NCBI GenBank assembly: GCA_947561395.2
Contig: OX387191.1
Span: 37,279,439-37,343,438 of the forward strand
Direction: 5' to 3'
Source of the DNA: Buxus sempervirens
Lineage: Eukaryota > Streptophyta > Magnoliopsida > Buxales > Buxaceae
DNA length: 64,000 nucleotides
Shown in pieces: positions 1 to 64,000 of the stretch (position 1 is its first letter; the number at the start of each line of letters is the position of its first letter). Both the position numbers and the translations under genes were made by a program. The notes beneath the pieces are model-generated. The model had not been told where the DNA came from. It saw only the letters and a program-made list of their open reading frames with translations, and ran no database searches.

Positions 1-1845
1 CGGCCTTTTGGGATTGATCCCAGGGGCTCCCAGGATGATTCTGAAGGTCTCGTGGGCCTCTGTGAAGGCCCACGTAGGTTCAGGTTGGATGAAGAAGCCT
101 TCCTTGGCTTCTTTCATGGCTTCCAGCAAGAGGTAAGGGGAATGGGGAGCATGCTTGGAACTTAACAAAGTCAATCAAACAATACAAAAACTACAGTGAC
201 AATGACAGGAATACACATGCTTAGGAAAAAATATGAGAGAAAGTGAGAGGATAGAATAATAAAAAGAGATTCAAGAAGGGAATTTGGGGGTTATTTAAAG
301 GGATACATGAGATTATATTGAGAAGGAACATGCTCCTTCTGGAAACTACTTGATATAGATCCCTGGACAGCAACTAAGGATTAATAAAGCAAGATACCAA
401 AACCGACTCACATGCTCCTAAAGGCTCACACGTGGACCATTACCCCTGGGGGGCTTCATGACATGAAACAAAAATCGCATGCATGCTATGTGGGCATTCA
501 AAGAGACTTAGAACAAACAATAAGGGACCATACATCTCAACATGCTTGGAAATGCCCCATTCTCATATATGTAAGGTAAAATCTCGTAAGAAACAATACC
601 TGGGGGTTCTTGAACCCTGGAGCAAGGTGGAGTTGTTCTCTTAAGGTAGTACAGCAGCTGGAAGTCCTCCTCCTTGAGCACAACAGCTTCCTCAGTCCTT
701 ATTTCAGTGAGAATGGAGAGGAAGAAGAAAGGAGAGGGTGGGTGAGCCTTGGAGTAAGGCTTGGATGGCTTAGGGGAGCCAAGGGTGGCCAAAAGGAAGA
801 GGTTTCGGGGCAAGGGGTCTGGGGGAGGAAGGGTGGAAAAAGAAAAAATGAAGCCAACCCCGGAAATGAGCTGCTGGTTTGCTATTTACAGAAAAAATAA
901 TGTATCCGGCAACTCAGGCCGGATACACTAATGCCTCTTCGTATCCGGACTTGAAGTCCGGATACACTAGCCTCCCTTTGTATCCGGTAACTCAGGCCGG
1001 ATACATGACTTAATCATTTCAAAATTTAATGCAGCCGCAAATCTGTCGGCCAAGTGGCGCGAATTTCGCGCGAATATCTTTATGTATCCGGCCTTCAAGT
1101 CCGGCCATGAAGGATAGGTAGTGTATCCGGTATATGTGACCGGATACGAATCGAAAAATTACGGATTTGCCCTTCGCCTTGACCGATTCGACCGATTTGA
1201 CCCTTTTTGATATCTACGGATCGCCCATACGAAATTTTTATATTTAAGATTTAGTCCTTGAGATATTTTGCTGCGTTGGCTGCCACAAGTGCAGTTCCTG
1301 CGCCACGTGTGCAGTTTCCGGCTTTGCTGCTCGGAAATTTTGACAGATCATATCTCCTTCATCCGAACTCCGATTTGAGCAAACTCAATTGTGTTAAACT
1401 CGTATTGGAGCCCTCTATTTAATGACATAGGGCTAAGCACTTGGCACGGAGTTCGAGGAAAAGTCAACTTTCGGCTCATCCTCAAGTTTGACCGCCCGCA
1501 GAACCCTCATCCGGACTCCGATTCCAGCAAACTCAGTTGCGTTGGAACTGTGTTGAGATTCTCTATCCAATGGCATAGGGCAAGGTACTTGGCACGGAAA
1601 TCGAGGAAAAGTCAACTCTCGGCTCTTCCTCAAGTTTGACCGCCCGCAAAACCTTCATCCGGACTCCGATTGCAGCAAACTCAGTTGCGTTGGAACCGTG
1701 TCGAGATTCTCTATCCATTGAGAGACAGCAAGGTAGCCAGATCTCATCTGATTGAAAGGTCAACTTTTCGACCCCTTGGGTTTGACTTTTTAGCAGGATT
1801 TTGTATTTCTGGCCTTTCTGGGAGCGCAAAAATGAGGTGCTTACA
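1..1845 (-). repeat. T1-family long LTR, copy a (U3 start at 1845; other end off window)
   Basis: This is the upstream part of a long LTR read on the minus strand: it begins TGTAAGCACC at 1845 and runs leftward off the window. It aligns along its length with 23353-25138, a complete copy of the same LTR that has TG/CA ends and a 5-bp target duplication. The start TGTAAGCACC, the TATA-like stretch near 885-900 and the related Tat LTR at 11456-13888 place it in the Tat/Ogre lineage. No coding sequence is seen; short open frames here are chance. Confidence 0.75.
901..1146. repeat. Array of five phased ~27-bp palindromes in T1 LTR U3
   Basis: Five inverted repeats of the form GTATCCGG...CCGGATAC start near 901, 941, 980, 1084 and 1122. 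Neighbours are 39-40 bp apart, with a gap between the third and fourth. On the minus strand, the LTR's own direction, the array lies just upstream of a TATA-like stretch (885-900), so it is in the promoter region. Matching arrays occur at 23200, 24341, 13684, 14354 and 56949. Confidence 0.85.
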
Positions 1846-2089
1846 CCAGGGATATCCGTGGGACCCGTCGACCGACGGGGCGGGCCAGGGTGTCTTCGGA
1901 CTTCCCTGGACGTAATCGAGAAGTTACCTCGAATCTTTGAAAAGCTGCAGACCAATCAAATTAGACCTGAATAGGTACCCTGGTGTCTGCCTGCACCCCA
2001 TCAGGTAGTGGAGACTCCCAAATGTCCCGAGGCACGCACTCTCACGTGCGCCTCGCCGGTGCGAAAATCAGGTGCGCACAACGGGTCCT
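1846..2089 (+). repeat. Inverted U5 end of a T1 LTR
   Basis: Read on the plus strand this ends GGTGCGCACA at 2089. It is the reverse complement of the first ~240 bp of the complete T1 LTR at 22137 (start TGTGCGCACC, shared GAGGCGCACG, GATGGGGTGCAGGCAGACACC blocks in part). The flanks on both sides run in the opposite LTR orientation. About 25 bp starting ACGGGTCC occur at both the inner edge of this segment and just after 2089, so a short stretch is duplicated at the breakpoint. Confidence 0.7.
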
Positions 2090-3651
2090 ATTGATCATCC
2101 TGGTTATGAGTCAACTTGATTTAATGTCACCCGTTCCTAAGCCGATATGCACTCTTTATTTTAAGTCAAGGTGGGAACATCTATGTGGTGTAGATCCCTT
2201 TATTGGATTTTATCTTGTTACCTTAAAGATGATATGAGTTTGATACGTGGGCCTCGTTGGAAGGCCCACGGGTTTGCCAATTTAGGCTTAAAGAAGCCTA
2301 GGTTCCATTTGGGGTGGCCATGAAGGATGACACCGTTTAGGGTTCGGTTGTTTGATTGGGAAGTGATTTACAAATACAAGACATTTAGATTAGTTTATTG
2401 AAGGTTTTAAAAGGGGTCCATTGGGCTAAAAGGTAGCCCTTAGGAGACTCAAGTTGCTCAAAATCCACATTTGGAGTGGATTTAGGTTTGCAAGGAGGAT
2501 GCGGGCCTTGCGGGCCCCGTTGGAAGGCCCACAAGAGTGCATTATTGGGCCTAAGGTAAGGCTCAAGTCCCAAAAAGGGGTCTCTGATTACACAGAGACC
2601 TTGCTGGTTTAAGGCAAGTTAATTAGATTCAATTTTAATCTTATTTATTCAAGAAAAACAAGGATCTGCAACTTTCTATAATAAACCGTATGTATCATAC
2701 GGTTTGGTCAAGACCGTATATACTATATGGTCATGACCAAACCGGTCTGAGCATACGGTTTATACAAAGTATGCAGAAATTTGATTTTTGAAGGGGGAAG
2801 CGGGGTTCCCACCCCATGTGAGTCTGGCAGTGCCCGTGGGTCACTGTGTTGACCCACAGTGGCATTCCAATTTCATTTTAAGCATAATAAACCTAATTTC
2901 TAAGTGTTTTGCATTATGAATTGAGGAGGGAGAAGGCTTGGGGCCTCTCCCTCACTTAGGGATGAAATCCATATTTTTTAATGGGACCTTAGGTTTCTCA
3001 TTTGTTGTGTAAGACATCCTTTCCTTCTCCATGGGAAGAGAAAGGGGAAGTGGCCTAATTAGCCTTAGTCTAGGTCTCATTCGGCCAAACCATGGTACAT
3101 GAAAATATAAAAGCAACATGACATGCTAGAACAATGCGAGACAAGGTGAAGACTAGTATGTGTGTGCGCATGCATAGTGATCCTAGATTAATCATGCTAT
3201 TAGAGTGATAATGTGTGCATAGGCTAGGTGTTCATGTACTTCAACATCGAGGTAAATGTAACAATGAGCACTAAGTTAAACAAAACACATCCTAAAGAAA
3301 AGGATAACGGGATTAATAAAGGGATACATTGGATGGGGGAATAAGGAGGAAGAACATGCTCTTCCTTTAATTAAAATAAGCCAAAAGAAACTTTAAGTGA
3401 CACCCCTTATACCCTCTCATCCTCTCCTTTGGCTCACCCACCTCCCCTTTACCATGGGGCCCTTCTCTTGAAGTGTAGAAAGCAAAATAAAAGTGAAAAG
3501 GGGTGGGGGAGCAATAACATGTGCTAAAGAGGAAGCATGTAATTCCAAAACATATTTATTATGGTACGGATCTTACATATGTTAAATAAAATGTATAAAG
3601 AAGGCTTATCTTGGGGGTTAAAGGCTTTCTTGAGGTGCTTGGAGACTCTTC
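2090..3651 (-). repeat. T1-family LTR, copy b, interrupted by Gypsy1
   Basis: This aligns in order with the complete T1 LTR from about 22360 onward, including the repeated GTTGGAAGGCCCAC phrase and the AGGTCCCTTTA...TTTTATCTT block. The match ends where the Gypsy1 LTR begins at 3652. It is more diverged than copy a. The rest of this LTR should lie beyond the far end of the Gypsy1/Tat complex and is not in the window. No gene is seen. Confidence 0.7.
2683..2762. repeat. Three diverged short palindromes in T1 LTR copy b
   Basis: Three short inverted repeats of the type AACCGTAT...ATACGGTT start near 2683, 2710 and 2739. They sit where the complete T1 LTR has palindromes at 23200-23306, but sequence and spacing (27-29 bp) have drifted. 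Confidence 0.6.
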
Positions 3652-6107
3652 TGTAAAATCCTGAATTTTAATAAAATTAAAATTCTAATTTTATTAATTG
3701 TGATTAATTAAGTGTTAAATTTGCAGAGATTATGAAGATAAGGAGGTTTAATTATTCAGATTCACTAAGAAGGTGGAAAATAAAGGAGTTAGAGGGTAAG
3801 AAATTAAGTTTTAATTTATTGTAAATAAAGACAATTTTATGTGCATATATATATATATATATATTTAGAAATGGCCTTGATACCTAAGGTAGAGTCTTCA
3901 AGGAAGTCAGATACCACTTGTTTAGTGCTATCCTTGATACCAAGATATATATATATTAAATTTAAGTTGCTTGAGTGATGATAAAGGGTATTTGGTGGTC
4001 TAGCACAGCAGTGTATCATGAGGAGTTTTAAAAGAGCTTTGGCGGCAACTATAAATAGTTGCCAGTTTCAATTACGTTAGTTTGCGGAGTTAGATCTGAG
4101 ATTATTGTAAGAGAGACTCCAGAAGGTTTTGAGCCTGGATCTACGGCTTGAAGAAGAAGAAGAAGAGGAGAAGAAAGGTTTTGAAGAGCATCTCGTCAGA
4201 TCTGAAGATCAGTATCAAAAGAGAGAGGGTTTGGCTGCTGATTAATGATCAGAGTTGTAGAATTTCCTGTTTCCAGAGAGAAATCAGGTGAGTTAGGGTT
4301 ATAATCTATATTTTCTTTGGAATTAAGAGATGATAGAGATTAGAAATCACTTTTAGAAGAAGCTTTAGTGTCTTGATGATTTATTGCAGAATTTGAGTAA
4401 GGTGATCAAGTGATCAGTTGCTTGAGCTCAATTTTGTGATTCAGGAAAGGATTGTGTTCGAATTATATTTTAGAGGTAAGTAGCACCTTTCAAACCTTAA
4501 CTTATAGCTTTAAATTTTTTCGAATGAGACTTTGATCATGTTTGAAGAGGATTTCTATTTCGTACGTATAATCGGAGAATTTAGTGAAATCATCATAGTT
4601 TTTGTTTAATTAAATCCAAAAGCATGTAATTGTGTTCCTAGATTGCTATAGAAGATATTGGGGGTGAATTGAATGATAAATTTTAGGACAAAAGAGTCGA
4701 TATTGGATTTACAGAGAACAAATTTGTCCGATTTGAGTTTTACCAAGGGTCGCTCAACCCATTGCTCAAGTGATTGGGTCAAGCAGCCAATAATACATAA
4801 AGCTGATTTTTGACGAATACGTAAGGATTTCAAATATGGAATGAATTTTAATCAAATCCACCTTATGTAAGAATAAAATATAGATGTTTAGAAGGTGTCT
4901 ACATGGGAATTATCTTGAAATTCAAAACAATGAATAGTTTAGGCTTGTTCTACTAAAATAGGTCTTGATTTACGAATTTAGATAGTTTATGTTCTATTTT
5001 CTGATTTTAATTGAATTGGAAGTTTCATACACTTGTATTTAGTTGATTATAAACATGTTTTAACTTCTGTAATTACACAATTATGGTTTTCTATTGCTTT
5101 GGGCAGGTTTAGCCTAATTTGGGATTTACACTTAACTTGAGATTGATAATTGGTTTTTGATTTTGATTTCCTCCATGTACTCGGGGATGCCCCATGTACT
5201 TGGGATGTTGATGCCTCTGTGTACTCAGAGATGTCCCGTACACTCGAGATGGCAATTATGGAGATTGAGATGAGTTGTGCTTACTAGATATCGTATTCAA
5301 TTTTGTGTTTCGAGTATAGTTGGCTTAGCTCGATATGGATCCATTTAAGAGCTAGATAGTGAGAAGGACTGTTCTTTGCTAGATGTAACTCTTTGTTCAT
5401 GCACACGTTCCATCGTGTACTCGATGAGACCTTCTCTGTACTGGTGGGTTGCAACTTTCCCTCATTTTATCGTGTACTCGGATTGTGACTCGTTAGTACA
5501 TGCCAACCCTTCCCTGTACTGGTTGGGTCTCCCGCAATAGGAAGATGATTGTGTACTCGACTTCGCACATAAGCCGAGAGGTGGCATAGTGGACATTGAC
5601 TTTACTCTACTTAAAGGTAGTCTTATTTCATGAGTCCTACTGTGACGTAATGATTTGAATTGAATATTGCGGATTGGTACTACATGTTGAGTTATTGATT
5701 AGAATTGTATTTGAGCATGCATGTGCAACTTGCTAGGATATTCGTATCTCATTACGTTTTGTTTTGTTTTCAGATCCTGGTGAGGACGATACTCTACGGG
5801 TAGATACTGCAGACGATTACCCGGAGTATAGGGAGGAGGACTACTACTACGTAGAGTAGTAGTAGTTTGATTGTAGATTGTTACTATTTGGATTTTATTG
5901 GATATTGTGAGTAGTTGTATTGATTTCATGATGTGGTTACATTTGGATTGGTGATTGGGACTAGTAGACTTTGATATTGATGAACTTGCATTTTGTTCAT
6001 GTTATATTCATGTTTTTCCTTTACTCTGGTATAGATCTTGTGGATTTATTTAACACTTCGGACGCGTGTTATGGTTTCATTACATAACCCGGATCTAGGG
6101 CATTACA
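3652..6107 (+). repeat. Gypsy1 5' LTR (2456 bp)
   Basis: It starts TGTAAAATCC right after T1 sequence and ends GGGCATTACA, four bases before the tRNA-Met PBS. It contains a TATA box near 4050 and the block ATATTCGTATCTCA near 5740, shared with the other Tekay-type LTRs here. A short repeat of the type GTACTCGGGGATG occurs at 5175-5255. Its 3' partner survives only as about 100 bp at 11352-11455. Confidence 0.9.
4050..4058 (+). promoter_or_regulatory. TATA box of Gypsy1 5' LTR
   Basis: TATAAATAG lies about 400 bp into the LTR, a usual place for the U3 promoter. By inference transcription would start near 4080, giving an R-U5 region of about 2 kb. Confidence 0.55.
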
Positions 6108-6111
6108 GAGA

Positions 6112-6123
6112 TGGTATCAGAGT
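6112..6123 (+). promoter_or_regulatory. PBS, initiator tRNA-Met type (Gypsy1)
   Basis: TGGTATCAGAGT lies four bases after the LTR end. The family form TGGTATCAGAGC is complementary to the 3' end of plant initiator tRNA-Met; here the last base differs. Confidence 0.9.
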
Positions 6124-6263
6124 GATATCAGAGTATCTCATAAGGAAGCATGAATAAGAATACCTGTAGGATGGCCTTGTGGTTTGAGAGCATGTTAGAT
6201 AGTACCTTAGGAATGCTAGGGAGAGATCCTATCTAATATAATTTTATTTGTATTTCAGTTGAT

Positions 6264-7860
6264 ATGGCTGGCAGAGGTCGATTGATTACTAGAGCTCGCA
6301 CACTAGCTCGACCGATAGAGGAGCATCGGGTTGATATTCATGAGTAGCCCCATATTCCTGCTAAAGATCAGCAGAGACCACAGCCTCAGGCACCACAGGA
6401 GGCAACACCTCAGAGAGGCGAGGATGTTTTGGCTGCAGTGGGTACACTTACTCAGTTATTGGCTATGGAGAGGATGAGCCAGACTGGAAATGGGAATGGT
6501 CATCGTAATGGCCATGGTCAAGGAGAGGTAGACATGGGACGTGCAGATGGACAACATCACATGAGGGTGTTGGAGAAGTTCCGAAAGATGGGACCTCATA
6601 CTTTGAGAGGATTGCCAGATCCTTTAGGTTGTGTTTGGAGCCTTGGATTTGGGGAGAAAAGAAAAGAAAGCTAAAAAGGAAAAGAAAAGAAAAATACTGA
6701 TTTTATTTCCTTTTTTGATGTTTGGATAAGATGAGAAATGAGAAGAAAAGAAAAATATATTTTAGTAAGATGATGGGTTGGGGTGGTAGGTGGTGGTGCC
6801 GGGTGGTGGGCGGCAATGGGTGGTGGTTGGTAGTGGTGGTGGTGGTGGTGGGTGGTGGTGGCGGCTAATGGTGGTGGTGGTGGTGGTGGATGGTGCTAGT
6901 GGTAGGGTGGGTGGGTGGTGTGAATAGTGATAAGTGATGTTGAATTTTCTTTTCTTTCAGAGAGAGAATTTTTTACACTGGAGAGAAAGATGGGGAGAAA
7001 ATTTGGAGAGAAAATCTCATTTTCTTTTGTCTAAACCAAACAAGAGAAAAGAAAATTTTAGCATTTTCTTTTCTTTTCTCCCCAAATCCAGGGTTCCAAA
7101 CACGGCCTTAGAGGCTGAGAGTTGGATACAGAGAATCAAGAGGATCCTAGAGGTGATGCAGTGTACTGAGGGTAGCAGAGTTAGACTTGCCACTTTCATG
7201 ATGAAGGGCGAGGCCTACCATTGGTGGCAGAGTGTACTGAGGAGAGGGGCCCCATATGTACAGATGACTTGGAGTTAGTTTAGAGATCTATTTTATGGTC
7301 GTTATTTCTCATCCGAGTTCCACCTGAGTAAGGCGAGGGAGTTCATTCATATATCCCAGGGAGCATTATCAGTGGCCCAGTATGAGGCCAGATTTGAGGA
7401 GTTATCACGTTTTGCACCTCATATAGTTGCTGATGAGGAGCAGAGGATAGAGTACTTTGAAGAGGGGTTGAGGTCCGAGATTAAGGACATGGTTTCTGTA
7501 TTTTTATGTATTCATTTTGAGGAGTTGGTCAGGAGGGCCGAGAGGGCTGAGAGATTATTGCAAAGTAGTAGGGGTGACTCTAGCAGGACACGGGTACCAC
7601 CTAGACCTGTGTTTGAGCAGAGAGGTGTCCCTGGAAGGGACAAGAGGCTGAGAACAAATGGTTCAGGGCTGAGGCAGATTGGGGATAGATGTGGTAGATG
7701 TGGGAGAGCTCACATCCCGGGTTCTTGCTTTGCACCAGTAGGTGCATGTTTTCGATGTGGTCAGTGGGAACATCGTATTGCCGACTGTACTTATCCTTCT
7801 ATATACCAGCCGCTCCAGGCAGAGACCAGACCAGCACCAGAATCACAGATGGATATATAG
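6264..7860 (+). pseudogene. gag: Gypsy1 gag, broken and split by a MITE
   Basis: Gag forms the capsid and binds RNA. The ATG at 6264 starts MAGRGR, as in Gypsy2. The frame has an early stop near 6343, is split by the 481-bp MITE at 6627-7107, and resumes in frame after it. It then carries the retrotransposon gag core (KGEAYHWW near 7210; SVAQYEARFEELSRFAP near 7380) with a stop near 7276. A zinc knuckle CFRCGQWEHRIADC (CX2CX4HX4C) lies at about 7748-7790. More stops follow at 7858 and beyond, so no full product can be made. Confidence 0.85.
6627..7107. mobile_element. PIF/Harbinger (Tourist-like) MITE, 481 bp
   Basis: It has imperfect terminal inverted repeats of about 38 bp; both ends share GTGTTTGG and GGATTTGGGGAGAAAAG. 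It is flanked by the 3-bp target duplication TTA (6624-6626 and 7108-7110). A TTA duplication with GG(C/T)...GTGTTTGG ends is typical of PIF/Harbinger non-autonomous elements. It interrupts the Gypsy1 gag core and holds no gene. The middle is a (GGT)n-rich stretch at about 6778-6915. Confidence 0.85.
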
Positions 7861-8039
7861 AGACCAGTAGTACCAGTTCCACCTAGATTTCAGTCCCAGA
7901 GGCCCCGAGCTGAGAGGCCAGTTTAGGCAACACCTATAGAGCAGAGGCAACAGGTTAGGGCTCCATGAGGCTGAGGTGCACCACCTAGGACTGGACAGAG
8001 ACAGCCTTCCACCGGCACCACAGGGGCAGCAGACTTGAG

Positions 8040-8460
8040 TGTATGCAGTTGATGTTCAAGAGGAGGAGGAGCCTGAGACACCATAGGTAGTTGGAGGTAT
8101 TATTTACATTTTTGGACGATCTACAGTCTTTTTATTTGATTCTGGTGCATTTGTTTCTTTTATTACTCCACATTGTGCATGTTGGATTGGATTAGTACCT
8201 GACATATTGGATATTACTATGACTATGCACATACCATTGGGGGAGACCACCAAAGTTCAGACTATATATAGAGACTGTATGATAAGATTGGGATCATTAG
8301 AATTACCTGGGGATTTGATGGCATTGGATTTTGGAGAGTTTGATGTAATGGGTATTGACTGGCTTTTCCGGCATCATATTAGTATTGATTGCTACAGAGG
8401 CACGATTATAGTGAGTCAGCCGACCAGCTTGTGTATTGTTTTCGGTGTGAGGGTTTGTCT
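8040..8460 (+). pseudogene. Gypsy1 aspartic protease region
   Basis: This is the retropepsin part of pol, which cuts the Gag-Pol polyprotein. The active-site motif FDSGA lies at about 8137-8151, after a VYAVD lead-in seen in both Tekay elements here. A stop lies just before it near 8085. The C-terminal part (IPLGETT, YRDCMIRLG) matches Gypsy2. A one-base frameshift near 8415 separates it from the RT frame. Confidence 0.8.
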
Positions 8461-9887
8461 AGTAAAGTGGAGTTGGTGGCATCTGTTATGATAGAGGAGC
8501 CGAAGGGAGCTACTCCTAGTATTACTAAAGTGTCAGTAGTCTATGAGTATGCGGATGTATTTCCTGACGACTTGCTAGGATTATCACCACCTAGGGAGGT
8601 CGATTTCAAGATTCGACTTCTACCTAGTATGGCACCAGTATCTAGACCGCCTTACCGGATGTCACAACCAAAGTATGTAGAATTGAAGAAGCAAGTGGAT
8701 GAATTGCTTGGGATGGGGTATATTAGACCGAGTGTTTCACCTTGGGGTGCGCCAGTTCTATTTGTGCAAAAAAAGGATGGATCCATGCAGATGTGCATTG
8801 ATTATCGCCGGTTGAATTTGGTGGCTATTAAGAATAAGTATCCATTACCCCGGATTGATGATCTATGTGATCAGTTGAGAGGTGCATCGTGGTTTTATAA
8901 GATTGACCTTAGATCTGGGTACCACCAGTTGCGGGTTGCACTAGAGGATGTAGAGAAGACAACATTTCGTACAAGATATGGGCATTATGAGTTTCTAGTC
9001 ATGCCATTTGGGCTGACTAATGCCCCAGCTGTTTTCATGGACCTTCTGAATAGGGTTTTCAATCCCTACCTTGACATTTTTGTAGTAGTATTTATTTATG
9101 ATATATTGGTCTATTCTCGTAGTAGAGAGGAGCATGCCCAGTATCTCAGGATAGCTTTGCAGACATTGAGAGATCACCACTTGTATGCAAAATTCAGCAA
9201 GTGTTAGTTTTGGCTTCAGGAGATTTCATTCTTAGGACATGTTATTTCTCGAGAGGGTATTGTAATAGACTCATCTAAGGTTTGGGCCATGACTGATTGG
9301 CCTAGACCTACTACGGTGACAGAGGTGCGTAGTTTCTTGGGTATGGCTAGTTACTATAGGAGATTTATTGAGAATTTCTCTAGAGCAGCCGCTCCTTTAT
9401 CGAACTTGACTAAGAAAGCTGTTAAGTTTAGTTAGGATGATGGCTGTGAGCAAAGTTTCCAGGAGCTGAAGTTTAGATTGACTGAGGCTCCGGTATTGAT
9501 AGTACCTTTGGTGAATGAAGGTTTCTCGGTTTATTGTGATGCGTCTCATGTTGGTTTGGGCTGTGTATTGATGCAAAAGAGACGAGTAGTAGCTTATGCA
9601 TCACGGTTGTTGCGTCCTCATGAGAGGAATTACCCCACTCATGACTTGGAGTTAGCTGCTATAGTATTTGCACTTAAGATATGCCGACATTATTTATATG
9701 GGTACAGTTTGAGATCTTTTTTGATCATAAGAGCCTAGGATATATTTTCTCACAGAGGTATCTTAATATGAGGCAGAGGAGGTGGATGGATCTTTTGAAG
9801 GATTATAACTTCACACTTCAGTATCATCCAAGCAAGGCAAATGTAGCTACAGATGCCTTGAATCGTAGAGGTGCTTCAAAGGATTAG
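8461..9887 (+). pseudogene. Gypsy1 reverse transcriptase and RNase H
   Basis: The RT domain is recognisable from [16 protein letters not shown] through [17 protein letters not shown]. The catalytic box reads FIYDILVYS where the family has FIDD, so the first paired Asp is replaced by Tyr. In-frame stops lie at 9205 (TAG where CAG is expected) and about 9434 (TAG where TGG is expected). RNase H follows (VYCDAS near 9530, HDLELAA near 9648) with a frameshift near 9700 and the DALNRR end near 9855. The protein cannot be active. Confidence 0.88.
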
Positions 9888-9896
9888 ATAACTACG

Positions 9897-11346
9897 TTGG
9901 CTACATTCATGGTCAGTCAATGCAGTTTGGTGGATACCATTAGAGATTGGCCTGGAGAGTTTTCTACTCATGGTGATGGTCGGATTCTAGCTCGAGTACA
10001 TGTAGAGCTGGATTTGATTCATCATATTCGAGAGAGACAGATATCAGATTTAGACTTGAGGCACACCAAGGAGTTATTGGCGAGTGGTGATGAGACTGTC
10101 AGAGACTTTGAGTTCAGGGATGGCTTATTGAGATTTAGAAGCAGGATCTATGTACCAGATGATGCAGAGATTCATAGATTGATACTTGAGGAGGGTCACA
10201 GGTCCAGGTATGCAGTTCATCCCGGCAGTATGAAGATGTATAGAAATCTAAATTCTATTTATTGGTCGTCAAGAATGAATAAGGAGATAGTTGAGTATGT
10301 TGCTAGATGCCTTGTTTGTCAGCAAGTCAAGGCAGAACATCGTAGGCCTCCAGGATTGTTACATCCATTGCCCATTCCTGAGTGGAAATGGGAGCATATT
10401 ACCATGGATTTTGTATCTGGGTTACCAGCTATGACGAAGAAGCAAGATGCTATATGGGTGATTGTAGATCGGTTGACAAAATCAGCTCGTTTCTTTCCTA
10501 TCCGTACTACACAGACTTTGGATTCTTTGGTAGAGTTGTATATCCGAGTGATTGTATGAGTACATGGAGTTCCAGTTTCCATCGTATTAGATAGGGATTC
10601 TTGATATGCATCTTAGTTCTGGAAAGGTTTTCAGGAGGCTATGGGTACTCAGTTGTGTTTTAGCACCAGTTTTCACCCACAAACAGATGGGCAATCTAAG
10701 AGAACCATACATACATTGGAGGATATGTTGCGGTGTTGTGTACTGGATTGGAGTGGTAGTTGGAGTAGCCATTTGCATTAGCTGGAGTTTGCTTACAATA
10801 ATAGCTATCAGGTTAGTATTCAGATGGCACCATTTGAGGCGTTGTATGGCCGTGCTTGTAGGTCACCTGTTTTTTGGGAGGAGGTTGGTGAGAGACAGTA
10901 TTTGGGACCCCAGACTGTGTAAGACAGTGTTGTGAAGGTGAGTTTGGTCAGACAGCGTCTCTTGACTGCGCAGAGGCGTCAGAAAAATTATTCAAATATT
11001 AGTCAGCGTGAATTAAAGTTTGAAGTTGGAGATCAGGTGTTTGTGAAGATTTCGCCTTCTAAGGGTATTATGAGATTCGGCAAGAAGGGAAAGTTATCAC
11101 CGAGATTCATTGGTCCTTTTGAGATAGTGAAGGAGGTGAGTCCCGTGACGTATTGTCTAGCATTGCCTACACATTTGAGTGAAGTGCATGATGTATTTCA
11201 CATCTCTATGTTACGACGATATATTCCCGACCCGAGCCCTGTGATTGATTTTGAGTCATTGACCATTCGGGAGGACTTTTCCTATGAGGAGAGGCTGGTT
11301 CAGATTTTGGACCAATGTGATCAAGTCCTACGGACCAAGGTGATAA
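9897..11346 (+). pseudogene. Gypsy1 integrase, broken, chromodomain deleted
   Basis: The zinc-binding region ([10 protein letters not shown], then CLVCQQVKAEHRRPPG) lies at about 10195-10360. The core begins at TMDFVSGLP near 10400. A stop at 10557 and a frameshift put the second and third catalytic regions (near 10590 and 10700) in other frames. The C-terminal part (FEVGDQVFVKISP, HDVFHISMLRRYIPDP) is readable at 10932-11346. Gypsy2 continues here into a chromodomain, but this copy jumps into LTR sequence. Confidence 0.85.
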
Positions 11347-11351
11347 CTTTG

Positions 11352-11455
11352 GTGATTAGTGATTGGAGTTGTAGAATTTCCTGTTTCTAGAGAGAAATCA
11401 GGTGAGTTACGGTTATAATCTATATTTTCGTTGGAATTAAGAGATGATAGAGATT
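11352..11455 (+). repeat. Gypsy1 3' LTR remnant (~104 bp)
   Basis: It matches 4247-4350 of the 5' LTR (AGTTGTAGAATTTCCTG, AGAGATGATAGAGATT). The join to integrase falls in similar sequence (TGATTAGTGAT against TGATTAATGAT), which suggests a deletion at microhomology. It is cut at 11455 by the Tat LTR. Confidence 0.85.
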
Positions 11456-13072
11456 TGTGAGACATGGAGAAAAATCAATCTCGTGACTTTCCAGTCATCA
11501 CACGGGATTCGTAAAAAATGGGAGAGTTGCCACCATTCCTTTTAGGTGTGAATGGACACCAAAAATCATCAAAATAAGCAAAAAAGCAAATCTAGAGTAA
11601 AAATTACCCTATTTGAAAATAAAATCCAGAGATGGATAAGGGGATTAGATTATGAACGGGGGGAAGGTGTAAGGCACCCCCATTCACCCACACAAGGTGG
11701 TTGCCAAGTGTTGTTCATGCTCAAAATAAACAAGGCTTGCTAAAGTAATCAAAAAGGCTTGAAAAAGATTAAACACATGTATGATTCCTCCACATGAGAA
11801 GTCCAATGAATCTTAGACTTTCTTTTATGGAAGTATCACTTCTGGGACATCACTATTAAATGGAAATCAAAGCAAAACTTGAACACAAACAAGTTAAGAC
11901 AAATCTGGAAAATTCGGCAAAAGATGGAGCCATTTGACCACAAATCATTCAAATCAAATTCAAATTGAATCAAACCAAATCTATTTGAAAGATTATGATC
12001 AATAGAAGACTCATGAAAATTTTCAATTGAATCCGGTTAAAACCCTAAGAGTTATGCTCTTTTGAAATTTGCTGCTAGAAATCGGTAAAAGTAACAAGTG
12101 GGCAACTTTGGAAATTCATTTGGAAAAATTGGCTCCATATAAATCCATGAAATTTTGCATGAATGAAGTATGTAGTGCCATATTTCAAATGAAACTATCC
12201 CCATACAAAACTTCATCCGGATGTGCCTTATGTGACCTCACGAATATGCCCAGAGGATCACAAATCAGCACAGAATTGTGCAATAGGGTAGTTCTAAGTA
12301 AATTAGTCACACAAGACACAAATGAAATCACAAAATTGTGAAACCAACTGGATTTAAAATTAGACTCACAAAGGAAAATACAAAAACCAAAATCACTCTA
12401 ATCGGACTTAAATCGAGCAGATGGTGTTCATTCAAAGTGACAGGTTTAGCAATTTGGCTTGAACTGACCTGTCGACTTTGATCGAATGGTGTCAAAAATC
12501 CACTTCATAAAAATGGCTGAAATTTTATAGACAAGAACTAGACAGTCTCACCTTTCACATGTCCTTAAAATCACTCCAAAATTCATCCGAATGATGAAGT
12601 TATGAGTGTCGGAAGTTAGGGTACAGATGCTGTCCAGTTTTGCCATTTTTAAGTAAAATCAACCCAAAACAGTGATCAAGTGTGTGTAATCCGTGCAATC
12701 CAAATCAAAATCATTTGAAAAAGTATTGAAAAACCTCTAGGAAGAAATAGGGCACAAGTTTGGCTCACCATTCTCTTCGATTGGAGAGAATATGCCAAAA
12801 ACCCTAAAATGGAGCAAAAATGCCCAAAACCGAGAGGTTAGACCATGAGGTCTTTAATACTCAAAGATAACTTGCTTGAAATCATTTTGAAAATCATTGA
12901 GAGATGTCCCAGAAATGCTTGGGGCTATTTATTTTAGATCTGTCACAATGAATATGATAGATCCAAAATACAAGCCGATTCCAACAAAACGAGTGCTATG
13001 TGTGCAAATGTAAAAATTGCCTCAACACATCATGACATATAGCATTCAAAGCATATCAGTAAAAAGGGGGTT

Positions 13073-13330
13073 CTAGAATTAGGGTTCCATTCCCCTTTTC
13101 GTTTCCCTTAGTTCTCTCTCCACGTTTTACGGTTTCGAGATAGTCTTGGGGTACTTTGAGTAGGGAATGGGGTTTCACACAATCATAGGCCATTCAAGAG
13201 GGTTCTAAGACTAAGGGTCAATTCCCAGTCTCGTTTCCCCTAGATCCCCCTCACGTTTTACGGCTAGAGGGAGTCTCGAGGTACTTTGAGTAAGGAAAGG
13301 GGCTTCAAACACAAAGAATAGGCCATTATT
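13073..13330. repeat. Diverged tandem duplication, ~130-bp unit, in Tat LTR
   Basis: Two adjacent units share CACGTTTTACGG, GGTACTTTGAGTA and ATAGGCCATT in the same order, offset by about 130 bp (first unit from about 13080, second from about 13214). The units have drifted. Confidence 0.7.
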
Positions 13331-13510
13331 CTACAGAAAGGTAGAAGAAAGATCTAACCCTAGAATGTAAAACAGAAAAATAAAGAAGTTCCAGGCTTAC
13401 CTGGGTTTCTGGGAGCAATGCGGCAGCGGTTCCCTTCTTCACTTGGAGCTCTTCAATCTCCAACTTTTGGCTCTAAAATTCTTAGCCCTTTTGCTTAAGG
13501 AGAGGCCTTC

Positions 13511-13520
13511 TATTTATAGG
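13511..13520 (-). promoter_or_regulatory. TATA box of Tat 3' LTR
   Basis: On the minus strand CCTATAAATA lies about 370 bp into the LTR, with three palindromes 165-280 bp upstream of it. The T1 LTR has the same order: palindromes, then CTATAAAAAGG. Confidence 0.6.
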
Positions 13521-13683
13521 CAAAGGCTAGGGTTAGGGGGAACCCTAATGGTAGACACAAGGAAGTGTCTAGCATTCTCCCACTTAACCCTAAGGTTATT
13601 TCTGAGATTTCCACTTCTTAAACAAGGGATAAGACAGTAAAAAGTGAAAACTTTCGGAAAACCCTAATTTTAAGCAAAAACCT

Positions 13684-13790
13684 TGTATCAGACAACTCAG
13701 GTCGGATATAAGTGAACATTTTTGTATCCGACGAAATCCATCGGATACAATTGAATTTATTTGTATCCGGCACATTTTGTCGGATACAAA
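13684..13790. repeat. Three phased palindromes in Tat LTR U3
   Basis: Inverted repeats of the form GTATC(C/A)GA...TCGGATA start near 13684, 13722 and 13760, about 39 bp apart. They lie upstream of the LTR TATA box on the minus strand and carry the same half-sites as the arrays before aORF1 and aORF2. Confidence 0.85.
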
Positions 13791-13888
13791 GAACAAGTTT
13801 ATTTTTCGATTTTTATGTCAGTTACAAAAGAAAGAATGATTTTGGCCAATTTTTCATCATTTTCTTAGCGCAATTTTGGGGTGTCTAC

Positions 13889-13905
13889 AGCTACCCCTCT
13901 TTGCG
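13889..13905 (-). promoter_or_regulatory. Polypurine tract of the Tat element
   Basis: On the minus strand CGCAAAGAGGGGTAGC runs directly into the LTR start TGTAGACACC. This is the usual Tat arrangement and fixes the element's orientation. Confidence 0.85.
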
Positions 13906-14353
13906 GGAATTGCAGAGCAATGATTTGCAAAGATTAGACAAGCCCAAATTGCGCTTCCTTGACCATGATTTGCTTGGTTCAATTTAATTTTGCAAAATAA
14001 TTTTGGGTGAAGATTTGCCAAAAAGCCTTAACTTTAAGGGGGCATTTCTCCAAGTTGTCTTAAATTCCACTGAGCTCTCGTGGCAATGAAGTGGATTTTA
14101 AGCCCAAAATAAGATTTTTGAAAAACTGATTTTTCATCAAACCATGTTTATAAATTTGACTGAATGTTTCCTTTTTTTGACCAACACACATTTGTTCTTT
14201 TTTTTTTCTTTTTTTCTTTTTTCCTTTCTTTTCTTTTTTTTTTCTACTTCTTTTTCTTCTCTCTCTTTTTTCTTTTTCTTTTCTTTTTTCCTTTTCTTTT
14301 TTTTTCTTTTTTCTTTCTTCTTTTTTTTTTCTCTTTTTTTTCTTTTTTCTTTC
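13906..14353. other. Spacer with pyrimidine tract upstream of aORF1
   Basis: No coding sequence is supported. Positions about 14190-14353 are an almost pure C/T tract on the plus strand (mostly TTTTTC units). The long frames through it are low-complexity artefacts. It leads straight into the aORF1 palindromes, so it may be part of that promoter. Confidence 0.6.
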
Positions 14354-14418
14354 TATCCGATGCATTTGATCGGATATGCAAGTATTTGTTTGTACCCGAC
14401 ACAAGCAATCGGATACAT
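14354..14418. repeat. Two palindromes upstream of aORF1
   Basis: Inverted repeats TATCCGA...TCGGATA (14354-14377) and GTACCCGA...TCGGATAC (14392-14417) lie 37 bp apart, just before the presumed aORF1 leader. Their half-sites match the Tat LTR array at 13684 and the aORF2 array at 56949. Confidence 0.8.
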
Positions 14419-14429
14419 GTGCCCTTATT

Positions 14430-16407
14430 ACTTGTTTGCGCGACCGCGACTCTTCACATTTCAACCCTTCTCCGAACGACTACATCGGACACCCTCTTCT
14501 CCGACTGTGACGTCCATCCCTTTCTTCTCCGGCGACTTCTCTATGCTTCGATGACTTCCATTGCTGCCGGCGATAGCTCTTAACTCCGCTAATCCACCTC
14601 ACTTCGGCGTGTGCTTATTGCCCAGCCCTAATCCTCGTTTTCATTCTGTGATTTCCGGCGATTCAACCGCCTGATTCCGTCGTGCACGCTCCGATGATAC
14701 TCCATTTGTGTTCCGGCGACCTAGGTGGGAATTCCTACTCATTGTCAATCTGATTTCATATTTGCAATTAGATGCCCACCCTTCCATTGTGCTTGTCACT
14801 CAGACAGTATTGGTAAGCTATCTTCAAATTTAATCTCTTATTGCTTGATCGACTATATGCATTTGACAAACTTTTTTGAAGCATGCTTGCAAACCTATAT
14901 CCTCAAATTGACATTGGATTTTCTGCCAGTGGTGATTTTCAACCAAATGGCTTATTGAATGGCATGATTTTAAAATTTTGCCAATGTTTCTGAATTGTCG
15001 ATGGTGGATTTTTCATGTGCTCATCTTCAACTTTATCACCATACCATATTATGATTTTTCTCAATTTGTCTCGACTTCCCAACATGTCTTACCAATTCTT
15101 GACTTGAATTCTAATTGCATGTCGATGGTGACCTCCCACTGGATTGCTTATTTCATTTTGAACTGTATGATTTTTAGATTGTGCATTTCCAATGCTTCGA
15201 TGGAAACATAATTTCAAATGCTCATCTTCAAATTTGATTCAAATATCATGCTGTGATTTGTTCTTTTTCTCGCAATCTGCATTGATTTTAGTATACTTTT
15301 GATCAATGTGGTGCTCCAACTGCCAGAACTTTTCCATGATTGGCCATTGGACTTCACAGTTTGTTTTAATCTTTGATCAGCTAAGACCTTTTGCTTTTGC
15401 ATAATTGTCCTGCTTTCATGTAGCAGTCCTGAAATAAATTAGCAGATATTAAGCCTTGTAGATCTTCAGGACAAAATGTTGTAGAACCATAATTTCTGAT
15501 AAACAACTTAACACAAAATTGTTAGTTAGACAGAAATATCAGACACTTCCCTGTTTCCTGTAGATGGCTAGAGGTCACTCTCGTGTGCAGGAGGAGGTTG
15601 ATCTGGCTGATCAGCCCTCTTCTTCTCGAGCTAGGATTGAGTCCGATCCTAGTGTCACCTTGTCTGAGAGTTCCAGAGAGGGCTCTGGCGAGGGTTCTGT
15701 TGAGGTAAGCTTCCCAGTTTTTCCCTCCTCTTATTTTTCCCTACACAAACCTTCACACCTCATGCTTTTGAATTTTAGCCCGTTGTGGCTCCCACCAGAG
15801 GTCGTGGGAGAGGCCAAGGTCGAAGCCGAGATGGAGATCAGGTAGAGGAGGCCGTTAGAGGTAGAGGACGAGGCTGAGGTAGGGGCCGAGTTCCGGATCA
15901 GGCCTATGAGGGTGAGAGAGGCCGTGGTAGAGGCCGAGGACGTGGTAGGGCCAGAGGTGCAGTTCAGGATCAGGTCCCTGGGGGTGATGCCAGGGGTTTC
16001 CGTTTAGTCTTTCCTGAGGAGTTGCGAGCATTTGTTCAGGACACTGAGCTTCTCAGTGGGTTGGATCATCATCCTTCGATGTGTGTCCGAGCAGATGTTC
16101 CTCTCCAGTATCCCCTCTCTCATCTACAAGGTAGTTGGGGGAGGTTCTATGAGCTATATCAGACTCTTTCTCCCGGACTCAGACGGGAGTTCCGCAGATG
16201 TCGCTTTGATCATTTTCTACTCATCCCTTCATTTCGAGCTGATCGCCCTCTCATCTTTGCCATGATGGAGCGATACTTTCCCAATACACAGTCCTTCCAT
16301 CTGCCAGATGTCGAGCTGGGGATTCGTCCTTCAGATTTTGTCATGCTCACTGGCATCCCTTTGAATGGTAGGATTATAGAGATGAAGCGTCCTTCAGCTG
16401 TGGATAT
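14430..16407 (+). pseudogene. aORF1 5' part: leader exon, RG-rich N-terminus and start of plant mobile domain
   Basis: This gene is antisense to the host Tat element. A probable leader exon (about 14430-14724) ends at donor AG|GTGGGA. The leader intron 14725-15563 ends CCTGTAG exactly before ATG 15564 (MARGHSRVQEE). Exon 2 (15564-15704) ends at GAG|GTAAGC; intron 15705-15778; exon 3 starts at 15779. The protein has an RG-rich stretch with a TGA at 15875 where CGA is expected, then a domain resembling the plant mobile domain (RRCRFDHFLLIP, PDVELGIRPSDFVMLTGIPL). Gypsy2 cuts exon 3 at 16407, within the duplicated GATAT. Plant mobile domain proteins are transposase-related; some host relatives act in silencing. 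The role here is unknown. Confidence 0.75.
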
Positions 16408-19104
16408 TGTAAAACCCCGAATTTTCCTTAAATAATAAATTAAATTAATAAATAATATTATTGAGAGTTATAATTGATGGAAATATTTTATTATTATAGG
16501 GGATGATCTAATTAGTGGAGATCCAGAATTAGACACATGACAAAATACCTATTAAAATAACCTAAACGTATTCGTTTGTGATTCGCTCGTATTGACCAAC
16601 CGCAATCGACAACTTTGAACGAACGAGCGACCGAAGGAGAGGAAGAAGAAGAGGAAGAAGGAAGGGTGCTGGGTTGGGTTCTTCATCGTCCAGGGATTAC
16701 CTCGCGCCTGTGAGAACTCTTGTTTGGAGAGGAATGAGAGAAACCAGCGTAGAAGAGGTAGGTGACACTGTTTTATTCGATTGATTTGTATTTACGTCGG
16801 TTTAATCGCAAAAGCATGTTTTTATGATATGTAATGATGTATATAGTTAGATAATCATGTTATAAATATGTTAGAATGAGTTTAGACGAGAAAAATCATG
16901 TTTTGGAACTGATTCTGTTCGTTTTCGAACGACCGTTGACCTTAACAGTGCTCGGCGATCATCGGCGATCTCAAGTGCTCGTTATAAACTGTAGACCGCC
17001 GTAGATCGCTTGAAGACGTATCGTCGGTGTTCGATTTTGAACTACCACCGACCACAAACCGCCGGGGCGATCCTGAGCGATCCTAGGCGCTCTGTTAAGA
17101 TTTTGCAGATTTTCGTAATTTCAAACCTTGATTCAATTCCAAACTATTTTCAGACAATTTTAATGATTAAATAACATGTTTTAAGACTAAACTAAATTAT
17201 CTAATTCCCTGTTTTACAGAAAAATAAATTAGGAAGGTATTTAGGACATTAGTTGCCAAACTTTGAAAAAAAATGGAGAAACCTAGTTTTTGGAAAACCT
17301 AACTAGTATTTAATTACTAGAACATCTTCTAAGTGACACTATAAACCAGAAAACTTTATAAAGAGAATTCAGAACTTAGATGACCGAATATTGAAGTATT
17401 TGACAGATTTAACCTTTATATGCCGCTAGGCACCAACCCTTATAGAAATATTATATTTTAGGGAATTTTGGAGTCTAGTGGGCATAGCTGGTTATGGATC
17501 CATAGTTGCAGCTAGATAGCTGAGGGATATGTCATTTGGGTTGAGTTACTCCTATATGCGACGCGCTTCCTTTGCAAGTTAGTTTGTCTGGGAAGGTCCT
17601 ATGTCTGGAGAGACACCCCGGTGAGCCGCGGGTGATTCCCTGTACATGTGGATACGCGACCATCTCCATGTATTGATTCTGGTGCTGCATGCTGGTGGTA
17701 CATGTCAACTCTAATGGGTACGTGTGCAATAAGTCAGTGACTACGGCTCTTGTCTAAGCTGCACTGCATGGGACTTGAGTATCATTACTAGCATTGCTCC
17801 CAAGTCGCACGGTGGTATAGCAATTGGTTGAGAATCATCTCAAAAGGTTTATCTATCTTTATGAGTCCTACAATGACACTGAAATCACAACACTTGATAT
17901 TATTATTGTATACATGCTGGAGGCATGTGATTGAGATATTGGCTGGATGCGACTGCTTAGTGCATCCTAGCAAAGTATGAATTATGTTATCGATCTTGAT
18001 ATTGGATTCTTATATTAGAACATGCTGAAATTCATTTCTAGAACTGTTTATCAAACTGTTTTGTATTCATGAATGATTATACGAGCCTGATTAGTCGATA
18101 TTGCTTAATTGTGCTTGAACTGTTACTTTACTTATATTAATTGTTTAATCATGCATGTGTTACCTACTGGGATATTCGTATTTCACTCTACTTTTATTTC
18201 ATTTTTCAGCTGATACGCGAGAGGGGGATCTTAGTGATTTCCAAGGAGAGGTAGCTGAGTATACACCGGAGGATTACTATTATCCGGATCTTATGTAAAA
18301 CCACGTTTCGAGTAGAAAACAAAATAAAATGATAATGTTAGAATAAAATAAATTAACAGTTACAGTAAGGAGAATAAACAAGTAATAACAGTAGATGAAA
18401 ATATATATATGCACATATAGATGTTGGTGCTGGTTAAATCAAGTTTTATTATTTCTGGGAAACTTGTGGTCATCAGGGTTCAAAAAAATATATATATATA
18501 AAAAATATATATATATATATAATATGGTGGAAATATTCGGCCCCGGGAATAAATAGAAAGGGGGGGGGCTAATATTTGTAAATCCGGAAAACCCTGCACT
18601 AGTGAGGGGTAAAAAGGGGATTTCTAAAAATAAGGGTGAATTAGGTTAAATCCGGGTGGTGTCTATATAAATAGCTAACTCATAGAACTTTTCGGGGATT
18701 TGGGGAAAAGGTCGCGGCTCTGGAGAGAGTTAGGGTTTCCGTCTGTCTCGAAGTCAAAAATCTCCAGGATGGCCGGAAGCTTGAAGAAAGTCTTAGTAAG
18801 GTGAGTAGCACTGATTTACAACTGGGATTTGTGTTTTCTGTTTCTCTCGAGATTATTCTGATGCATGGTTTATATATCAACTGATAGTATGAGTTTTTCT
18901 GGGTTTTCTGGTTTTCGGGAAGTTACATGAACAGAGTCTCCGGATTTAATTTATATTTGAAAATGAAAGTGTTTAGATTAATTTCAAATATGGTTGGGAA
19001 GTTTTCTGGGAGTATTAGGAGTGTAGTAGAACCATTACAGAGGTTCACAAACCGGCCAGTCATGTAGATCTCAAAATAAGAGAGAAATGAAAACCACAGG
19101 GGGT

Positions 19105-19360
19105 ATCCGCTCACCTCGCGCTCACCGGCGCTCACCTCAGAGGTAGGCGCCCCGTTAACAACGACCTACCGCCGAGCTCGCGCCCACCTCGCGCGAAGTA
19201 GAAAACGAGGCACCCATCTCGCGCGAATCTCGCGCCCACCTCACGCCCATCTCGCGCTCATCTCGCGCTCACCTAGCGTCGGGTGAGCGGCATGTCGATT
19301 TTGCCCTTTTTCTTCACCGCCGACCGGCGCTCACCTCGCGCCCACCTCAATAGGTGAGCG
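19105..19360. repeat. GC-rich CGCGCTCACCT-type repeat stretch in solo LTR
   Basis: Variants of CTCGCGCTCACCT and CTCGCGCCCACCT recur about ten times in 250 bp of otherwise AT-rich sequence. Homologous stretches lie at 33200-33450 and 48520-48770. Confidence 0.75.
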
Positions 19361-19975
19361 GCAGACCTATTTTGCTTACCGAAATGAAATTTCTGATTTG
19401 ACCAAGAGTATTTGCATTACTTAGGGGTTAAACCACTTCACTATTCACTTGGTTAGGAACCTGGGAAACCATTTTGCCTATGAAATTAATAGAGGAAAAA
19501 TTTGTGAACATCTTATGAGTTTTAAGTTGAGTTTAGGTTACTTATGAGTATTGTGCCGGACACCAAACTAGTAAGAGTTACCAGTTATTTTTCCTTGTTC
19601 TATACACTGTTTTGATTGAGAAGTTCTTGTATTTCTGGTTTCACTTGTTGGAAACTTTATACGTATTGAAAGGTTTTCTTTGGTATGAATGGATTGAGTT
19701 TTACTTTCATATGACTTGTGTTACGGAAATGAGAAATTACTGAATGTACTTGAGGTACTGCTTGGTCCAGAGGGACAGGTGATGAATTGTGATGAGTTCT
19801 TATATGATGTGGAAGGAATGGTTTTGTTTTGATATTGAAATCGAGATTATACGATGTTTACTGTTTTGGTCTAGCTTGTCCTGGATCCAGATGTTTAAGC
19901 TTAGTATTGTAATGCTTTTATTTTATTGGTGTAATGGCATGGCCATGGAGTGTTGCCACGACTGGTGTAGAGCAG

Positions 19976-20093
19976 CCAGAAACCCTGAGTAGGCCTGGTT
20001 GTCAATGCCGAAACCCTGAGTAGGCCGGCATTGGATGACGAAACCCTGAGTAGGCCGTCATTTCAGAGTATCCGAAACCCTGAGTAGGCCGGA
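19976..20093 (+). repeat. Four copies of a GAAACCCTGAGTAGGCC repeat
   Basis: The phrase AACCCTGAGTAGGCC occurs four times 30-40 bp apart. The bases after each copy are often mirrored before the next, so neighbouring copies bracket small palindromes (for example GGCATT and AATGCC). The same set lies at 34070-34183 and 49390-49503. Confidence 0.8.
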
Positions 20094-21092
20094 ACTGTGT
20101 ACATGGAGGTGTGGATGTCGCTCTGGCATGTTGATTACCCAATTAAATATTTGTATGACATTGACCACGTGGTTTTGTCGTTTACTTATCAGTTAGAATA
20201 CCTTGGGATACTTAGTGGAAATTGTCTTATTGAGGCATGGACTATATTATTAATGTTCTCTGAAACTGATCTGGGTTTTGTTGACCAAGGGATTTCCGAT
20301 GTTAATTGCTATTAGTTAAATTGTTTCCTATACTCTTGGGTCAACAATCACTGTCAGCAGAGTATGCAGACTTCACCGGTTGTTCCTTGTTTTCTTGTCT
20401 GATTATTCGATCATAGAATTTTTAAATTTGAAGATGTGTATTCTTGCATGCATGTGCTACTTGCTGAGATATTCTTATCTCACTCTTTTATTTCTGTTGT
20501 TTTTCAGATACGTATGGAGAGCCGATAATTGCGGGTAGTGAAAATTTGGTCATGTGAGTTTTCATGTTGGGATTTGTTTAGCGCACTCTATTGCATAAAA
20601 ATATTTAGTTTCATGTTTTCTTTACTCTGGTAGTTTGATCCTGTTAATTTTAATAACCTCTGGATACGAGTTACGGGTTTTTATGTGACTCGGATCCGGG
20701 GCATTACATCTTATTTGAGGTGGATGATTGATTTAGACTTAGTTATATTTGATAGATTATTCTTCATTTGGATTTGATGTACGAGAGAGATGAGAGAGAT
20801 AGTAACCATTTTATTTTTCCAGACTTTGATATTAATGATTGAAGATCAACTTAAATGTTTATTGAGGATTTTAGACTACACTTGCTCACATACTTTTTTC
20901 CGCAACTCTGATAGTATAATAAAGTGAATGGATTTTATTTCTTTGGTTTGGTATATTATTAATGATGTATTTGATATGGGCCAGTAACATCTCGGATTTG
21001 GTTGTTGAGCTAAATTCGGGTTGTTACAGTAGCGAACCGGGTTCGGGTCGGGTGTCGGTTTGCACTGACCCGGGTTCGGGGCGTTACAAAGA

Positions 21093-21104
21093 TGGTATCA
21101 GAGC
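21093..21104 (+). promoter_or_regulatory. PBS, initiator tRNA-Met type (Gypsy2)
   Basis: TGGTATCAGAGC lies four bases after the 5' LTR end and is fully complementary to the 3' end of plant initiator tRNA-Met. Confidence 0.95.
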
Positions 21105-21212
21105 AATGGTCCTAACCTTAGATTAACCAGCTTTAGGGGAATGGGACTATGAGTACGCTAGATAGAACCCCTATAATTATTGGATTCTAACAAGTGAATT
21201 TGTATTTTGCAG

Positions 21213-22136
21213 ATGGCTGGTAGAGGAAGACGTGCTAGAGCTGATCCTATTGAGGAGGAGCAGCAGGATGTTCCATTACCTCCACAAGCTCCAGGGGTGA
21301 TGTGTGTACTGTTGTTAGTAGCTTGGCAGAGCTTCTTGCCAAGGAAAGGGAGGAGAGACTGAGCCAGCACGGCAATGGTGGAAATGGTGGCAATGGTCAC
21401 GGAGATGAGCTTGTACATGGGAGGGCCATACATACGGCCATGGATCATGAGCAGTTCAGGAAATTGGATCCACCTATTTTTAGTGGACGTCTAGATCCTA
21501 TGGAGGCTGAGAGATGGCTGATGCTAGTCGAGTGGATTTTTGAGGCTATGGGATGCCCGATGGACCGGAGAGTGCGCTTGGCAGCATTCTTGTTTAAGGG
21601 AGAGGCAGTTCATTGGTGGATAGCCAGGAAGAGGTAGGATCCACAGGCTACGTACATGACATGGGATAGATTCCGAGAGGTCACCTATGACCAATACTTT
21701 TCTGAGGAAGTCCGACTTAAGAAGGAGCGAGAATTCATGGAGATTACTCAGGGAAGCCAGACAGTGGCTCAGTACGAGGGTAGATTTGCAGCCTTGTCCC
21801 GATTTGCACCCCACATGACACAGGATGAGAGGAGGCTGACTTCACACTTTGAGCGGGGTCTGAAGCTTGAGATTAAGAGTATGCTGACAGTACTCTTGTG
21901 CACTGAACTGAAAGATGTGGTACGTAGAGCCACCAAAGCTGAGAGTGACTTAGAGGCTAGAGTGAGCCAGAGCAGAGCTAGACCACCCATGAGGTCGGCA
22001 GATCAGAGAGGTTTCCTTGGTGGAAACAAGAGGCCCAGAGACTGGACTAGGGTGGAGTCTGCAGGAGGACAGTTTAGGCCAGCTCAGAAGGTATGTGCCA
22101 GTTGTGGTAGATACCATGTACCTGGACCGTGTGTTG
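21213..22136 (+). pseudogene. gag: Gypsy2 gag, main part
   Basis: The ATG at 21213 (MAGRGRRAR) follows a splice-acceptor-like TTTTGCAG. A frameshift near 21300 moves to the frame that carries the gag core (MDHEQFRKLDPPIFSGR, FKGEAVHWW, TVAQYEGRFAALSRFAP). A TAG at 21635 stands where CAG is expected. The gene is cut at 22136 by a solo LTR. Its end, with the zinc knuckle, resumes at 25139. Confidence 0.87.
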
Positions 22137-23199
22137 TGTGCGCACCCGATTTCGGTCGCACGACGAGGCGCACGCAAAACGATGCGTGCCTCGGGATTCG
22201 TTTGGAGTCGCCACTGCCTGATGGGGTGCAGGCAGACACCTGGGTGCTTAAGTTCTTCTACTAAGGTTTGGTCTGCGGCTTGAGATTCTATGTAGGTTCT
22301 CGGTTGCGGTCTGGGGAAGTCCGTAGACACCCCAGTCCACCCCGTCAAGTGACGGTTCCCATAGGATTCCTTGGTTTGAGTCAACTCAGTTGGTCTCTCA
22401 CCCACCCGATTCCTAATCCAGCATTCAATTTTGGTTAAGTCTGGTGGGACCGCCAAAGTGGCGTAGGTCCCTTTACTTGATTTTATCTTTTTAATTAAAG
22501 TGATGTGAGTCGGATTGGGCGGACCCCGTTGGAAGGCCCACGGATTCCTTGGTGGGCTTGTTTGAGCCCACGTGTCCCTTGGTGGGCCTCGGTGTAGCCT
22601 GAGAAGCCCTTTGGGATAGGTTCAAATGGATTGATTTTACTTTAAAGTTTAAGTTGAATTTAAAGTGATTTTCATGCAAAGGTGGGCCGGGTTGGTTTGT
22701 GGGCCCTTGAGTGGCCACACAGTCGGTTGCCAAATGATTTAATTTATCTTTGATTTATCTTCACCAAAATGGGCCAGGCTTTGGGCTTGGGGCCCTTTAC
22801 CTAGGCTTGGGCTTTAAAGTCCAAGGCTTCCTGAATTAGGGTTTGGAAACCCTAAGTTAACTTGGTTCAATGGGCTTTAGTGGACCCGATAGGCCCTGCC
22901 CATGGTCTTGGCCAAACCATGTATAAATATGATCAACATGCTCCAAAATGGGCTTGGGTGGGCCTCCAATGGGTCTGGCCCACTCAACTCTTTTAATTAT
23001 CTTGTTTAAGCACAAGTAAGTTTGTCGGGCTTGGTGGGCCCCGTTGGAAGGCCCGCCGGGAATCAAGTTGGACCGGGTCGGTCCATGGCCCATCTTGGGT
23101 TTCCGGGTGACCCGGAAACCCTTCTAGTTCATTTGGTTCGGTCAAACCAAGCACAAAATAGCCAAGATCATCAAAAATAGAAAAAATACAATCTGGCAG

Positions 23200-23306
23200 T
23201 GTAGCCGGTCTGAGATGCCGGTTACACACAGGGCTCTGTGTATCCGGCATCTTTAGCCGGCTACACATGGGTTTCAGTTGATCCGGCCTGAGTTGCAGGA
23301 TCAACC
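23200..23306. repeat. Three phased palindromes, downstream part of T1 solo LTR
   Basis: Inverted repeats start near 23200, 23239 and 23278, exactly 39 bp apart: TGTAGCCGG...CCGGTTACA, TGTATCCGG...CCGGCTACA and GTTGATCC...GGATCAAC. They lie downstream of the LTR TATA box and would be transcribed as short hairpins. Confidence 0.8.
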
Positions 23307-24340
23307 TGCAGGAGCTAAATTTTTGGATTCTTGCTTTGGGGTTGGTTTTCTGGGCCTTCTAGGGTGCTCTAGGGGTCATGTGGGCTCCTGTGTGAGCCCA
23401 CAGTGGTTTTGGAGATGAGGAATCACCTCATTTGGTCACTTTTGGGGACTTTGGGTTCATGCAAGACAAGGGAAAAGGATCCGGGTTTATCCCCCATTCC
23501 TCTTGGGATTTTTACAGCAATAAGGTGGGGGCTTAAGTGCCCCTACCTTGGCTCTTCCTCCATCACAAAACGGCACGTGATCAGGCTATACCGAAATTAA
23601 ACAAAAGCATACAGCCAAAACAAGCTTCCTAATCTCTACACATGCCAACATACACAAGCATACACTTACCACTAATCATGCTCAAGACAACCACTTACTT
23701 TTAGCCAGAGAGCAAACCAGCAAGAAGGGATGAGAAAAGGGGGGTTACTTAGGGGGTACAAAAGATAGCATGAGGGAACAAGCTCCCCTTTTAAAACAAA
23801 CATACATATGCTAAGACAATGGCCGAAGATGAAGCAATAAAGCCTCTCACCCTCCCCTAGGGTCGTGCATGGGGTCTCCATTACCCTGGGAGACCACCAT
23901 GCTACCAAGAGATGGAAGAAAACACACGCAAGTATTCACTAAAATAGATATGTGCTTGGTAGAAGTAGAACTCAAAGAACTTTTATAGAAAAATCTCTTT
24001 TTAATATATGTGGAATAAAATACGCCAAGGGACCATACCTTGGGGTTTAAAACCCTTTGTGGTGAGTGTTGAACCCACTTGAAGCAAGCCAAGAGCTGGA
24101 ACCTCCTTTTTCTTGCACCAACAGTAGCCTACCTCCTCCTTGCTTGGGGATAAATGGAGGTGAAGAAGAAAAGGGAGAGTGGGAGGGCCTTAAGATGATG
24201 CTTGGGGGGTTATGGAACCAAAGGAGGGTAGGAAGAAGGGGTTTCGGAGCTGGCACAGTGGGGGAAGAAAGGGGGAAACAGCAAAAATGAAGCCAACCCC
24301 CGAAAATTAGGCTGCTGTTTCCTTTTTATAGGCAACTTAA

Positions 24341-24586
24341 TGTATCCGGCAACTCAGGCCGGATACACTAAGTGCTCTTCATATCCGGCCTTCATGGCCG
24401 GTTACACAGAGGCTTCTTTGTATCCGGTCTTCAATGCCGGATACAAAACATAATCATTCAGAAAATTAATGCCGCTGCGAATTTGTCGGGCGATCGGCGA
24501 GAATTTCGCACGAAAATCTTTTTGTATCCGGTATTTGAGTCCAGATATACACAAGAGTATGTGTATCCGGCATATTTGACCAGATA
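24341..24586. repeat. Five phased palindromes upstream of the T1 LTR TATA box
   Basis: Inverted repeats start near 24341, 24380, 24419, 24521 and 24561. Spacing is 39-40 bp within each group, the same pattern as 901-1146. On the minus strand the nearest is about 10 bp upstream of CTATAAAAAGG. Confidence 0.85.
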
Positions 24587-25138
24587 CAAATCAAGAAATT
24601 ACGGATTTGCCCTTCGACTTGATCGATTCGACCGATTTGACACTTTTGGATATCTACGGATTGGTCCCTGCGAATTTTGGATATTTAAGATTTGGCCCCT
24701 GAGATATTTTGCTGCGTTGGCTGCCACGTGGGCAGTTCCTGCGCCACGTGTGCAGTTTCTGGTTTTGCTGCTCGGAAACTTCGACAGCTCATATCTCCTT
24801 CATCCGAACTCCGATTTGAGCAAACTCAATTGCATTAGACTTGTATCGGAGCTCTCTACTCAATGACATAGGGCTATGCACTTGTCACGTGGTTCGAGGA
24901 AAAGTCAACTTTCGTCTCATCCTCAAGTTTTGACAGCCCGCAGAACCTTCATCCGGACTCCGATTTCAGCAAACTCAGTTGCGTTGGAACCGTGTCGAGA
25001 TTCTCTATCCATTGAGATAAATCAAGGTGGCCAATTATCACTTGATCAAAAGGTCAAATTTCGACCCCTCAGGTGTTGACTTTTCAGCCGGGTTTTGCTT
25101 TTCAGCACTTCTAGGGGTGAAAAAATAAGGTGCTTACA

Positions 25139-25800
25139 TGTTGCAGCACCAGACACTTATTACAGATGCGGCAGGGCGGGTCACAGGATCACGGATTGTT
25201 GGTTCTCTCCTAGTTATCAGCCGTTAGCAGTGCCACGACCAGCATTACCACAGCCAAAGACCGCGCCTGCTTTCCCACAGAGGCCACAGTTTCAGCAACC
25301 AGTTCAGAGAGCACCGGTTGGGCAGAAGCCTCAGGGCAGAGGACCAGTTCAGAGAGGAGGCCAGAGGCAGGCAGTACCTGCTCAGCAGCCGCGGCCAACG
25401 AGGGTATATGCAGTGGATGCACATGAGGAGCATGAGCCCGATCGTATGGAGGATATCGAGGTTGATCACGAGGCACCTGAGCTGATTGGAGGTATTCTTT
25501 TCATCTGTGGTAGATCAGCATGTGTTCTGTTTGATTCTGGTGCTTCCCATTCATTTATATCACCTGCTTGTGCATGACGGATTGGTTTGTCACCTACTGA
25601 ATTGGATGTTGCATTGTCTGTACACACACCTTTGGGAGAGTCTACTAGAGTCGAACAAATGTATAGAGACTGCATGATTAGATTGGGTAGATTGGAGTTA
25701 TTTGGCGATTTGATTGCCTTAGACATTGGAGGTTTTGATGTGATATTGGGGATGAACTGGCTATGTAGACACCATGTGACGTTGGATTGCTATGCGGGGA
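25139..25800 (+). pseudogene. Gypsy2 gag end (zinc knuckle) and aspartic protease
   Basis: Gag resumes after the solo LTR with a zinc knuckle. Its first Cys is replaced by Tyr (YYRCGRAGHRITDC), which should weaken zinc binding. A Gln/Pro-rich linker follows, then VYAVD and the protease active site FDSGASHSF near 25530. A TGA at about 25576 stands where CGA is expected. The domain ends in the YAGTVIV region near 25810. Confidence 0.85.
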
Positions 25801-26621
25801 CAGTGATAGTTAGAGGACCGGATCAAACCACTCATTGTTTCAAATGTGAGGGGTTGAAGTCACGGATTGGTCTGGTAGCATCTGTGATAGCAGAGGAGCT
25901 CAGGAGTGACACCCTTGTCATCTCCGATGTATCTGTAGTGCAGGAGTTTGTGGATGTGTTTCCAGAGAATTTACTTGGATTACCACCTGCTAGAGGAGTA
26001 GAGTTCAGGATCCAGTTGATGACTGGTACGGCTCCAGTTTCAAAGCCACCCTATAGGCTTGCGAAACCAGAACAGGAGGAACTTAAGAAGTAGTTAGATG
26101 AGCTTCAGGAGAAAGGTTTCATCAGACCGAGTATGTCGCCATGGGGTGTGCCAGTTCTGTTTGTGCAGAAGAAAGATGGTAGTTTGAGGATGTGCATCGA
26201 TTATAGGCAACGGAATCAAGTGATAGTGAAGAACAAGTATCCGTTGCCTAGGATTGATGACCTGTTTGACCAGTTAGGAGGAGCATCTTGGTTCTCCAAG
26301 ATAGACTTGAGGTCAGGATATCATCAGTTGAGAGTAGCAGAGGAGGACATAGAGAAGACAGCTTTTCGTACACGCTATGGGCATTATGAGTTCTTGGTTA
26401 AGCCTTTTGGGTTGACCAATGCCCCAGCTGTTTTCATGGACCTCATGAACAGGATTTTTCATTCATACTTGGATAGTTTTGTAGTAGTGTTCATTGATGA
26501 CATCCTAGTATACTCTAAGACCCGAGAAGCACATGTTGGGCATTTGAAGGCAGTATTGCACACCTTGAGAGACCACGGGCTGTATGGGAAATTCAACAAG
26601 TGTCAGTTTTGGCTGAGATAG
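25801..26621 (+). pseudogene. Gypsy2 reverse transcriptase
   Basis: RT copies element RNA into [32 protein letters not shown] and the intact catalytic box FIDDILVYS (about 26492) are visible. Two stops interrupt it, TAG at 26091 and at 26619, both where CAG is expected. Apart from these the domain looks complete. Confidence 0.9.
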
Positions 26622-26663
26622 ATTTCATTCTTAGGTCATGTTATCTTAGGAGAGGGTATATCT

Positions 26664-27275
26664 GTGGACCCTGAGAAGGTTAAGGCAGTGGCAGAATGGC
26701 CTAGACTTACTACAGTGACAGAGGTCAGGAGTTTCCTTGGTATGGTAGGTTACTATAGGAGATTCATCGCAAGATTTTCACGTATAGTTGCACCTTTGTC
26801 TAACCTAACCAAGAAGGCAATGAAATTCCAATGGGATGAGAAATGTGAGCACCGTTTCCAGGAATTGAAGCAGAGATTGACTACTGCACCAGTTTTGATT
26901 GTGTCATCCATGGATGAGGCATTTGCAGTATATTGTGATGCTTCTAGGATAGGCTTGGAATGTGTATTGATGCAGCAGGGCAGAGTTATAGCGTATGCTT
27001 CGAGATTATTGAGGCCGCATGAGAAGAACTACCCTAAGTTAGCAACCATAATCTTTGCACTGAAGCTATGGAGGCATTATCTTTATGGGGTAGAGTTTGA
27101 GATATTTTCTGATCATAAGAGCTTGAGGTATCTGTTTTCACAGAGAGACTTGAATATGAGGCAGCGAAGGTGGATGGATCTGCTAAAGGATTTCAAGTTC
27201 ACTTTGCAATATCACCCTGGTAAAGCAAACGTAGTGGCTGATGCTTTGAGTAGAAAAAGTGCAGTTGATGATTAG
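26664..27275 (+). pseudogene. Gypsy2 RT connection and RNase H, lacking the catalytic Glu
   Basis: It opens with the connection region ([15 protein letters not shown]) and continues into RNase H (VYCDAS near 26933, [10 protein letters not shown] near 27110, VVADALSRK near 27235). Against Gypsy1 ([10 protein letters not shown]) it has a short in-frame deletion reading NYPKLATI near 27033. That removes the segment holding the expected catalytic Glu. It ends at a TAG at 27273 where CAG is expected. Confidence 0.88.
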
Positions 27276-28870
27276 GTAGCCACTTTAGCAGCTTTCATGA
27301 TGAGCCAGTGTAGATTGGTTGATTCAGTCAGAGATTGGTAGGAAGAGTTTAGCATGCCACAGGATGGAGTGATCCGAGTTGCTCGTGTTCAGATTGAGCC
27401 AGATTTGGTTCAGTTGATTCGGGAGAGACAATTGATTGACCCACAGTTGATTCAGACTAGGGAGATGATGAGTAGAGGATCTGAGGCAGCTGTAGATTTT
27501 GTAGATGGAGATGGGCTATTGAGATATAGAGGCCGTATTTGTGTTCCAGCTGATGAGGAGATTAAGGAAAAGATATTGACAGAGGGTCATAGATCGAGGT
27601 ATGCAGTTCACCAGGAAGTACGAAGATGTACAAGAACTTGAAAGAAATCTATTGGTGGTCAGGAATGAAGAGAGAGATTGCAGAGTATGTGGCAAAGTGC
27701 TTGATATGTTAGTAAGTAAAGGCTGAACATCGGAAACCACCTGGTTTACTTCAGTCACTTCCTATTCCAGAATGGAAGTGGGAGCCTGTGACCATGGATT
27801 TTGTATCTAGGTTACCATTGACAGCAAAGAAAGAAGATGCTATTTGGGTTGTTGTGGATAAACTAACTAAGTCAGCACATTTCTTGCCTATGAGCACTAC
27901 ACAGCCATTGAAGTCTTTAGCTGAGTTATATCTCAAGGAGATAGTGAGTCTTCATGGAGTACCAGTTTCTATAGTGTCTGATAGAGATGCACAATTCACG
28001 GCACGCTTTTGGCTTGCATTTCAGATAGCCTTAGGAACTAAGCTTAATTTCAGCACTATCTATCATCCTCAGACAGATGGACAGTCTGAGCGTACCATTC
28101 AGACGTTGGAAGACATGCTAAGATGTTGTGTTATGGATTGGGGAGGCAGTTGGAATCAGCACCTACCATTGGTGGAGTTTGCCTATAATAACAGCTATCA
28201 GGCGAGTATTCAGATGGCACCATTTGAGGCACTTTATGGCAGACTGTGTAGATCCCCAGTGTGCTGGGTGGAGGTTGGAGAAAGACAACTTATTGGGCCG
28301 CAGATTGTACAGGATAGCATTGAGAAGGTGAATCAGATTAGGCAGAATATGCTTACAACCCAGAGTCATCAGAAGAGCTATTCAGATACCAGAAGAAGAG
28401 ACTTGCATTTTGAAGTTGGTGATTTGGTATTTCTGAAGATATCACCATCTTGTGGGATTAAGAGATTTGGAAAGAAAGGCAAGTTGGCTCCAAGATATAT
28501 AGGTCCGTTTGAGATTAAGGGTACAGTTGGACCAGTAGCATATAGATTGGCTTTGCCTACACAGCTGGAAGGAGTTAATGACGTATTACATGTTTCCATG
28601 TTGAGGAAGTACATGCATGACCCTACTCATATCATTCAGCATGAGCCGATAGTAGTGCGAGGGGACTTGACTTATGATGAGCATCCAGATGAGATTTTGG
28701 ACAGGAAGGAGCAGGTTCTTCGTACTAAGGTGATTCCACTTGTGAAAGTACTTTGGCAGAATCACACAACTGAGGAAGCTACTTGGGAATTAGAATCGGA
28801 AATGCAGAGAAAGTATCCCAACCTATTTCCAGAACCACAAGGTAAATTTCGAGGACGAAAATTTTCTTTT
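27276..28870 (+). pseudogene. Gypsy2 integrase with C-terminal chromodomain
   Basis: The N-terminal zinc-binding part is broken by stops at 27339 and 27711 and a frameshift near 27640. From 27788 to 28870 the frame is open. It holds the catalytic core (TMDFVSRLP, SDRDAQF, QSERTIQTLEDMLR: Asp, Asp, Glu), the C-terminal fold (GDLVFLKISP, VLHVSMLRKYMHDP) and a chromodomain (ILDRKEQVLRTKVIPLVKV, then EATWELE). Chromodomains direct chromovirus integration toward marked chromatin. The formal stop is at 28904, just inside the LTR. Confidence 0.9.
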
Positions 28871-28882
28871 AGGAGGGGAGGA
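28871..28882 (+). promoter_or_regulatory. Polypurine tract of Gypsy2
   Basis: AGGAGGGGAGGA runs directly into the 3' LTR start TGTAAAACCCC. Before it lies the AATTTCGAGGACGAAAATTT block found before the PPT in Tekay-type elements. Confidence 0.9.
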
Positions 28883-30833
28883 TGTAAAACCCCAAATTTT
28901 CCTTAAATAATAAATTAAATTAATAAACTATATTATTGAGAGTTATAATTGATGAAAATATTTTATTATTGTAGGGGATGATCTAATTAGTGGAGATCCA
29001 GAATTAGACGCAGATCTGACCGTCCGATCATGAGATATCGAGGTATGTATTCTGATTGGGCAGGGTGTATAGGGAAGTTATAGGTGAGATGCATGTGATC
29101 AAAGAATATAAATACCTATTAAAATAACCTAAACGTATTCGTTTGTAATTCGCTCGTATTGACCAGCCACAAGTGACAACCTTAAACGAACGAGCGACCG
29201 AAGGAGAAGAAGAAGAAGAGGAAGAAGGAAGGGTGCTGGGTTGTGTTCTTCATCGTCCAGGGATTACCTCGCACCTGTGAGAACTCTTGTTTGGAGAAGA
29301 AGGAGAGAAACCAGCGTAGAAGAGGTAGGTGACACTGTTTTATTCGATTGATTTGTATTTACGTCCGTTTAATCGCAAAAGCATGTTTTTATGATATGTA
29401 ATGATGTATATAGTTAGATAATCATGTTATAAATATGTTAGAATGAGTTTAGACGAGAAAAATCATGTTTTGGAACTGATTCTGTTCGTTTTCGAACGAC
29501 CGCCGACCTCGACTGTTCTCGGTGATCATCGGCGATCTTAGGCGCTCGTTATAAACTGTAGTCCGCCGTAGACCGCTTGAAGACGTATCTTCGGTGTTTG
29601 ATTTTGAACTACCGCCGACCACAGACCGTCGGGGCGATCCTGAGCGATCCTAGGCGCTCTGTTCAGATTTTGCAGATTTTCGTAATTTCAACCTTTATTC
29701 AATTCCAAATTATTTTTAGACAATTTTAATGATTAAATAAGATGTTTTAAGACTAAACTAAATTATCTAATTCCCTGTTTTACAGAAAAATAAATTAGGA
29801 AGGTATTTTGGACATTAGTTGCCAAACTTTGAAAAAAAATGAAGAAACCTAGTTTTTGGAAAACCTAGTTTTTGGAAAATGGGTACGTGTGCAATAAGTC
29901 AGTGACTACGGCTCTTGTCTAAGCTGCACTGCATGGGACTTGAGTATCATTACTAGCATTGCTCCCAAGTCGCACGGTGGTATAGCAATTGGTTGAGAAT
30001 CATCTCAAAAGGTTTATCTATCTTTATGAGTCCTACAATGACACTGAAATCACAACACTTGATATTATTATTGTATACATGCTGGAGGCATGTGATTGAG
30101 ATATTGGCTGGATGCGACTGCTTAGTGCATCCTAGCAAAGTATGAATTATGTTATCGATCTTGATATTGGATTCTTATATTAGAACATGCTGAAATTCAT
30201 TTCTAGAACTATTTATCAAACTGTTTTGTATTCATGAATGATTATACGAGCCTGATTAGTCGATATTGCTTAATTGTGCTTGAACTGTTACTTTACTTAT
30301 ATTAATTGTTTAATCATGCATGTGTTACCTACTGGGATATTCGTATTTCACTCTACTTTTATTTCATTTTTCAGCTGATACGCGAGAGGGGGATCTTAGT
30401 GATTTCCAGGGAGAGGTAGCTGAGTATACACTGGAGGATTACTATTATCCGGATCTTGTTTGAGGTGGATGATTGATTTAGACTTAGTTATATTTGATAG
30501 ATTATTCTTCATTTGGATTTGATGTACGAGAGAGATGAGAGAGATAGTAACCATTTTATTTTACCAGACTTTGATATTAATGATTGAAGATCAACTTAAA
30601 TGTTTATTGAGGATTTTAGACTACACTTCCTCACATACTTTTTTCCGCAACTCTGATAGTATAATAAAGTGAATGGATTTTATTTCTTTGGTCTGGTATA
30701 TTATTGATGATGTATTTGATATGGGCCAGTAACACCTCAGATTTGGTTGTTGAGCTAAATTCGGGTTGTTACAGTAGCGAACCGGGTTCGGGTCGGGTGC
30801 CGATTTGCACTAACCCGGATTCGGGGCGTTACA
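28883..30833 (+). repeat. Gypsy2 3' LTR (1951 bp)
   Basis: It runs from TGTAAAACCCC to GGCGTTACA, followed by GATAT. It matches the 5' LTR closely and lacks the segment equivalent to 17301-17717 (joined near 29878). It keeps the TATA box (about 29107) and the empty site of the solo LTR (about 30455). Confidence 0.93.
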
Positions 30834-30838
30834 GATAT

Positions 30839-31565
30839 CAGCACCCTGTTAGGGTACGAGGCTCTTCCTGAGGATGCTTGGGATGGCAAAAGTGGTCGGA
30901 TCTCTATCAGTTGGTTACGCAGCAGAATTATTGATCACCCTGACCGGAGGCATGCTACTATTGCTGAGGATCATGACGGCTTCGCCCCTCTATTCTGAAG
31001 TGTCTTCCTGTTGATGCTTGGTAGCTGCTTCTTCCAGGAGGACACGACATTGGTCAGTCCTGTCTTTTTGGACGTCTTGAGAGATCTTCAGCAGACCAGG
31101 CGGCTAACATGGGGCCGGTTGATATATGGGACTATATTAGCCGGACTGAGTCGAGTTATCCGAGGTCTAGCTGCTCCAAGAGGGGATGGTATCAGCTGCC
31201 GATTTTTCTGGCAGATCTTAAAGGTAAGGAATATTTTTGCTTAACTTTTTTAAAAAAATTCTTTTATCTCCTTCTAACTTGTTTTCTTTCCTTTCCAGAT
31301 ATTCATGTATACACACATGACATACTTCCGCCCTTCCCCTGTGCCGCAGAGTTCCCTATAGCTATACGGTGGTCAGTTCTTGAGAGGGACGCGGATAGGA
31401 GCCAGCCACGATCTGCCCGGGTGCACTTAGACCGCTCTTGCCACTCTGATGTAAATTTCCCCACCCTTCAATATTCTGTTTTTCTCAAAACTGCCTTTGT
31501 ATCTGACACTCTTTATTTTGATTTCAGCTTATACTAGCCCACTTCCAGGATGTGGATGATGAGGT
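30839..31565 (+). pseudogene. aORF1 middle part: plant mobile domain exons
   Basis: Exon 3 resumes in frame after Gypsy2 (STLLGYEALPEDAWDGKSGR). A TGA lies near 30997 where CGA is expected, then the mobile-domain core follows (FLLMLGSCFFQEDTTLV, RRLTWGRLIYGTILAGLSR). Exon 3 ends AAG|GTAAGG at 31223; intron 31224-31298; exon 4 31299-31450; intron 31451-31527; exon 5 starts at 31528. The frame between exons 3 and 4 seems shifted by an indel. Exon 5 is cut at 31565 by element X inside the GAGGT target site and resumes at 55444. Confidence 0.72.
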
Positions 31566-32418
31566 TGTAACGCCCCGGATCCAAGTTACGTAGATAAAAC
31601 CGTAACTTATCTCCAAAGGTTATTATATAACCCAGGATAGCAAATCAGAGTGAAGAAAAAACATGAATTAAACAATAACTATAAAATCAGAGTGCACTAT
31701 AACCCAAGCTCCAATATAAAATACCATAACCGAGGCTAACCCACATTAATCAAACCTATACCCGCTGGTGCCGTCCTTACCAGAATCTGAAAACAAAACA
31801 AAACGGAAAGGAATGAGATACGAATATCCCAGTAAGCAGTACATGCATGCTCAAATATAGTTCATCAGTTCTAAAATATGATACAGTTGTAAATCATGCA
31901 ACAGTAGTGATAACACCTCAATTCCGAATAATCCGAGTAATTCAACAGTAATCCAATCAATCAGTATGAGATACAAGAATAATCTAGTTCAACAAACATA
32001 TATGTAACATCAAATCAACAGTCGATAAGTCACCGCAAGACTCACGAAATAAGACTGCCTTTAACTAGTGTACGACCATGCTCACTATGCCACCTCCCGG
32101 CTTATGAGCGAAGCCGAGCTACACGGTCATCGACTTATTGCGGGAGAACCCATTCAGATATAGTAATGGGTTGGCATGTACTATCCCAAACATAGCCGCA
32201 GCCAACCAGATACAAAGAAGGCCTCATCGAGATACACGATGGAACGCGTACGTGGACAAGGTATTACGACTAGCAAAAGAACAATCCTTCCCACTGTCTA
32301 GCTCCTAACATGGATCCATATCGGGCTATGCCCACTAGACTCTAAAACCAAAACCAACAGTGAAAATCCAATAAGCACAACTCATCTCAATCTCAATCAT
32401 ATCATCCCGAGCTACACG
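31566..32418 (-). repeat. X left palindrome, outer arm, part 1 (reverse U5 end)
   Basis: It starts TGTAACGCCCCGG, the reverse complement of the LTR end at 52648. It continues as a nearly exact reverse complement of about 51800-52648 and is broken at 32418 by Gyp3 (TSD ACACG). No gene is seen. Confidence 0.92.
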
Positions 32419-34069
32419 TGTAAAACCCTGATATTTTCTAAGGATTTTTTTATTTATGTGGGCGAATAAGCTTAAGTAAATGCGGGTATATGTAGGGATT
32501 TCAGTGGGCGAGCATGCACGGGATCAATGAGTTTCAAAGGGTGTCGAGCGGAAATACTTAGGGAAGCGTATGAAGGTATATGTATATACTAAAAAGGAAA
32601 ATTAGGTCTTTGGTTTTAAAATACTCGCATGAATACTTTTGGCAATACTTTTGTTAACTTAAGAACTTGGGCGATTTGGCGATTGGCGGCTACTGTGGCG
32701 ATTAGGGTTTCGCTAGGAAGAGACGAGAACCGCTAGAGCTACGACTGGATTAGTGGAGTCGGAGATCCAGATTTCAGTGGGTTTTTCCTCTCGCAAACAG
32801 GGGATCAGTTCGGCTACCTTCGCATCCACGCGCGCAGTCGGAGTCGGCGATCGGCAGTGGTTGTGGAATAAGGCTGTTATTCTGGGATAAGCGTATAGGA
32901 GTGAGTAGCATTGATTTACAACTGAGGTTTTAGTTTATTCGTGATGGTATTCTGATTTCATGGTTGTATTCTGTATTCTGAGTTTTGTATTCTGAGTTTT
33001 CTGGGTTTTCTGGAATATCATGAGTCCGAGCATGAGAGTGAATTACAACTTGAAATAAAATGTGTTTAGATTAAATCCAAAACTAGTTGGGAAGTGTTCT
33101 GGGCATATTAGGAGACAATTGGAACAATTACAGATCGAAAAAGATCGGCCAGAGATGGAGATCTCGAAATAACAGAGAGTCGAAAATCGCAGTGAGTATC
33201 CGCCGACTTAGCGCTCACTTGTGCTCACTTAGGAAGTAGGCGCCTTTTAATTTCACTACCCACCGAGCTGGCGCTCAGCTCGCGCTCACTTAAAAGCATG
33301 CGCAAATCTTGCGCGAAGCTGGCGCCGACCTTGCGCCCACTTCCCGCCCATCTCGCGCTCACTTAATATCGAGTGAGCGCATAGTCAAATTTTACCTAAT
33401 TCCTATCTGCCGACGGGTGCTCACCTGGCGCTCACTTCAGGAGGTGAGCGCATAGTGCAATACACTTACCGAATTGGAATTTTGACTAAACCAAGGGGTT
33501 TTTGATGACTTGAGGGTTAAACCACTTAACTATTCACTTGTTTGGGGACTTTGGAACCTACTTTGCCTATGCAATTATTAGAGGAAAATTTAGTGAAATT
33601 CTTAAAAGCTTCCAAGGTTGAGTTTAGGTTATTTGTAAGTGTTGTGCCGGATACCAAAACACTAGGAGTTCCTAGTTAGTTTCCCTCTATTTTATACACT
33701 GTTTTGATTGAGAAATTATTAAATTGTGGTTTCACTTGTTTGGATAATTCTGAATGTATTGTAAAGATTTTCTTGGTATGAATAATTGAGTTTTATTTCC
33801 AAATGGCATGTGTTACGGAAATGAGAAAATATGGAAAGTACTTGAGGTACTGGTTGGTCCAGAGGGACAGGTGATGAACTGTGATGAGTTATACACGATG
33901 TGGAATGAATGGTTTTATTTTGATGTTGGAATTGAGATTATACGATGATTTACTGTTTTGGTTTAGCTTGTCGTGGATCAAGAGTCTAAGCTTAGTAATG
34001 TGATGCTTTTGTTTTATTGGAGTAATGGCATGGCCATGGAGTGTTGCCACGACCGGTGTAGAGCATCCA

Positions 34070-34183
34070 AAAACCATGAGTAGGCCTGGTTGTCAATGTC
34101 GAAACCCTGAGTAGGCCGGCATTGGATGACGAAACCCTGAGTAGGCCGTCATTTCAGAGTATCCGAAACCTTGAGTAGGCCGG
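34070..34183 (+). repeat. Four GAGTAGGCC repeats in Gyp3 5' LTR
   Basis: Four copies of AACC(C/A)TGAGTAGGCC lie 30-40 bp apart, as in the solo LTR at 19976 and the 3' LTR at 49390. Confidence 0.8.
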
Positions 34184-34307
34184 AACTGTGTACATGGAGG
34201 TGTGGAGGTCGCTCTGGCATGTTGATTAACCAATGTAAACAACTACATGACATTGACCACTGTGGGGATTTGTTTTTGTTTGACGTGATATGTTTTATTC
34301 GCTGGTT

Positions 34308-34505
34308 TATTGGTGCGGAGTAGCCCATGATAAAATACTCTATTGGTGCGGAGTAGCCCATGATAAATTACTCTATTGGTGATGAGTAGCCCATGATTAA
34401 ATACTCTATTGGTGCGGAGTAGCCCATGATTAAATACTCTATTGGTGCGGAGTTGCCCATGATAAAATACTCTATTGGTGCGGAGTGGCCCATGATAAAC
34501 ACTCT
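34308..34505 (+). repeat. 33-bp tandem repeat, six units (Gyp3 5' LTR)
   Basis: Six near-identical 33-bp units contain TATTGGTGCGGAGTAGCCCA. The 3' LTR has five units. Confidence 0.95.
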
Positions 34506-35013
34506 AGTATTTCAAAAACCTGAGTTGTTGAACTATGTTCTCTTCAATATGTTGCTACCTGGTTATACGTGACTTTATGGCTATATGCATGATTGATATC
34601 GTCTTTACTGCTTGGTTTATACGATGGTTTTCCTCAAGGATGTAAATTGGATCGTTGAAGTTTTGTTGGGTTATACGTGTTATCATCGTTGTATATGGTT
34701 TGAAATCGTGGCATGTTTTAGAACTGAACTAGATGTATTTGTGCATGCATGTGCTGCTCACTGGGATATTCGTATCTCACCCCGTTGCTTTCGTTTTGTT
34801 TTCAGATACTCTTGGAGAGCTCGATACTTGCGGGTAGTTACTTGGACATGTGAGTTTTATTTTAGTTTGGGAATATTTTAGTGCACTCTGTTATATAGCT
34901 ATTGTTGTATTCATGTTTTTCCTTCACTCTGATATTGCGATCCTGTGTTTTAAATTAACCTCCGGGGATGAGTTACGTTGTTATTTCGTGACTCGGATCC
35001 GGGGCGTTACAGA

Positions 35014-35025
35014 TGGTATCAGAGC
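35014..35025 (+). promoter_or_regulatory. PBS, initiator tRNA-Met type (Gyp3)
   Basis: TGGTATCAGAGC lies two bases after the 5' LTR end. Confidence 0.95.
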
Positions 35026-35435
35026 AATATTAGAGTTATAAAAGGAAACATGATGTAGGATTAAGGAAATTCTAGGATGACTTTGGGGGTTGGTGTGTTC
35101 GCTAGGTAGAAATCCAAGGAGTAGGAAGAATAGGTTGAGAGTATTCCTTCTATAGATCTGTTTTATTTATGGCTGTTATTATGGTACGACTTGTACATAT
35201 ATAACCATACGGCATTAAGATGATTTACTGCATTAATGATGATTAAATTTGTAGAGTAAATTGCGACTAAAAGCAAAAGAACATTCACATCGAGACAGTA
35301 GGATAATTAAAGATAGACAGGAAGTGAACAAAAGACCATTAATATATACATATGAAATCTACGTACAAGGTTTGGAGTACAACCCAAAAATAGGACATAA
35401 AGATAAACTACAAAGACTCCAAGAAATAGGAAGTG
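35026..35435. other. Gyp3 leader, non-coding
   Basis: The first ~150 bp resemble the leader after the PBS of element X (AGGAAACATGATRTAGGAT), so the two elements are related. The rest, up to the stop of the antisense gene, would be its 3' untranslated region. No other gene is seen. Confidence 0.55.
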
Positions 35436-36795
35436 TCAGCTAGAAGGACTTGCATCGTCCCCTCCATCACCCACACTCCCTCCCGCATCAACATCGCCAT
35501 CTCCAGCCTCTGCTGCACTAGCTCCATCTCCGTCCCCTCCAACTCCACCATCATCACCACCTCTAGGCTCCGTATCGCCAGAATCATCATCCGCAGCAGC
35601 CTCGAAACTGGACATGTCATCATCCAGGAAACACTGCAATAACTGGCGGTGTGTGGCATGCATAGACTGCACTTGTCCCTGCAGGGTTGACATAGTCCCT
35701 AGCATCTCCACCTGGGTCTGCTGTATCGCAGTCTGGGCACTCGACATCTCGCCCACGCTCCTCATCGTGTGGAGCACGTGATGGCCCAGTGCCCTCACCA
35801 CCTCCTGTAGAGTCCTCACCTCACCTGTCAGAGTAGTGACTAGAGTAGAAAGACCCTCAAATGTAGAGGGAGGAGGGTCCGAAGTAGGAGCTGGGGGAGC
35901 ACCAGAGGAGGATGGGAGGTCAGTGGAAGAGGGAAAATGAGAGGAAGACGCGAAGTCAGAAAATGAGGGAAAGGAAGAAGAAGAGGGAATGTCAGTAGAA
36001 GTGGGTAGAGCAGAAGCCGAGGGAGGATCTGGGAAGGAAGAAGTTGAAGGAACAGAGGGGCGGGGCACAGCAGTAGTGATCGCAGCCCTCCTACCACGGG
36101 AGATACCTGCAGTAGCTCTGCCAATAGGCTGACTAAGAGGTAAGATAGTAAAACTGGGATACACGGCTGGAGAAGCAGAAATGAGTCTAGATATCAAACA
36201 ACCGTAGGGTAAGGCAACTAGTCGCCTACGATCCTCATAAACCCCAAGCATGACGGAAATGATGAACGAAGGAAGGTCAATGGAATCTCCCCTCCGTATG
36301 GCGTAAAGGAGCAGGGCACGGAGCTGGGGAGAGAAGAAAGATGAGAAACAGGCCAGAGATCAGTAAAAACAATCCTCGACAGGATAGCAATGTCGGCAGA
36401 AAATCGTGAAGTATGGAGAAGAGCCACCCCAGTATACTCCGTCGGTCGGCCCATAAGAAATGTGGCGACGGCAGAATAATCGGGCATGGTCCCACTGGAG
36501 TAGGGATACACCGGGTGCTCCACCCTAAGGACCCGAAGGCTGGCAGCTAGGAACTCAGGAGAAACCTGAAACCGGGTACCTCAGATATGAACATAGAAGG
36601 AGGTACGATCAGGAGAGATATCATGGATATTACTATAAAACTCCCGAGCTAGCTCCTCACAAGTGGGAGTGAAGCCACTGAACACGGGTAACCAACCGCG
36701 GACTCGGAAAATATCCGCTATGGAAGAATCAAAGTCCTCAAACCTAACCTCTCTCTCTACTAGAACTGCACGACACTGCAAATACCTATCATATA
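35436..36795 (-). pseudogene. Gyp3 antisense gene, main part: putative plant transposon protein domain plus S/P-rich tail
   Basis: Read on the minus strand from 36795 this continues the frame that starts at ATG 46090 and is split by Athila. It resembles the 'putative plant transposon protein' domain: EREVRFEDFDSSIADIFRVR, AREFYSNI, then ILSRIVFTDLWPVSH and LPYGCLISRL. A TGA at 36578 stands where CGA is expected, and a one-base loss in a C run near 36325 shifts the frame. Downstream are a Ser/Pro-rich stretch, a likely coiled coil (LQEVVRALGHHVLHTMRSVG on to QSMHATHRQLLQ) and an acidic Gly/Asp-rich tail ending at 35436. Full length would be about 480 residues. Function unknown. Confidence 0.75.
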
Positions 36796-37590
36796 TGATA
36801 AGTCATGAAAATATCACATTATAGCACATTAAAATCATGACTTATCTAGTTTTATTTCATATTTAATTCCCAATTTTACTTAGAAATTGTCAAAGTCTTT
36901 CATCTTTGCATTTTATTTTCATTGTCTAAATTTTTCCTAATTTGTTGATGTAGAGATACTCTCGGTGATTATAGAAGTCACGGTTCAAACGGCGTAACAA
37001 TCGGAGTCAAATTGTAGAAGATATGACCAGCGTTCGCTGGCCGTTCGCCTGTCGTTCGAACGTTGGTGTTCTGCAGAGAAACCCGAGAGCAACGTTCGCT
37101 GGCCGTTCGCTTGTCGTTCGAACGTTGGTGATCTACAGAGAAACCCGAGAGCAGCGTGCGCTGAACGTTCGCCTGTCGTTCGAACGTTGGTGAAAAATAG
37201 AGAAATTGTGAGCAGCGTTCGCTGACCGTTCGATGAACGTTCGAATAAGAGAAGAGGAAACAATTTTTTTACCTGAACGTTCGACTCGCGTTCGATGAAC
37301 GTTCGAACGATCAAGTATTAAAACCTGTTATAAAATTCCGAACTTTGTGGATTTGTTTCCTTTTTCTTGGGGATCTTCTTCTAGTTTTTAGGAGGACTTA
37401 GAGAGGTTTCTAATTAAGAAGATTAGGTCGTTTTTGGACTTCAAAATCATGGGTATACAAGGAAAGGAAGTTCTCTTTTCCTTAGGAGTCTTGGAAGGAA
37501 AGTTTCTATTTTCTCTTCAAGGGATTTTTGGGCAAGTTTAGGTGATTGATATAAAGGAGAAAAGGAAAGTGAAGAGAAGGAAGTTTTTGG
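36796..37590 (+). repeat. Athila 5' LTR, truncated
   Basis: It starts TGATAAGTCATG and matches 44385-45179 of the 3' LTR. It then runs directly into the PBS at a shared AGTTTTTGG. The equivalent of 45180-45997 (818 bp) is missing. A TATA box (TATAAAGG, about 37551) remains about 35 bp before the PBS. Confidence 0.92.
37029..37312. repeat. ~63-bp tandem repeats rich in GTTCGAACGTT (Athila 5' LTR)
   Basis: Units start at about 37029, 37092, 37155 and 37216. Each carries CGTTCGCTG, one or more CGTTCG blocks and, in most, the palindrome CGTTCGAACG. The same array lies at 44618-44902. Confidence 0.88.
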
Positions 37591-37605
37591 CGCCGTTGCC
37601 GGGGA
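37588..37605 (+). promoter_or_regulatory. PBS, tRNA-Asp type (Athila)
   Basis: TGGCGCCGTTGCCGGGGA is complementary to the 3' end of plant tRNA-Asp, the usual Athila primer. Confidence 0.93.
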
Positions 37606-37676
37606 TTGATTTGTTTATTAATATTGATACTATCTATTCTCAGTTTTAATTTGGATTTTAATTTCAGGTCTTGTGT

Positions 37677-40600
37677 ATGCGACACTCTAGAAGTGCTGAA
37701 ATCTTTCCTTGTGATCCCGAAATTGATTGTACCTTTAGGCGGTTGAACAAGGAGAAGAGGCAAGTTTTGAATAACTCTCCAGTTGAAATGACAAATCAAA
37801 TTGAAGAAGAGGAGAACAATAGGGCTTTGAGAGACTATGCCATGCCATTAGTCACCGGGGCTCACACAAGCATTAGAAGGCCAGCAATACAAGCCAATAA
37901 TTTTGAGATAAAGCCAGCCATCATTCAAATGATCCAATCAACCGTGCAATTCAGTGGCATGCCGAATGATGATCCCAATGCTCATATTGCAAATTTTCTG
38001 GAAATTTGTGATACCTTCAAGCACAATGGAGTTTCTGATGATGCAATAAGGTTGAGGCTCTTTCCTTTCTCTTTAAGAGATAAGGCAAAAGGTTGGTTAA
38101 ATTCACTTCCACCAATGACCATCACTACGTGGGATGGTTTGGCTCAGAAATTTTTAGCAAAGTTCTTTCCTCCATCAAAAACTGTTAAGATGAGGAATGA
38201 TATCACTACCTTTGCTCAATTCGACATGGAGTCACTATATGAAGCATGGGAAAGATATAAAGACTTGCTTAGAAGATGTCCTCACCATGGTTTACCCAAT
38301 TGGTTGCAAGTCCAAACTTTCTATAATGGATTGAGTCCAAATACACGGACAATTGTGGATGCCACAGCAGGTGGAGCATTGATGGGGAAGCCTTATGAAG
38401 AAGCATACAATTTACTTGAGGAAATGGCCTCAAATAACTACCAATGGCCATCAAATCGTATGGGACCAAGAAGAATTCAGGGAGTTCATGAAATTGATGC
38501 TTTAAATTCTTTAACTTCTCAAGTTGCTTTGTTGACAAAGAAAGTAGATAATATTAATATGAATGCTGTTCAATCTACTCACTTTGTTTGTGAAATTTGT
38601 GTAGGGAATCATTCAAGTGTTGAATGTCAAGTTGGAAATTCTTTTGCCATGGGTGCATCCGACCAAGCCAATTATGTCTCCAACTTTCAACGCCCAAATA
38701 ATCCCTATTCAAATACTTACAACCCCGGATGGCGAAATCATCCAAATTTTTCTTGGAGTGGTCCTCAAAATTTCAATAAGCAACCTCCCGGGTTCCAACA
38801 GCAAGAAAAGAAGCCAAATATGGAGGAATTGCTTACCAAGTTCATGCAAGACACTTCAGGATTCATGCAAGAAGCAAGGACTACTTTCCGGAACCAAGAT
38901 GCTAGCATCCGGAACCTTGAGCACCAGATGGGGCAGTTTTCAAAGCAATTGGCAGAAAGATCTCAAGGGTCTCTCCCAAGTGATACTATCACCAATCCAA
39001 GAGAACATGCTAAAGCCATCACCCTAAGGAGTGGGAAAAATCTGGAAATTCGGAAAGAAGTAAGAAAAGAAGATGAAGAAGAGGACAAAGAGAAGCACCA
39101 AGAAAATACAAAAACAGATTTGCTTTCTAAAACTCCTCCTCCTTATGTTCCTCCTATTCCTTTTCCACAAAGATTGAGAAAAAATAAGTTGGACAAGCAA
39201 TTTTCTAAGTTTCTAGATATTTTTAAGAAATTGCATATTAACATCCCTTTTGCAGATGCATTGGAGCAAATGCCAACTTATGCCAAGTTCATGAAGGAGA
39301 TGTTGTCTAACAAGAGAAAATGGGAGGAGCATGAAACGGTGATGCTAACCGAGGAATGTACAGCAATCTTGCAAAATAAACTTCCACAAAAGCTAAAAGA
39401 TCCAGGGAGTTTTACTATTCCTTGCACAATTGGAAATTCTCATTTCAATAAAGCTTTATGTGATTTAGGAGCAAGTATAAATCTAATGCCTTATTCTGTT
39501 TTCCAGAAATTGGGGATTGGTGAAGCTAAGGCAACAACCGTATCTCTCCAACTGGCGGATCGATCAATCAAATACCCAAGAGGTATCATAGAAGATGTTC
39601 TTTTTAAGGTTGACAAGTTTATTTTTCCTGCAGATTTCATCGTATTGGACATGGAGGAGGACAGAGAAATTCCACTCATCCTAGGCCGACCATTCTTAGC
39701 TACGGGAAGAACTCTTATTGATGTCCAACAAGGGAAGCTTATACTTAGAGTGCAAGAGGAACAGATTGTGTTTGATGTGTTCGAAGCCATGAAGCATCCC
39801 TCCACAAGTGATTCATGTTTTCAGATTGATACCATCAGCAAGTTGGTATCAGATACCTTCAATGAAAATAATCCAAGGGAACCACTAGAAGCATGCATTA
39901 CAAAATTAGGGAGTATTTCTTCTAAAGACATGAGCATTAGAGAGTGTGCACTCTATTTAGAGGCTTCACCACATTACACTCACAAGAAGAAGCTAAATTT
40001 TGAAGATCTTCATAAGAAAGAAGATCCCCCAAGAAATTTACTGACTTCTGATCCTCCCAAGCTTGAGCTTAAAACTCTACCTTCTCATTTAAAATATGTT
40101 TATTTAGGAGTTGAAAATTCTTTTCCAGTAATTGTCTCTTCCTCTTTGACAGGTCTTGAAGAAGAGAAACTACTTCGGGTGTTAAGAGCTCACAAATCAG
40201 CATTGGGTTGGTCAATAGCAGATATCAAAGGAATTAGTGCTTCAATTTGCATGCACAAAATCCTTATGGAGGAGAACCACAAGACCACGGTACAACCACA
40301 AAGAAGGCTCAATCCAAACATGCAAGAAGTGGTAAGGTCTGAGGTTCTCAAGTTGCTGGACACAAGTATCATCTATCCAATTTCTGATAGTTCATGGGTA
40401 AGTCCAGTTCAAGTAGTGCCAAAGAAAGGAGGTATTACAATTGTTAGGAATGAAACCAATGAACTTATTCCAACAAGAACAGTAGCAGGTTGGAGGGTGT
40501 GCATAGATTATAGGAAACTCAATGATGCCACTCGAAAAGACCACTTCCCACTCCCTTTTATTGATCAAATGTTGGAAAGGCTTGCTAGTCATGCTTATTA

Positions 40601-41852
40601 CTGTTTTCTTGATGGATACTCAGGGTACAACCAAATCCAAATTGCACCAGAAGATCAAGAGAAGACTACTTTCACTTGCCCTTATGGAACATTTGCCTAT
40701 AGGAGGATGCCTTTTGGTTTGTGCAATGCTCCAGCCACTTTTCAGCGATGCATGATGGCAATATTTTCTGACATGGTGGAAAAGTTTCTGGAAATTTTCA
40801 TGGATGATTTCTCTGTTTTTGGTTTCTCTTTTGATGCTTGTTTGAATCATTTATCTATGGTATTGACAACATGTGAAGAAACTAACCTTGTTTTAAATTG
40901 GGAAAAATGCCACTTCATGGTGCAGGAAGGAATAGTGCTTGGTCATAGGATCGAAGTGGATAAGGCCAAGGTGGAGGTTATTGAAAAATTACCTCCACCC
41001 ACAACAGTCAAGGGTGTACGGAGTTTTCTTGGGCATGCGGGTTTTTATTGTCGTTTTATTAAAGATTTTTCTAAAATCACTAAACCCCTTTGTAGCTTAT
41101 TGGTCAAGGATACACCTTTTATTTTTTCAAAAGACTGTTTGCATGCTTTTGAACTTTTGAAGAAAAAACTGATTTCAGCCCCAATAATTTGTGCTCCAGA
41201 TTGGGAGCTACCTTTGGAGTTGATGTGTGATGCTAGTGACTATGCTTTAGGAGCTGTTTTAGGACAGCGGAAAAATAAATTATTGCATGTCATTTACTAT
41301 GCTAGTAGGACCTTGAATGATGCTCAACTCAATTATGCTACAACTGAAAAAGAACTATTGGCTGTAGTTTTTGCCTTTGATAAATTTAGATCTTATTTGA
41401 TTGGCTCCAAGGTTATTGTATATACTGACCATTCAGCTCTCAAATATTTGCTAGCCAAAAAGGAAGCAAAACCAAGGCTATTTCGGTGGATTCTACTTTT
41501 GCAAGAGTTCAACTTGGACATCAAAGACAAGAAGGGAACCGAGAACCAAGTAGCTGATCATCTTTCTCGACTTGAGCTTGAAGATGAAACAGCCACCACA
41601 TCCATCCCAATCAATGAGGGATTTCCAGATGAACAACTTCTTGCCTTTTCATTGATAGAAGTTCCCTGGTATGCAGATTTTGTGAATTACTTGGTTAGCA
41701 ATGTGGTAAATCCGGAGTTCTCATATCAACAAAAGAAGAAATTCTTTTCGGATGTAAAGCATTACTTTTGGACGATCCCTTCCTCTACAAGCATTGCAAA
41801 GATCAAATCATTAGGAGATGTGTACCTGAAGAAGAGATGGAGAATATTTTAA
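37677..41852 (+). CDS. gag-pol: Athila gag-pol frame: capsid, protease, RT, RNase H, start of integrase
   Basis: The first ATG is 37677, just after an acceptor-like TTTCAG (37662-37667); about 1391 residues are open. Gag (to about residue 500) has [18 protein letters not shown], a [15 protein letters not shown] block and a short Cys/His knuckle ([13 protein letters not shown]), then [10 protein letters not shown]. The protease motif CDLGASIN lies near 39460. RT spans about 40290-40960 with FMDDFSVFG (about 40799), the catalytic Asp pair intact. RNase H has [27 protein letters not shown] and [11 protein letters not shown]. The frame leaves integrase near 41771, where one base is missing, and ends at an artificial stop. 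Confidence 0.93.
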
Positions 41853-42949
41853 AGCATTGTCATTCACTCGAACTTGGAGGCCATTTTGGACCAAACAAAA
41901 CTGTTGCAAAGGTGCTACAGTCAGGTTTTTATTGGCCCTCCCTCTTTAAAGATGCTTTTGCTTTTGTTTCATCATGTGATCAATGTCAAAGAAGTGGAAA
42001 TATTTCCAGAAAAAATGAAATGCCTCTAAACAATAATCTTGTTGTTGAATTATTTGATGTTTGGGGCATTGATTTTATGGGACCTTTCCCTTCATCTTTC
42101 TCAAATCAATACATTTTAGTTGCTGTTGATTATGTTTCCAAATGGGTAGAGGCAGTGGCCCTCCCTACAAATGATTCTAAAGTTGTGTTGAATTTTTTGA
42201 GAAAACAGATTTTTACCAGGTTTGGCACTCCAAGAGCAATCATTAGTGATGGGGGAAAACACTTTTGCAATCAGCACTTTGAGGCACTCTTACGTAAATA
42301 TGGTGTTACACATAGAGTGGCCACTCCTTATCATCCCCAAACAAGTGGTCAAGTTGAGGTTTCCAACCGGGAACTGAAGCATATATTAGAAAAGACAGTT
42401 AACTCATCCCGAAAGGATTGGTCAAAGAAGCTTGATGATGCATTGTGGGCATATCGGATTGCTTTCAAAACACCAATTGGAATGTCTCCATACCGACTTG
42501 TCTATGGAAAAGCTTGTCATCTCCCGGTGAAATTAGAACACAAGGCCTACTGAGCAATGAAGACTTTAAATTTTGATCTTGGGACTGCTAGAGAGAAGAG
42601 GCTTCTACAGCTAAATGAGATGGATGAATTTCGGCTTGATGCTTATGAGAATGCTCAAATTTACAAGGACAGAACAAAACTCTGGCATGATAAGCACATT
42701 CAACGGAAGGAGTTTCTAGTTGGCCAGAAAGTCTTACTCTACAACTCTAGGCTGAGATTTTTTCCGGGCAAGCTTCGTTCTCGTTGGTCTGGCCCTTTTA
42801 TTGTGGTAACAGTTTACCCCCATGGAGCTGTAGAGATTCATCATGACACAAAAGGCACCTTCAAGGTCAATGGTCAGAGATTAAAGCTTTATGTTGATGA
42901 GGACTTCAAGAACTACAAGTCTTCCTATTTACTCCACCCATCAACATAA
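41768..42949 (+). pseudogene. Athila integrase (frameshifted, one nonsense codon)
   Basis: This continues pol in the next frame. The zinc-binding part is [16 protein letters not shown] to CDQCQRSGN. The core shows WGIDFMGPF (near 42063), ISDGGKHF (near 42245) and [14 protein letters not shown] (near 42350), giving the Asp, Asp, Glu triad. A TGA at 42550 stands where TGG is expected; the frame then goes on to 42949 with the C-terminal region ([29 protein letters not shown]). No chromodomain is seen, as usual for Athila. Confidence 0.9.
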
Positions 42950-44369
42950 AAGATGGTTTTCAATCAAGCTAATGACTATAACCAAGCGCTTCTTGGGAGG
43001 CAACCCAAGTGTTTTTCATTTTAGTTTTGCTTTCAATTTTACTCATTTATTTTTCTTTTCAATTTTTTAGGTTCTTGAAGGTTATTCACAGTCATACAAG
43101 TCCATCCTACAGTCCATCTCAACATCTGAAAATCTGGGGAGTATTTTGTCCTTTTCTATTTATTTTCATTTTACTCTTGGACATTGAGGGCAATGTTAGA
43201 TTCAAGTTGGGGGGAGTTGTGTTGAAATCTCATGTTTGCTAACCCCTGTTTTGGTGATCTAAAACCCAGATTTTTATTTATTGTGCTGAATAGCCTGCTG
43301 GTAGGATAGTTTTATTTGTGATGAAAATTTCTAGCTCATGCCTAGCAATCCAGATAGCTTGATATTCTTGGTAAAGCTTAAATAGTTGAATACATAATCA
43401 CATGACTGGGAGATCTAAATTTTGGACTTTATTACTTATCTTTGGATAGTGTGATTTCATTTGTCTCACTTTGAACTTAGCACGAGCACACTAATGCATT
43501 ATGTGTGGGGTATGAGAACTGAAACCAGTCATAGATGGACAACTTTGGCATAATAATTGTGGTATGAGAAAAGAAATTTTTTTTCAGAATAACAAGCAAT
43601 GCTAAGAGATTTTGAGCTCCTTTTTACTGAGTAACCGGGCCTCTTGCCTCACTAAGCAATGAGTGTTCGCGTCAAAAGGTAAGGAGTCTTAAAGTGGTTG
43701 ATAATGTGGCTAGTTTAGCTTCGTAGCCTTTTTGACTCGAGTTAATAAAACCTGAAGGGGTGTCTTCACACCTAATGCCCTTTGAGCCATCTGGTTCGGG
43801 AGTCATTGGTCCAACACTCGATAAATGGGTCAATTAGAAAGCTTAAGGAAGTTAGACATTGCACAGTCCACATTTTGTGAAGAAAAAAAAAATTAGGGAG
43901 AAGAAATGTCATGCTTTGGTTGTTTCATCAAATAAGGAATCCTCTGAATTTTGGTTTGATAGAACTTTTATAATGGAATTATTTTGAAGCCTAATAATGA
44001 TGTGTGAGATCACTTTACACCAAAGGCACTTGTGATGTTCCACTATCTAAGTATAAGTGATTAGGCTCATTATTGATTTCTTAAGATTGTGAGCATGGAG
44101 TTTCAATTTTTAAGTTATTCTTGAATATTAACAGTTGTTATGGGTGTTGCTTTATTTTCTTTGAGAGCATGTGTTTGAAATCAATTTCATGTTTGTGGGT
44201 ATCATCCTGGTAAACCCTCACGAGACTATAACTCGTCCACTAGGGACACCTAGGGGTTTAAAGGCTTGTTGCATATGCTAAATGCAATCGAGAGTGCCAG
44301 CAAAAGTGGTATAGTTAGGACTTTCAGTTTTAATTGTTTTAGTTCAGTTTTGCTAGGGACCAGTAAAAA
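42950..44369. other. Athila 3' non-coding region
   Basis: No envelope-like ORF is supported; the 77-residue hydrophobic frame at 43009-43242 looks like chance in T-rich sequence. A purine-rich AAGTTGGGGGGAGTTG at about 43204-43219 resembles the true PPT at 44370. The rest is AT-rich without visible genes. Confidence 0.6.
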
Positions 44370-44384
44370 GTAAGTTGGGGGGTG
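44370..44384 (+). promoter_or_regulatory. Polypurine tract of Athila
   Basis: TAAGTTGGGGGGTG runs straight into the 3' LTR start TGATAAGTC. Confidence 0.85.
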
Positions 44385-45997
44385 TGATAAGTCATGAAAA
44401 TATCACATTATAGCACATTAAAATCATGACTTATCTAGTTTTATTTCATATTTAATTCCCAATTTTACTTAGAAATTGTCAAAGTCTTTCATCTTTGCAT
44501 TTTATTTTCATTGTCTAAATTTTGCCTAATTTGTTAATGTAGAGATACTCTTGGTGATTATAGAAGTCACGGTTCAAACGGCGTAACAATCGGAGTCAAA
44601 TTGTAGAAGATATGACCAGCGTTCACTGGCCGTTCGCCTGTCGTTCGAACATTGGTGTTCTGCAGAGAAACCCGAGAGCAGCGTTCGCTGGCCGTTCGCT
44701 TGTCGTTCGAACGTTGGTGATCTACAGAGAAACCCGAGAGCAGCGTGCGCTGAACGTTCGCCTGTCGTTCGAACGTGGGTGAAAAATAGAGAAATTGTGA
44801 GCTGCGTTCGCTGACCGTTCGATGAACATTCAAACAAGAGAAGAGGAAACAATTTTTTTACCTGAACGTTCGACCCGCGTTCGATGAACGTTCGAACAAT
44901 CAAGTATTAAAACCTGTTATAAAATTCCGAACTTTGTGGATTTGTTTCCTTTTTCTTGGGGATCTTCTTCTAGTTTTTAGGAGGACTTAGAGAGGTTTCT
45001 AATTAAGAAGATTAGGTCGTTTTTGGACTTCAAAATCATGGGTATACAAGGAAAGGAAGTTCTCTTTTCCTTAGGAGTCTTGGAAGGAAAGTTTCTATTT
45101 TCTCTTCAAGGGATTTTTGGGCAAGTTTAGGTGATTGATATAAAGGAGAAAAGGAACGTGAAGAGAAGGAAGTTTTTGGTGCTGGGAACGTGAGAAGGAA
45201 GCTGGAACATCAAGAGATCAGAGCTTGGATCATAATTAGTTTATTTCTTCTCTTTTGTTCTTCTTCTTTCATTATACTCTGTTTTGATGGTTATTCTTAG
45301 TTCAGTCATGAACTAATTTCTCTTTCTAAGGCTTTGATGTAATCTGAACATGATGTTTTAATTCTGAATACTATTGCTAAAGGATTTATGATTCATTCTT
45401 TGAGTATTTTATTATTGTGATTAACCCAATTGAGTACTTGATCACCATTCAATTGTATATGGTAGTTGTATTGAGACCGAGAGGAGATATACAATTTTAG
45501 TTCCTGTGATAAAATACCATATTCTACATGTTGATAGAGATATTGGCATGGTTTATGTAGCTTTGTGTTTTTGGACATGAAACTCCACAGATCTTAATGT
45601 ACCTTGTTACTTTTAAATTCACATAGAGATATCATGAGTTATCGTGGGAAGGTAAGTTCGTTGGTGCTCTAGAGAGACCATTGGATAGAATAGGGATTTT
45701 CGCTTTCAAATTGGATTATAAAATTCATTAGCATGTGTATTCAAGAGTTAATTCAGATTTGTTTATGATGAAATCAAATGCCTTAGTATTTTAAATCTCT
45801 TACTAAATCTTACTCTAATATTTTCTTAGTTAATAATTTTAATTGCTAGTTAAAAACCCATCTCACTTTTTGATTATCCAAATAGAATTTAGGATAGTAA
45901 TTTCAGTATTTAGTAGCTACCATTCCCTGTGGGTTCGACACTATTTCATCACTTTATTACTTGTTACGAATTCATGCACTTGCGAAAAAGTACATCA
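44385..45997 (+). repeat. Athila 3' LTR (1613 bp)
   Basis: It runs from TGATAAGTCATG to GTACATCA, followed by ATATA. The first 795 bp match the truncated 5' LTR with few differences. The phrase CCCTGTGGGTTCGACAC near the end is typical of Athila LTRs. Confidence 0.93.
44618..44902. repeat. ~63-bp tandem repeats (Athila 3' LTR)
   Basis: This is the partner of the array at 37029-37312, with the same unit order and a few base changes within the GTTCGAACG palindromes. Confidence 0.88.
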
Positions 45998-46002
45998 ATA
46001 TA

Positions 46003-46090
46003 TCTCCCTCTCCCTGTCTGAAAGAAACCTATTGTCTCTAGGCTCAACCCTAGCCCTCTTAGAGGGATTCCCGGAAGAGGTCCTAGTCAT
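46003..46090 (-). pseudogene. Gyp3 antisense gene, N-terminal piece
   Basis: ATG at 46090 on the minus strand (MTRTSSGNPSKRARVEP) opens 29 codons that reach the Athila insertion at 46002. The frame continues exactly at 36795 once the duplicated ATATA is counted once. The start is preceded by an acceptor-like TTTCAAATCTTAG, suggesting a leader intron from about 46677 that ends exactly at the ATG. Confidence 0.7.
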
Positions 46091-46677
46091 CTAAGATTTG
46101 AAACCAAACGGATTGGAAGTAGAAAATAACAAGGACAATAGAAACCAGAATTAGTAAGCAATAACAGCTAAATTAATGCAGATAAAGGAAAATTTTCTTT
46201 TATATAACAATAGGTTGAAGCAGGTGAAAATAACAATTTAAAGATTCGGCAGCAAAACATAAGGATAAAAACAAGTGAGAAAAAATTTTTTTTTTTCAGG
46301 TTTACATGCCGAGTGAGAAAATGTGAGGTCATCAACAAAACCTTAATACAACTTAGAAGTATCTAGGAAATAAGAGAACACACAACATCAAAGAAAAAGT
46401 GAATAAATAAAACGGCTACTAGCGCTCAAAGGCCGCGCAAACCATACATTGTACAAATGGAAATTTGGGGTTTCCATGTTTCGTGCAGCCAATGCGGAGA
46501 AGAAAAAAAAGGGGGAAAGAAATTTTTTCTTTTCTTGAAAACGAAACCACGGATAAGTAAATGATCAAGTGAAAGGTCGGATTCGAACCCAGTTCAAGCG
46601 AAAAACCAAGTTTGGAGTTTGCCCTAACCGCATGAAAAGAAAACTTTTGAAAAGGTAAAACTCGGATGCGCGCATAC
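46091..46677 (-). other. Probable leader intron of the Gyp3 antisense gene
   Basis: On the minus strand a donor AAG|GTATGC (46677) and an acceptor ATCTTAG (46091) bracket 587 bp with no coding sequence. It mirrors the leader intron of aORF1. The assignment is by splice-site look only. Confidence 0.5.
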
Positions 46678-47030
46678 CTTGTCTTGACAAATCAATGGGG
46701 ATTTGAGCTAGCGCCGAGTAAAATCAAGTCTCCGCCGAGTGAACAGGGCTTGGCGGATGGGAAAAAAAAATGGCCGAGCGGGTGTGTCGAGAGGAAGAAA
46801 AGAGAAAAAGAAAAGGGTTTTGGGCGAGTGGGAGAAATGGGAGAGGGTTAAGGGTTTTTAAGGTTCGTTCTCTCAGGGAAAACCGGTGGGTTGGTTGGGC
46901 CGGTCGAGTGATTTTGAAAAGTGGGGTCTTAAACCCAGGACCTCGAAGGAAAATTTTTTTATGAGCGATTCTCTGATGATGCGATAGTTTTCCAGTAAAG
47001 TTAAGGTGCACAGAGTATGTGCTAGGCCTA
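46678..47030 (-). promoter_or_regulatory. Probable promoter and leader exon of the Gyp3 antisense gene
   Basis: On the minus strand it holds CGGCCCAACCC (a TGGGCC-type site), AAAACCCTTAACCCTCTCCC (close to telo-box motifs of plant promoters) and a C/T-rich leader (46740-46860), before the donor at 46677. These are common in promoters of plant genes with no relation to LTRs. The exact start site cannot be set. Confidence 0.45.
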
Positions 47031-47721
47031 AGCCACGGTTAGGTAAAGTTTTAAATTTTATTTATTTAACAACGTAAGGGATCTATAGGGGAGAAATTTG
47101 ATATGTTGTCTGATGTAACAATTAAAGTCTGTGTAAAGATTGTCTCTGAACTCTGTGAAACCTCCGGATCAAATTGTTAAAATAAAAGGTTGCTGATTCA
47201 TAAAATGGAAAATAATAATAATAATAATAATAGTAAGGTAAACTATACAATTGTATATTAAAGAATTGAGGATGAGTGAGATACTAAATTTATTGTTGTT
47301 GAATGATATCTGGTGTTTTTATTATTGCTAAATGCTATCCGATGATTGTTGAGCCATTTGAGTAGGCGACGTGTCAAGGTGTGGTGAAGCAGGGTACCAT
47401 GCGGAACTACACTGAGTGCGAAACATATGCAATTGGGATATGTATTAGTATAAATAAGAAAGTGTATAAATACATATGGCAGATGTTGTTATAAATATAT
47501 TCCAGTTAAAAGCTAGTAGAAATTGCAAATTTCTTGCTCAAAACTTGCATATAGGCGGACGCGTTTATATGGAAAGATTGAGAATGGAAGGTTTGCGGAT
47601 TTCTTCTACAGTATTTTAAGTTAAGAAATTTCGGCTTTTAAAAAAAAAAAAATCATGAAATGCAATTTTGATTGTGAAAGTTAGCATGGAGCAGTGTGTT
47701 AAATTTCGAGGACGAAATTTT
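47031..47721. other. Gyp3 3' internal sequence, no gene
   Basis: It is AT-rich with an (AAT)n microsatellite at 47211-47233. No coding sequence or pol remnant could be recognised. It ends in the AAATTTCGAGGACGAAATTT block at 47701. Confidence 0.5.
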
Positions 47722-47736
47722 TGTAGGGGGAAAGAA
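47722..47736 (+). promoter_or_regulatory. Polypurine tract of Gyp3
   Basis: TGTAGGGGGAAAGAA precedes the 3' LTR start TGTAAAACCCC. Confidence 0.85.
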
Positions 47737-50298
47737 TGTAAAACCCCGATATTTTCTAAGGATTTTTTTTATTTATGTGGGCGAATAAGCTTAAGTAGAT
47801 GCGGGTATATGTAGGGATTTCAATGGGCGAGCATGCACGGGATCAATGAGTTTCAAAGGGTGTCGAGCGCAAATACTTAGGGAAGCGTATGAAGGTATAT
47901 ATATATACTAAAAAGGAAAATTAGGTCTTTGGTTTTAAAATACTCGTATCAATACTTTTGGCAATACTTTTGTTAACTGAAGAACTTGGGCGATTTGGCG
48001 ATTGGCAGCTACTGTGGCGATTAGGGTTTCACTGGGAAGAGACGAGAACCACGAGAGCTACGACTGGATTAGTGGAGTCGGAGATCCAGATTTCAGTGGG
48101 TTTTTCCTCTCGCGAACAGGGGATCAGTTCGGCTACCTTCGCATCCACGCGCACAGTCGGAGTCGGCGATCGGCCGTGGTTGTGGAATAAGGCTGTTATT
48201 CTGGGATAAGCGTATAAGAGTGAGTAGCATTGATTTACAACTGAGGTTTTAGTTTATTCGTGATGGTATTCTGATTGCATGGTTGTATTCTGTATTCTGA
48301 GTTTTGTATTCTGAGTTTTCTGGGTTTTCTGGAATATCATGAGTCCGAGCATGAGAGTGAATTACAACTTGAAATAAAATGTGTTTAGATTAAATCCAAA
48401 ACTAGTTGGGAAGTGTTCTGGGCATATTAGGAGACTATTGGAACAATTACAGATCGAAAAAGATCGGCCAGAGATGGAGATCTCGAAATAACAGAGAGTC
48501 GAAAATCGCAGTGAGTATCCGCCGACTTGGCGCTCACTTGCGCTCACTTAGGAAGTAGGCGCCTTTTAATTTCACTACCCACCGAGCTGGCGCTCAGCTC
48601 GCGCTCACTTAAAAAGCATGCGCAAATCTTGCGCGAAGCTGGCGCTGACCTCGCGCCCACTTCCCGCCCATCTCGCGCTCACTTAATATCGAGTGAGCGC
48701 ATAGTCAAAATTTACCTAATTCCTATCCGCCGACGGGCGCTCACCTGGTGCTCACTTCAGGAGGTGAGCGCATAGTCCAATACACTTACCGAATTGGAAT
48801 TTTGACTAAACCAAGGGGTTTTTGATGACTTGAGGGTTAAACCACTTAACTATTCACTTGTTTGGGGACTTTGGAACCTACTTTGCCTATGCAATTATTA
48901 GAGGAAAATTTAGTGAAATTCTTAAAAGCTTCCAAGGTTGAGTTTAGGTTATTTGTAAGTGTTGTGCCGGATACCAAAACACTAGGAGTTCCTAGTTAGT
49001 TTCCCTCTATTTTATACACTATTTTGATTGAGAAATTATTAAATTGTGGTTTCACTTGTTTGGATAATTCTGAATGTATTGTAAAGATTTTCTTGGTATG
49101 AATAATTGAGTTTTATTTCCAAATGGCATGTGTTACGGAAATGAGAAAATATTGAAAGTACTTGAGGTACTGCTTGGTCCAGAGGGATAGGTGATGAACT
49201 GTGATGAGTTATACATGATGTGGAATGAATGGTTTTATTTTGATGTTGGAATTGAGATTATACGATGATTTACTGTTTTGGTTTAGCTTGTCGTGGATCA
49301 AGAGTCTAAGCTTAGTAATGTGATGCTTTTGTTTTATTGGAGTAATGGCATGGCCATGGAGTGTTGCCACGACCGGTGTAGAGCAGCCAAAAACCATGAG
49401 TAGGCCTGGTTGTCAATGTCGAAACCCTGAGTAGGCCGGCATTGGATGACGAAACCCTGAGTAGGCCGTCATTTCAGAGTATCCGAAACCCTGAGTAGGC
49501 CGGAACTGTGTACATGGAGGTGTGGAGGTCGCTCTGGCATGTTGATTAACCAATGTAAACAACTACATGACATTGACCACTGTGGGGATTTGTTTTTGTT
49601 TGACGTGATATGTTTTATTCGCTGGTTTATTGGTGCGGAGTAGCCCATGATAAAATACTCTATTGGTGCGGAGTAGCCCATGATAAATTACTCTATTGGT
49701 GCGGAGTAGCCCATGATTAAATACTCTATTGGTGCGGAGTAGCCCATGATAAAATACTCTATTGGTGCGGAGTGGCCCATGATAAACACTCTGGTATTTC
49801 AAAAACCTGAGTTGTTGAACTATGTTCTCTTCGATATGTTGCTACCTGGTTATACGTGACTTTACGGCTATATGCATGATTGATATCGTCTTTACTGCTT
49901 GGTTTATACGATGGTTTTCCTCACGGATGTAAATTGGATCGTTGAAGTTTTGTTGGGTTATACGTGTTATCATCGTTGTATATGGTTTGAAATCGTGGCA
50001 TGTTTTAGAATTGAACTAGATGTATTTGTGCATGCATGTGCTGCTCACTGGGATATTCGTATCTCACCCCGTTGCTTTCGTTTTGTTTTCAGATACTTTT
50101 GGAGAGCTCGATACTTGCGGGTAGTTACTTGGACATGTGAGTTTTATTTTAGTTTGGGAATATTTTAGCGCACTCTGTTATATAGCTATTGTTGTATTCA
50201 TGTTTTTCCTTCACTCTGATATTGCGATCCTGTGTTTTAGATTAACCTCCGGGGATGAGGTACGGTGTTATTTCGTGACTCGGATCTGGGGCGTTACA
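47737..50298 (+). repeat. Gyp3 3' LTR (2562 bp)
   Basis: It is the partner of 32419-35011, followed by the target duplication ACACG. The 33-bp repeat at 49628-49792 has five units instead of six; otherwise only scattered base changes are seen. Confidence 0.95.
49628..49792 (+). repeat. 33-bp tandem repeat, five units (Gyp3 3' LTR)
   Basis: The unit is the same as at 34308-34505; the one-unit difference explains most of the LTR length difference. Confidence 0.93.
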
Positions 50299-50303
50299 AC
50301 ACG

Positions 50304-51050
50304 GGGCATCCCCGAGATACACGGAGGTAACAACATCCCGAGATACACGGAGCATCTCCGAGATACACCGAGGAAAGATGACCATCAAAGAAATCCCAAA
50401 AACATCATTCCAGTACATGAAGAAAACCAAATAATCACATTTATCCAAAATAATTTGATTTCAAGTCCTTTTTCATAGTATTGCATAAAATTCCCTTTTA
50501 TAGTCAAAGTTTGGTGAAATTTCTCAATTTTCAGTTAAACCGGCAAATCCGAGTGTAGATACCAAAATTGAACTATGTTACTTAAATCTGTCTTGTATTA
50601 CTTGCTTAAATCCTAAACAGTAACTTACAAGTAGGATTTATACTCATATCACCTTTATTTTAGACTAAATCATCAATTTCTCTCTTAGTACCCTTATTTC
50701 ATCTAAAACCCCACATTGGTTTCCTTTACCAATTTAATACAACATACCATAGTTCATCACAAACCTTAGAACATATCCTTTTTAAGTTCATATGATTTAC
50801 ATCTTAACTAATTTTAATATAGTTCAGATTTGCATTACTTTACTTCCCTAACTCACAACTTCTTTACTTAAGAAATTATATTTTCAGTATTTAAATTTTC
50901 CAGATATGTTTCCATTTTAGTTCTTCATTTCATTTTATTCTCTAATGTGCTTCTAATAACCCAGATGTAATCTGAACTTTAAGCAACCTTTACAATGATC
51001 TTTACTTTGAGTTTTAATGCCCAAAACTTACTTATACCAAAATCTGAAAT
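50304..51050 (-). repeat. X left palindrome, outer arm, part 2
   Basis: It continues the reverse-oriented LTR after Gyp3 and is the reverse complement of about 51092-51800. It keeps one extra ~43-bp unit of a GTGTATCTCGGGATG-type repeat (50304-50375), which accounts for the difference in arm length. It ends at the loop. Confidence 0.92.
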
Positions 51051-51091
51051 GAATATAGAAAAGAAGGAAATAAGTTAAATAATCTTGGTGT
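51051..51091. other. 41-nt loop at the centre of the X left palindrome
   Basis: The arms abut it as ...CCAAAATCTGAAAT and ATTTCAGATTTTGG.... The loop is A-rich and unmatched on the other side. Confidence 0.9.
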
Positions 51092-52648
51092 ATTTCAGAT
51101 TTTGGTATAAGTAAGTTTTGGGCATTAAAACTCAAAGTAAAGATCATTGTAAAGGTTGCTTAAAGTTCAGATTACATCTGAGTTATTGGAAGCACATTAG
51201 AGAATAAAATGAAATGAAGAACTAAAATGGAAACATATTTGGAAAATTTAAATATTGAAAATATAATTTCTTAAGTAAAGAAGTGGTGAGTTAGGGAAGT
51301 AAAGTAATGCAAATCTGAATTATATTACAATTAGTTAAGATGTAAATCATATGAACTTCAAAAGGATATGTTCTAAGGTTTGTGATGAACTATGGTATGT
51401 TGTATTAAATTGGTAAAGGAAACCAATGTGGGGTTTTAGATGAAATAAGGGTACTAAGAGAGAAGTTGAGGATTTAGTCTAAAATAAAGGTGATATGAGT
51501 ATAGATCCTACTTGTAAGTTACTGTTTAGGATTTAAGCAATTAATACAGACAGATTTAAGTAACATAGTTAAATTTTGGTATCTACACTCGGATTTGCTG
51601 GTTTAACCGAAAATTGAGAAATTTCACCAAACTTTGACTATAAAGGGAATTTTATGCAATACTATGAAAATGGACTTGAAATCAAATTATTTTGGATAAA
51701 TGTGATTATTTGGTTTTCTTCATGTACTGGAATGATGTTTTTGGGATTTCTTTGAGGGTCATCTTTCCTCCGTGTATCTCAGAGATGCCCCGTGTAGCTC
51801 GGGATGATATGATTGAGATTGAGATTGAGATGAGTTGTGCTTATTGGATTTTCACTGTTGGTTTTGGTTTTAGAGTCTAGTGGGCATAGCTCGATATGGA
51901 TCCATGTTAGGAGCTAGACAGTGGGAAGGATTGTTCTTTGCTAGTCGTAATACCTTGTCCACGTACGTGTTCCATCGTGTATCTCGATGAGGCCTTCTCT
52001 GTATCTGGTTGGCTGTGGCTATGTTTGGGATAGTACATGCCAACCCATTACTGTATCTGAATGGGTTCTCCCGCAATAAGTCGATGACCGTGTAGCTCGG
52101 CTTCGCTCATAAGCCAGGAGGTGGCATAGTGAGCATGGTCTTACACTAGTTAAAGGCAGTCTTATTTCATGAGTCCTACGGTGATTTATCGACTGTTGAT
52201 TTGATGTTACATATATGTTTGTTGAACTAGATTATTCTTGTATCTCATACTGATTGATTGGATTACTGTTTAATTACTCGGATTATTCGGAACTGAGGTG
52301 TTATCGCTACTGTTGCATGATTTACAACTGTATTATATTTTAGAACTGATGAACTGTATTTGAGCATGCATGTGCTGCTTACTGGGATATTCGTATCTCA
52401 TTCATTTCCGTTTTGTTTTGTTTTCAGATTCTGGTAAGGACGGCACCAGCGGGTATAGGCTTGGTTAATGTGAGTTAGCCTCGGTTATGGTATTTTATAT
52501 TGGAGCTTGGGTTATAGTGCACTCTGATTTTATAATTATTGTTTAATTCATGTTTTTCCTTCACTTTGATTTGTTATCCTGGGTTATATAATAACCTTCG
52601 GAGATAAGTTACGGTTTTATCTATGTAACTTGGATCCGTGGCGTTACA
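51092..52648 (+). repeat. X left palindrome, inner arm (forward R-U5 part of LTR)
   Basis: It ends ATCCGTGGCGTTACA, directly followed by a PBS, so it is the 3' part of a 5' LTR. It matches the Gypsy1 LTR from about 5270 to 6107 in order (CTCGATATGGATCCAT, GTGTTCCATCGTGTA, GGGATATTCGTATCTCA). The first ~850 bp of a normal LTR are absent. Confidence 0.92.
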
Positions 52649-52650
52649 GA

Positions 52651-52662
52651 TGGTATCAGAGC
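52651..52662 (+). promoter_or_regulatory. PBS, initiator tRNA-Met type (element X)
   Basis: TGGTATCAGAGC lies two bases after the inner arm end. Confidence 0.95.
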
Positions 52663-55153
52663 ATATCAGAGTCATGAAAGGAAACATGATATAAGGATAG
52701 GAAACCGTAGGATTGCCTTGGGGGTTGTGTGCTCGCTAGATAGCACTCCATAAATAGGAAATATAGGATGAGAGTGATCCTTTCATTAATATTGTAGCAT
52801 TTATTATTATTAAAGATTAAGTTACTTGTTCCCTTACATTGTATTTATATGTGATAGTATGGATTGTTATTTATGATGTAGAGTATTAATATTAATTTTG
52901 CATGATTAGAGAAAAGTTATTGTAGTTTTATTTGGAAGATAATTTAAGATTCTGAGAAGTAGTTGATGTGGAGATAAACAGTAGGATGAAAATTTTGGAG
53001 ATGTGAGATAATCCCAATTATTATTGATAATAGTGGAAACATTAACTTGGTGATGGTTGATTAAGCATGCATGCTATTGTATGCTTAATTGAATGATGAA
53101 CTAGATGTATATAGCTATACTTAAGTAGTGTAAGGCATCGGCCAATGCTGAACATATATTTGGGTATTAAGCTTTATACAAATGGGGTATGTAATGAAAT
53201 ATTTATATATAAATCAGAAACTGTTTTGTGCTATATTGCTTAATTTAAGTTAGAAGGGGACTTACATGATTTCTTCCCTATCCTTCATATAGGTGCACAT
53301 ATATGAAAGGGTGGGTGATAGCAAGTCGTGATGTTCTCTTTTGGGTTATTTTATATTTTATTAATATGTATAAATCTTAAGAGTAAGAAATTGTGAGTGA
53401 TTAAATTTATGAGGAGTATTAAGGATGGATTGGTGATTTGGAAAATTAATGAAGGTGCGGTGGAAGCGTAGTGGATTTAAAGAACCAAGGATGAGATATC
53501 TATCATGAGAAGAACTTCCTCTGTCAGGATTTGGAATTGGCGAATATGAGGTCCACATTTAAATATTGGAAGAAATTACTTTTAGGAAATAAAGTTTGAA
53601 GTATACTTTAATAATAAGAATTTGAGAGGCATATTATCACAAGAAGAACATAATGAGAGATTTATAGAGAATTTCTTTCGGATCGTAGCGTGCTATCAAT
53701 TCTAACATGGAGGGCTGGGAAATATTAAGTGGTGATAGATGTGAGAATTACATCTAGGAATTGAAGTTACAATTCTCTATAGCTTGAGTTTTGGTTATGC
53801 TTTTGGTAGTGAGGATTTCTACAATTGATGAAATGCCTTTCAAGTTGGTTCGGCTATGTGAACAATTACAATAGGGAAGAGTGGGTACCTTCTGTTCCTT
53901 CAGAAGGGAATTATTCCATTTATGATCTAGATTAGTTCTCTGAAATAAACTCAACTAGTTAAACTTCTGAAAAAGGTGGCGGCCGAATTGGATCTTGCAT
54001 GCTAGAAGTGTGCTCTGCGAATTGAGAGTTTTGAATGTTCTAAATTGTTTCCTTCCGGGTAAGAATTAGTTTTGATTAGGATCTAATTTGTTTAATTCTA
54101 GCATTAATCAAAGAGAAATTCAGATCTGCAGAGATCTGATCTAGAAGTTAAATTTCTGTAGTAAGGTCTAGTGTGATCAGATCTAGAAATGGGCATGGGT
54201 GATCTTCATTTGATGATTTAAGAAGTTTATTAGCTCAAAATTTCTTCGAAGATGTAAATGATACTTTTGTTTCCAGTTTAGAATGATTAAATTGTGGTGT
54301 AGAATTGTATGAGCACATAAACAGATTTTCCTCTATTTTGGTTGGTCATGGGCGCCTACGCATGTGCAGTAGCAAAAATTTGATTTCATTAAAATCAGAG
54401 GTGTGTTTGTCGATTTATTTGCTGATTTCAGGTGTGCTAGAATTGAAATGGTGAAAAGAAAACTATATTAGTTCATTCATAATCTGAAATTACATCTGTT
54501 TTATTAAAATTTTGGGTGAGGAAGATATATGGTGTGGTATTGCGTTTCAATTAAATCCAACTTAATACCAAAACATCCTTTAGATGATGAGAACCAATAT
54601 GGAAAAGGTCTAGAATCTAAACAGCAGATTAGTCCTAGAAGTTTTGTATCAGCCACACTTCACTTTTGTGAATAATGATATGCTGAATTAGGATTATAAA
54701 TGGAATCGGTGAATGTAAAGTCAGGTTATGCATAATCATGGTGTAAGGAAATTTCAGAGGTTAGGATATTGAAGTTTCTTTTGGTGGGAAAATTGATTAT
54801 AGCATGGGTTATGTGGAGCCTGATTTGAGTTAATATAATTGGGAAGAGATAAATATTAGATTCAGATTTAGGCATACCAAAGAGTTAGTGAAAAGAAGGG
54901 ATGGGACTACTATAGACTTAGAGTGCAAGGATGAGTTATTGAGGTTTGGGATAGGATCAGTGTGCAAAGATCTACGGGATGTTATACGAGAAGAAAACTG
55001 TTTCAAATGAATATAAGCAAGTGTTTTGGAAGAGAGACAACTAGATGAAGGAAACCTATTTGGAATTGGTTGTTACATCATGAAGTGAAAACCTGTAGGT
55101 GATAGCATGATGTGAAATTTCGTGGATGAAATTTTTTTTAAAGGAGGAGAGTA
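52663..55153 (+). other. Decayed internal region of element X
   Basis: No intact ORF is present. One stretch (about 54856-54960) resembles Gypsy1 at 10045-10140, before the integrase zinc domain (AGGCATACCAAAGAGTTA against AGGCACACCAAGGAGTTA), so this is a remnant of a Tekay pol. The rest is AT-rich and unrecognised. It ends GTGAAATTTCGTGGATGAAA and a PPT (AAAGGAGGAGAGTA, 55140-55153). Confidence 0.6.
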
Positions 55154-55438
55154 TGTAAAATCCAAGATTTTAATGAAATTAAAATCTGTTATTTTAGTAA
55201 TTAATTAATTAAGGCTAAATTGAAAAAGTATGCAGAATCGGAGATCGAGAGGGTTTGTTTGAGGTTTCGTGTAAATCAATTTGGAAAACTCTATTTATTA
55301 AGGTGAGGAAAATTGGTTTACACGGAACCTTGAACGAACCTTCTCGATCTCCGATTCTGCATACTTTTTCAATTTAGCCTTAATTAATTAATTACTAAAA
55401 TAACAGATTTTAATTTCATTAAAATCTGGGATTTTATA
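55154..55438. repeat. X right palindrome: first 129 bp of LTR, loop, same reversed
   Basis: Arm 55154-55282 starts TGTAAAATCC, as LTRs of this family do. Arm 55310-55438 is its reverse complement, ending GGATTTTATA. The 100 bp nearest the ends match almost fully; the 30 bp nearest the loop hold several C/T differences. The loop is about 27 nt. The last bases read TATA where TACA is expected, a C-to-T change, beside AAGGT where GAGGT is expected. Confidence 0.92.
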
Positions 55439-55443
55439 AAGGT

Positions 55444-56750
55444 TGCTTGTCAGGATGCCTTCAAGCGAGATGTGCGACACCAGTCCTACCAGTGTTTCAT
55501 TGGGAGACTTGGTAGGATCATGTACTTAGGCGAGCGCCTGTACTTTCAGCATGCCAGTGTCCCTCGCATTCCCGTTTATCCACCTCCTGTTGGTCCTACC
55601 ATCCTCCTGCCCGGATTTGATGTTGCACAGTTTGATCAGTGGGAGGATGTAGAGGCACTTACAGTAGCCGGGGATTATGATGAGTGGATCCAGAGAACAT
55701 CCATCGGCTATTTGATGGACCGGCCACTCGTACCGGGGTGACTGAGATAGGCGGGATTTTTATCCGGGTCCATGATGACACTGTAAGTTTACGATCTGCT
55801 TTCTTCATCTCATTTCCTTCAATTCTGTATTTGTGACTATAATCCCATTCTTATTGGTAGGTAGAGGAGTTGAATGCTCTTCAGGACCAGTTCCAGAGTC
55901 AGCGGGCCGCAGTCGATGATATTTATCGCTGAGCATGATGCGACCATGACCCAGAGAGATGCACGGATCAGAGAGCTAGAGGCTCTGATCCTAGAGAGGT
56001 ACAGCCAGATTTTTGAGAGGAATAGCGGATTTCATACTTAGAGGCTGAGCTTGGGACACGAAAGGTATATAGTTCTCCATTTCTTTCATTTCTATGTTTT
56101 CCTATTGTTCTGATATGAACTGTTTGACTTCTGCAGGATCCGGTCCCAAATCACGGTGTTGCCTTCGAGCCAGATCTTCCTGTTCTTGGTCCATCTCCGG
56201 TTCGAACCGCTGATCCCGAGGACGCCCCGGCCGCTGACTCGGTTGCATTTCTTGTACCTGCTGTTGCAGCTGATCCTGTCGGTACCTCATCTCCTATGAT
56301 GGCTCCTACTCCTGCTCCTGATGTCCCTAGTAAGTTTACTTCAGTTTCCTCTCGTTGGTTCATTTTGGTACTTCAATTTCTAACTTCATTTCCATTAATC
56401 CAGCTGTTTCTGTTCCTGATCCTCCTTTAGCTGCGGCCGAGACTTCTGGAGCTACGGGAGTCGATACTGCTGTGGCCGAGGACCCAGCTGAGCCTGAGGC
56501 GGCTATCCTTCCAGCCGAGCCTGCTCCTACCGAGCCAGAGGCTTCTTCATCTGATTCTGTTCCCACGGGCCCCTATCCTGAAAATTTGGCCTACTTTCTG
56601 GAGTATCAGATTCAGTCCATTGTGGGTCGGATGCCTCACCACGCCGCCGCGTGTATCATCTCCCATGTCTTTAGGCGTTGACCATCTCGAGGTAGAGGCC
56701 GCAGAGGGGCACGTGGCAGAGGACGTGGGGATGATCCTGCACAGGAGTAG
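55444..56750 (+). pseudogene. aORF1 3' part: end of mobile domain, coiled coil, P/A-rich and RG-rich tail
   Basis: Exon 5 resumes in frame after X (DAFKRDVRHQSYQ, then RIMYLGERLYFQH, like the LGER region late in plant mobile domains) and ends at ACACT|GTAAGT (55782), with a one-base loss near 55740. Exon 6 (55861-56064) encodes a coiled coil (ELNALQDQFQSQ; RDARIRELEALILER) with a frameshift and a TAG. Exon 7 is 56137-56329. Exon 8 (56404-56750) encodes an acidic Pro/Ala-rich stretch and, after a TGA where CGA is expected, an RG-rich tail (RGRGRRGARGRGRGDD). The RG ends at both termini suggest RNA or chromatin contact. About 800 residues in all. Confidence 0.7.
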
Positions 56751-56948
56751 TAGATTAGGATTTTTGGATATTTACATTACCCTTGTACAAACGAGACTTG
56801 TATATATATGAAAAAATCTTTTTATTCATTCTCTCTTGTTCTGCTCTCTTTTTCTTTTCTTCTCATTTTTCTGCAATTATAACTAGTATACAGGTAAAAA
56901 ATTTTAATTTTTTTTCCTTTTCTCTTTTTTTTTTTTGCTCTTTTTCCT
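56751..56948. other. Spacer between aORF1 and the aORF2 promoter
   Basis: No gene is seen. It should hold the aORF1 3' untranslated region. A T/C-rich tract at about 56830-56945 leads into the palindromes, as the tract at 14190-14353 does before aORF1. Confidence 0.5.
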
Positions 56949-57092
56949 TGTATCCGATATATCAGATCGGATACAGTAACATTTTTTTGTATCCGACATG
57001 ACACGTCGGATACAAACAATTTCTCTTGTATCCAGCATTTTTCGTCGGATATGAACAAAAGCTTTTGTATCCGATCTGATATGTCAGATACA
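56949..57092. repeat. Four phased palindromes upstream of aORF2
   Basis: Inverted repeats GTATCCGA...TCGGATAC and variants start near 56949, 56988, 57028 and 57066, spacing 38-40 bp. The last ends about 9 bp before a TATA box. Half-sites match the Tat LTR and aORF1 arrays. Confidence 0.87.
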
Positions 57093-57100
57093 TTAAAACA

Positions 57101-57108
57101 TGCTATAA
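57101..57108 (+). promoter_or_regulatory. TATA box of aORF2
   Basis: GCTATAAAAGC lies directly after the palindromes and about 115 bp before the ATG; a second TTTATAAAACC lies near 57156. Confidence 0.55.
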
Positions 57109-57220
57109 AAGCAATTGGCCTCAGGATTTGCATCATTTTTACGAGTTTTTGAGTTTATAAAACCCCCTTTTCACCTCTTTCCTCCTCCCATTGATTCTTA
57201 GCAAGCTTCAATCATCCCTA

Positions 57221-58850
57221 ATGGCTTCCGGATCATCTTCTACCCCATTATTGTCTGTCAACGCGGCCTCCACTACAAAACAACCTTTTAGAGCAAAACC
57301 CCATAATCTTACTAGGTACAACCTCGTAGATTCATTCTACACTAGGTTGGTTAACTCTATGACCCTTGATGAAGAGATTAAATGGGATTCCATTCACCTA
57401 GGTCACGCCTTGCTCATCCCTTCCATCCCGTTTAAGTGGGAGATTATTGAGGTCATGATTCGGCACTGGGTACCTGATTTGAATCTTTTTCGGTTTGGAG
57501 ACAAAGAGATGACCCCAACCATTGAAGAGGTTGAAACTATCCTCGGTTTGAGGTTTGCAGAGAAAGTATTGAACCCACCCCTCAAGCCTAGCTACAAGAA
57601 AGAGGCTTCTATTTTTCCGGGTATAGGGAAGAAGGATTTAGGGGATTGTGACCCACTTTTGACATTATCCAAGTCTTTTCTGATTGCGAAGCTCTTGAGG
57701 GAGGAAAACAAGGAAGCTAGATTTAATGCCCTGACCCTGATAGTGGTCAATCAACTACTTTTCCCACGGGATGATGATGAAGTTGACTTGGCCCTTATCT
57801 CAGTCATCTGTCAGGTTAGGGAGTAGGATAGATTGGCCCCTACGATTTTGGCAGGGATGTACCAAGCATTGACCGACTGCTATCACAGGAAGAAGAAGTG
57901 CTTCCTATCATGTGCCCCTATCCTGCAAGTAAAATTCCTTCTCCTTTTTTCTTTTTTTTTTTTCTACAATACATTGAAATATTTCGCCCCTTCTGCAGCT
58001 TTGGTTACTTGACCACTTGAGTCAAATTGAAGAGATTAATCGGCATTTCTTTCCAAGCCTGAAAGTTCCAGTTTTGATGAGCAACCGAGGGTGTCCTAAC
58101 ATTCCAAGAGGCAAACAGGTTTGGTTTACTTTCTTGGCTACACTCCAGGATGATCAGGTGAGGTGGCCTGGTACTTATCAACCGAATGTAGAGACCGTGA
58201 TCAGTTTCAGAGACAGCAACTTTTTGGTTCTAGCGAGCTTGAGATATGCTGTGCTCTACCTTCCTTTGCGAGTTCTTCGACAGTTCAGAGCGATCCAGGG
58301 GATTATAATCCCAAGTGGATACGAGGACTACCTTAGGCCACTTTCACCAACCACCATGAGGCTAAATGCCTTGTTGATGAGGGAGTGGTCCTGTGTTTGT
58401 TTTATGTGGGGCCCAGTCTTCCCAGAGTCCCATGTGAAGGACTACCTTTTCTGGATCAAGGAGCAGATTCAGAGTCAGGCCCCAGTACCCGAGGATCCTC
58501 CTGCAGTTTTGGCTCCTACTTATGAAGACATTTTGGAGTCTGAAAGAGCATTTCACCAGCGACTTCAGCAAATATGGGTACAAGAAGCCCAAGAGCTTAG
58601 GATACGAGGCCTTGATCTGGAGAGGCAACTTGAAGAGCAGGTATCCCACCGTATTGCTATGGAAAAGCAACTCGAGGAGCAGAGGCAGGCTCGCCGCTTT
58701 GAATTCCGAGTGCTACGGCAGATGCACCAGGATGCTTTAGCCAACCTTAGAGGCACGAGGATCAGGCAATCACTTTCAGATGAGGTCATATCCTTTTTGA
58801 GTGATTCGGATGCAGAGGGGGCTTCTGGAGTTATTGCAGCTCGGATTTAG
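57221..58850 (+). pseudogene. aORF2: antisense gene of the Tat element, uncharacterised retroelement-associated domain
   Basis: ATG 57221 (MASGSSSTPLLS) opens exon 1, which ends CAA|GTAAAA at 57928. Intron 57929-57998 ends TTCTGCAG. Exon 2 (57999-58850) starts LWLLDHLSQIEEINRHFFPS. The joined length is about 519 codons with one TAG (57824) where CAG is expected. The N-terminal half (IKWDSIHLGHALLIPSIPFK, FRFGDKEMTPTIEEVETILG) resembles a domain of unknown function seen in extra ORFs of Tat/Ogre elements and in plant proteins related to the mobile domain. The last 150 residues form a coiled coil (LEEQVSHRIAMEKQLEEQ). It converges on pol. Role unknown; dimerisation is likely from the coiled coil. 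Confidence 0.75.
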
Positions 58851-59823
58851 AAGCTTGAGGAGCGGCTAGGGGATAGAGATTAGCTCACTTTATTGCTTTT
58901 TTTCCATACCTTTGTATCAAAGCAAACTCTAATAGTGGAAAGACACAGGATTTTATTCCAAAATAAGTTTTTATACTATTGGCCTCAGAATTCTCAGATG
59001 TTTGTAAAAACAAAGGTTTTATGAAAAGTATTTGATTTCTCATCACTAGCTAGAATATACATTTTTTGCTTTTTTGTATTTTATAATTTTTTTGAATTTT
59101 GGTCCAAAACACTTAATCACACACAATTAAAAGAATTAAAATCAAGTTGAATAATGAAAGGGGTAATCCAAGCAATAGGGAGAGATCAAATCCGTCTGTC
59201 CTGTGACCTTTAGAATCATCCCCAAATGGCTTTTCCTCCATGTTCGACCCCGTTATTCTCAATCTGCTCAGTCTCAGTACTCGTGCTGATTTCTCTTGGA
59301 TAACATGATCAACTCAACCTCTGATTTTTCTTTTTTTCTTTTTGCCAGTATTGCCCCTAGCGCCAGTTATGGTTTTCACTAGGGCCGGCTTCTGCATTCC
59401 GTCATCACCAATCTTACTCTGAAATTTGCATGAATATACTAAAATCACCGAGGGCTTAAGAATAAGACGAAACAAAGGCTAGGCTCGGTTTATGAAAGAA
59501 AAGGTATTAAAGGCTTAAAATTTTCTAAATGTGAAAATAGGTCAACCGGACTTACAGTTATGATGAATTTGCCCCATTTCCCCAAAATGTATCCTTTTCC
59601 TCCTTTTTTGCCTTTGGCTTTCATTTGCCAATATTCCTTGCTTTTTTGCTTTTCTTTTTATCTTTTTATCTTTTTGCCCCAATTTGTTTTGCCCTAGTAT
59701 AAGACTGTAAGTCCTGTTTAGGTTTATCAAAGAAACGAACTGGCTCGACTTGGCTAGACTAGGGATTAAAATTTGAGGGAAATAAAGAAAAATGGCCTCG
59801 GATCATTTCCTAGTAATATTCAT
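58851..59823. other. Non-coding gap between convergent aORF2 and Tat pol
   Basis: This holds the 3' ends of both transcription units. It is AT-rich with T-rich runs (59040-59100, 59325-59345, 59585-59680). No coding frame or repeat pair is recognised. Confidence 0.5.
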
Positions 59824-60426
59824 TCAAGGAAAATACCTTTTTACTGAATCAGAGTTAATTGGCTCAGGAAAATCCTTCCCATCCATTTCTGTTAAGATGA
59901 GTGCACCCCCTGACAGGACCTTCTTGACAACATAAGGCCTTTCCAAATTTGGCTTGAACTTACCACAAGGGTCTTCCAAAAATGGTAACATTTTCTTTAA
60001 GACCAAGTTTCCCTCTTGGAAAGTTCTGGGCTTCACTTTCTTATTGTAAGCCCTAGTCATCCTCTTCTAATACAATTGGCCATGAAAAAGCGCCTTCAAA
60101 CGCTTTTCCTCTATCAGATTGAGTTGATCATGTCTTGACTGTATCCATTCAGCTTCTTCCAATTCAGCTTCCATGAGCACTCTAAGTGATGGTATTTATA
60201 CTTCCACTGGCAAAACTGCTTCCATCCCATAGACTAGGGAATACGGGGTTGCCCCAGTTGAAGTCCGGATTGAGGTTCTGTAAGCATGTAGAGCAAGTGG
60301 TAGCATTTCATGCCAATCTCTGTAACTTACTACCATCTTTTGAATTATCTTCTTTATATTCTTGTTTGCTGCTTCTACTGCCTCATTCATCTTTGGTCTG
60401 TACGGAACGGACCTGTGATGGGTAAT
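59824..60426 (-). pseudogene. Tat integrase C-terminal part
   Basis: It continues integrase after the stop at 60427. NEAVEAANKNIKKIIQKM (near 60385-60335) contains the third catalytic residue (Glu), followed by HAYRTSIRTSTGATPYSLVYG. After a stop at 60196 and another near 60065 the C-terminal end is readable from 60060 (FQEGNLVLKKMLPFLEDP, LERPYVVKKVLSGGALIL) and ends at 59824 with SVKRYFP, a usual Tat pol end. Confidence 0.88.
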
Positions 60427-62037
60427 CTAGAATTGCTCACACACCTTCTTCATAGCATTGTTCTTAATATTTGAAGCGTTGTCTGATACTATGGCACTTG
60501 GCAGTCCATAGCGACAAATGATATTGTGCTTCAAAAACTTAATAACATGGTTGCTTGTGATGTTTGTATATGAAGCTGCTTCTACCCACTTTGTGAAATA
60601 GTCGATCGCTACCAGGATAAATCTATGCCCGTTCGATGCCTTAGGGGAAATCATGCCGATGACATCTATGCCCCACATGGAGAAGGGCCATGGTGATGTC
60701 ATGTTGTGCAACTCACTTGGGGGTGCATGCTTGTTATCTGCATATATTTGACATTGATGACACCTCTTGACATGTACATAGCAATTGTGCTCCATAGTCG
60801 ACCAATAGTATCCCAACCTCAGAATCTTCTTTGCAAGCATGTGCCCGTTCATATGGGGTCCACAAACTCCTTCATGTACAATCTCAACTAACCTTTTCGA
60901 CTCAGCCTTAGCAACACATCTGAGCAGAATATCATTATGTGACCTCTTGTACAAATGTCCACCACTTAGTAGGAATTGACCGGCCAATCTCTGTATTGTC
61001 CTTTTCTCAGTGGAAGTGACATTTTCTGGCAAACTCCGATCATTCAAGAAATTTTTGATGTCTTGAAACCATGGTGCTTCCTCTTCTGGTGCTCCCTCTA
61101 GAACAAGACAATAAGCCGGTTCATCTTTGACCTCAATTTCCAGTGGTTTAATATCTACCCCTTCTGCAATGCTGACCATCGAAGCCAATGTTGCTAGAGC
61201 ATTCGCAAACTGATTCTTGGCCCTTGGCATATAGTTGAAGGAAATTCGAGTAAATTTTGTGCTTATTTCTTCCAAATACTGGTGATAGGGGATCAATTTG
61301 TGATCCTTGGTTTTCCATTCACCAGTTGTTTGGAAGATGATAAGACTCGAATCTCCGTATACGTCAAGTTCCTCCACTTCATGGTCTATGGTGGCTTGCA
61401 ACCCAATTATGCACTCTTCATACTCCGCAATATTATTTGTGCATTGGAATCTCAACTTTACTGCGATCGGGATGTGTGACCTGTCTAGCTTGACCAATAT
61501 TGCCCCAATTCCATTTTCATTCATGTTGGCGGCCCCATCGAAGAACATCTGCCAAGAGCTTTCACTTTCCTCTTCTTCAATAAACAGAATTGCCTCATCA
61601 GGAAAGTTGGTCTTCAAAGGTTGGTATTCTGGTAAAGGATTTGCAGCCAAGTAATCAGCAATGGCTTGACCCTTAATCACCTTCTGAGTGATGTACGTGA
61701 GGTCAAACTCGGATAGTAACAATTGCCACTTTGCCGTTCTGCCGGTTAGTGCCGGTTTCTCAAATAAGTACTTCAAAGGGTCCATCCGGGATATCAATAA
61801 TGTGGAGTGACTAAGGAAATAATGCCTTAGTCTTTGAGTTGCCCACACTAGAGCATAACAGGTCTTTTCCAGTGGTGAGTACTTGGCTTCATATTCTGTG
61901 AATTTTTTACTCAGATAGTAAATTGCCCTTTCCTTTCTACCAGTCTCATCATGTTGCCCCAAGACACATCCTATCGATGTTTCCAACACTGATAAGTATA
62001 GAATCAGTGGTCTTCTTGGAGTTGGTGGCACTAGCAC
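60427..62037 (-). pseudogene. Tat RNase H, second (archaeal-type) RNase H and integrase core
   Basis: An open frame of about 536 codons. The first RNase H shows LSVLETSIGCVLGQ, YSPLEKTCYALVWA and a DPLKYLFEKPALTGR block. A second RNase H follows from about 61560 (MFFDGAANMNENGIGAIL, NNIAEYEECIIGLQ, VYGDSSLIIFQ), the feature that defines Tat elements. The integrase zinc part (HEGVCGPHMNGHM, RCHQCQ) and core (WGIDVIGMI near 60670, IVSDNASNI near 60480) come next. A TAG at 60427 stops it. A frameshift near 62067 separates it from RT. Confidence 0.92.
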
Positions 62038-62174
62038 AGGTGGATTCAGTAAATACTCATTTATTCAAAAGCTTGTTGGCAATCCTCATTCCAGACCGTC
62101 GGGTTATCTTTTCTTAGAAGCTTGAAAATTGGTTCACAGATAGCAGTGAGTTGTGCTATGAACTGGCTTATGTA

Positions 62175-63605
62175 CTAAATCCTTCCAAGAAAACCACGAA
62201 CCTCCTTCTCCGTTCTGGGTGATGGCATCTCAATTTTGGCCTTAGCTTTAGCTGAGTCAATCTCAATTCCTCTTCTGCTCACTATAAATCCCAGCAATTT
62301 CCCTGATGTAGCCCAAAAGACGCATTTAGCCGGGTTAAGCCGTAAACTGTACTTTCTGAGTCGATCGAACACCTTCTTCAAATTAACTAAGTGGTCCTCT
62401 TCTTTGCATGATTTGGCAATCATATCGTCCACATATACCTCCATCTCCTTGTGGATCATGTCATGGAATAACACTGTCATGGCCCGCTGGTATGTTGCCC
62501 CAGCATTCTTAAGCCCAAACGGCATGACTCTGTAGTGGAAAGTGCCCCAAGGTATCATGAACGCTGTTTTCTCTTGATCTTCCTTAGCCATATTGATCTG
62601 ATTGTACCCAGAGAAGCCGTCCATAAATGAGAACAGGCTATGTACAGCAGTGTTATCCACCAAGATGTCGATGTGTGGAAGCGGAAAATCATCCTTTGGG
62701 CTCGCCTTGTTCAGATCTCTGTAGTCCATGCACATTCTGACTTTCCCATCTTTCTTTGGTACTGGCACTATGTTTGCGAGCCACTCGGGGTACGTGGAGA
62801 CTGCCAAACATCCTGCTTGAAATTGTTTGACCACTTCGTCCTTGACCTTCAAGGTCCATTCAGGTTTCAATCTTCTCAACTTCTGCTTAATTGGCTTGAC
62901 CTCTGGCAAAATTGGCAACTTGTGTACCACCATGTCAGTGTCCAACCCCGGCATGTCCCGATACGACCAAGCAAACACATCCTTATAGTTTGCTAAGAAC
63001 CGTGTCATTTCATCACGCTGCACATCAAACAGGTATGCCTTGATTTTCACTATTTTTGGGTCATCTTCGGTCCCAAGATTTATTGAGATGGTCTCCTCAA
63101 TATTAGGTTGGACCCCCTTTTCATGACGTTCCAATTGATATTCAATTTCTTTTGGAAAGTCTTCTTCTTCGACCTCAGTCTCTTCTTCGATCTCCATGAG
63201 GTCAAAGTCGAGCTCAAGGTCGAAGTCATATTCAACCTGGTCTAATTCTGTTTGCTTATATGGTTCATAAGTGGTTTGGACCTTTTTGAAAAAATGAAAT
63301 TTTCTAGAAAATATAGAAAAATCTTTTTGGGTTTTTTGTGAGCCTTCTAAAAAAAATTTCCCTAAAGATGAAGGCTCATTAGGACCTTCAGGGAAATGGC
63401 AATCCACTAATGGAGTTTTTTTTTTGGAAGCCGCGTCTGTTTGCCAAACAAATGCCGCTTCAAAGGTAAGGGGAGTTTCCTCCCAATTGTTCAAAATACA
63501 TTTTTCAAGAGCGGGGGAAATGGGGAAAGCCTGCTCCTCAAACTCTGAATCCGATGCCATCATCACCGGATGAGTTGTACTGCCCTTTTCTGCTACGGGG
63601 TCCAA
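62175..63605 (-). pseudogene. Tat reverse transcriptase with upstream linker
   Basis: The N-terminal part has an acidic linker (about 63240-63120), then YKDVFAWSYRDMPGLD, the usual lead-in to Tat RT. RT shows NIVPVPKKDGKVRMCMDY, DDFPLPHIDILVDN, FMDGFSGYNQINMA and the catalytic YVDDM at 62421-62435, all intact. A TAG at 62175 after VRGFLGRI stands where CAG is expected. No ATG suits a separate gene; this is one part of a polyprotein. Confidence 0.92.
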
Positions 63606-63991
63606 TCAGATATAACCTCTTCTGGAATCTTCACTACTGCCCAATCAATGAATGGCAGCTCCTTATCATCACCACTCATATCGCCCTCTGTCATGGCGAA
63701 GAAAGCCCCGACATCTTCGGAGAAGTCCATTTGTTGTTCTGGCTGTGGCCCAGGCCCGCCCACTATTTCAATTGTAGCAGGTGGATTATAGGATTGCAGG
63801 GTTGGAACAGATGGCTTTTGGAAATGATTGACATTTCGGTACGGGGGTTTGGACTGATCCATGGGAGGAGACGGTTGGATTGTATATGAGGGTTTAGGAA
63901 AATTTTCCCTTAAATGAGGGAATTTTCCTCTGCTTCTCTTCTCTCCTTCTTCCTGCTTCATCCTTCTCCATCCTCGGGGTTTAAATCCCAA
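63593..63991 (-). pseudogene. Tat gag-pol segment upstream of RT (gag end or protease region, partial)
   Basis: An open frame reaching the window edge, rich in Pro, Ser and charged residues (PSYTIQPSPPMDQSKPPYRN, then MDFSEDVGAFFAMTEGD). It ends at a TAG at 63593 and overlaps the RT frame, so a frameshift separates the two. The protease active site is not in view and should lie beyond 64000. Confidence 0.6.
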
Positions 63992-64000
63992 CCCTACTTT

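Follow-up and report, generated by a model that had tools for sequence, protein, structure and literature searches.

How can a single LTR retrotransposon come to lie in a plant genome with a palindrome, in place of an ordinary LTR, at each of its ends? The question is raised by a region within a 64,000-nucleotide stretch of Buxus sempervirens DNA (contig OX387191.1), referred to here as the window. A preliminary description had read both ends of this region as palindromes and had proposed that the two strong-stop DNAs snapped back, primed on themselves and were accepted by the integrase. Its interpretation as a whole is partly supported. The palindromic-end anatomy at 31566-55438 is confirmed as genuine, and a probable origin for it is the fold-back of nascent strong-stop DNAs.

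Anatomy of the element

With the nested element B (32419-50298) set aside, 31566-55438 forms one LTR-retrotransposon insertion with palindromic ends, as established by self-comparison, reading of the sequence and alignment of the arms. From left to right, it consists of an inverted U5 part (1.6 kb), a 41-nt loop, the U5 part, the primer binding site (PBS), a 2.5-kb interior, the polypurine tract (PPT), a U3 part (129 bp), a 27-nt loop and the inverted U3 part (Table 1). The alignments bear out the composition of both ends as first described, and the self-comparison that had been recommended confirmed each part of the palindromes. These are bounded, again as claimed, by natural LTR termini, at the U5/PBS and PPT/U3 borders. 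The GA and TA spacer dinucleotides are missing from the outer ends of the element. The PBS is one that we take to be of the tRNA-Met type. The structure is known in one copy, from the assembled sequence alone.

Table 1. Coordinates of the palindromic element and associated features in the window.
Feature	Position	Strand	Remarks
Target site duplication, left copy	31561..31565	.	GAGGT; target-site comparison
Left inverted arm, outer part	31566..32418	-	Starts TGTAACGCC, the U5 end reverse-complemented
Nested LTR element B	32419..50298	+	LTRs 32419-35011 and 47737-50298; ACACG on either side
Left inverted arm, inner part	50304..51050	-	Self-copied; ends in the short inverted repeat CTGAAAT (51044-51050)
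Left loop, 41 nt	51051..51091	+	Orientation as in related LTRs
Forward arm, LTR 3' part to the U5/PBS border	51092..52648	+	Ends GGCGTTACA
PBS	52651..52662	+	TGGTATCAGAGC; preceded by GA after the forward arm
Decayed interior	52663..55140	+	No long ORF; pol-region matches to element E; similarity to L042
PPT, approximate limits	55141..55151	+	AAGGAGGAGAG, then TA
Forward U3 arm, 129 bp	55154..55282	+	TG at 55154, after PPT-TA
Right loop, 27 nt	55283..55309	+	Orientation as in related LTRs
Inverted U3 arm	55310..55438	-	First 5 nt (AAATT) natural, remainder self-copied; ends ATA (ACA expected)
Target site duplication, right copy	55439..55443	.	AAGGT; target-site comparison
Intact related LTR of element E	3652..6107	+	U3 start and U5 end both resemble those of the palindromic element

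The left arms show 48 mismatches over 1549 aligned columns (3.1%), with 5 gap events; this alignment omits about 46 bp adjoining the B insertion, where there is a tandem-repeat indel. The right arms differ at 8 of 129 positions. Given the length of the arms, chance matching is no issue. B, of 17.9 kb, sits in one arm only, splitting the left inverted arm in two, and contains at about 36796-45179 what is presumably an Athila-like element. The LTRs of B diverge by 1.84%, significantly less than the arms (Fisher p 0.010), and the innermost repeats, C, by 1.76%. This order of divergence (arms, then B, then C) fits what the nesting requires; B is younger than the palindromic element and was inserted into its left arm.

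The interior holds decayed traces of pol. It matches the pol region of element E in three stretches, two of which have exchanged their order; its first 977 bp are 83% identical to the related copy L042, and its longest frame is 80 aa. In the window, the relative D scores above the curated cut-off for RVT_1 and below those for rve and Chromo. The PBS closely follows the U5 end and the PPT closely precedes U3, as expected of Ty3/gypsy elements; two LTRs in direct orientation are not present, each end being a partial LTR in palindromic form. The element is probably a non-autonomous Ty3/gypsy LTR retrotransposon. It and its relatives are presumably Tekay-like (Tekay/Del-type chromovirus). With that group it shares the PBS, PPT, LTR termini, 5-bp duplication, related LTR sequence and pol traces, but members of the group carry two direct LTRs, whereas here the ends are palindromic and there is no coding capacity.

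Target site and host

The insertion is of the integrase type, having TG...CA ends and a 5-bp duplication, with ATA for ACA at the right and with the flanks GAGGT/AAGGT agreeing at 4 of 5 bases (chance of at least 4/5, about 1.6%). Such ends, together with the duplication, support the earlier proposal that the integrase accepted inverted U5 and U3 ends. The flanks were reported correctly: all ten fetched paralogs are uninterrupted at the insertion site and fit a single insertion with a 5-bp duplication, and one of these empty sites (L055) itself reads AAGGT. Deamination of the two cytosines in a single CAG site would account for both deviating bases (ACA to ATA, GAGGT to AAGGT). The split host reading frame also rejoins across the insertion in the sequence, as noted before. 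Shortly past the site, the host copy lacks 12 nt relative to its paralogs. In a protein search with a host exon, none of 5219 candidates passed.

Turn-back points in related copies

Both loops occur in related copies of the same genome, in the same orientation as on the top strand of the element; the LTRs in the window alone gave no clear signal of this orientation. The left loop was found in 39 other places, where the matches start at query positions 21-27 (26/39) or, within the loop, at 35-40 (13/39) and in every case stop short of the copied arm. The right loop was likewise found in 39 other places, all of them matching across the loop and ending at query positions 81-92, the repeat being 81-85. 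Other copies with fold-back ends had been suggested as a check, and the junction was present in 0 of the 39 other places at the left loop and 0 of the 39 at the right. A pattern scan of viral_contigs gave no matches. In the relative L033/L041, a 774-bp inverted repeat looks like an ordinary nested insertion in reverse orientation.

The related copies diverge from the element at a short inverted repeat adjoining each loop. On the left, this repeat is about 7-10 nt long. Of 30 aligned copies, 13 carry CTGAAAT exactly before the loop and the other 17 a variant with one or two changes; upstream of the loop, the element itself no longer shows its ancestral order of bases. On the right, the repeat is about 5 nt long, a length that is frequent by chance and carries little weight; the three closest copies (L056-L058) have the stem AATTT/AAATT. 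The sequences of both arms are found together within one LTR in E and in L042, the latter having, on the examined 5' side, a full 5' LTR, a PBS and a related interior.

In 22/30 copies, a TATA box resembling GGCAACTATAAATA is found some 300 bp inside the LTR, 1.2-2.2 kb upstream of the left turn-back. The left repeat has TATAAAT no more than 45 nt upstream of it in 21/30. The right turn-back lies about 160 nt into U3. The strong-stops were thus probably incomplete, and since the turn-backs are away from the likely RNA start, the term 'strong-stop' is used here for a nascent, incomplete product. The left turn-back was considered as the exact RNA start, as TATAAA stands 28-30 nt upstream of CTGAAAT in eight of the first ten copies, but the better TATA box far upstream makes this less likely. 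At the right turn-back, the 32 loop-proximal positions hold 6 mismatches, all G-T, which had suggested a pre-existing imperfect hairpin. Such a natural 32-bp wobble stem is absent from the eight related copies read (L032-L034, L056-L060). Compared with these, five of the six would most simply be top-strand C-to-T changes (three at CpG) and one A-to-G.

Origin of the palindromic ends

Probably, the minus and plus strong-stop DNAs, while still nascent, folded back on themselves, were extended as far as their primer-defined ends and were integrated by those ends. The minus strong-stop, whose 5' end the tRNA fixes at the U5/PBS border, would halt about 1.6 kb out, fold on the inverted repeat of about 7-10 nt and copy itself as far as that 5' end. 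The plus strong-stop, its 5' end set by the PPT, would halt about 160 nt out, fold on the 5-nt repeat and be copied likewise. Each hairpin would then be a duplex with a correct att end, U5 at the left and U3 at the right. Once joined to the internal strands, the molecule would undergo 3' processing and insertion by the integrase, leaving a 5-bp duplication, and host gap repair or replication would open and copy the hairpins. We infer the fold-back copying by reverse transcriptase, the order of steps, the joining and the hairpin opening.

The fold-backs are bounded by the 5' ends of strong-stop DNA, and an intramolecular turn accords well with loops of 41 and 27 nt. As both loops keep their natural orientation, it is the minus strand that folded at the left and the plus strand at the right; the unreversed left loop speaks against a folded strong-stop that copied its tRNA and then underwent the usual second-strand transfer. 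The earlier claim that both strong-stops primed on themselves stands as regards the turn-backs, which are at short natural inverted repeats, and has to be modified as regards the strong-stops, which were probably incomplete. Among the points against a fold-back origin is that a normal LTR element in reverse orientation would have the same outer termini.

The same short inverted repeats could instead have let each nascent strong-stop jump onto the opposite strand of another cDNA and be extended as an opposite-sense strand, giving a linear duplex with both 5' ends primer-defined. Strand switching of this kind predicts the same final duplex, inverted repeats and loop orientation and makes ligation and hairpin opening unnecessary, but it needs a second cDNA at the right place, and the 41- and 27-nt offsets are more natural for an intramolecular turn; we consider it unlikely. 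No stem base discriminates it from folding. G55316 was tried as a relic of a natural stem that would favour folding, but G is found in L032-L034 and not in the closest copies. The outer termini also bring in a rival that the preliminary description had left unweighed, namely the reverse-oriented integration of a normal element, whose interior was later inverted by a rearrangement in which both LTRs also lost their middle. A reverse-oriented LTR element would have such termini (TGTAACGCC...TTTTATA, with ACA expected) and such a target duplication, and a reverse-oriented nested insertion is known in the family (L041). An inversion plus loss of the same middle interval on both sides would be needed, however, and both junctions are near-symmetric (separated by 41 and 27 nt, where the LTR measures about 4 kb), for which the joint chance is estimated roughly at 3 in 10,000. 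The left junction, moreover, sits on a rare kind of repeat: inverted repeats of at least 7 bp with 15-60 nt loops number 11 in the 3969-bp LTR of L042. Such a rearrangement appears quite improbable.

Long-read sequencing is known to produce fold-back reads as an artefact, and the structure comes from an assembly. An artefact of this kind is nevertheless very unlikely here, since the arms diverge by 3.1% and the B LTRs by 1.8%, with B in a single arm; the target duplication, too, agrees with the empty sites. It is just as hard to credit a separate class of element that always has palindromic ends, DIRS-like or foldback-like. Inverted LTRs do exist in DIRS-1, but the junction is confined to this element among the places found at each loop, L042 is built with a full 5' LTR, a PBS and a related interior, and the 5-bp duplication fits an integrase.

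Relation to known systems

Fold-back inverted duplications arise from short inverted repeats at broken DNA ends. They share with this element the turn-back at such a repeat and the short loop; here, in contrast, primer-defined LTR termini bound the arms and a target duplication flanks them. DIRS and other tyrosine-recombinase retrotransposons are not known to make a target duplication. Inverted LTRs are described for DIRS-1 (PMC5633606), and the palindromic element is similar in having inverted LTR sequences at both ends; it differs in its target duplication, in a junction seen once and in having no recombinase ORF, its interior frames being at most 80 aa. The earlier statement that no LTR class of this form has been described is thereby narrowed, inverted LTRs as such being known. 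In the open-licence literature, represented mostly by titles and the beginnings of abstracts, no description of integrated palindromic strong-stop products was found; older work on aberrant retroviral DNA could cover related cDNA forms.

The self-primed minus strong-stop DNA of HIV-1, reportedly treated by Guo et al. in 1997, is described as a dead-end product (PMC10893463, which cites that work). There, as probably here, a strong-stop DNA serves as its own template after folding; the difference is that both strong-stops appear folded in the present element and that the product is genomic, with a target duplication.

Biological meaning

It is conceivable, if somewhat doubtful, that strong-stop self-priming is not always a dead end, that hairpin strong-stops are legitimate integrase substrates, and that LTR retroelements enter the genome now and then by a second route, one yielding short elements with palindromes at the U5 and U3 ends. 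If the fold-back reading of the present element holds, the genome would preserve a fossil of snap-back failure at either end of a single molecule, in which the turn-back points can be read nearly to the base, and the integrase would need correct duplex att ends only, not ordinary LTRs. The pattern reverse U5, loop, U5, PBS ... PPT, U3, loop, reverse U3, within one duplication, would allow the frequency of such events to be counted in any plant genome. Integrated palindromes of this kind could also supply hairpin RNA.

Architecture of the insertion

Self-comparison of the window identified two palindromes bounding insertion A, an LTR retrotransposon, and thereby confirmed the palindromic ends reported in the preliminary description. 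On the left, A opens with TGTAACGCC..., the reverse complement of the U5 end of its LTR. This inverted 1.6 kb is followed by a 41-nt loop and the same 1.6 kb forward, ending GGCGTTACA, after which come GA and then the PBS. On the right, the PPT is followed by TA and a 129-bp arm beginning TGTAAAATCC...; beyond a 27-nt loop, these 129 bp recur in reverse. The GA and TA dinucleotides are missing at the outer ends of A, as is expected if integrase trimmed them. Subtracting the nested element B together with one of the two copies of its duplication leaves 5988 bp for A. An ORF scan of its interior found no frame above 80 aa, and pol is present as traces only.

The first bases of the intact LTR of element E match the U3 arm of A and its last ~900 bp match the U5 arm; the arms are thus opposite ends of one LTR. 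In the relative L042, a 3969-bp LTR holds both arms; L042 also has a PBS, and its interior shares 83% identity with A's over the first 977 bp of the latter.

The left arms of A differ in 48 of 1549 columns (3.1%), the LTRs of B in 47 of 2560 (1.84%) and the 795-bp repeats of the Athila-like element C, located within B, in 14 of 795 (1.76%). This is the order that nesting requires; A and B are separated with Fisher p 0.010, and B and C hardly differ.

Coordinates of features in the window
Feature	Position	Strand	Remarks
Insertion A	31566-55438		palindromic at both ends
Left loop	51051-51091		
Right loop	55283-55309		
Element B	32419-50298		within left arm of A; ACACG on each flank
Tandem-repeat expansion	50304-50349		small; left arm, adjoining B insertion point; 20-bp unit, array 50299-50368; absent from forward arm
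Antisense ORF in B	35436-36359	-	307 aa; weak Transposase_32 match below curated cut-off
Open frame in C	37662-41852		1396 aa; gag domain in first 613 residues
Element D (LTR element)	16408-30833		GATAT on both flanks
Solo LTR	18294-20708		inserted in 5' LTR of D; TCTTA flanks
LTR of element E	3652-6107		
ORFs opposite the polyprotein frames	57161-58850	+	one with DUF7745 match
Polyprotein frames	60427-63605	-	presumably Tat-like

Neighbouring elements

The assembly comprises 676.5 Mb in 247 contigs. By Pfam search the content of the window is plant-like, with a plant mobile domain and elements that we take to be chromovirus-, Tat- and Athila-like. Element D splits an ORF resembling a plant mobile domain (match below the Pfam cut-off), which appears to go on at ~31528 and 55439. 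The LTRs of D show 3 differences in a 580-bp patch (29878-30457 / 17713-18292) and 37 in the 759 bp next to it (Fisher p 8e-7), which suggests that they underwent gene conversion, either with each other or with a further copy.

The turn-back points

The left-loop query (51020-51140) gave 44 candidates in the assembly; among the best 40 scored, A included, 39 other places matched and none carries A's fold-back junction. Their matches start at query 21-27 in 26 cases (at the short repeat or immediately ahead of it) and at 35-40, within the loop, in 13; all extend into A's forward arm. Thirty of these relatives were fetched and aligned. CTGAAAT precedes the loop exactly in 13, with ATTTCAG or a variant on the far side of the loop; in the other 17 it carries one or two changes. 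Upstream of the repeat, A's inverted arm is found in 0/30; most have another common sequence there, from which L021 and L031-L034 in turn diverge.

With the right-loop query (55230-55360; 53 candidates, best 40 scored), 39 other places match the U3 arm and the loop, stopping at query 81-92, and again none has A's junction. Five of them were read, together with L032-L034. The closest three copies (L056-L058) depart from A after GAGGAAAATT, so the right repeat is AATTT/AAATT. The matches at both loops indicate that the turn of each palindrome lies at a short inverted repeat native to the LTR, that A's top strand carries the two loops in their natural orientation, and that the copied parts are 31566 to ~51043 and ~55315-55438. 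Given the loop orientation, the left copy was added to a minus-strand 3' end and the right copy to a plus-strand 3' end. In the right arms, 2/97 outer and 6/32 loop-proximal pairs differ (Fisher p 0.003); against related copies, the six would most simply be five C-to-T changes and one A-to-G.

The preliminary description had also suggested looking for further copies with fold-back ends. The two loop searches, which test A's own junction only, returned none, and other turn-back points were scanned in the fetched stretches L001-L040 only. Besides A itself, that scan picked out L033, where the repeat stems from a nested element, and L006, L013, L020, L029, L038 and L040, whose self-complementary stretches are short (64-145 bp in all). 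It also showed, in L039/L040 (G000:C9:21087908-21088645 and 21096505-21097242), two inverted 738-bp LTR pieces, 99.5% identical and ~8 kb apart, surrounded by other matching pieces of either orientation; possibly they are another rearranged or recent nested pair.

Integration site and alternative explanations

The sequence flanking A is a repeat (40 matching, A included, in the best 40 scored of 970 first-look candidates). Ten of the 39 other paralogs were fetched around the site, and it is uninterrupted in all ten, reading GAGGTT in eight, GAGGTG in L051 and AAGGTT in L055. A itself lies between GAGGT (left) and AAGGT (right). A single insertion, rather than separate insertions of the arms, is thereby upheld. 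The right terminus is ATA, where ACA is expected; deamination of both cytosines of one CAG, a plant methylation site, would explain this as well as the G-to-A seen in the duplication.

Three observations all but exclude an assembly artefact: the arms have diverged, only one side holds the nested insertion, and paralogs have empty sites. Inversion, after integration, of a normal element in reverse orientation would give the same outer termini; however, it requires that two deletions match and that both junctions come out nearly symmetric. It must also place the left junction on a rare kind of repeat (repeats of at least 7 bp with 15-60-nt loops number 11 in the 3969 bp of the L042 LTR), while 5-nt repeats like that of the right turn-back are common. 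Such a history is quite improbable. A strand switch from one cDNA to another at the turn-back repeats would yield a product identical to that of self-folding; it is somewhat less improbable, though still unlikely.

Origin of the palindromes

Copying stopped at the U5/PBS border on the left and at the PPT/U3 border on the right. Minus and plus strong-stop DNA, respectively, have their 5' ends at these borders, which points to strong-stop DNA as the folded molecule, since copying along a continuous strand would not have halted there. A shows nothing of the LTR stretch that separates the turn-backs, which is what one would expect had both nascent strands stopped short of it. In 22/30 copies, a TATA box with up to three mismatches to GGCAACTATAAATA is located 1.2-2.2 kb upstream of the left repeat, ~300 bp into the LTR where its start is visible; A's strong-stop DNAs were therefore probably incomplete. 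Thus, of the strong-stop snap-back proposed earlier, the primer-defined ends stand, and complete strong-stops probably do not. A nearer TATAAAT, at most 45 nt upstream of the repeat in 21/30 copies, may be a coincidence.

It is proposed that the nascent minus (left) and plus (right) strong-stop DNAs folded at the short repeats and were copied back to their own 5' ends. Each hairpin would then be double-stranded and finish in a correct 3' CA, that of U5 on the left and that of U3 on the right. Normal integration likewise uses one end of each kind, and integrase could join both to the target. Host gap repair would start from the target's 3' end and, with the hairpin strand as template, proceed until it meets the internal strand.

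The nucleocapsid protein of HIV-1 is reported to block self-priming, whose products are dead ends (PMC10893463), and DIRS-1 is reported to have inverted LTRs (PMC5633606); the passages searched in PMC5445492, PMC3185662, PMC12789967 and PMC12220202 describe no structure of A's kind. A search of open-licence papers found no description of an integrated palindromic strong-stop product. The fold-back structure of A is real, unusual and mechanistically readable, and is seen once.
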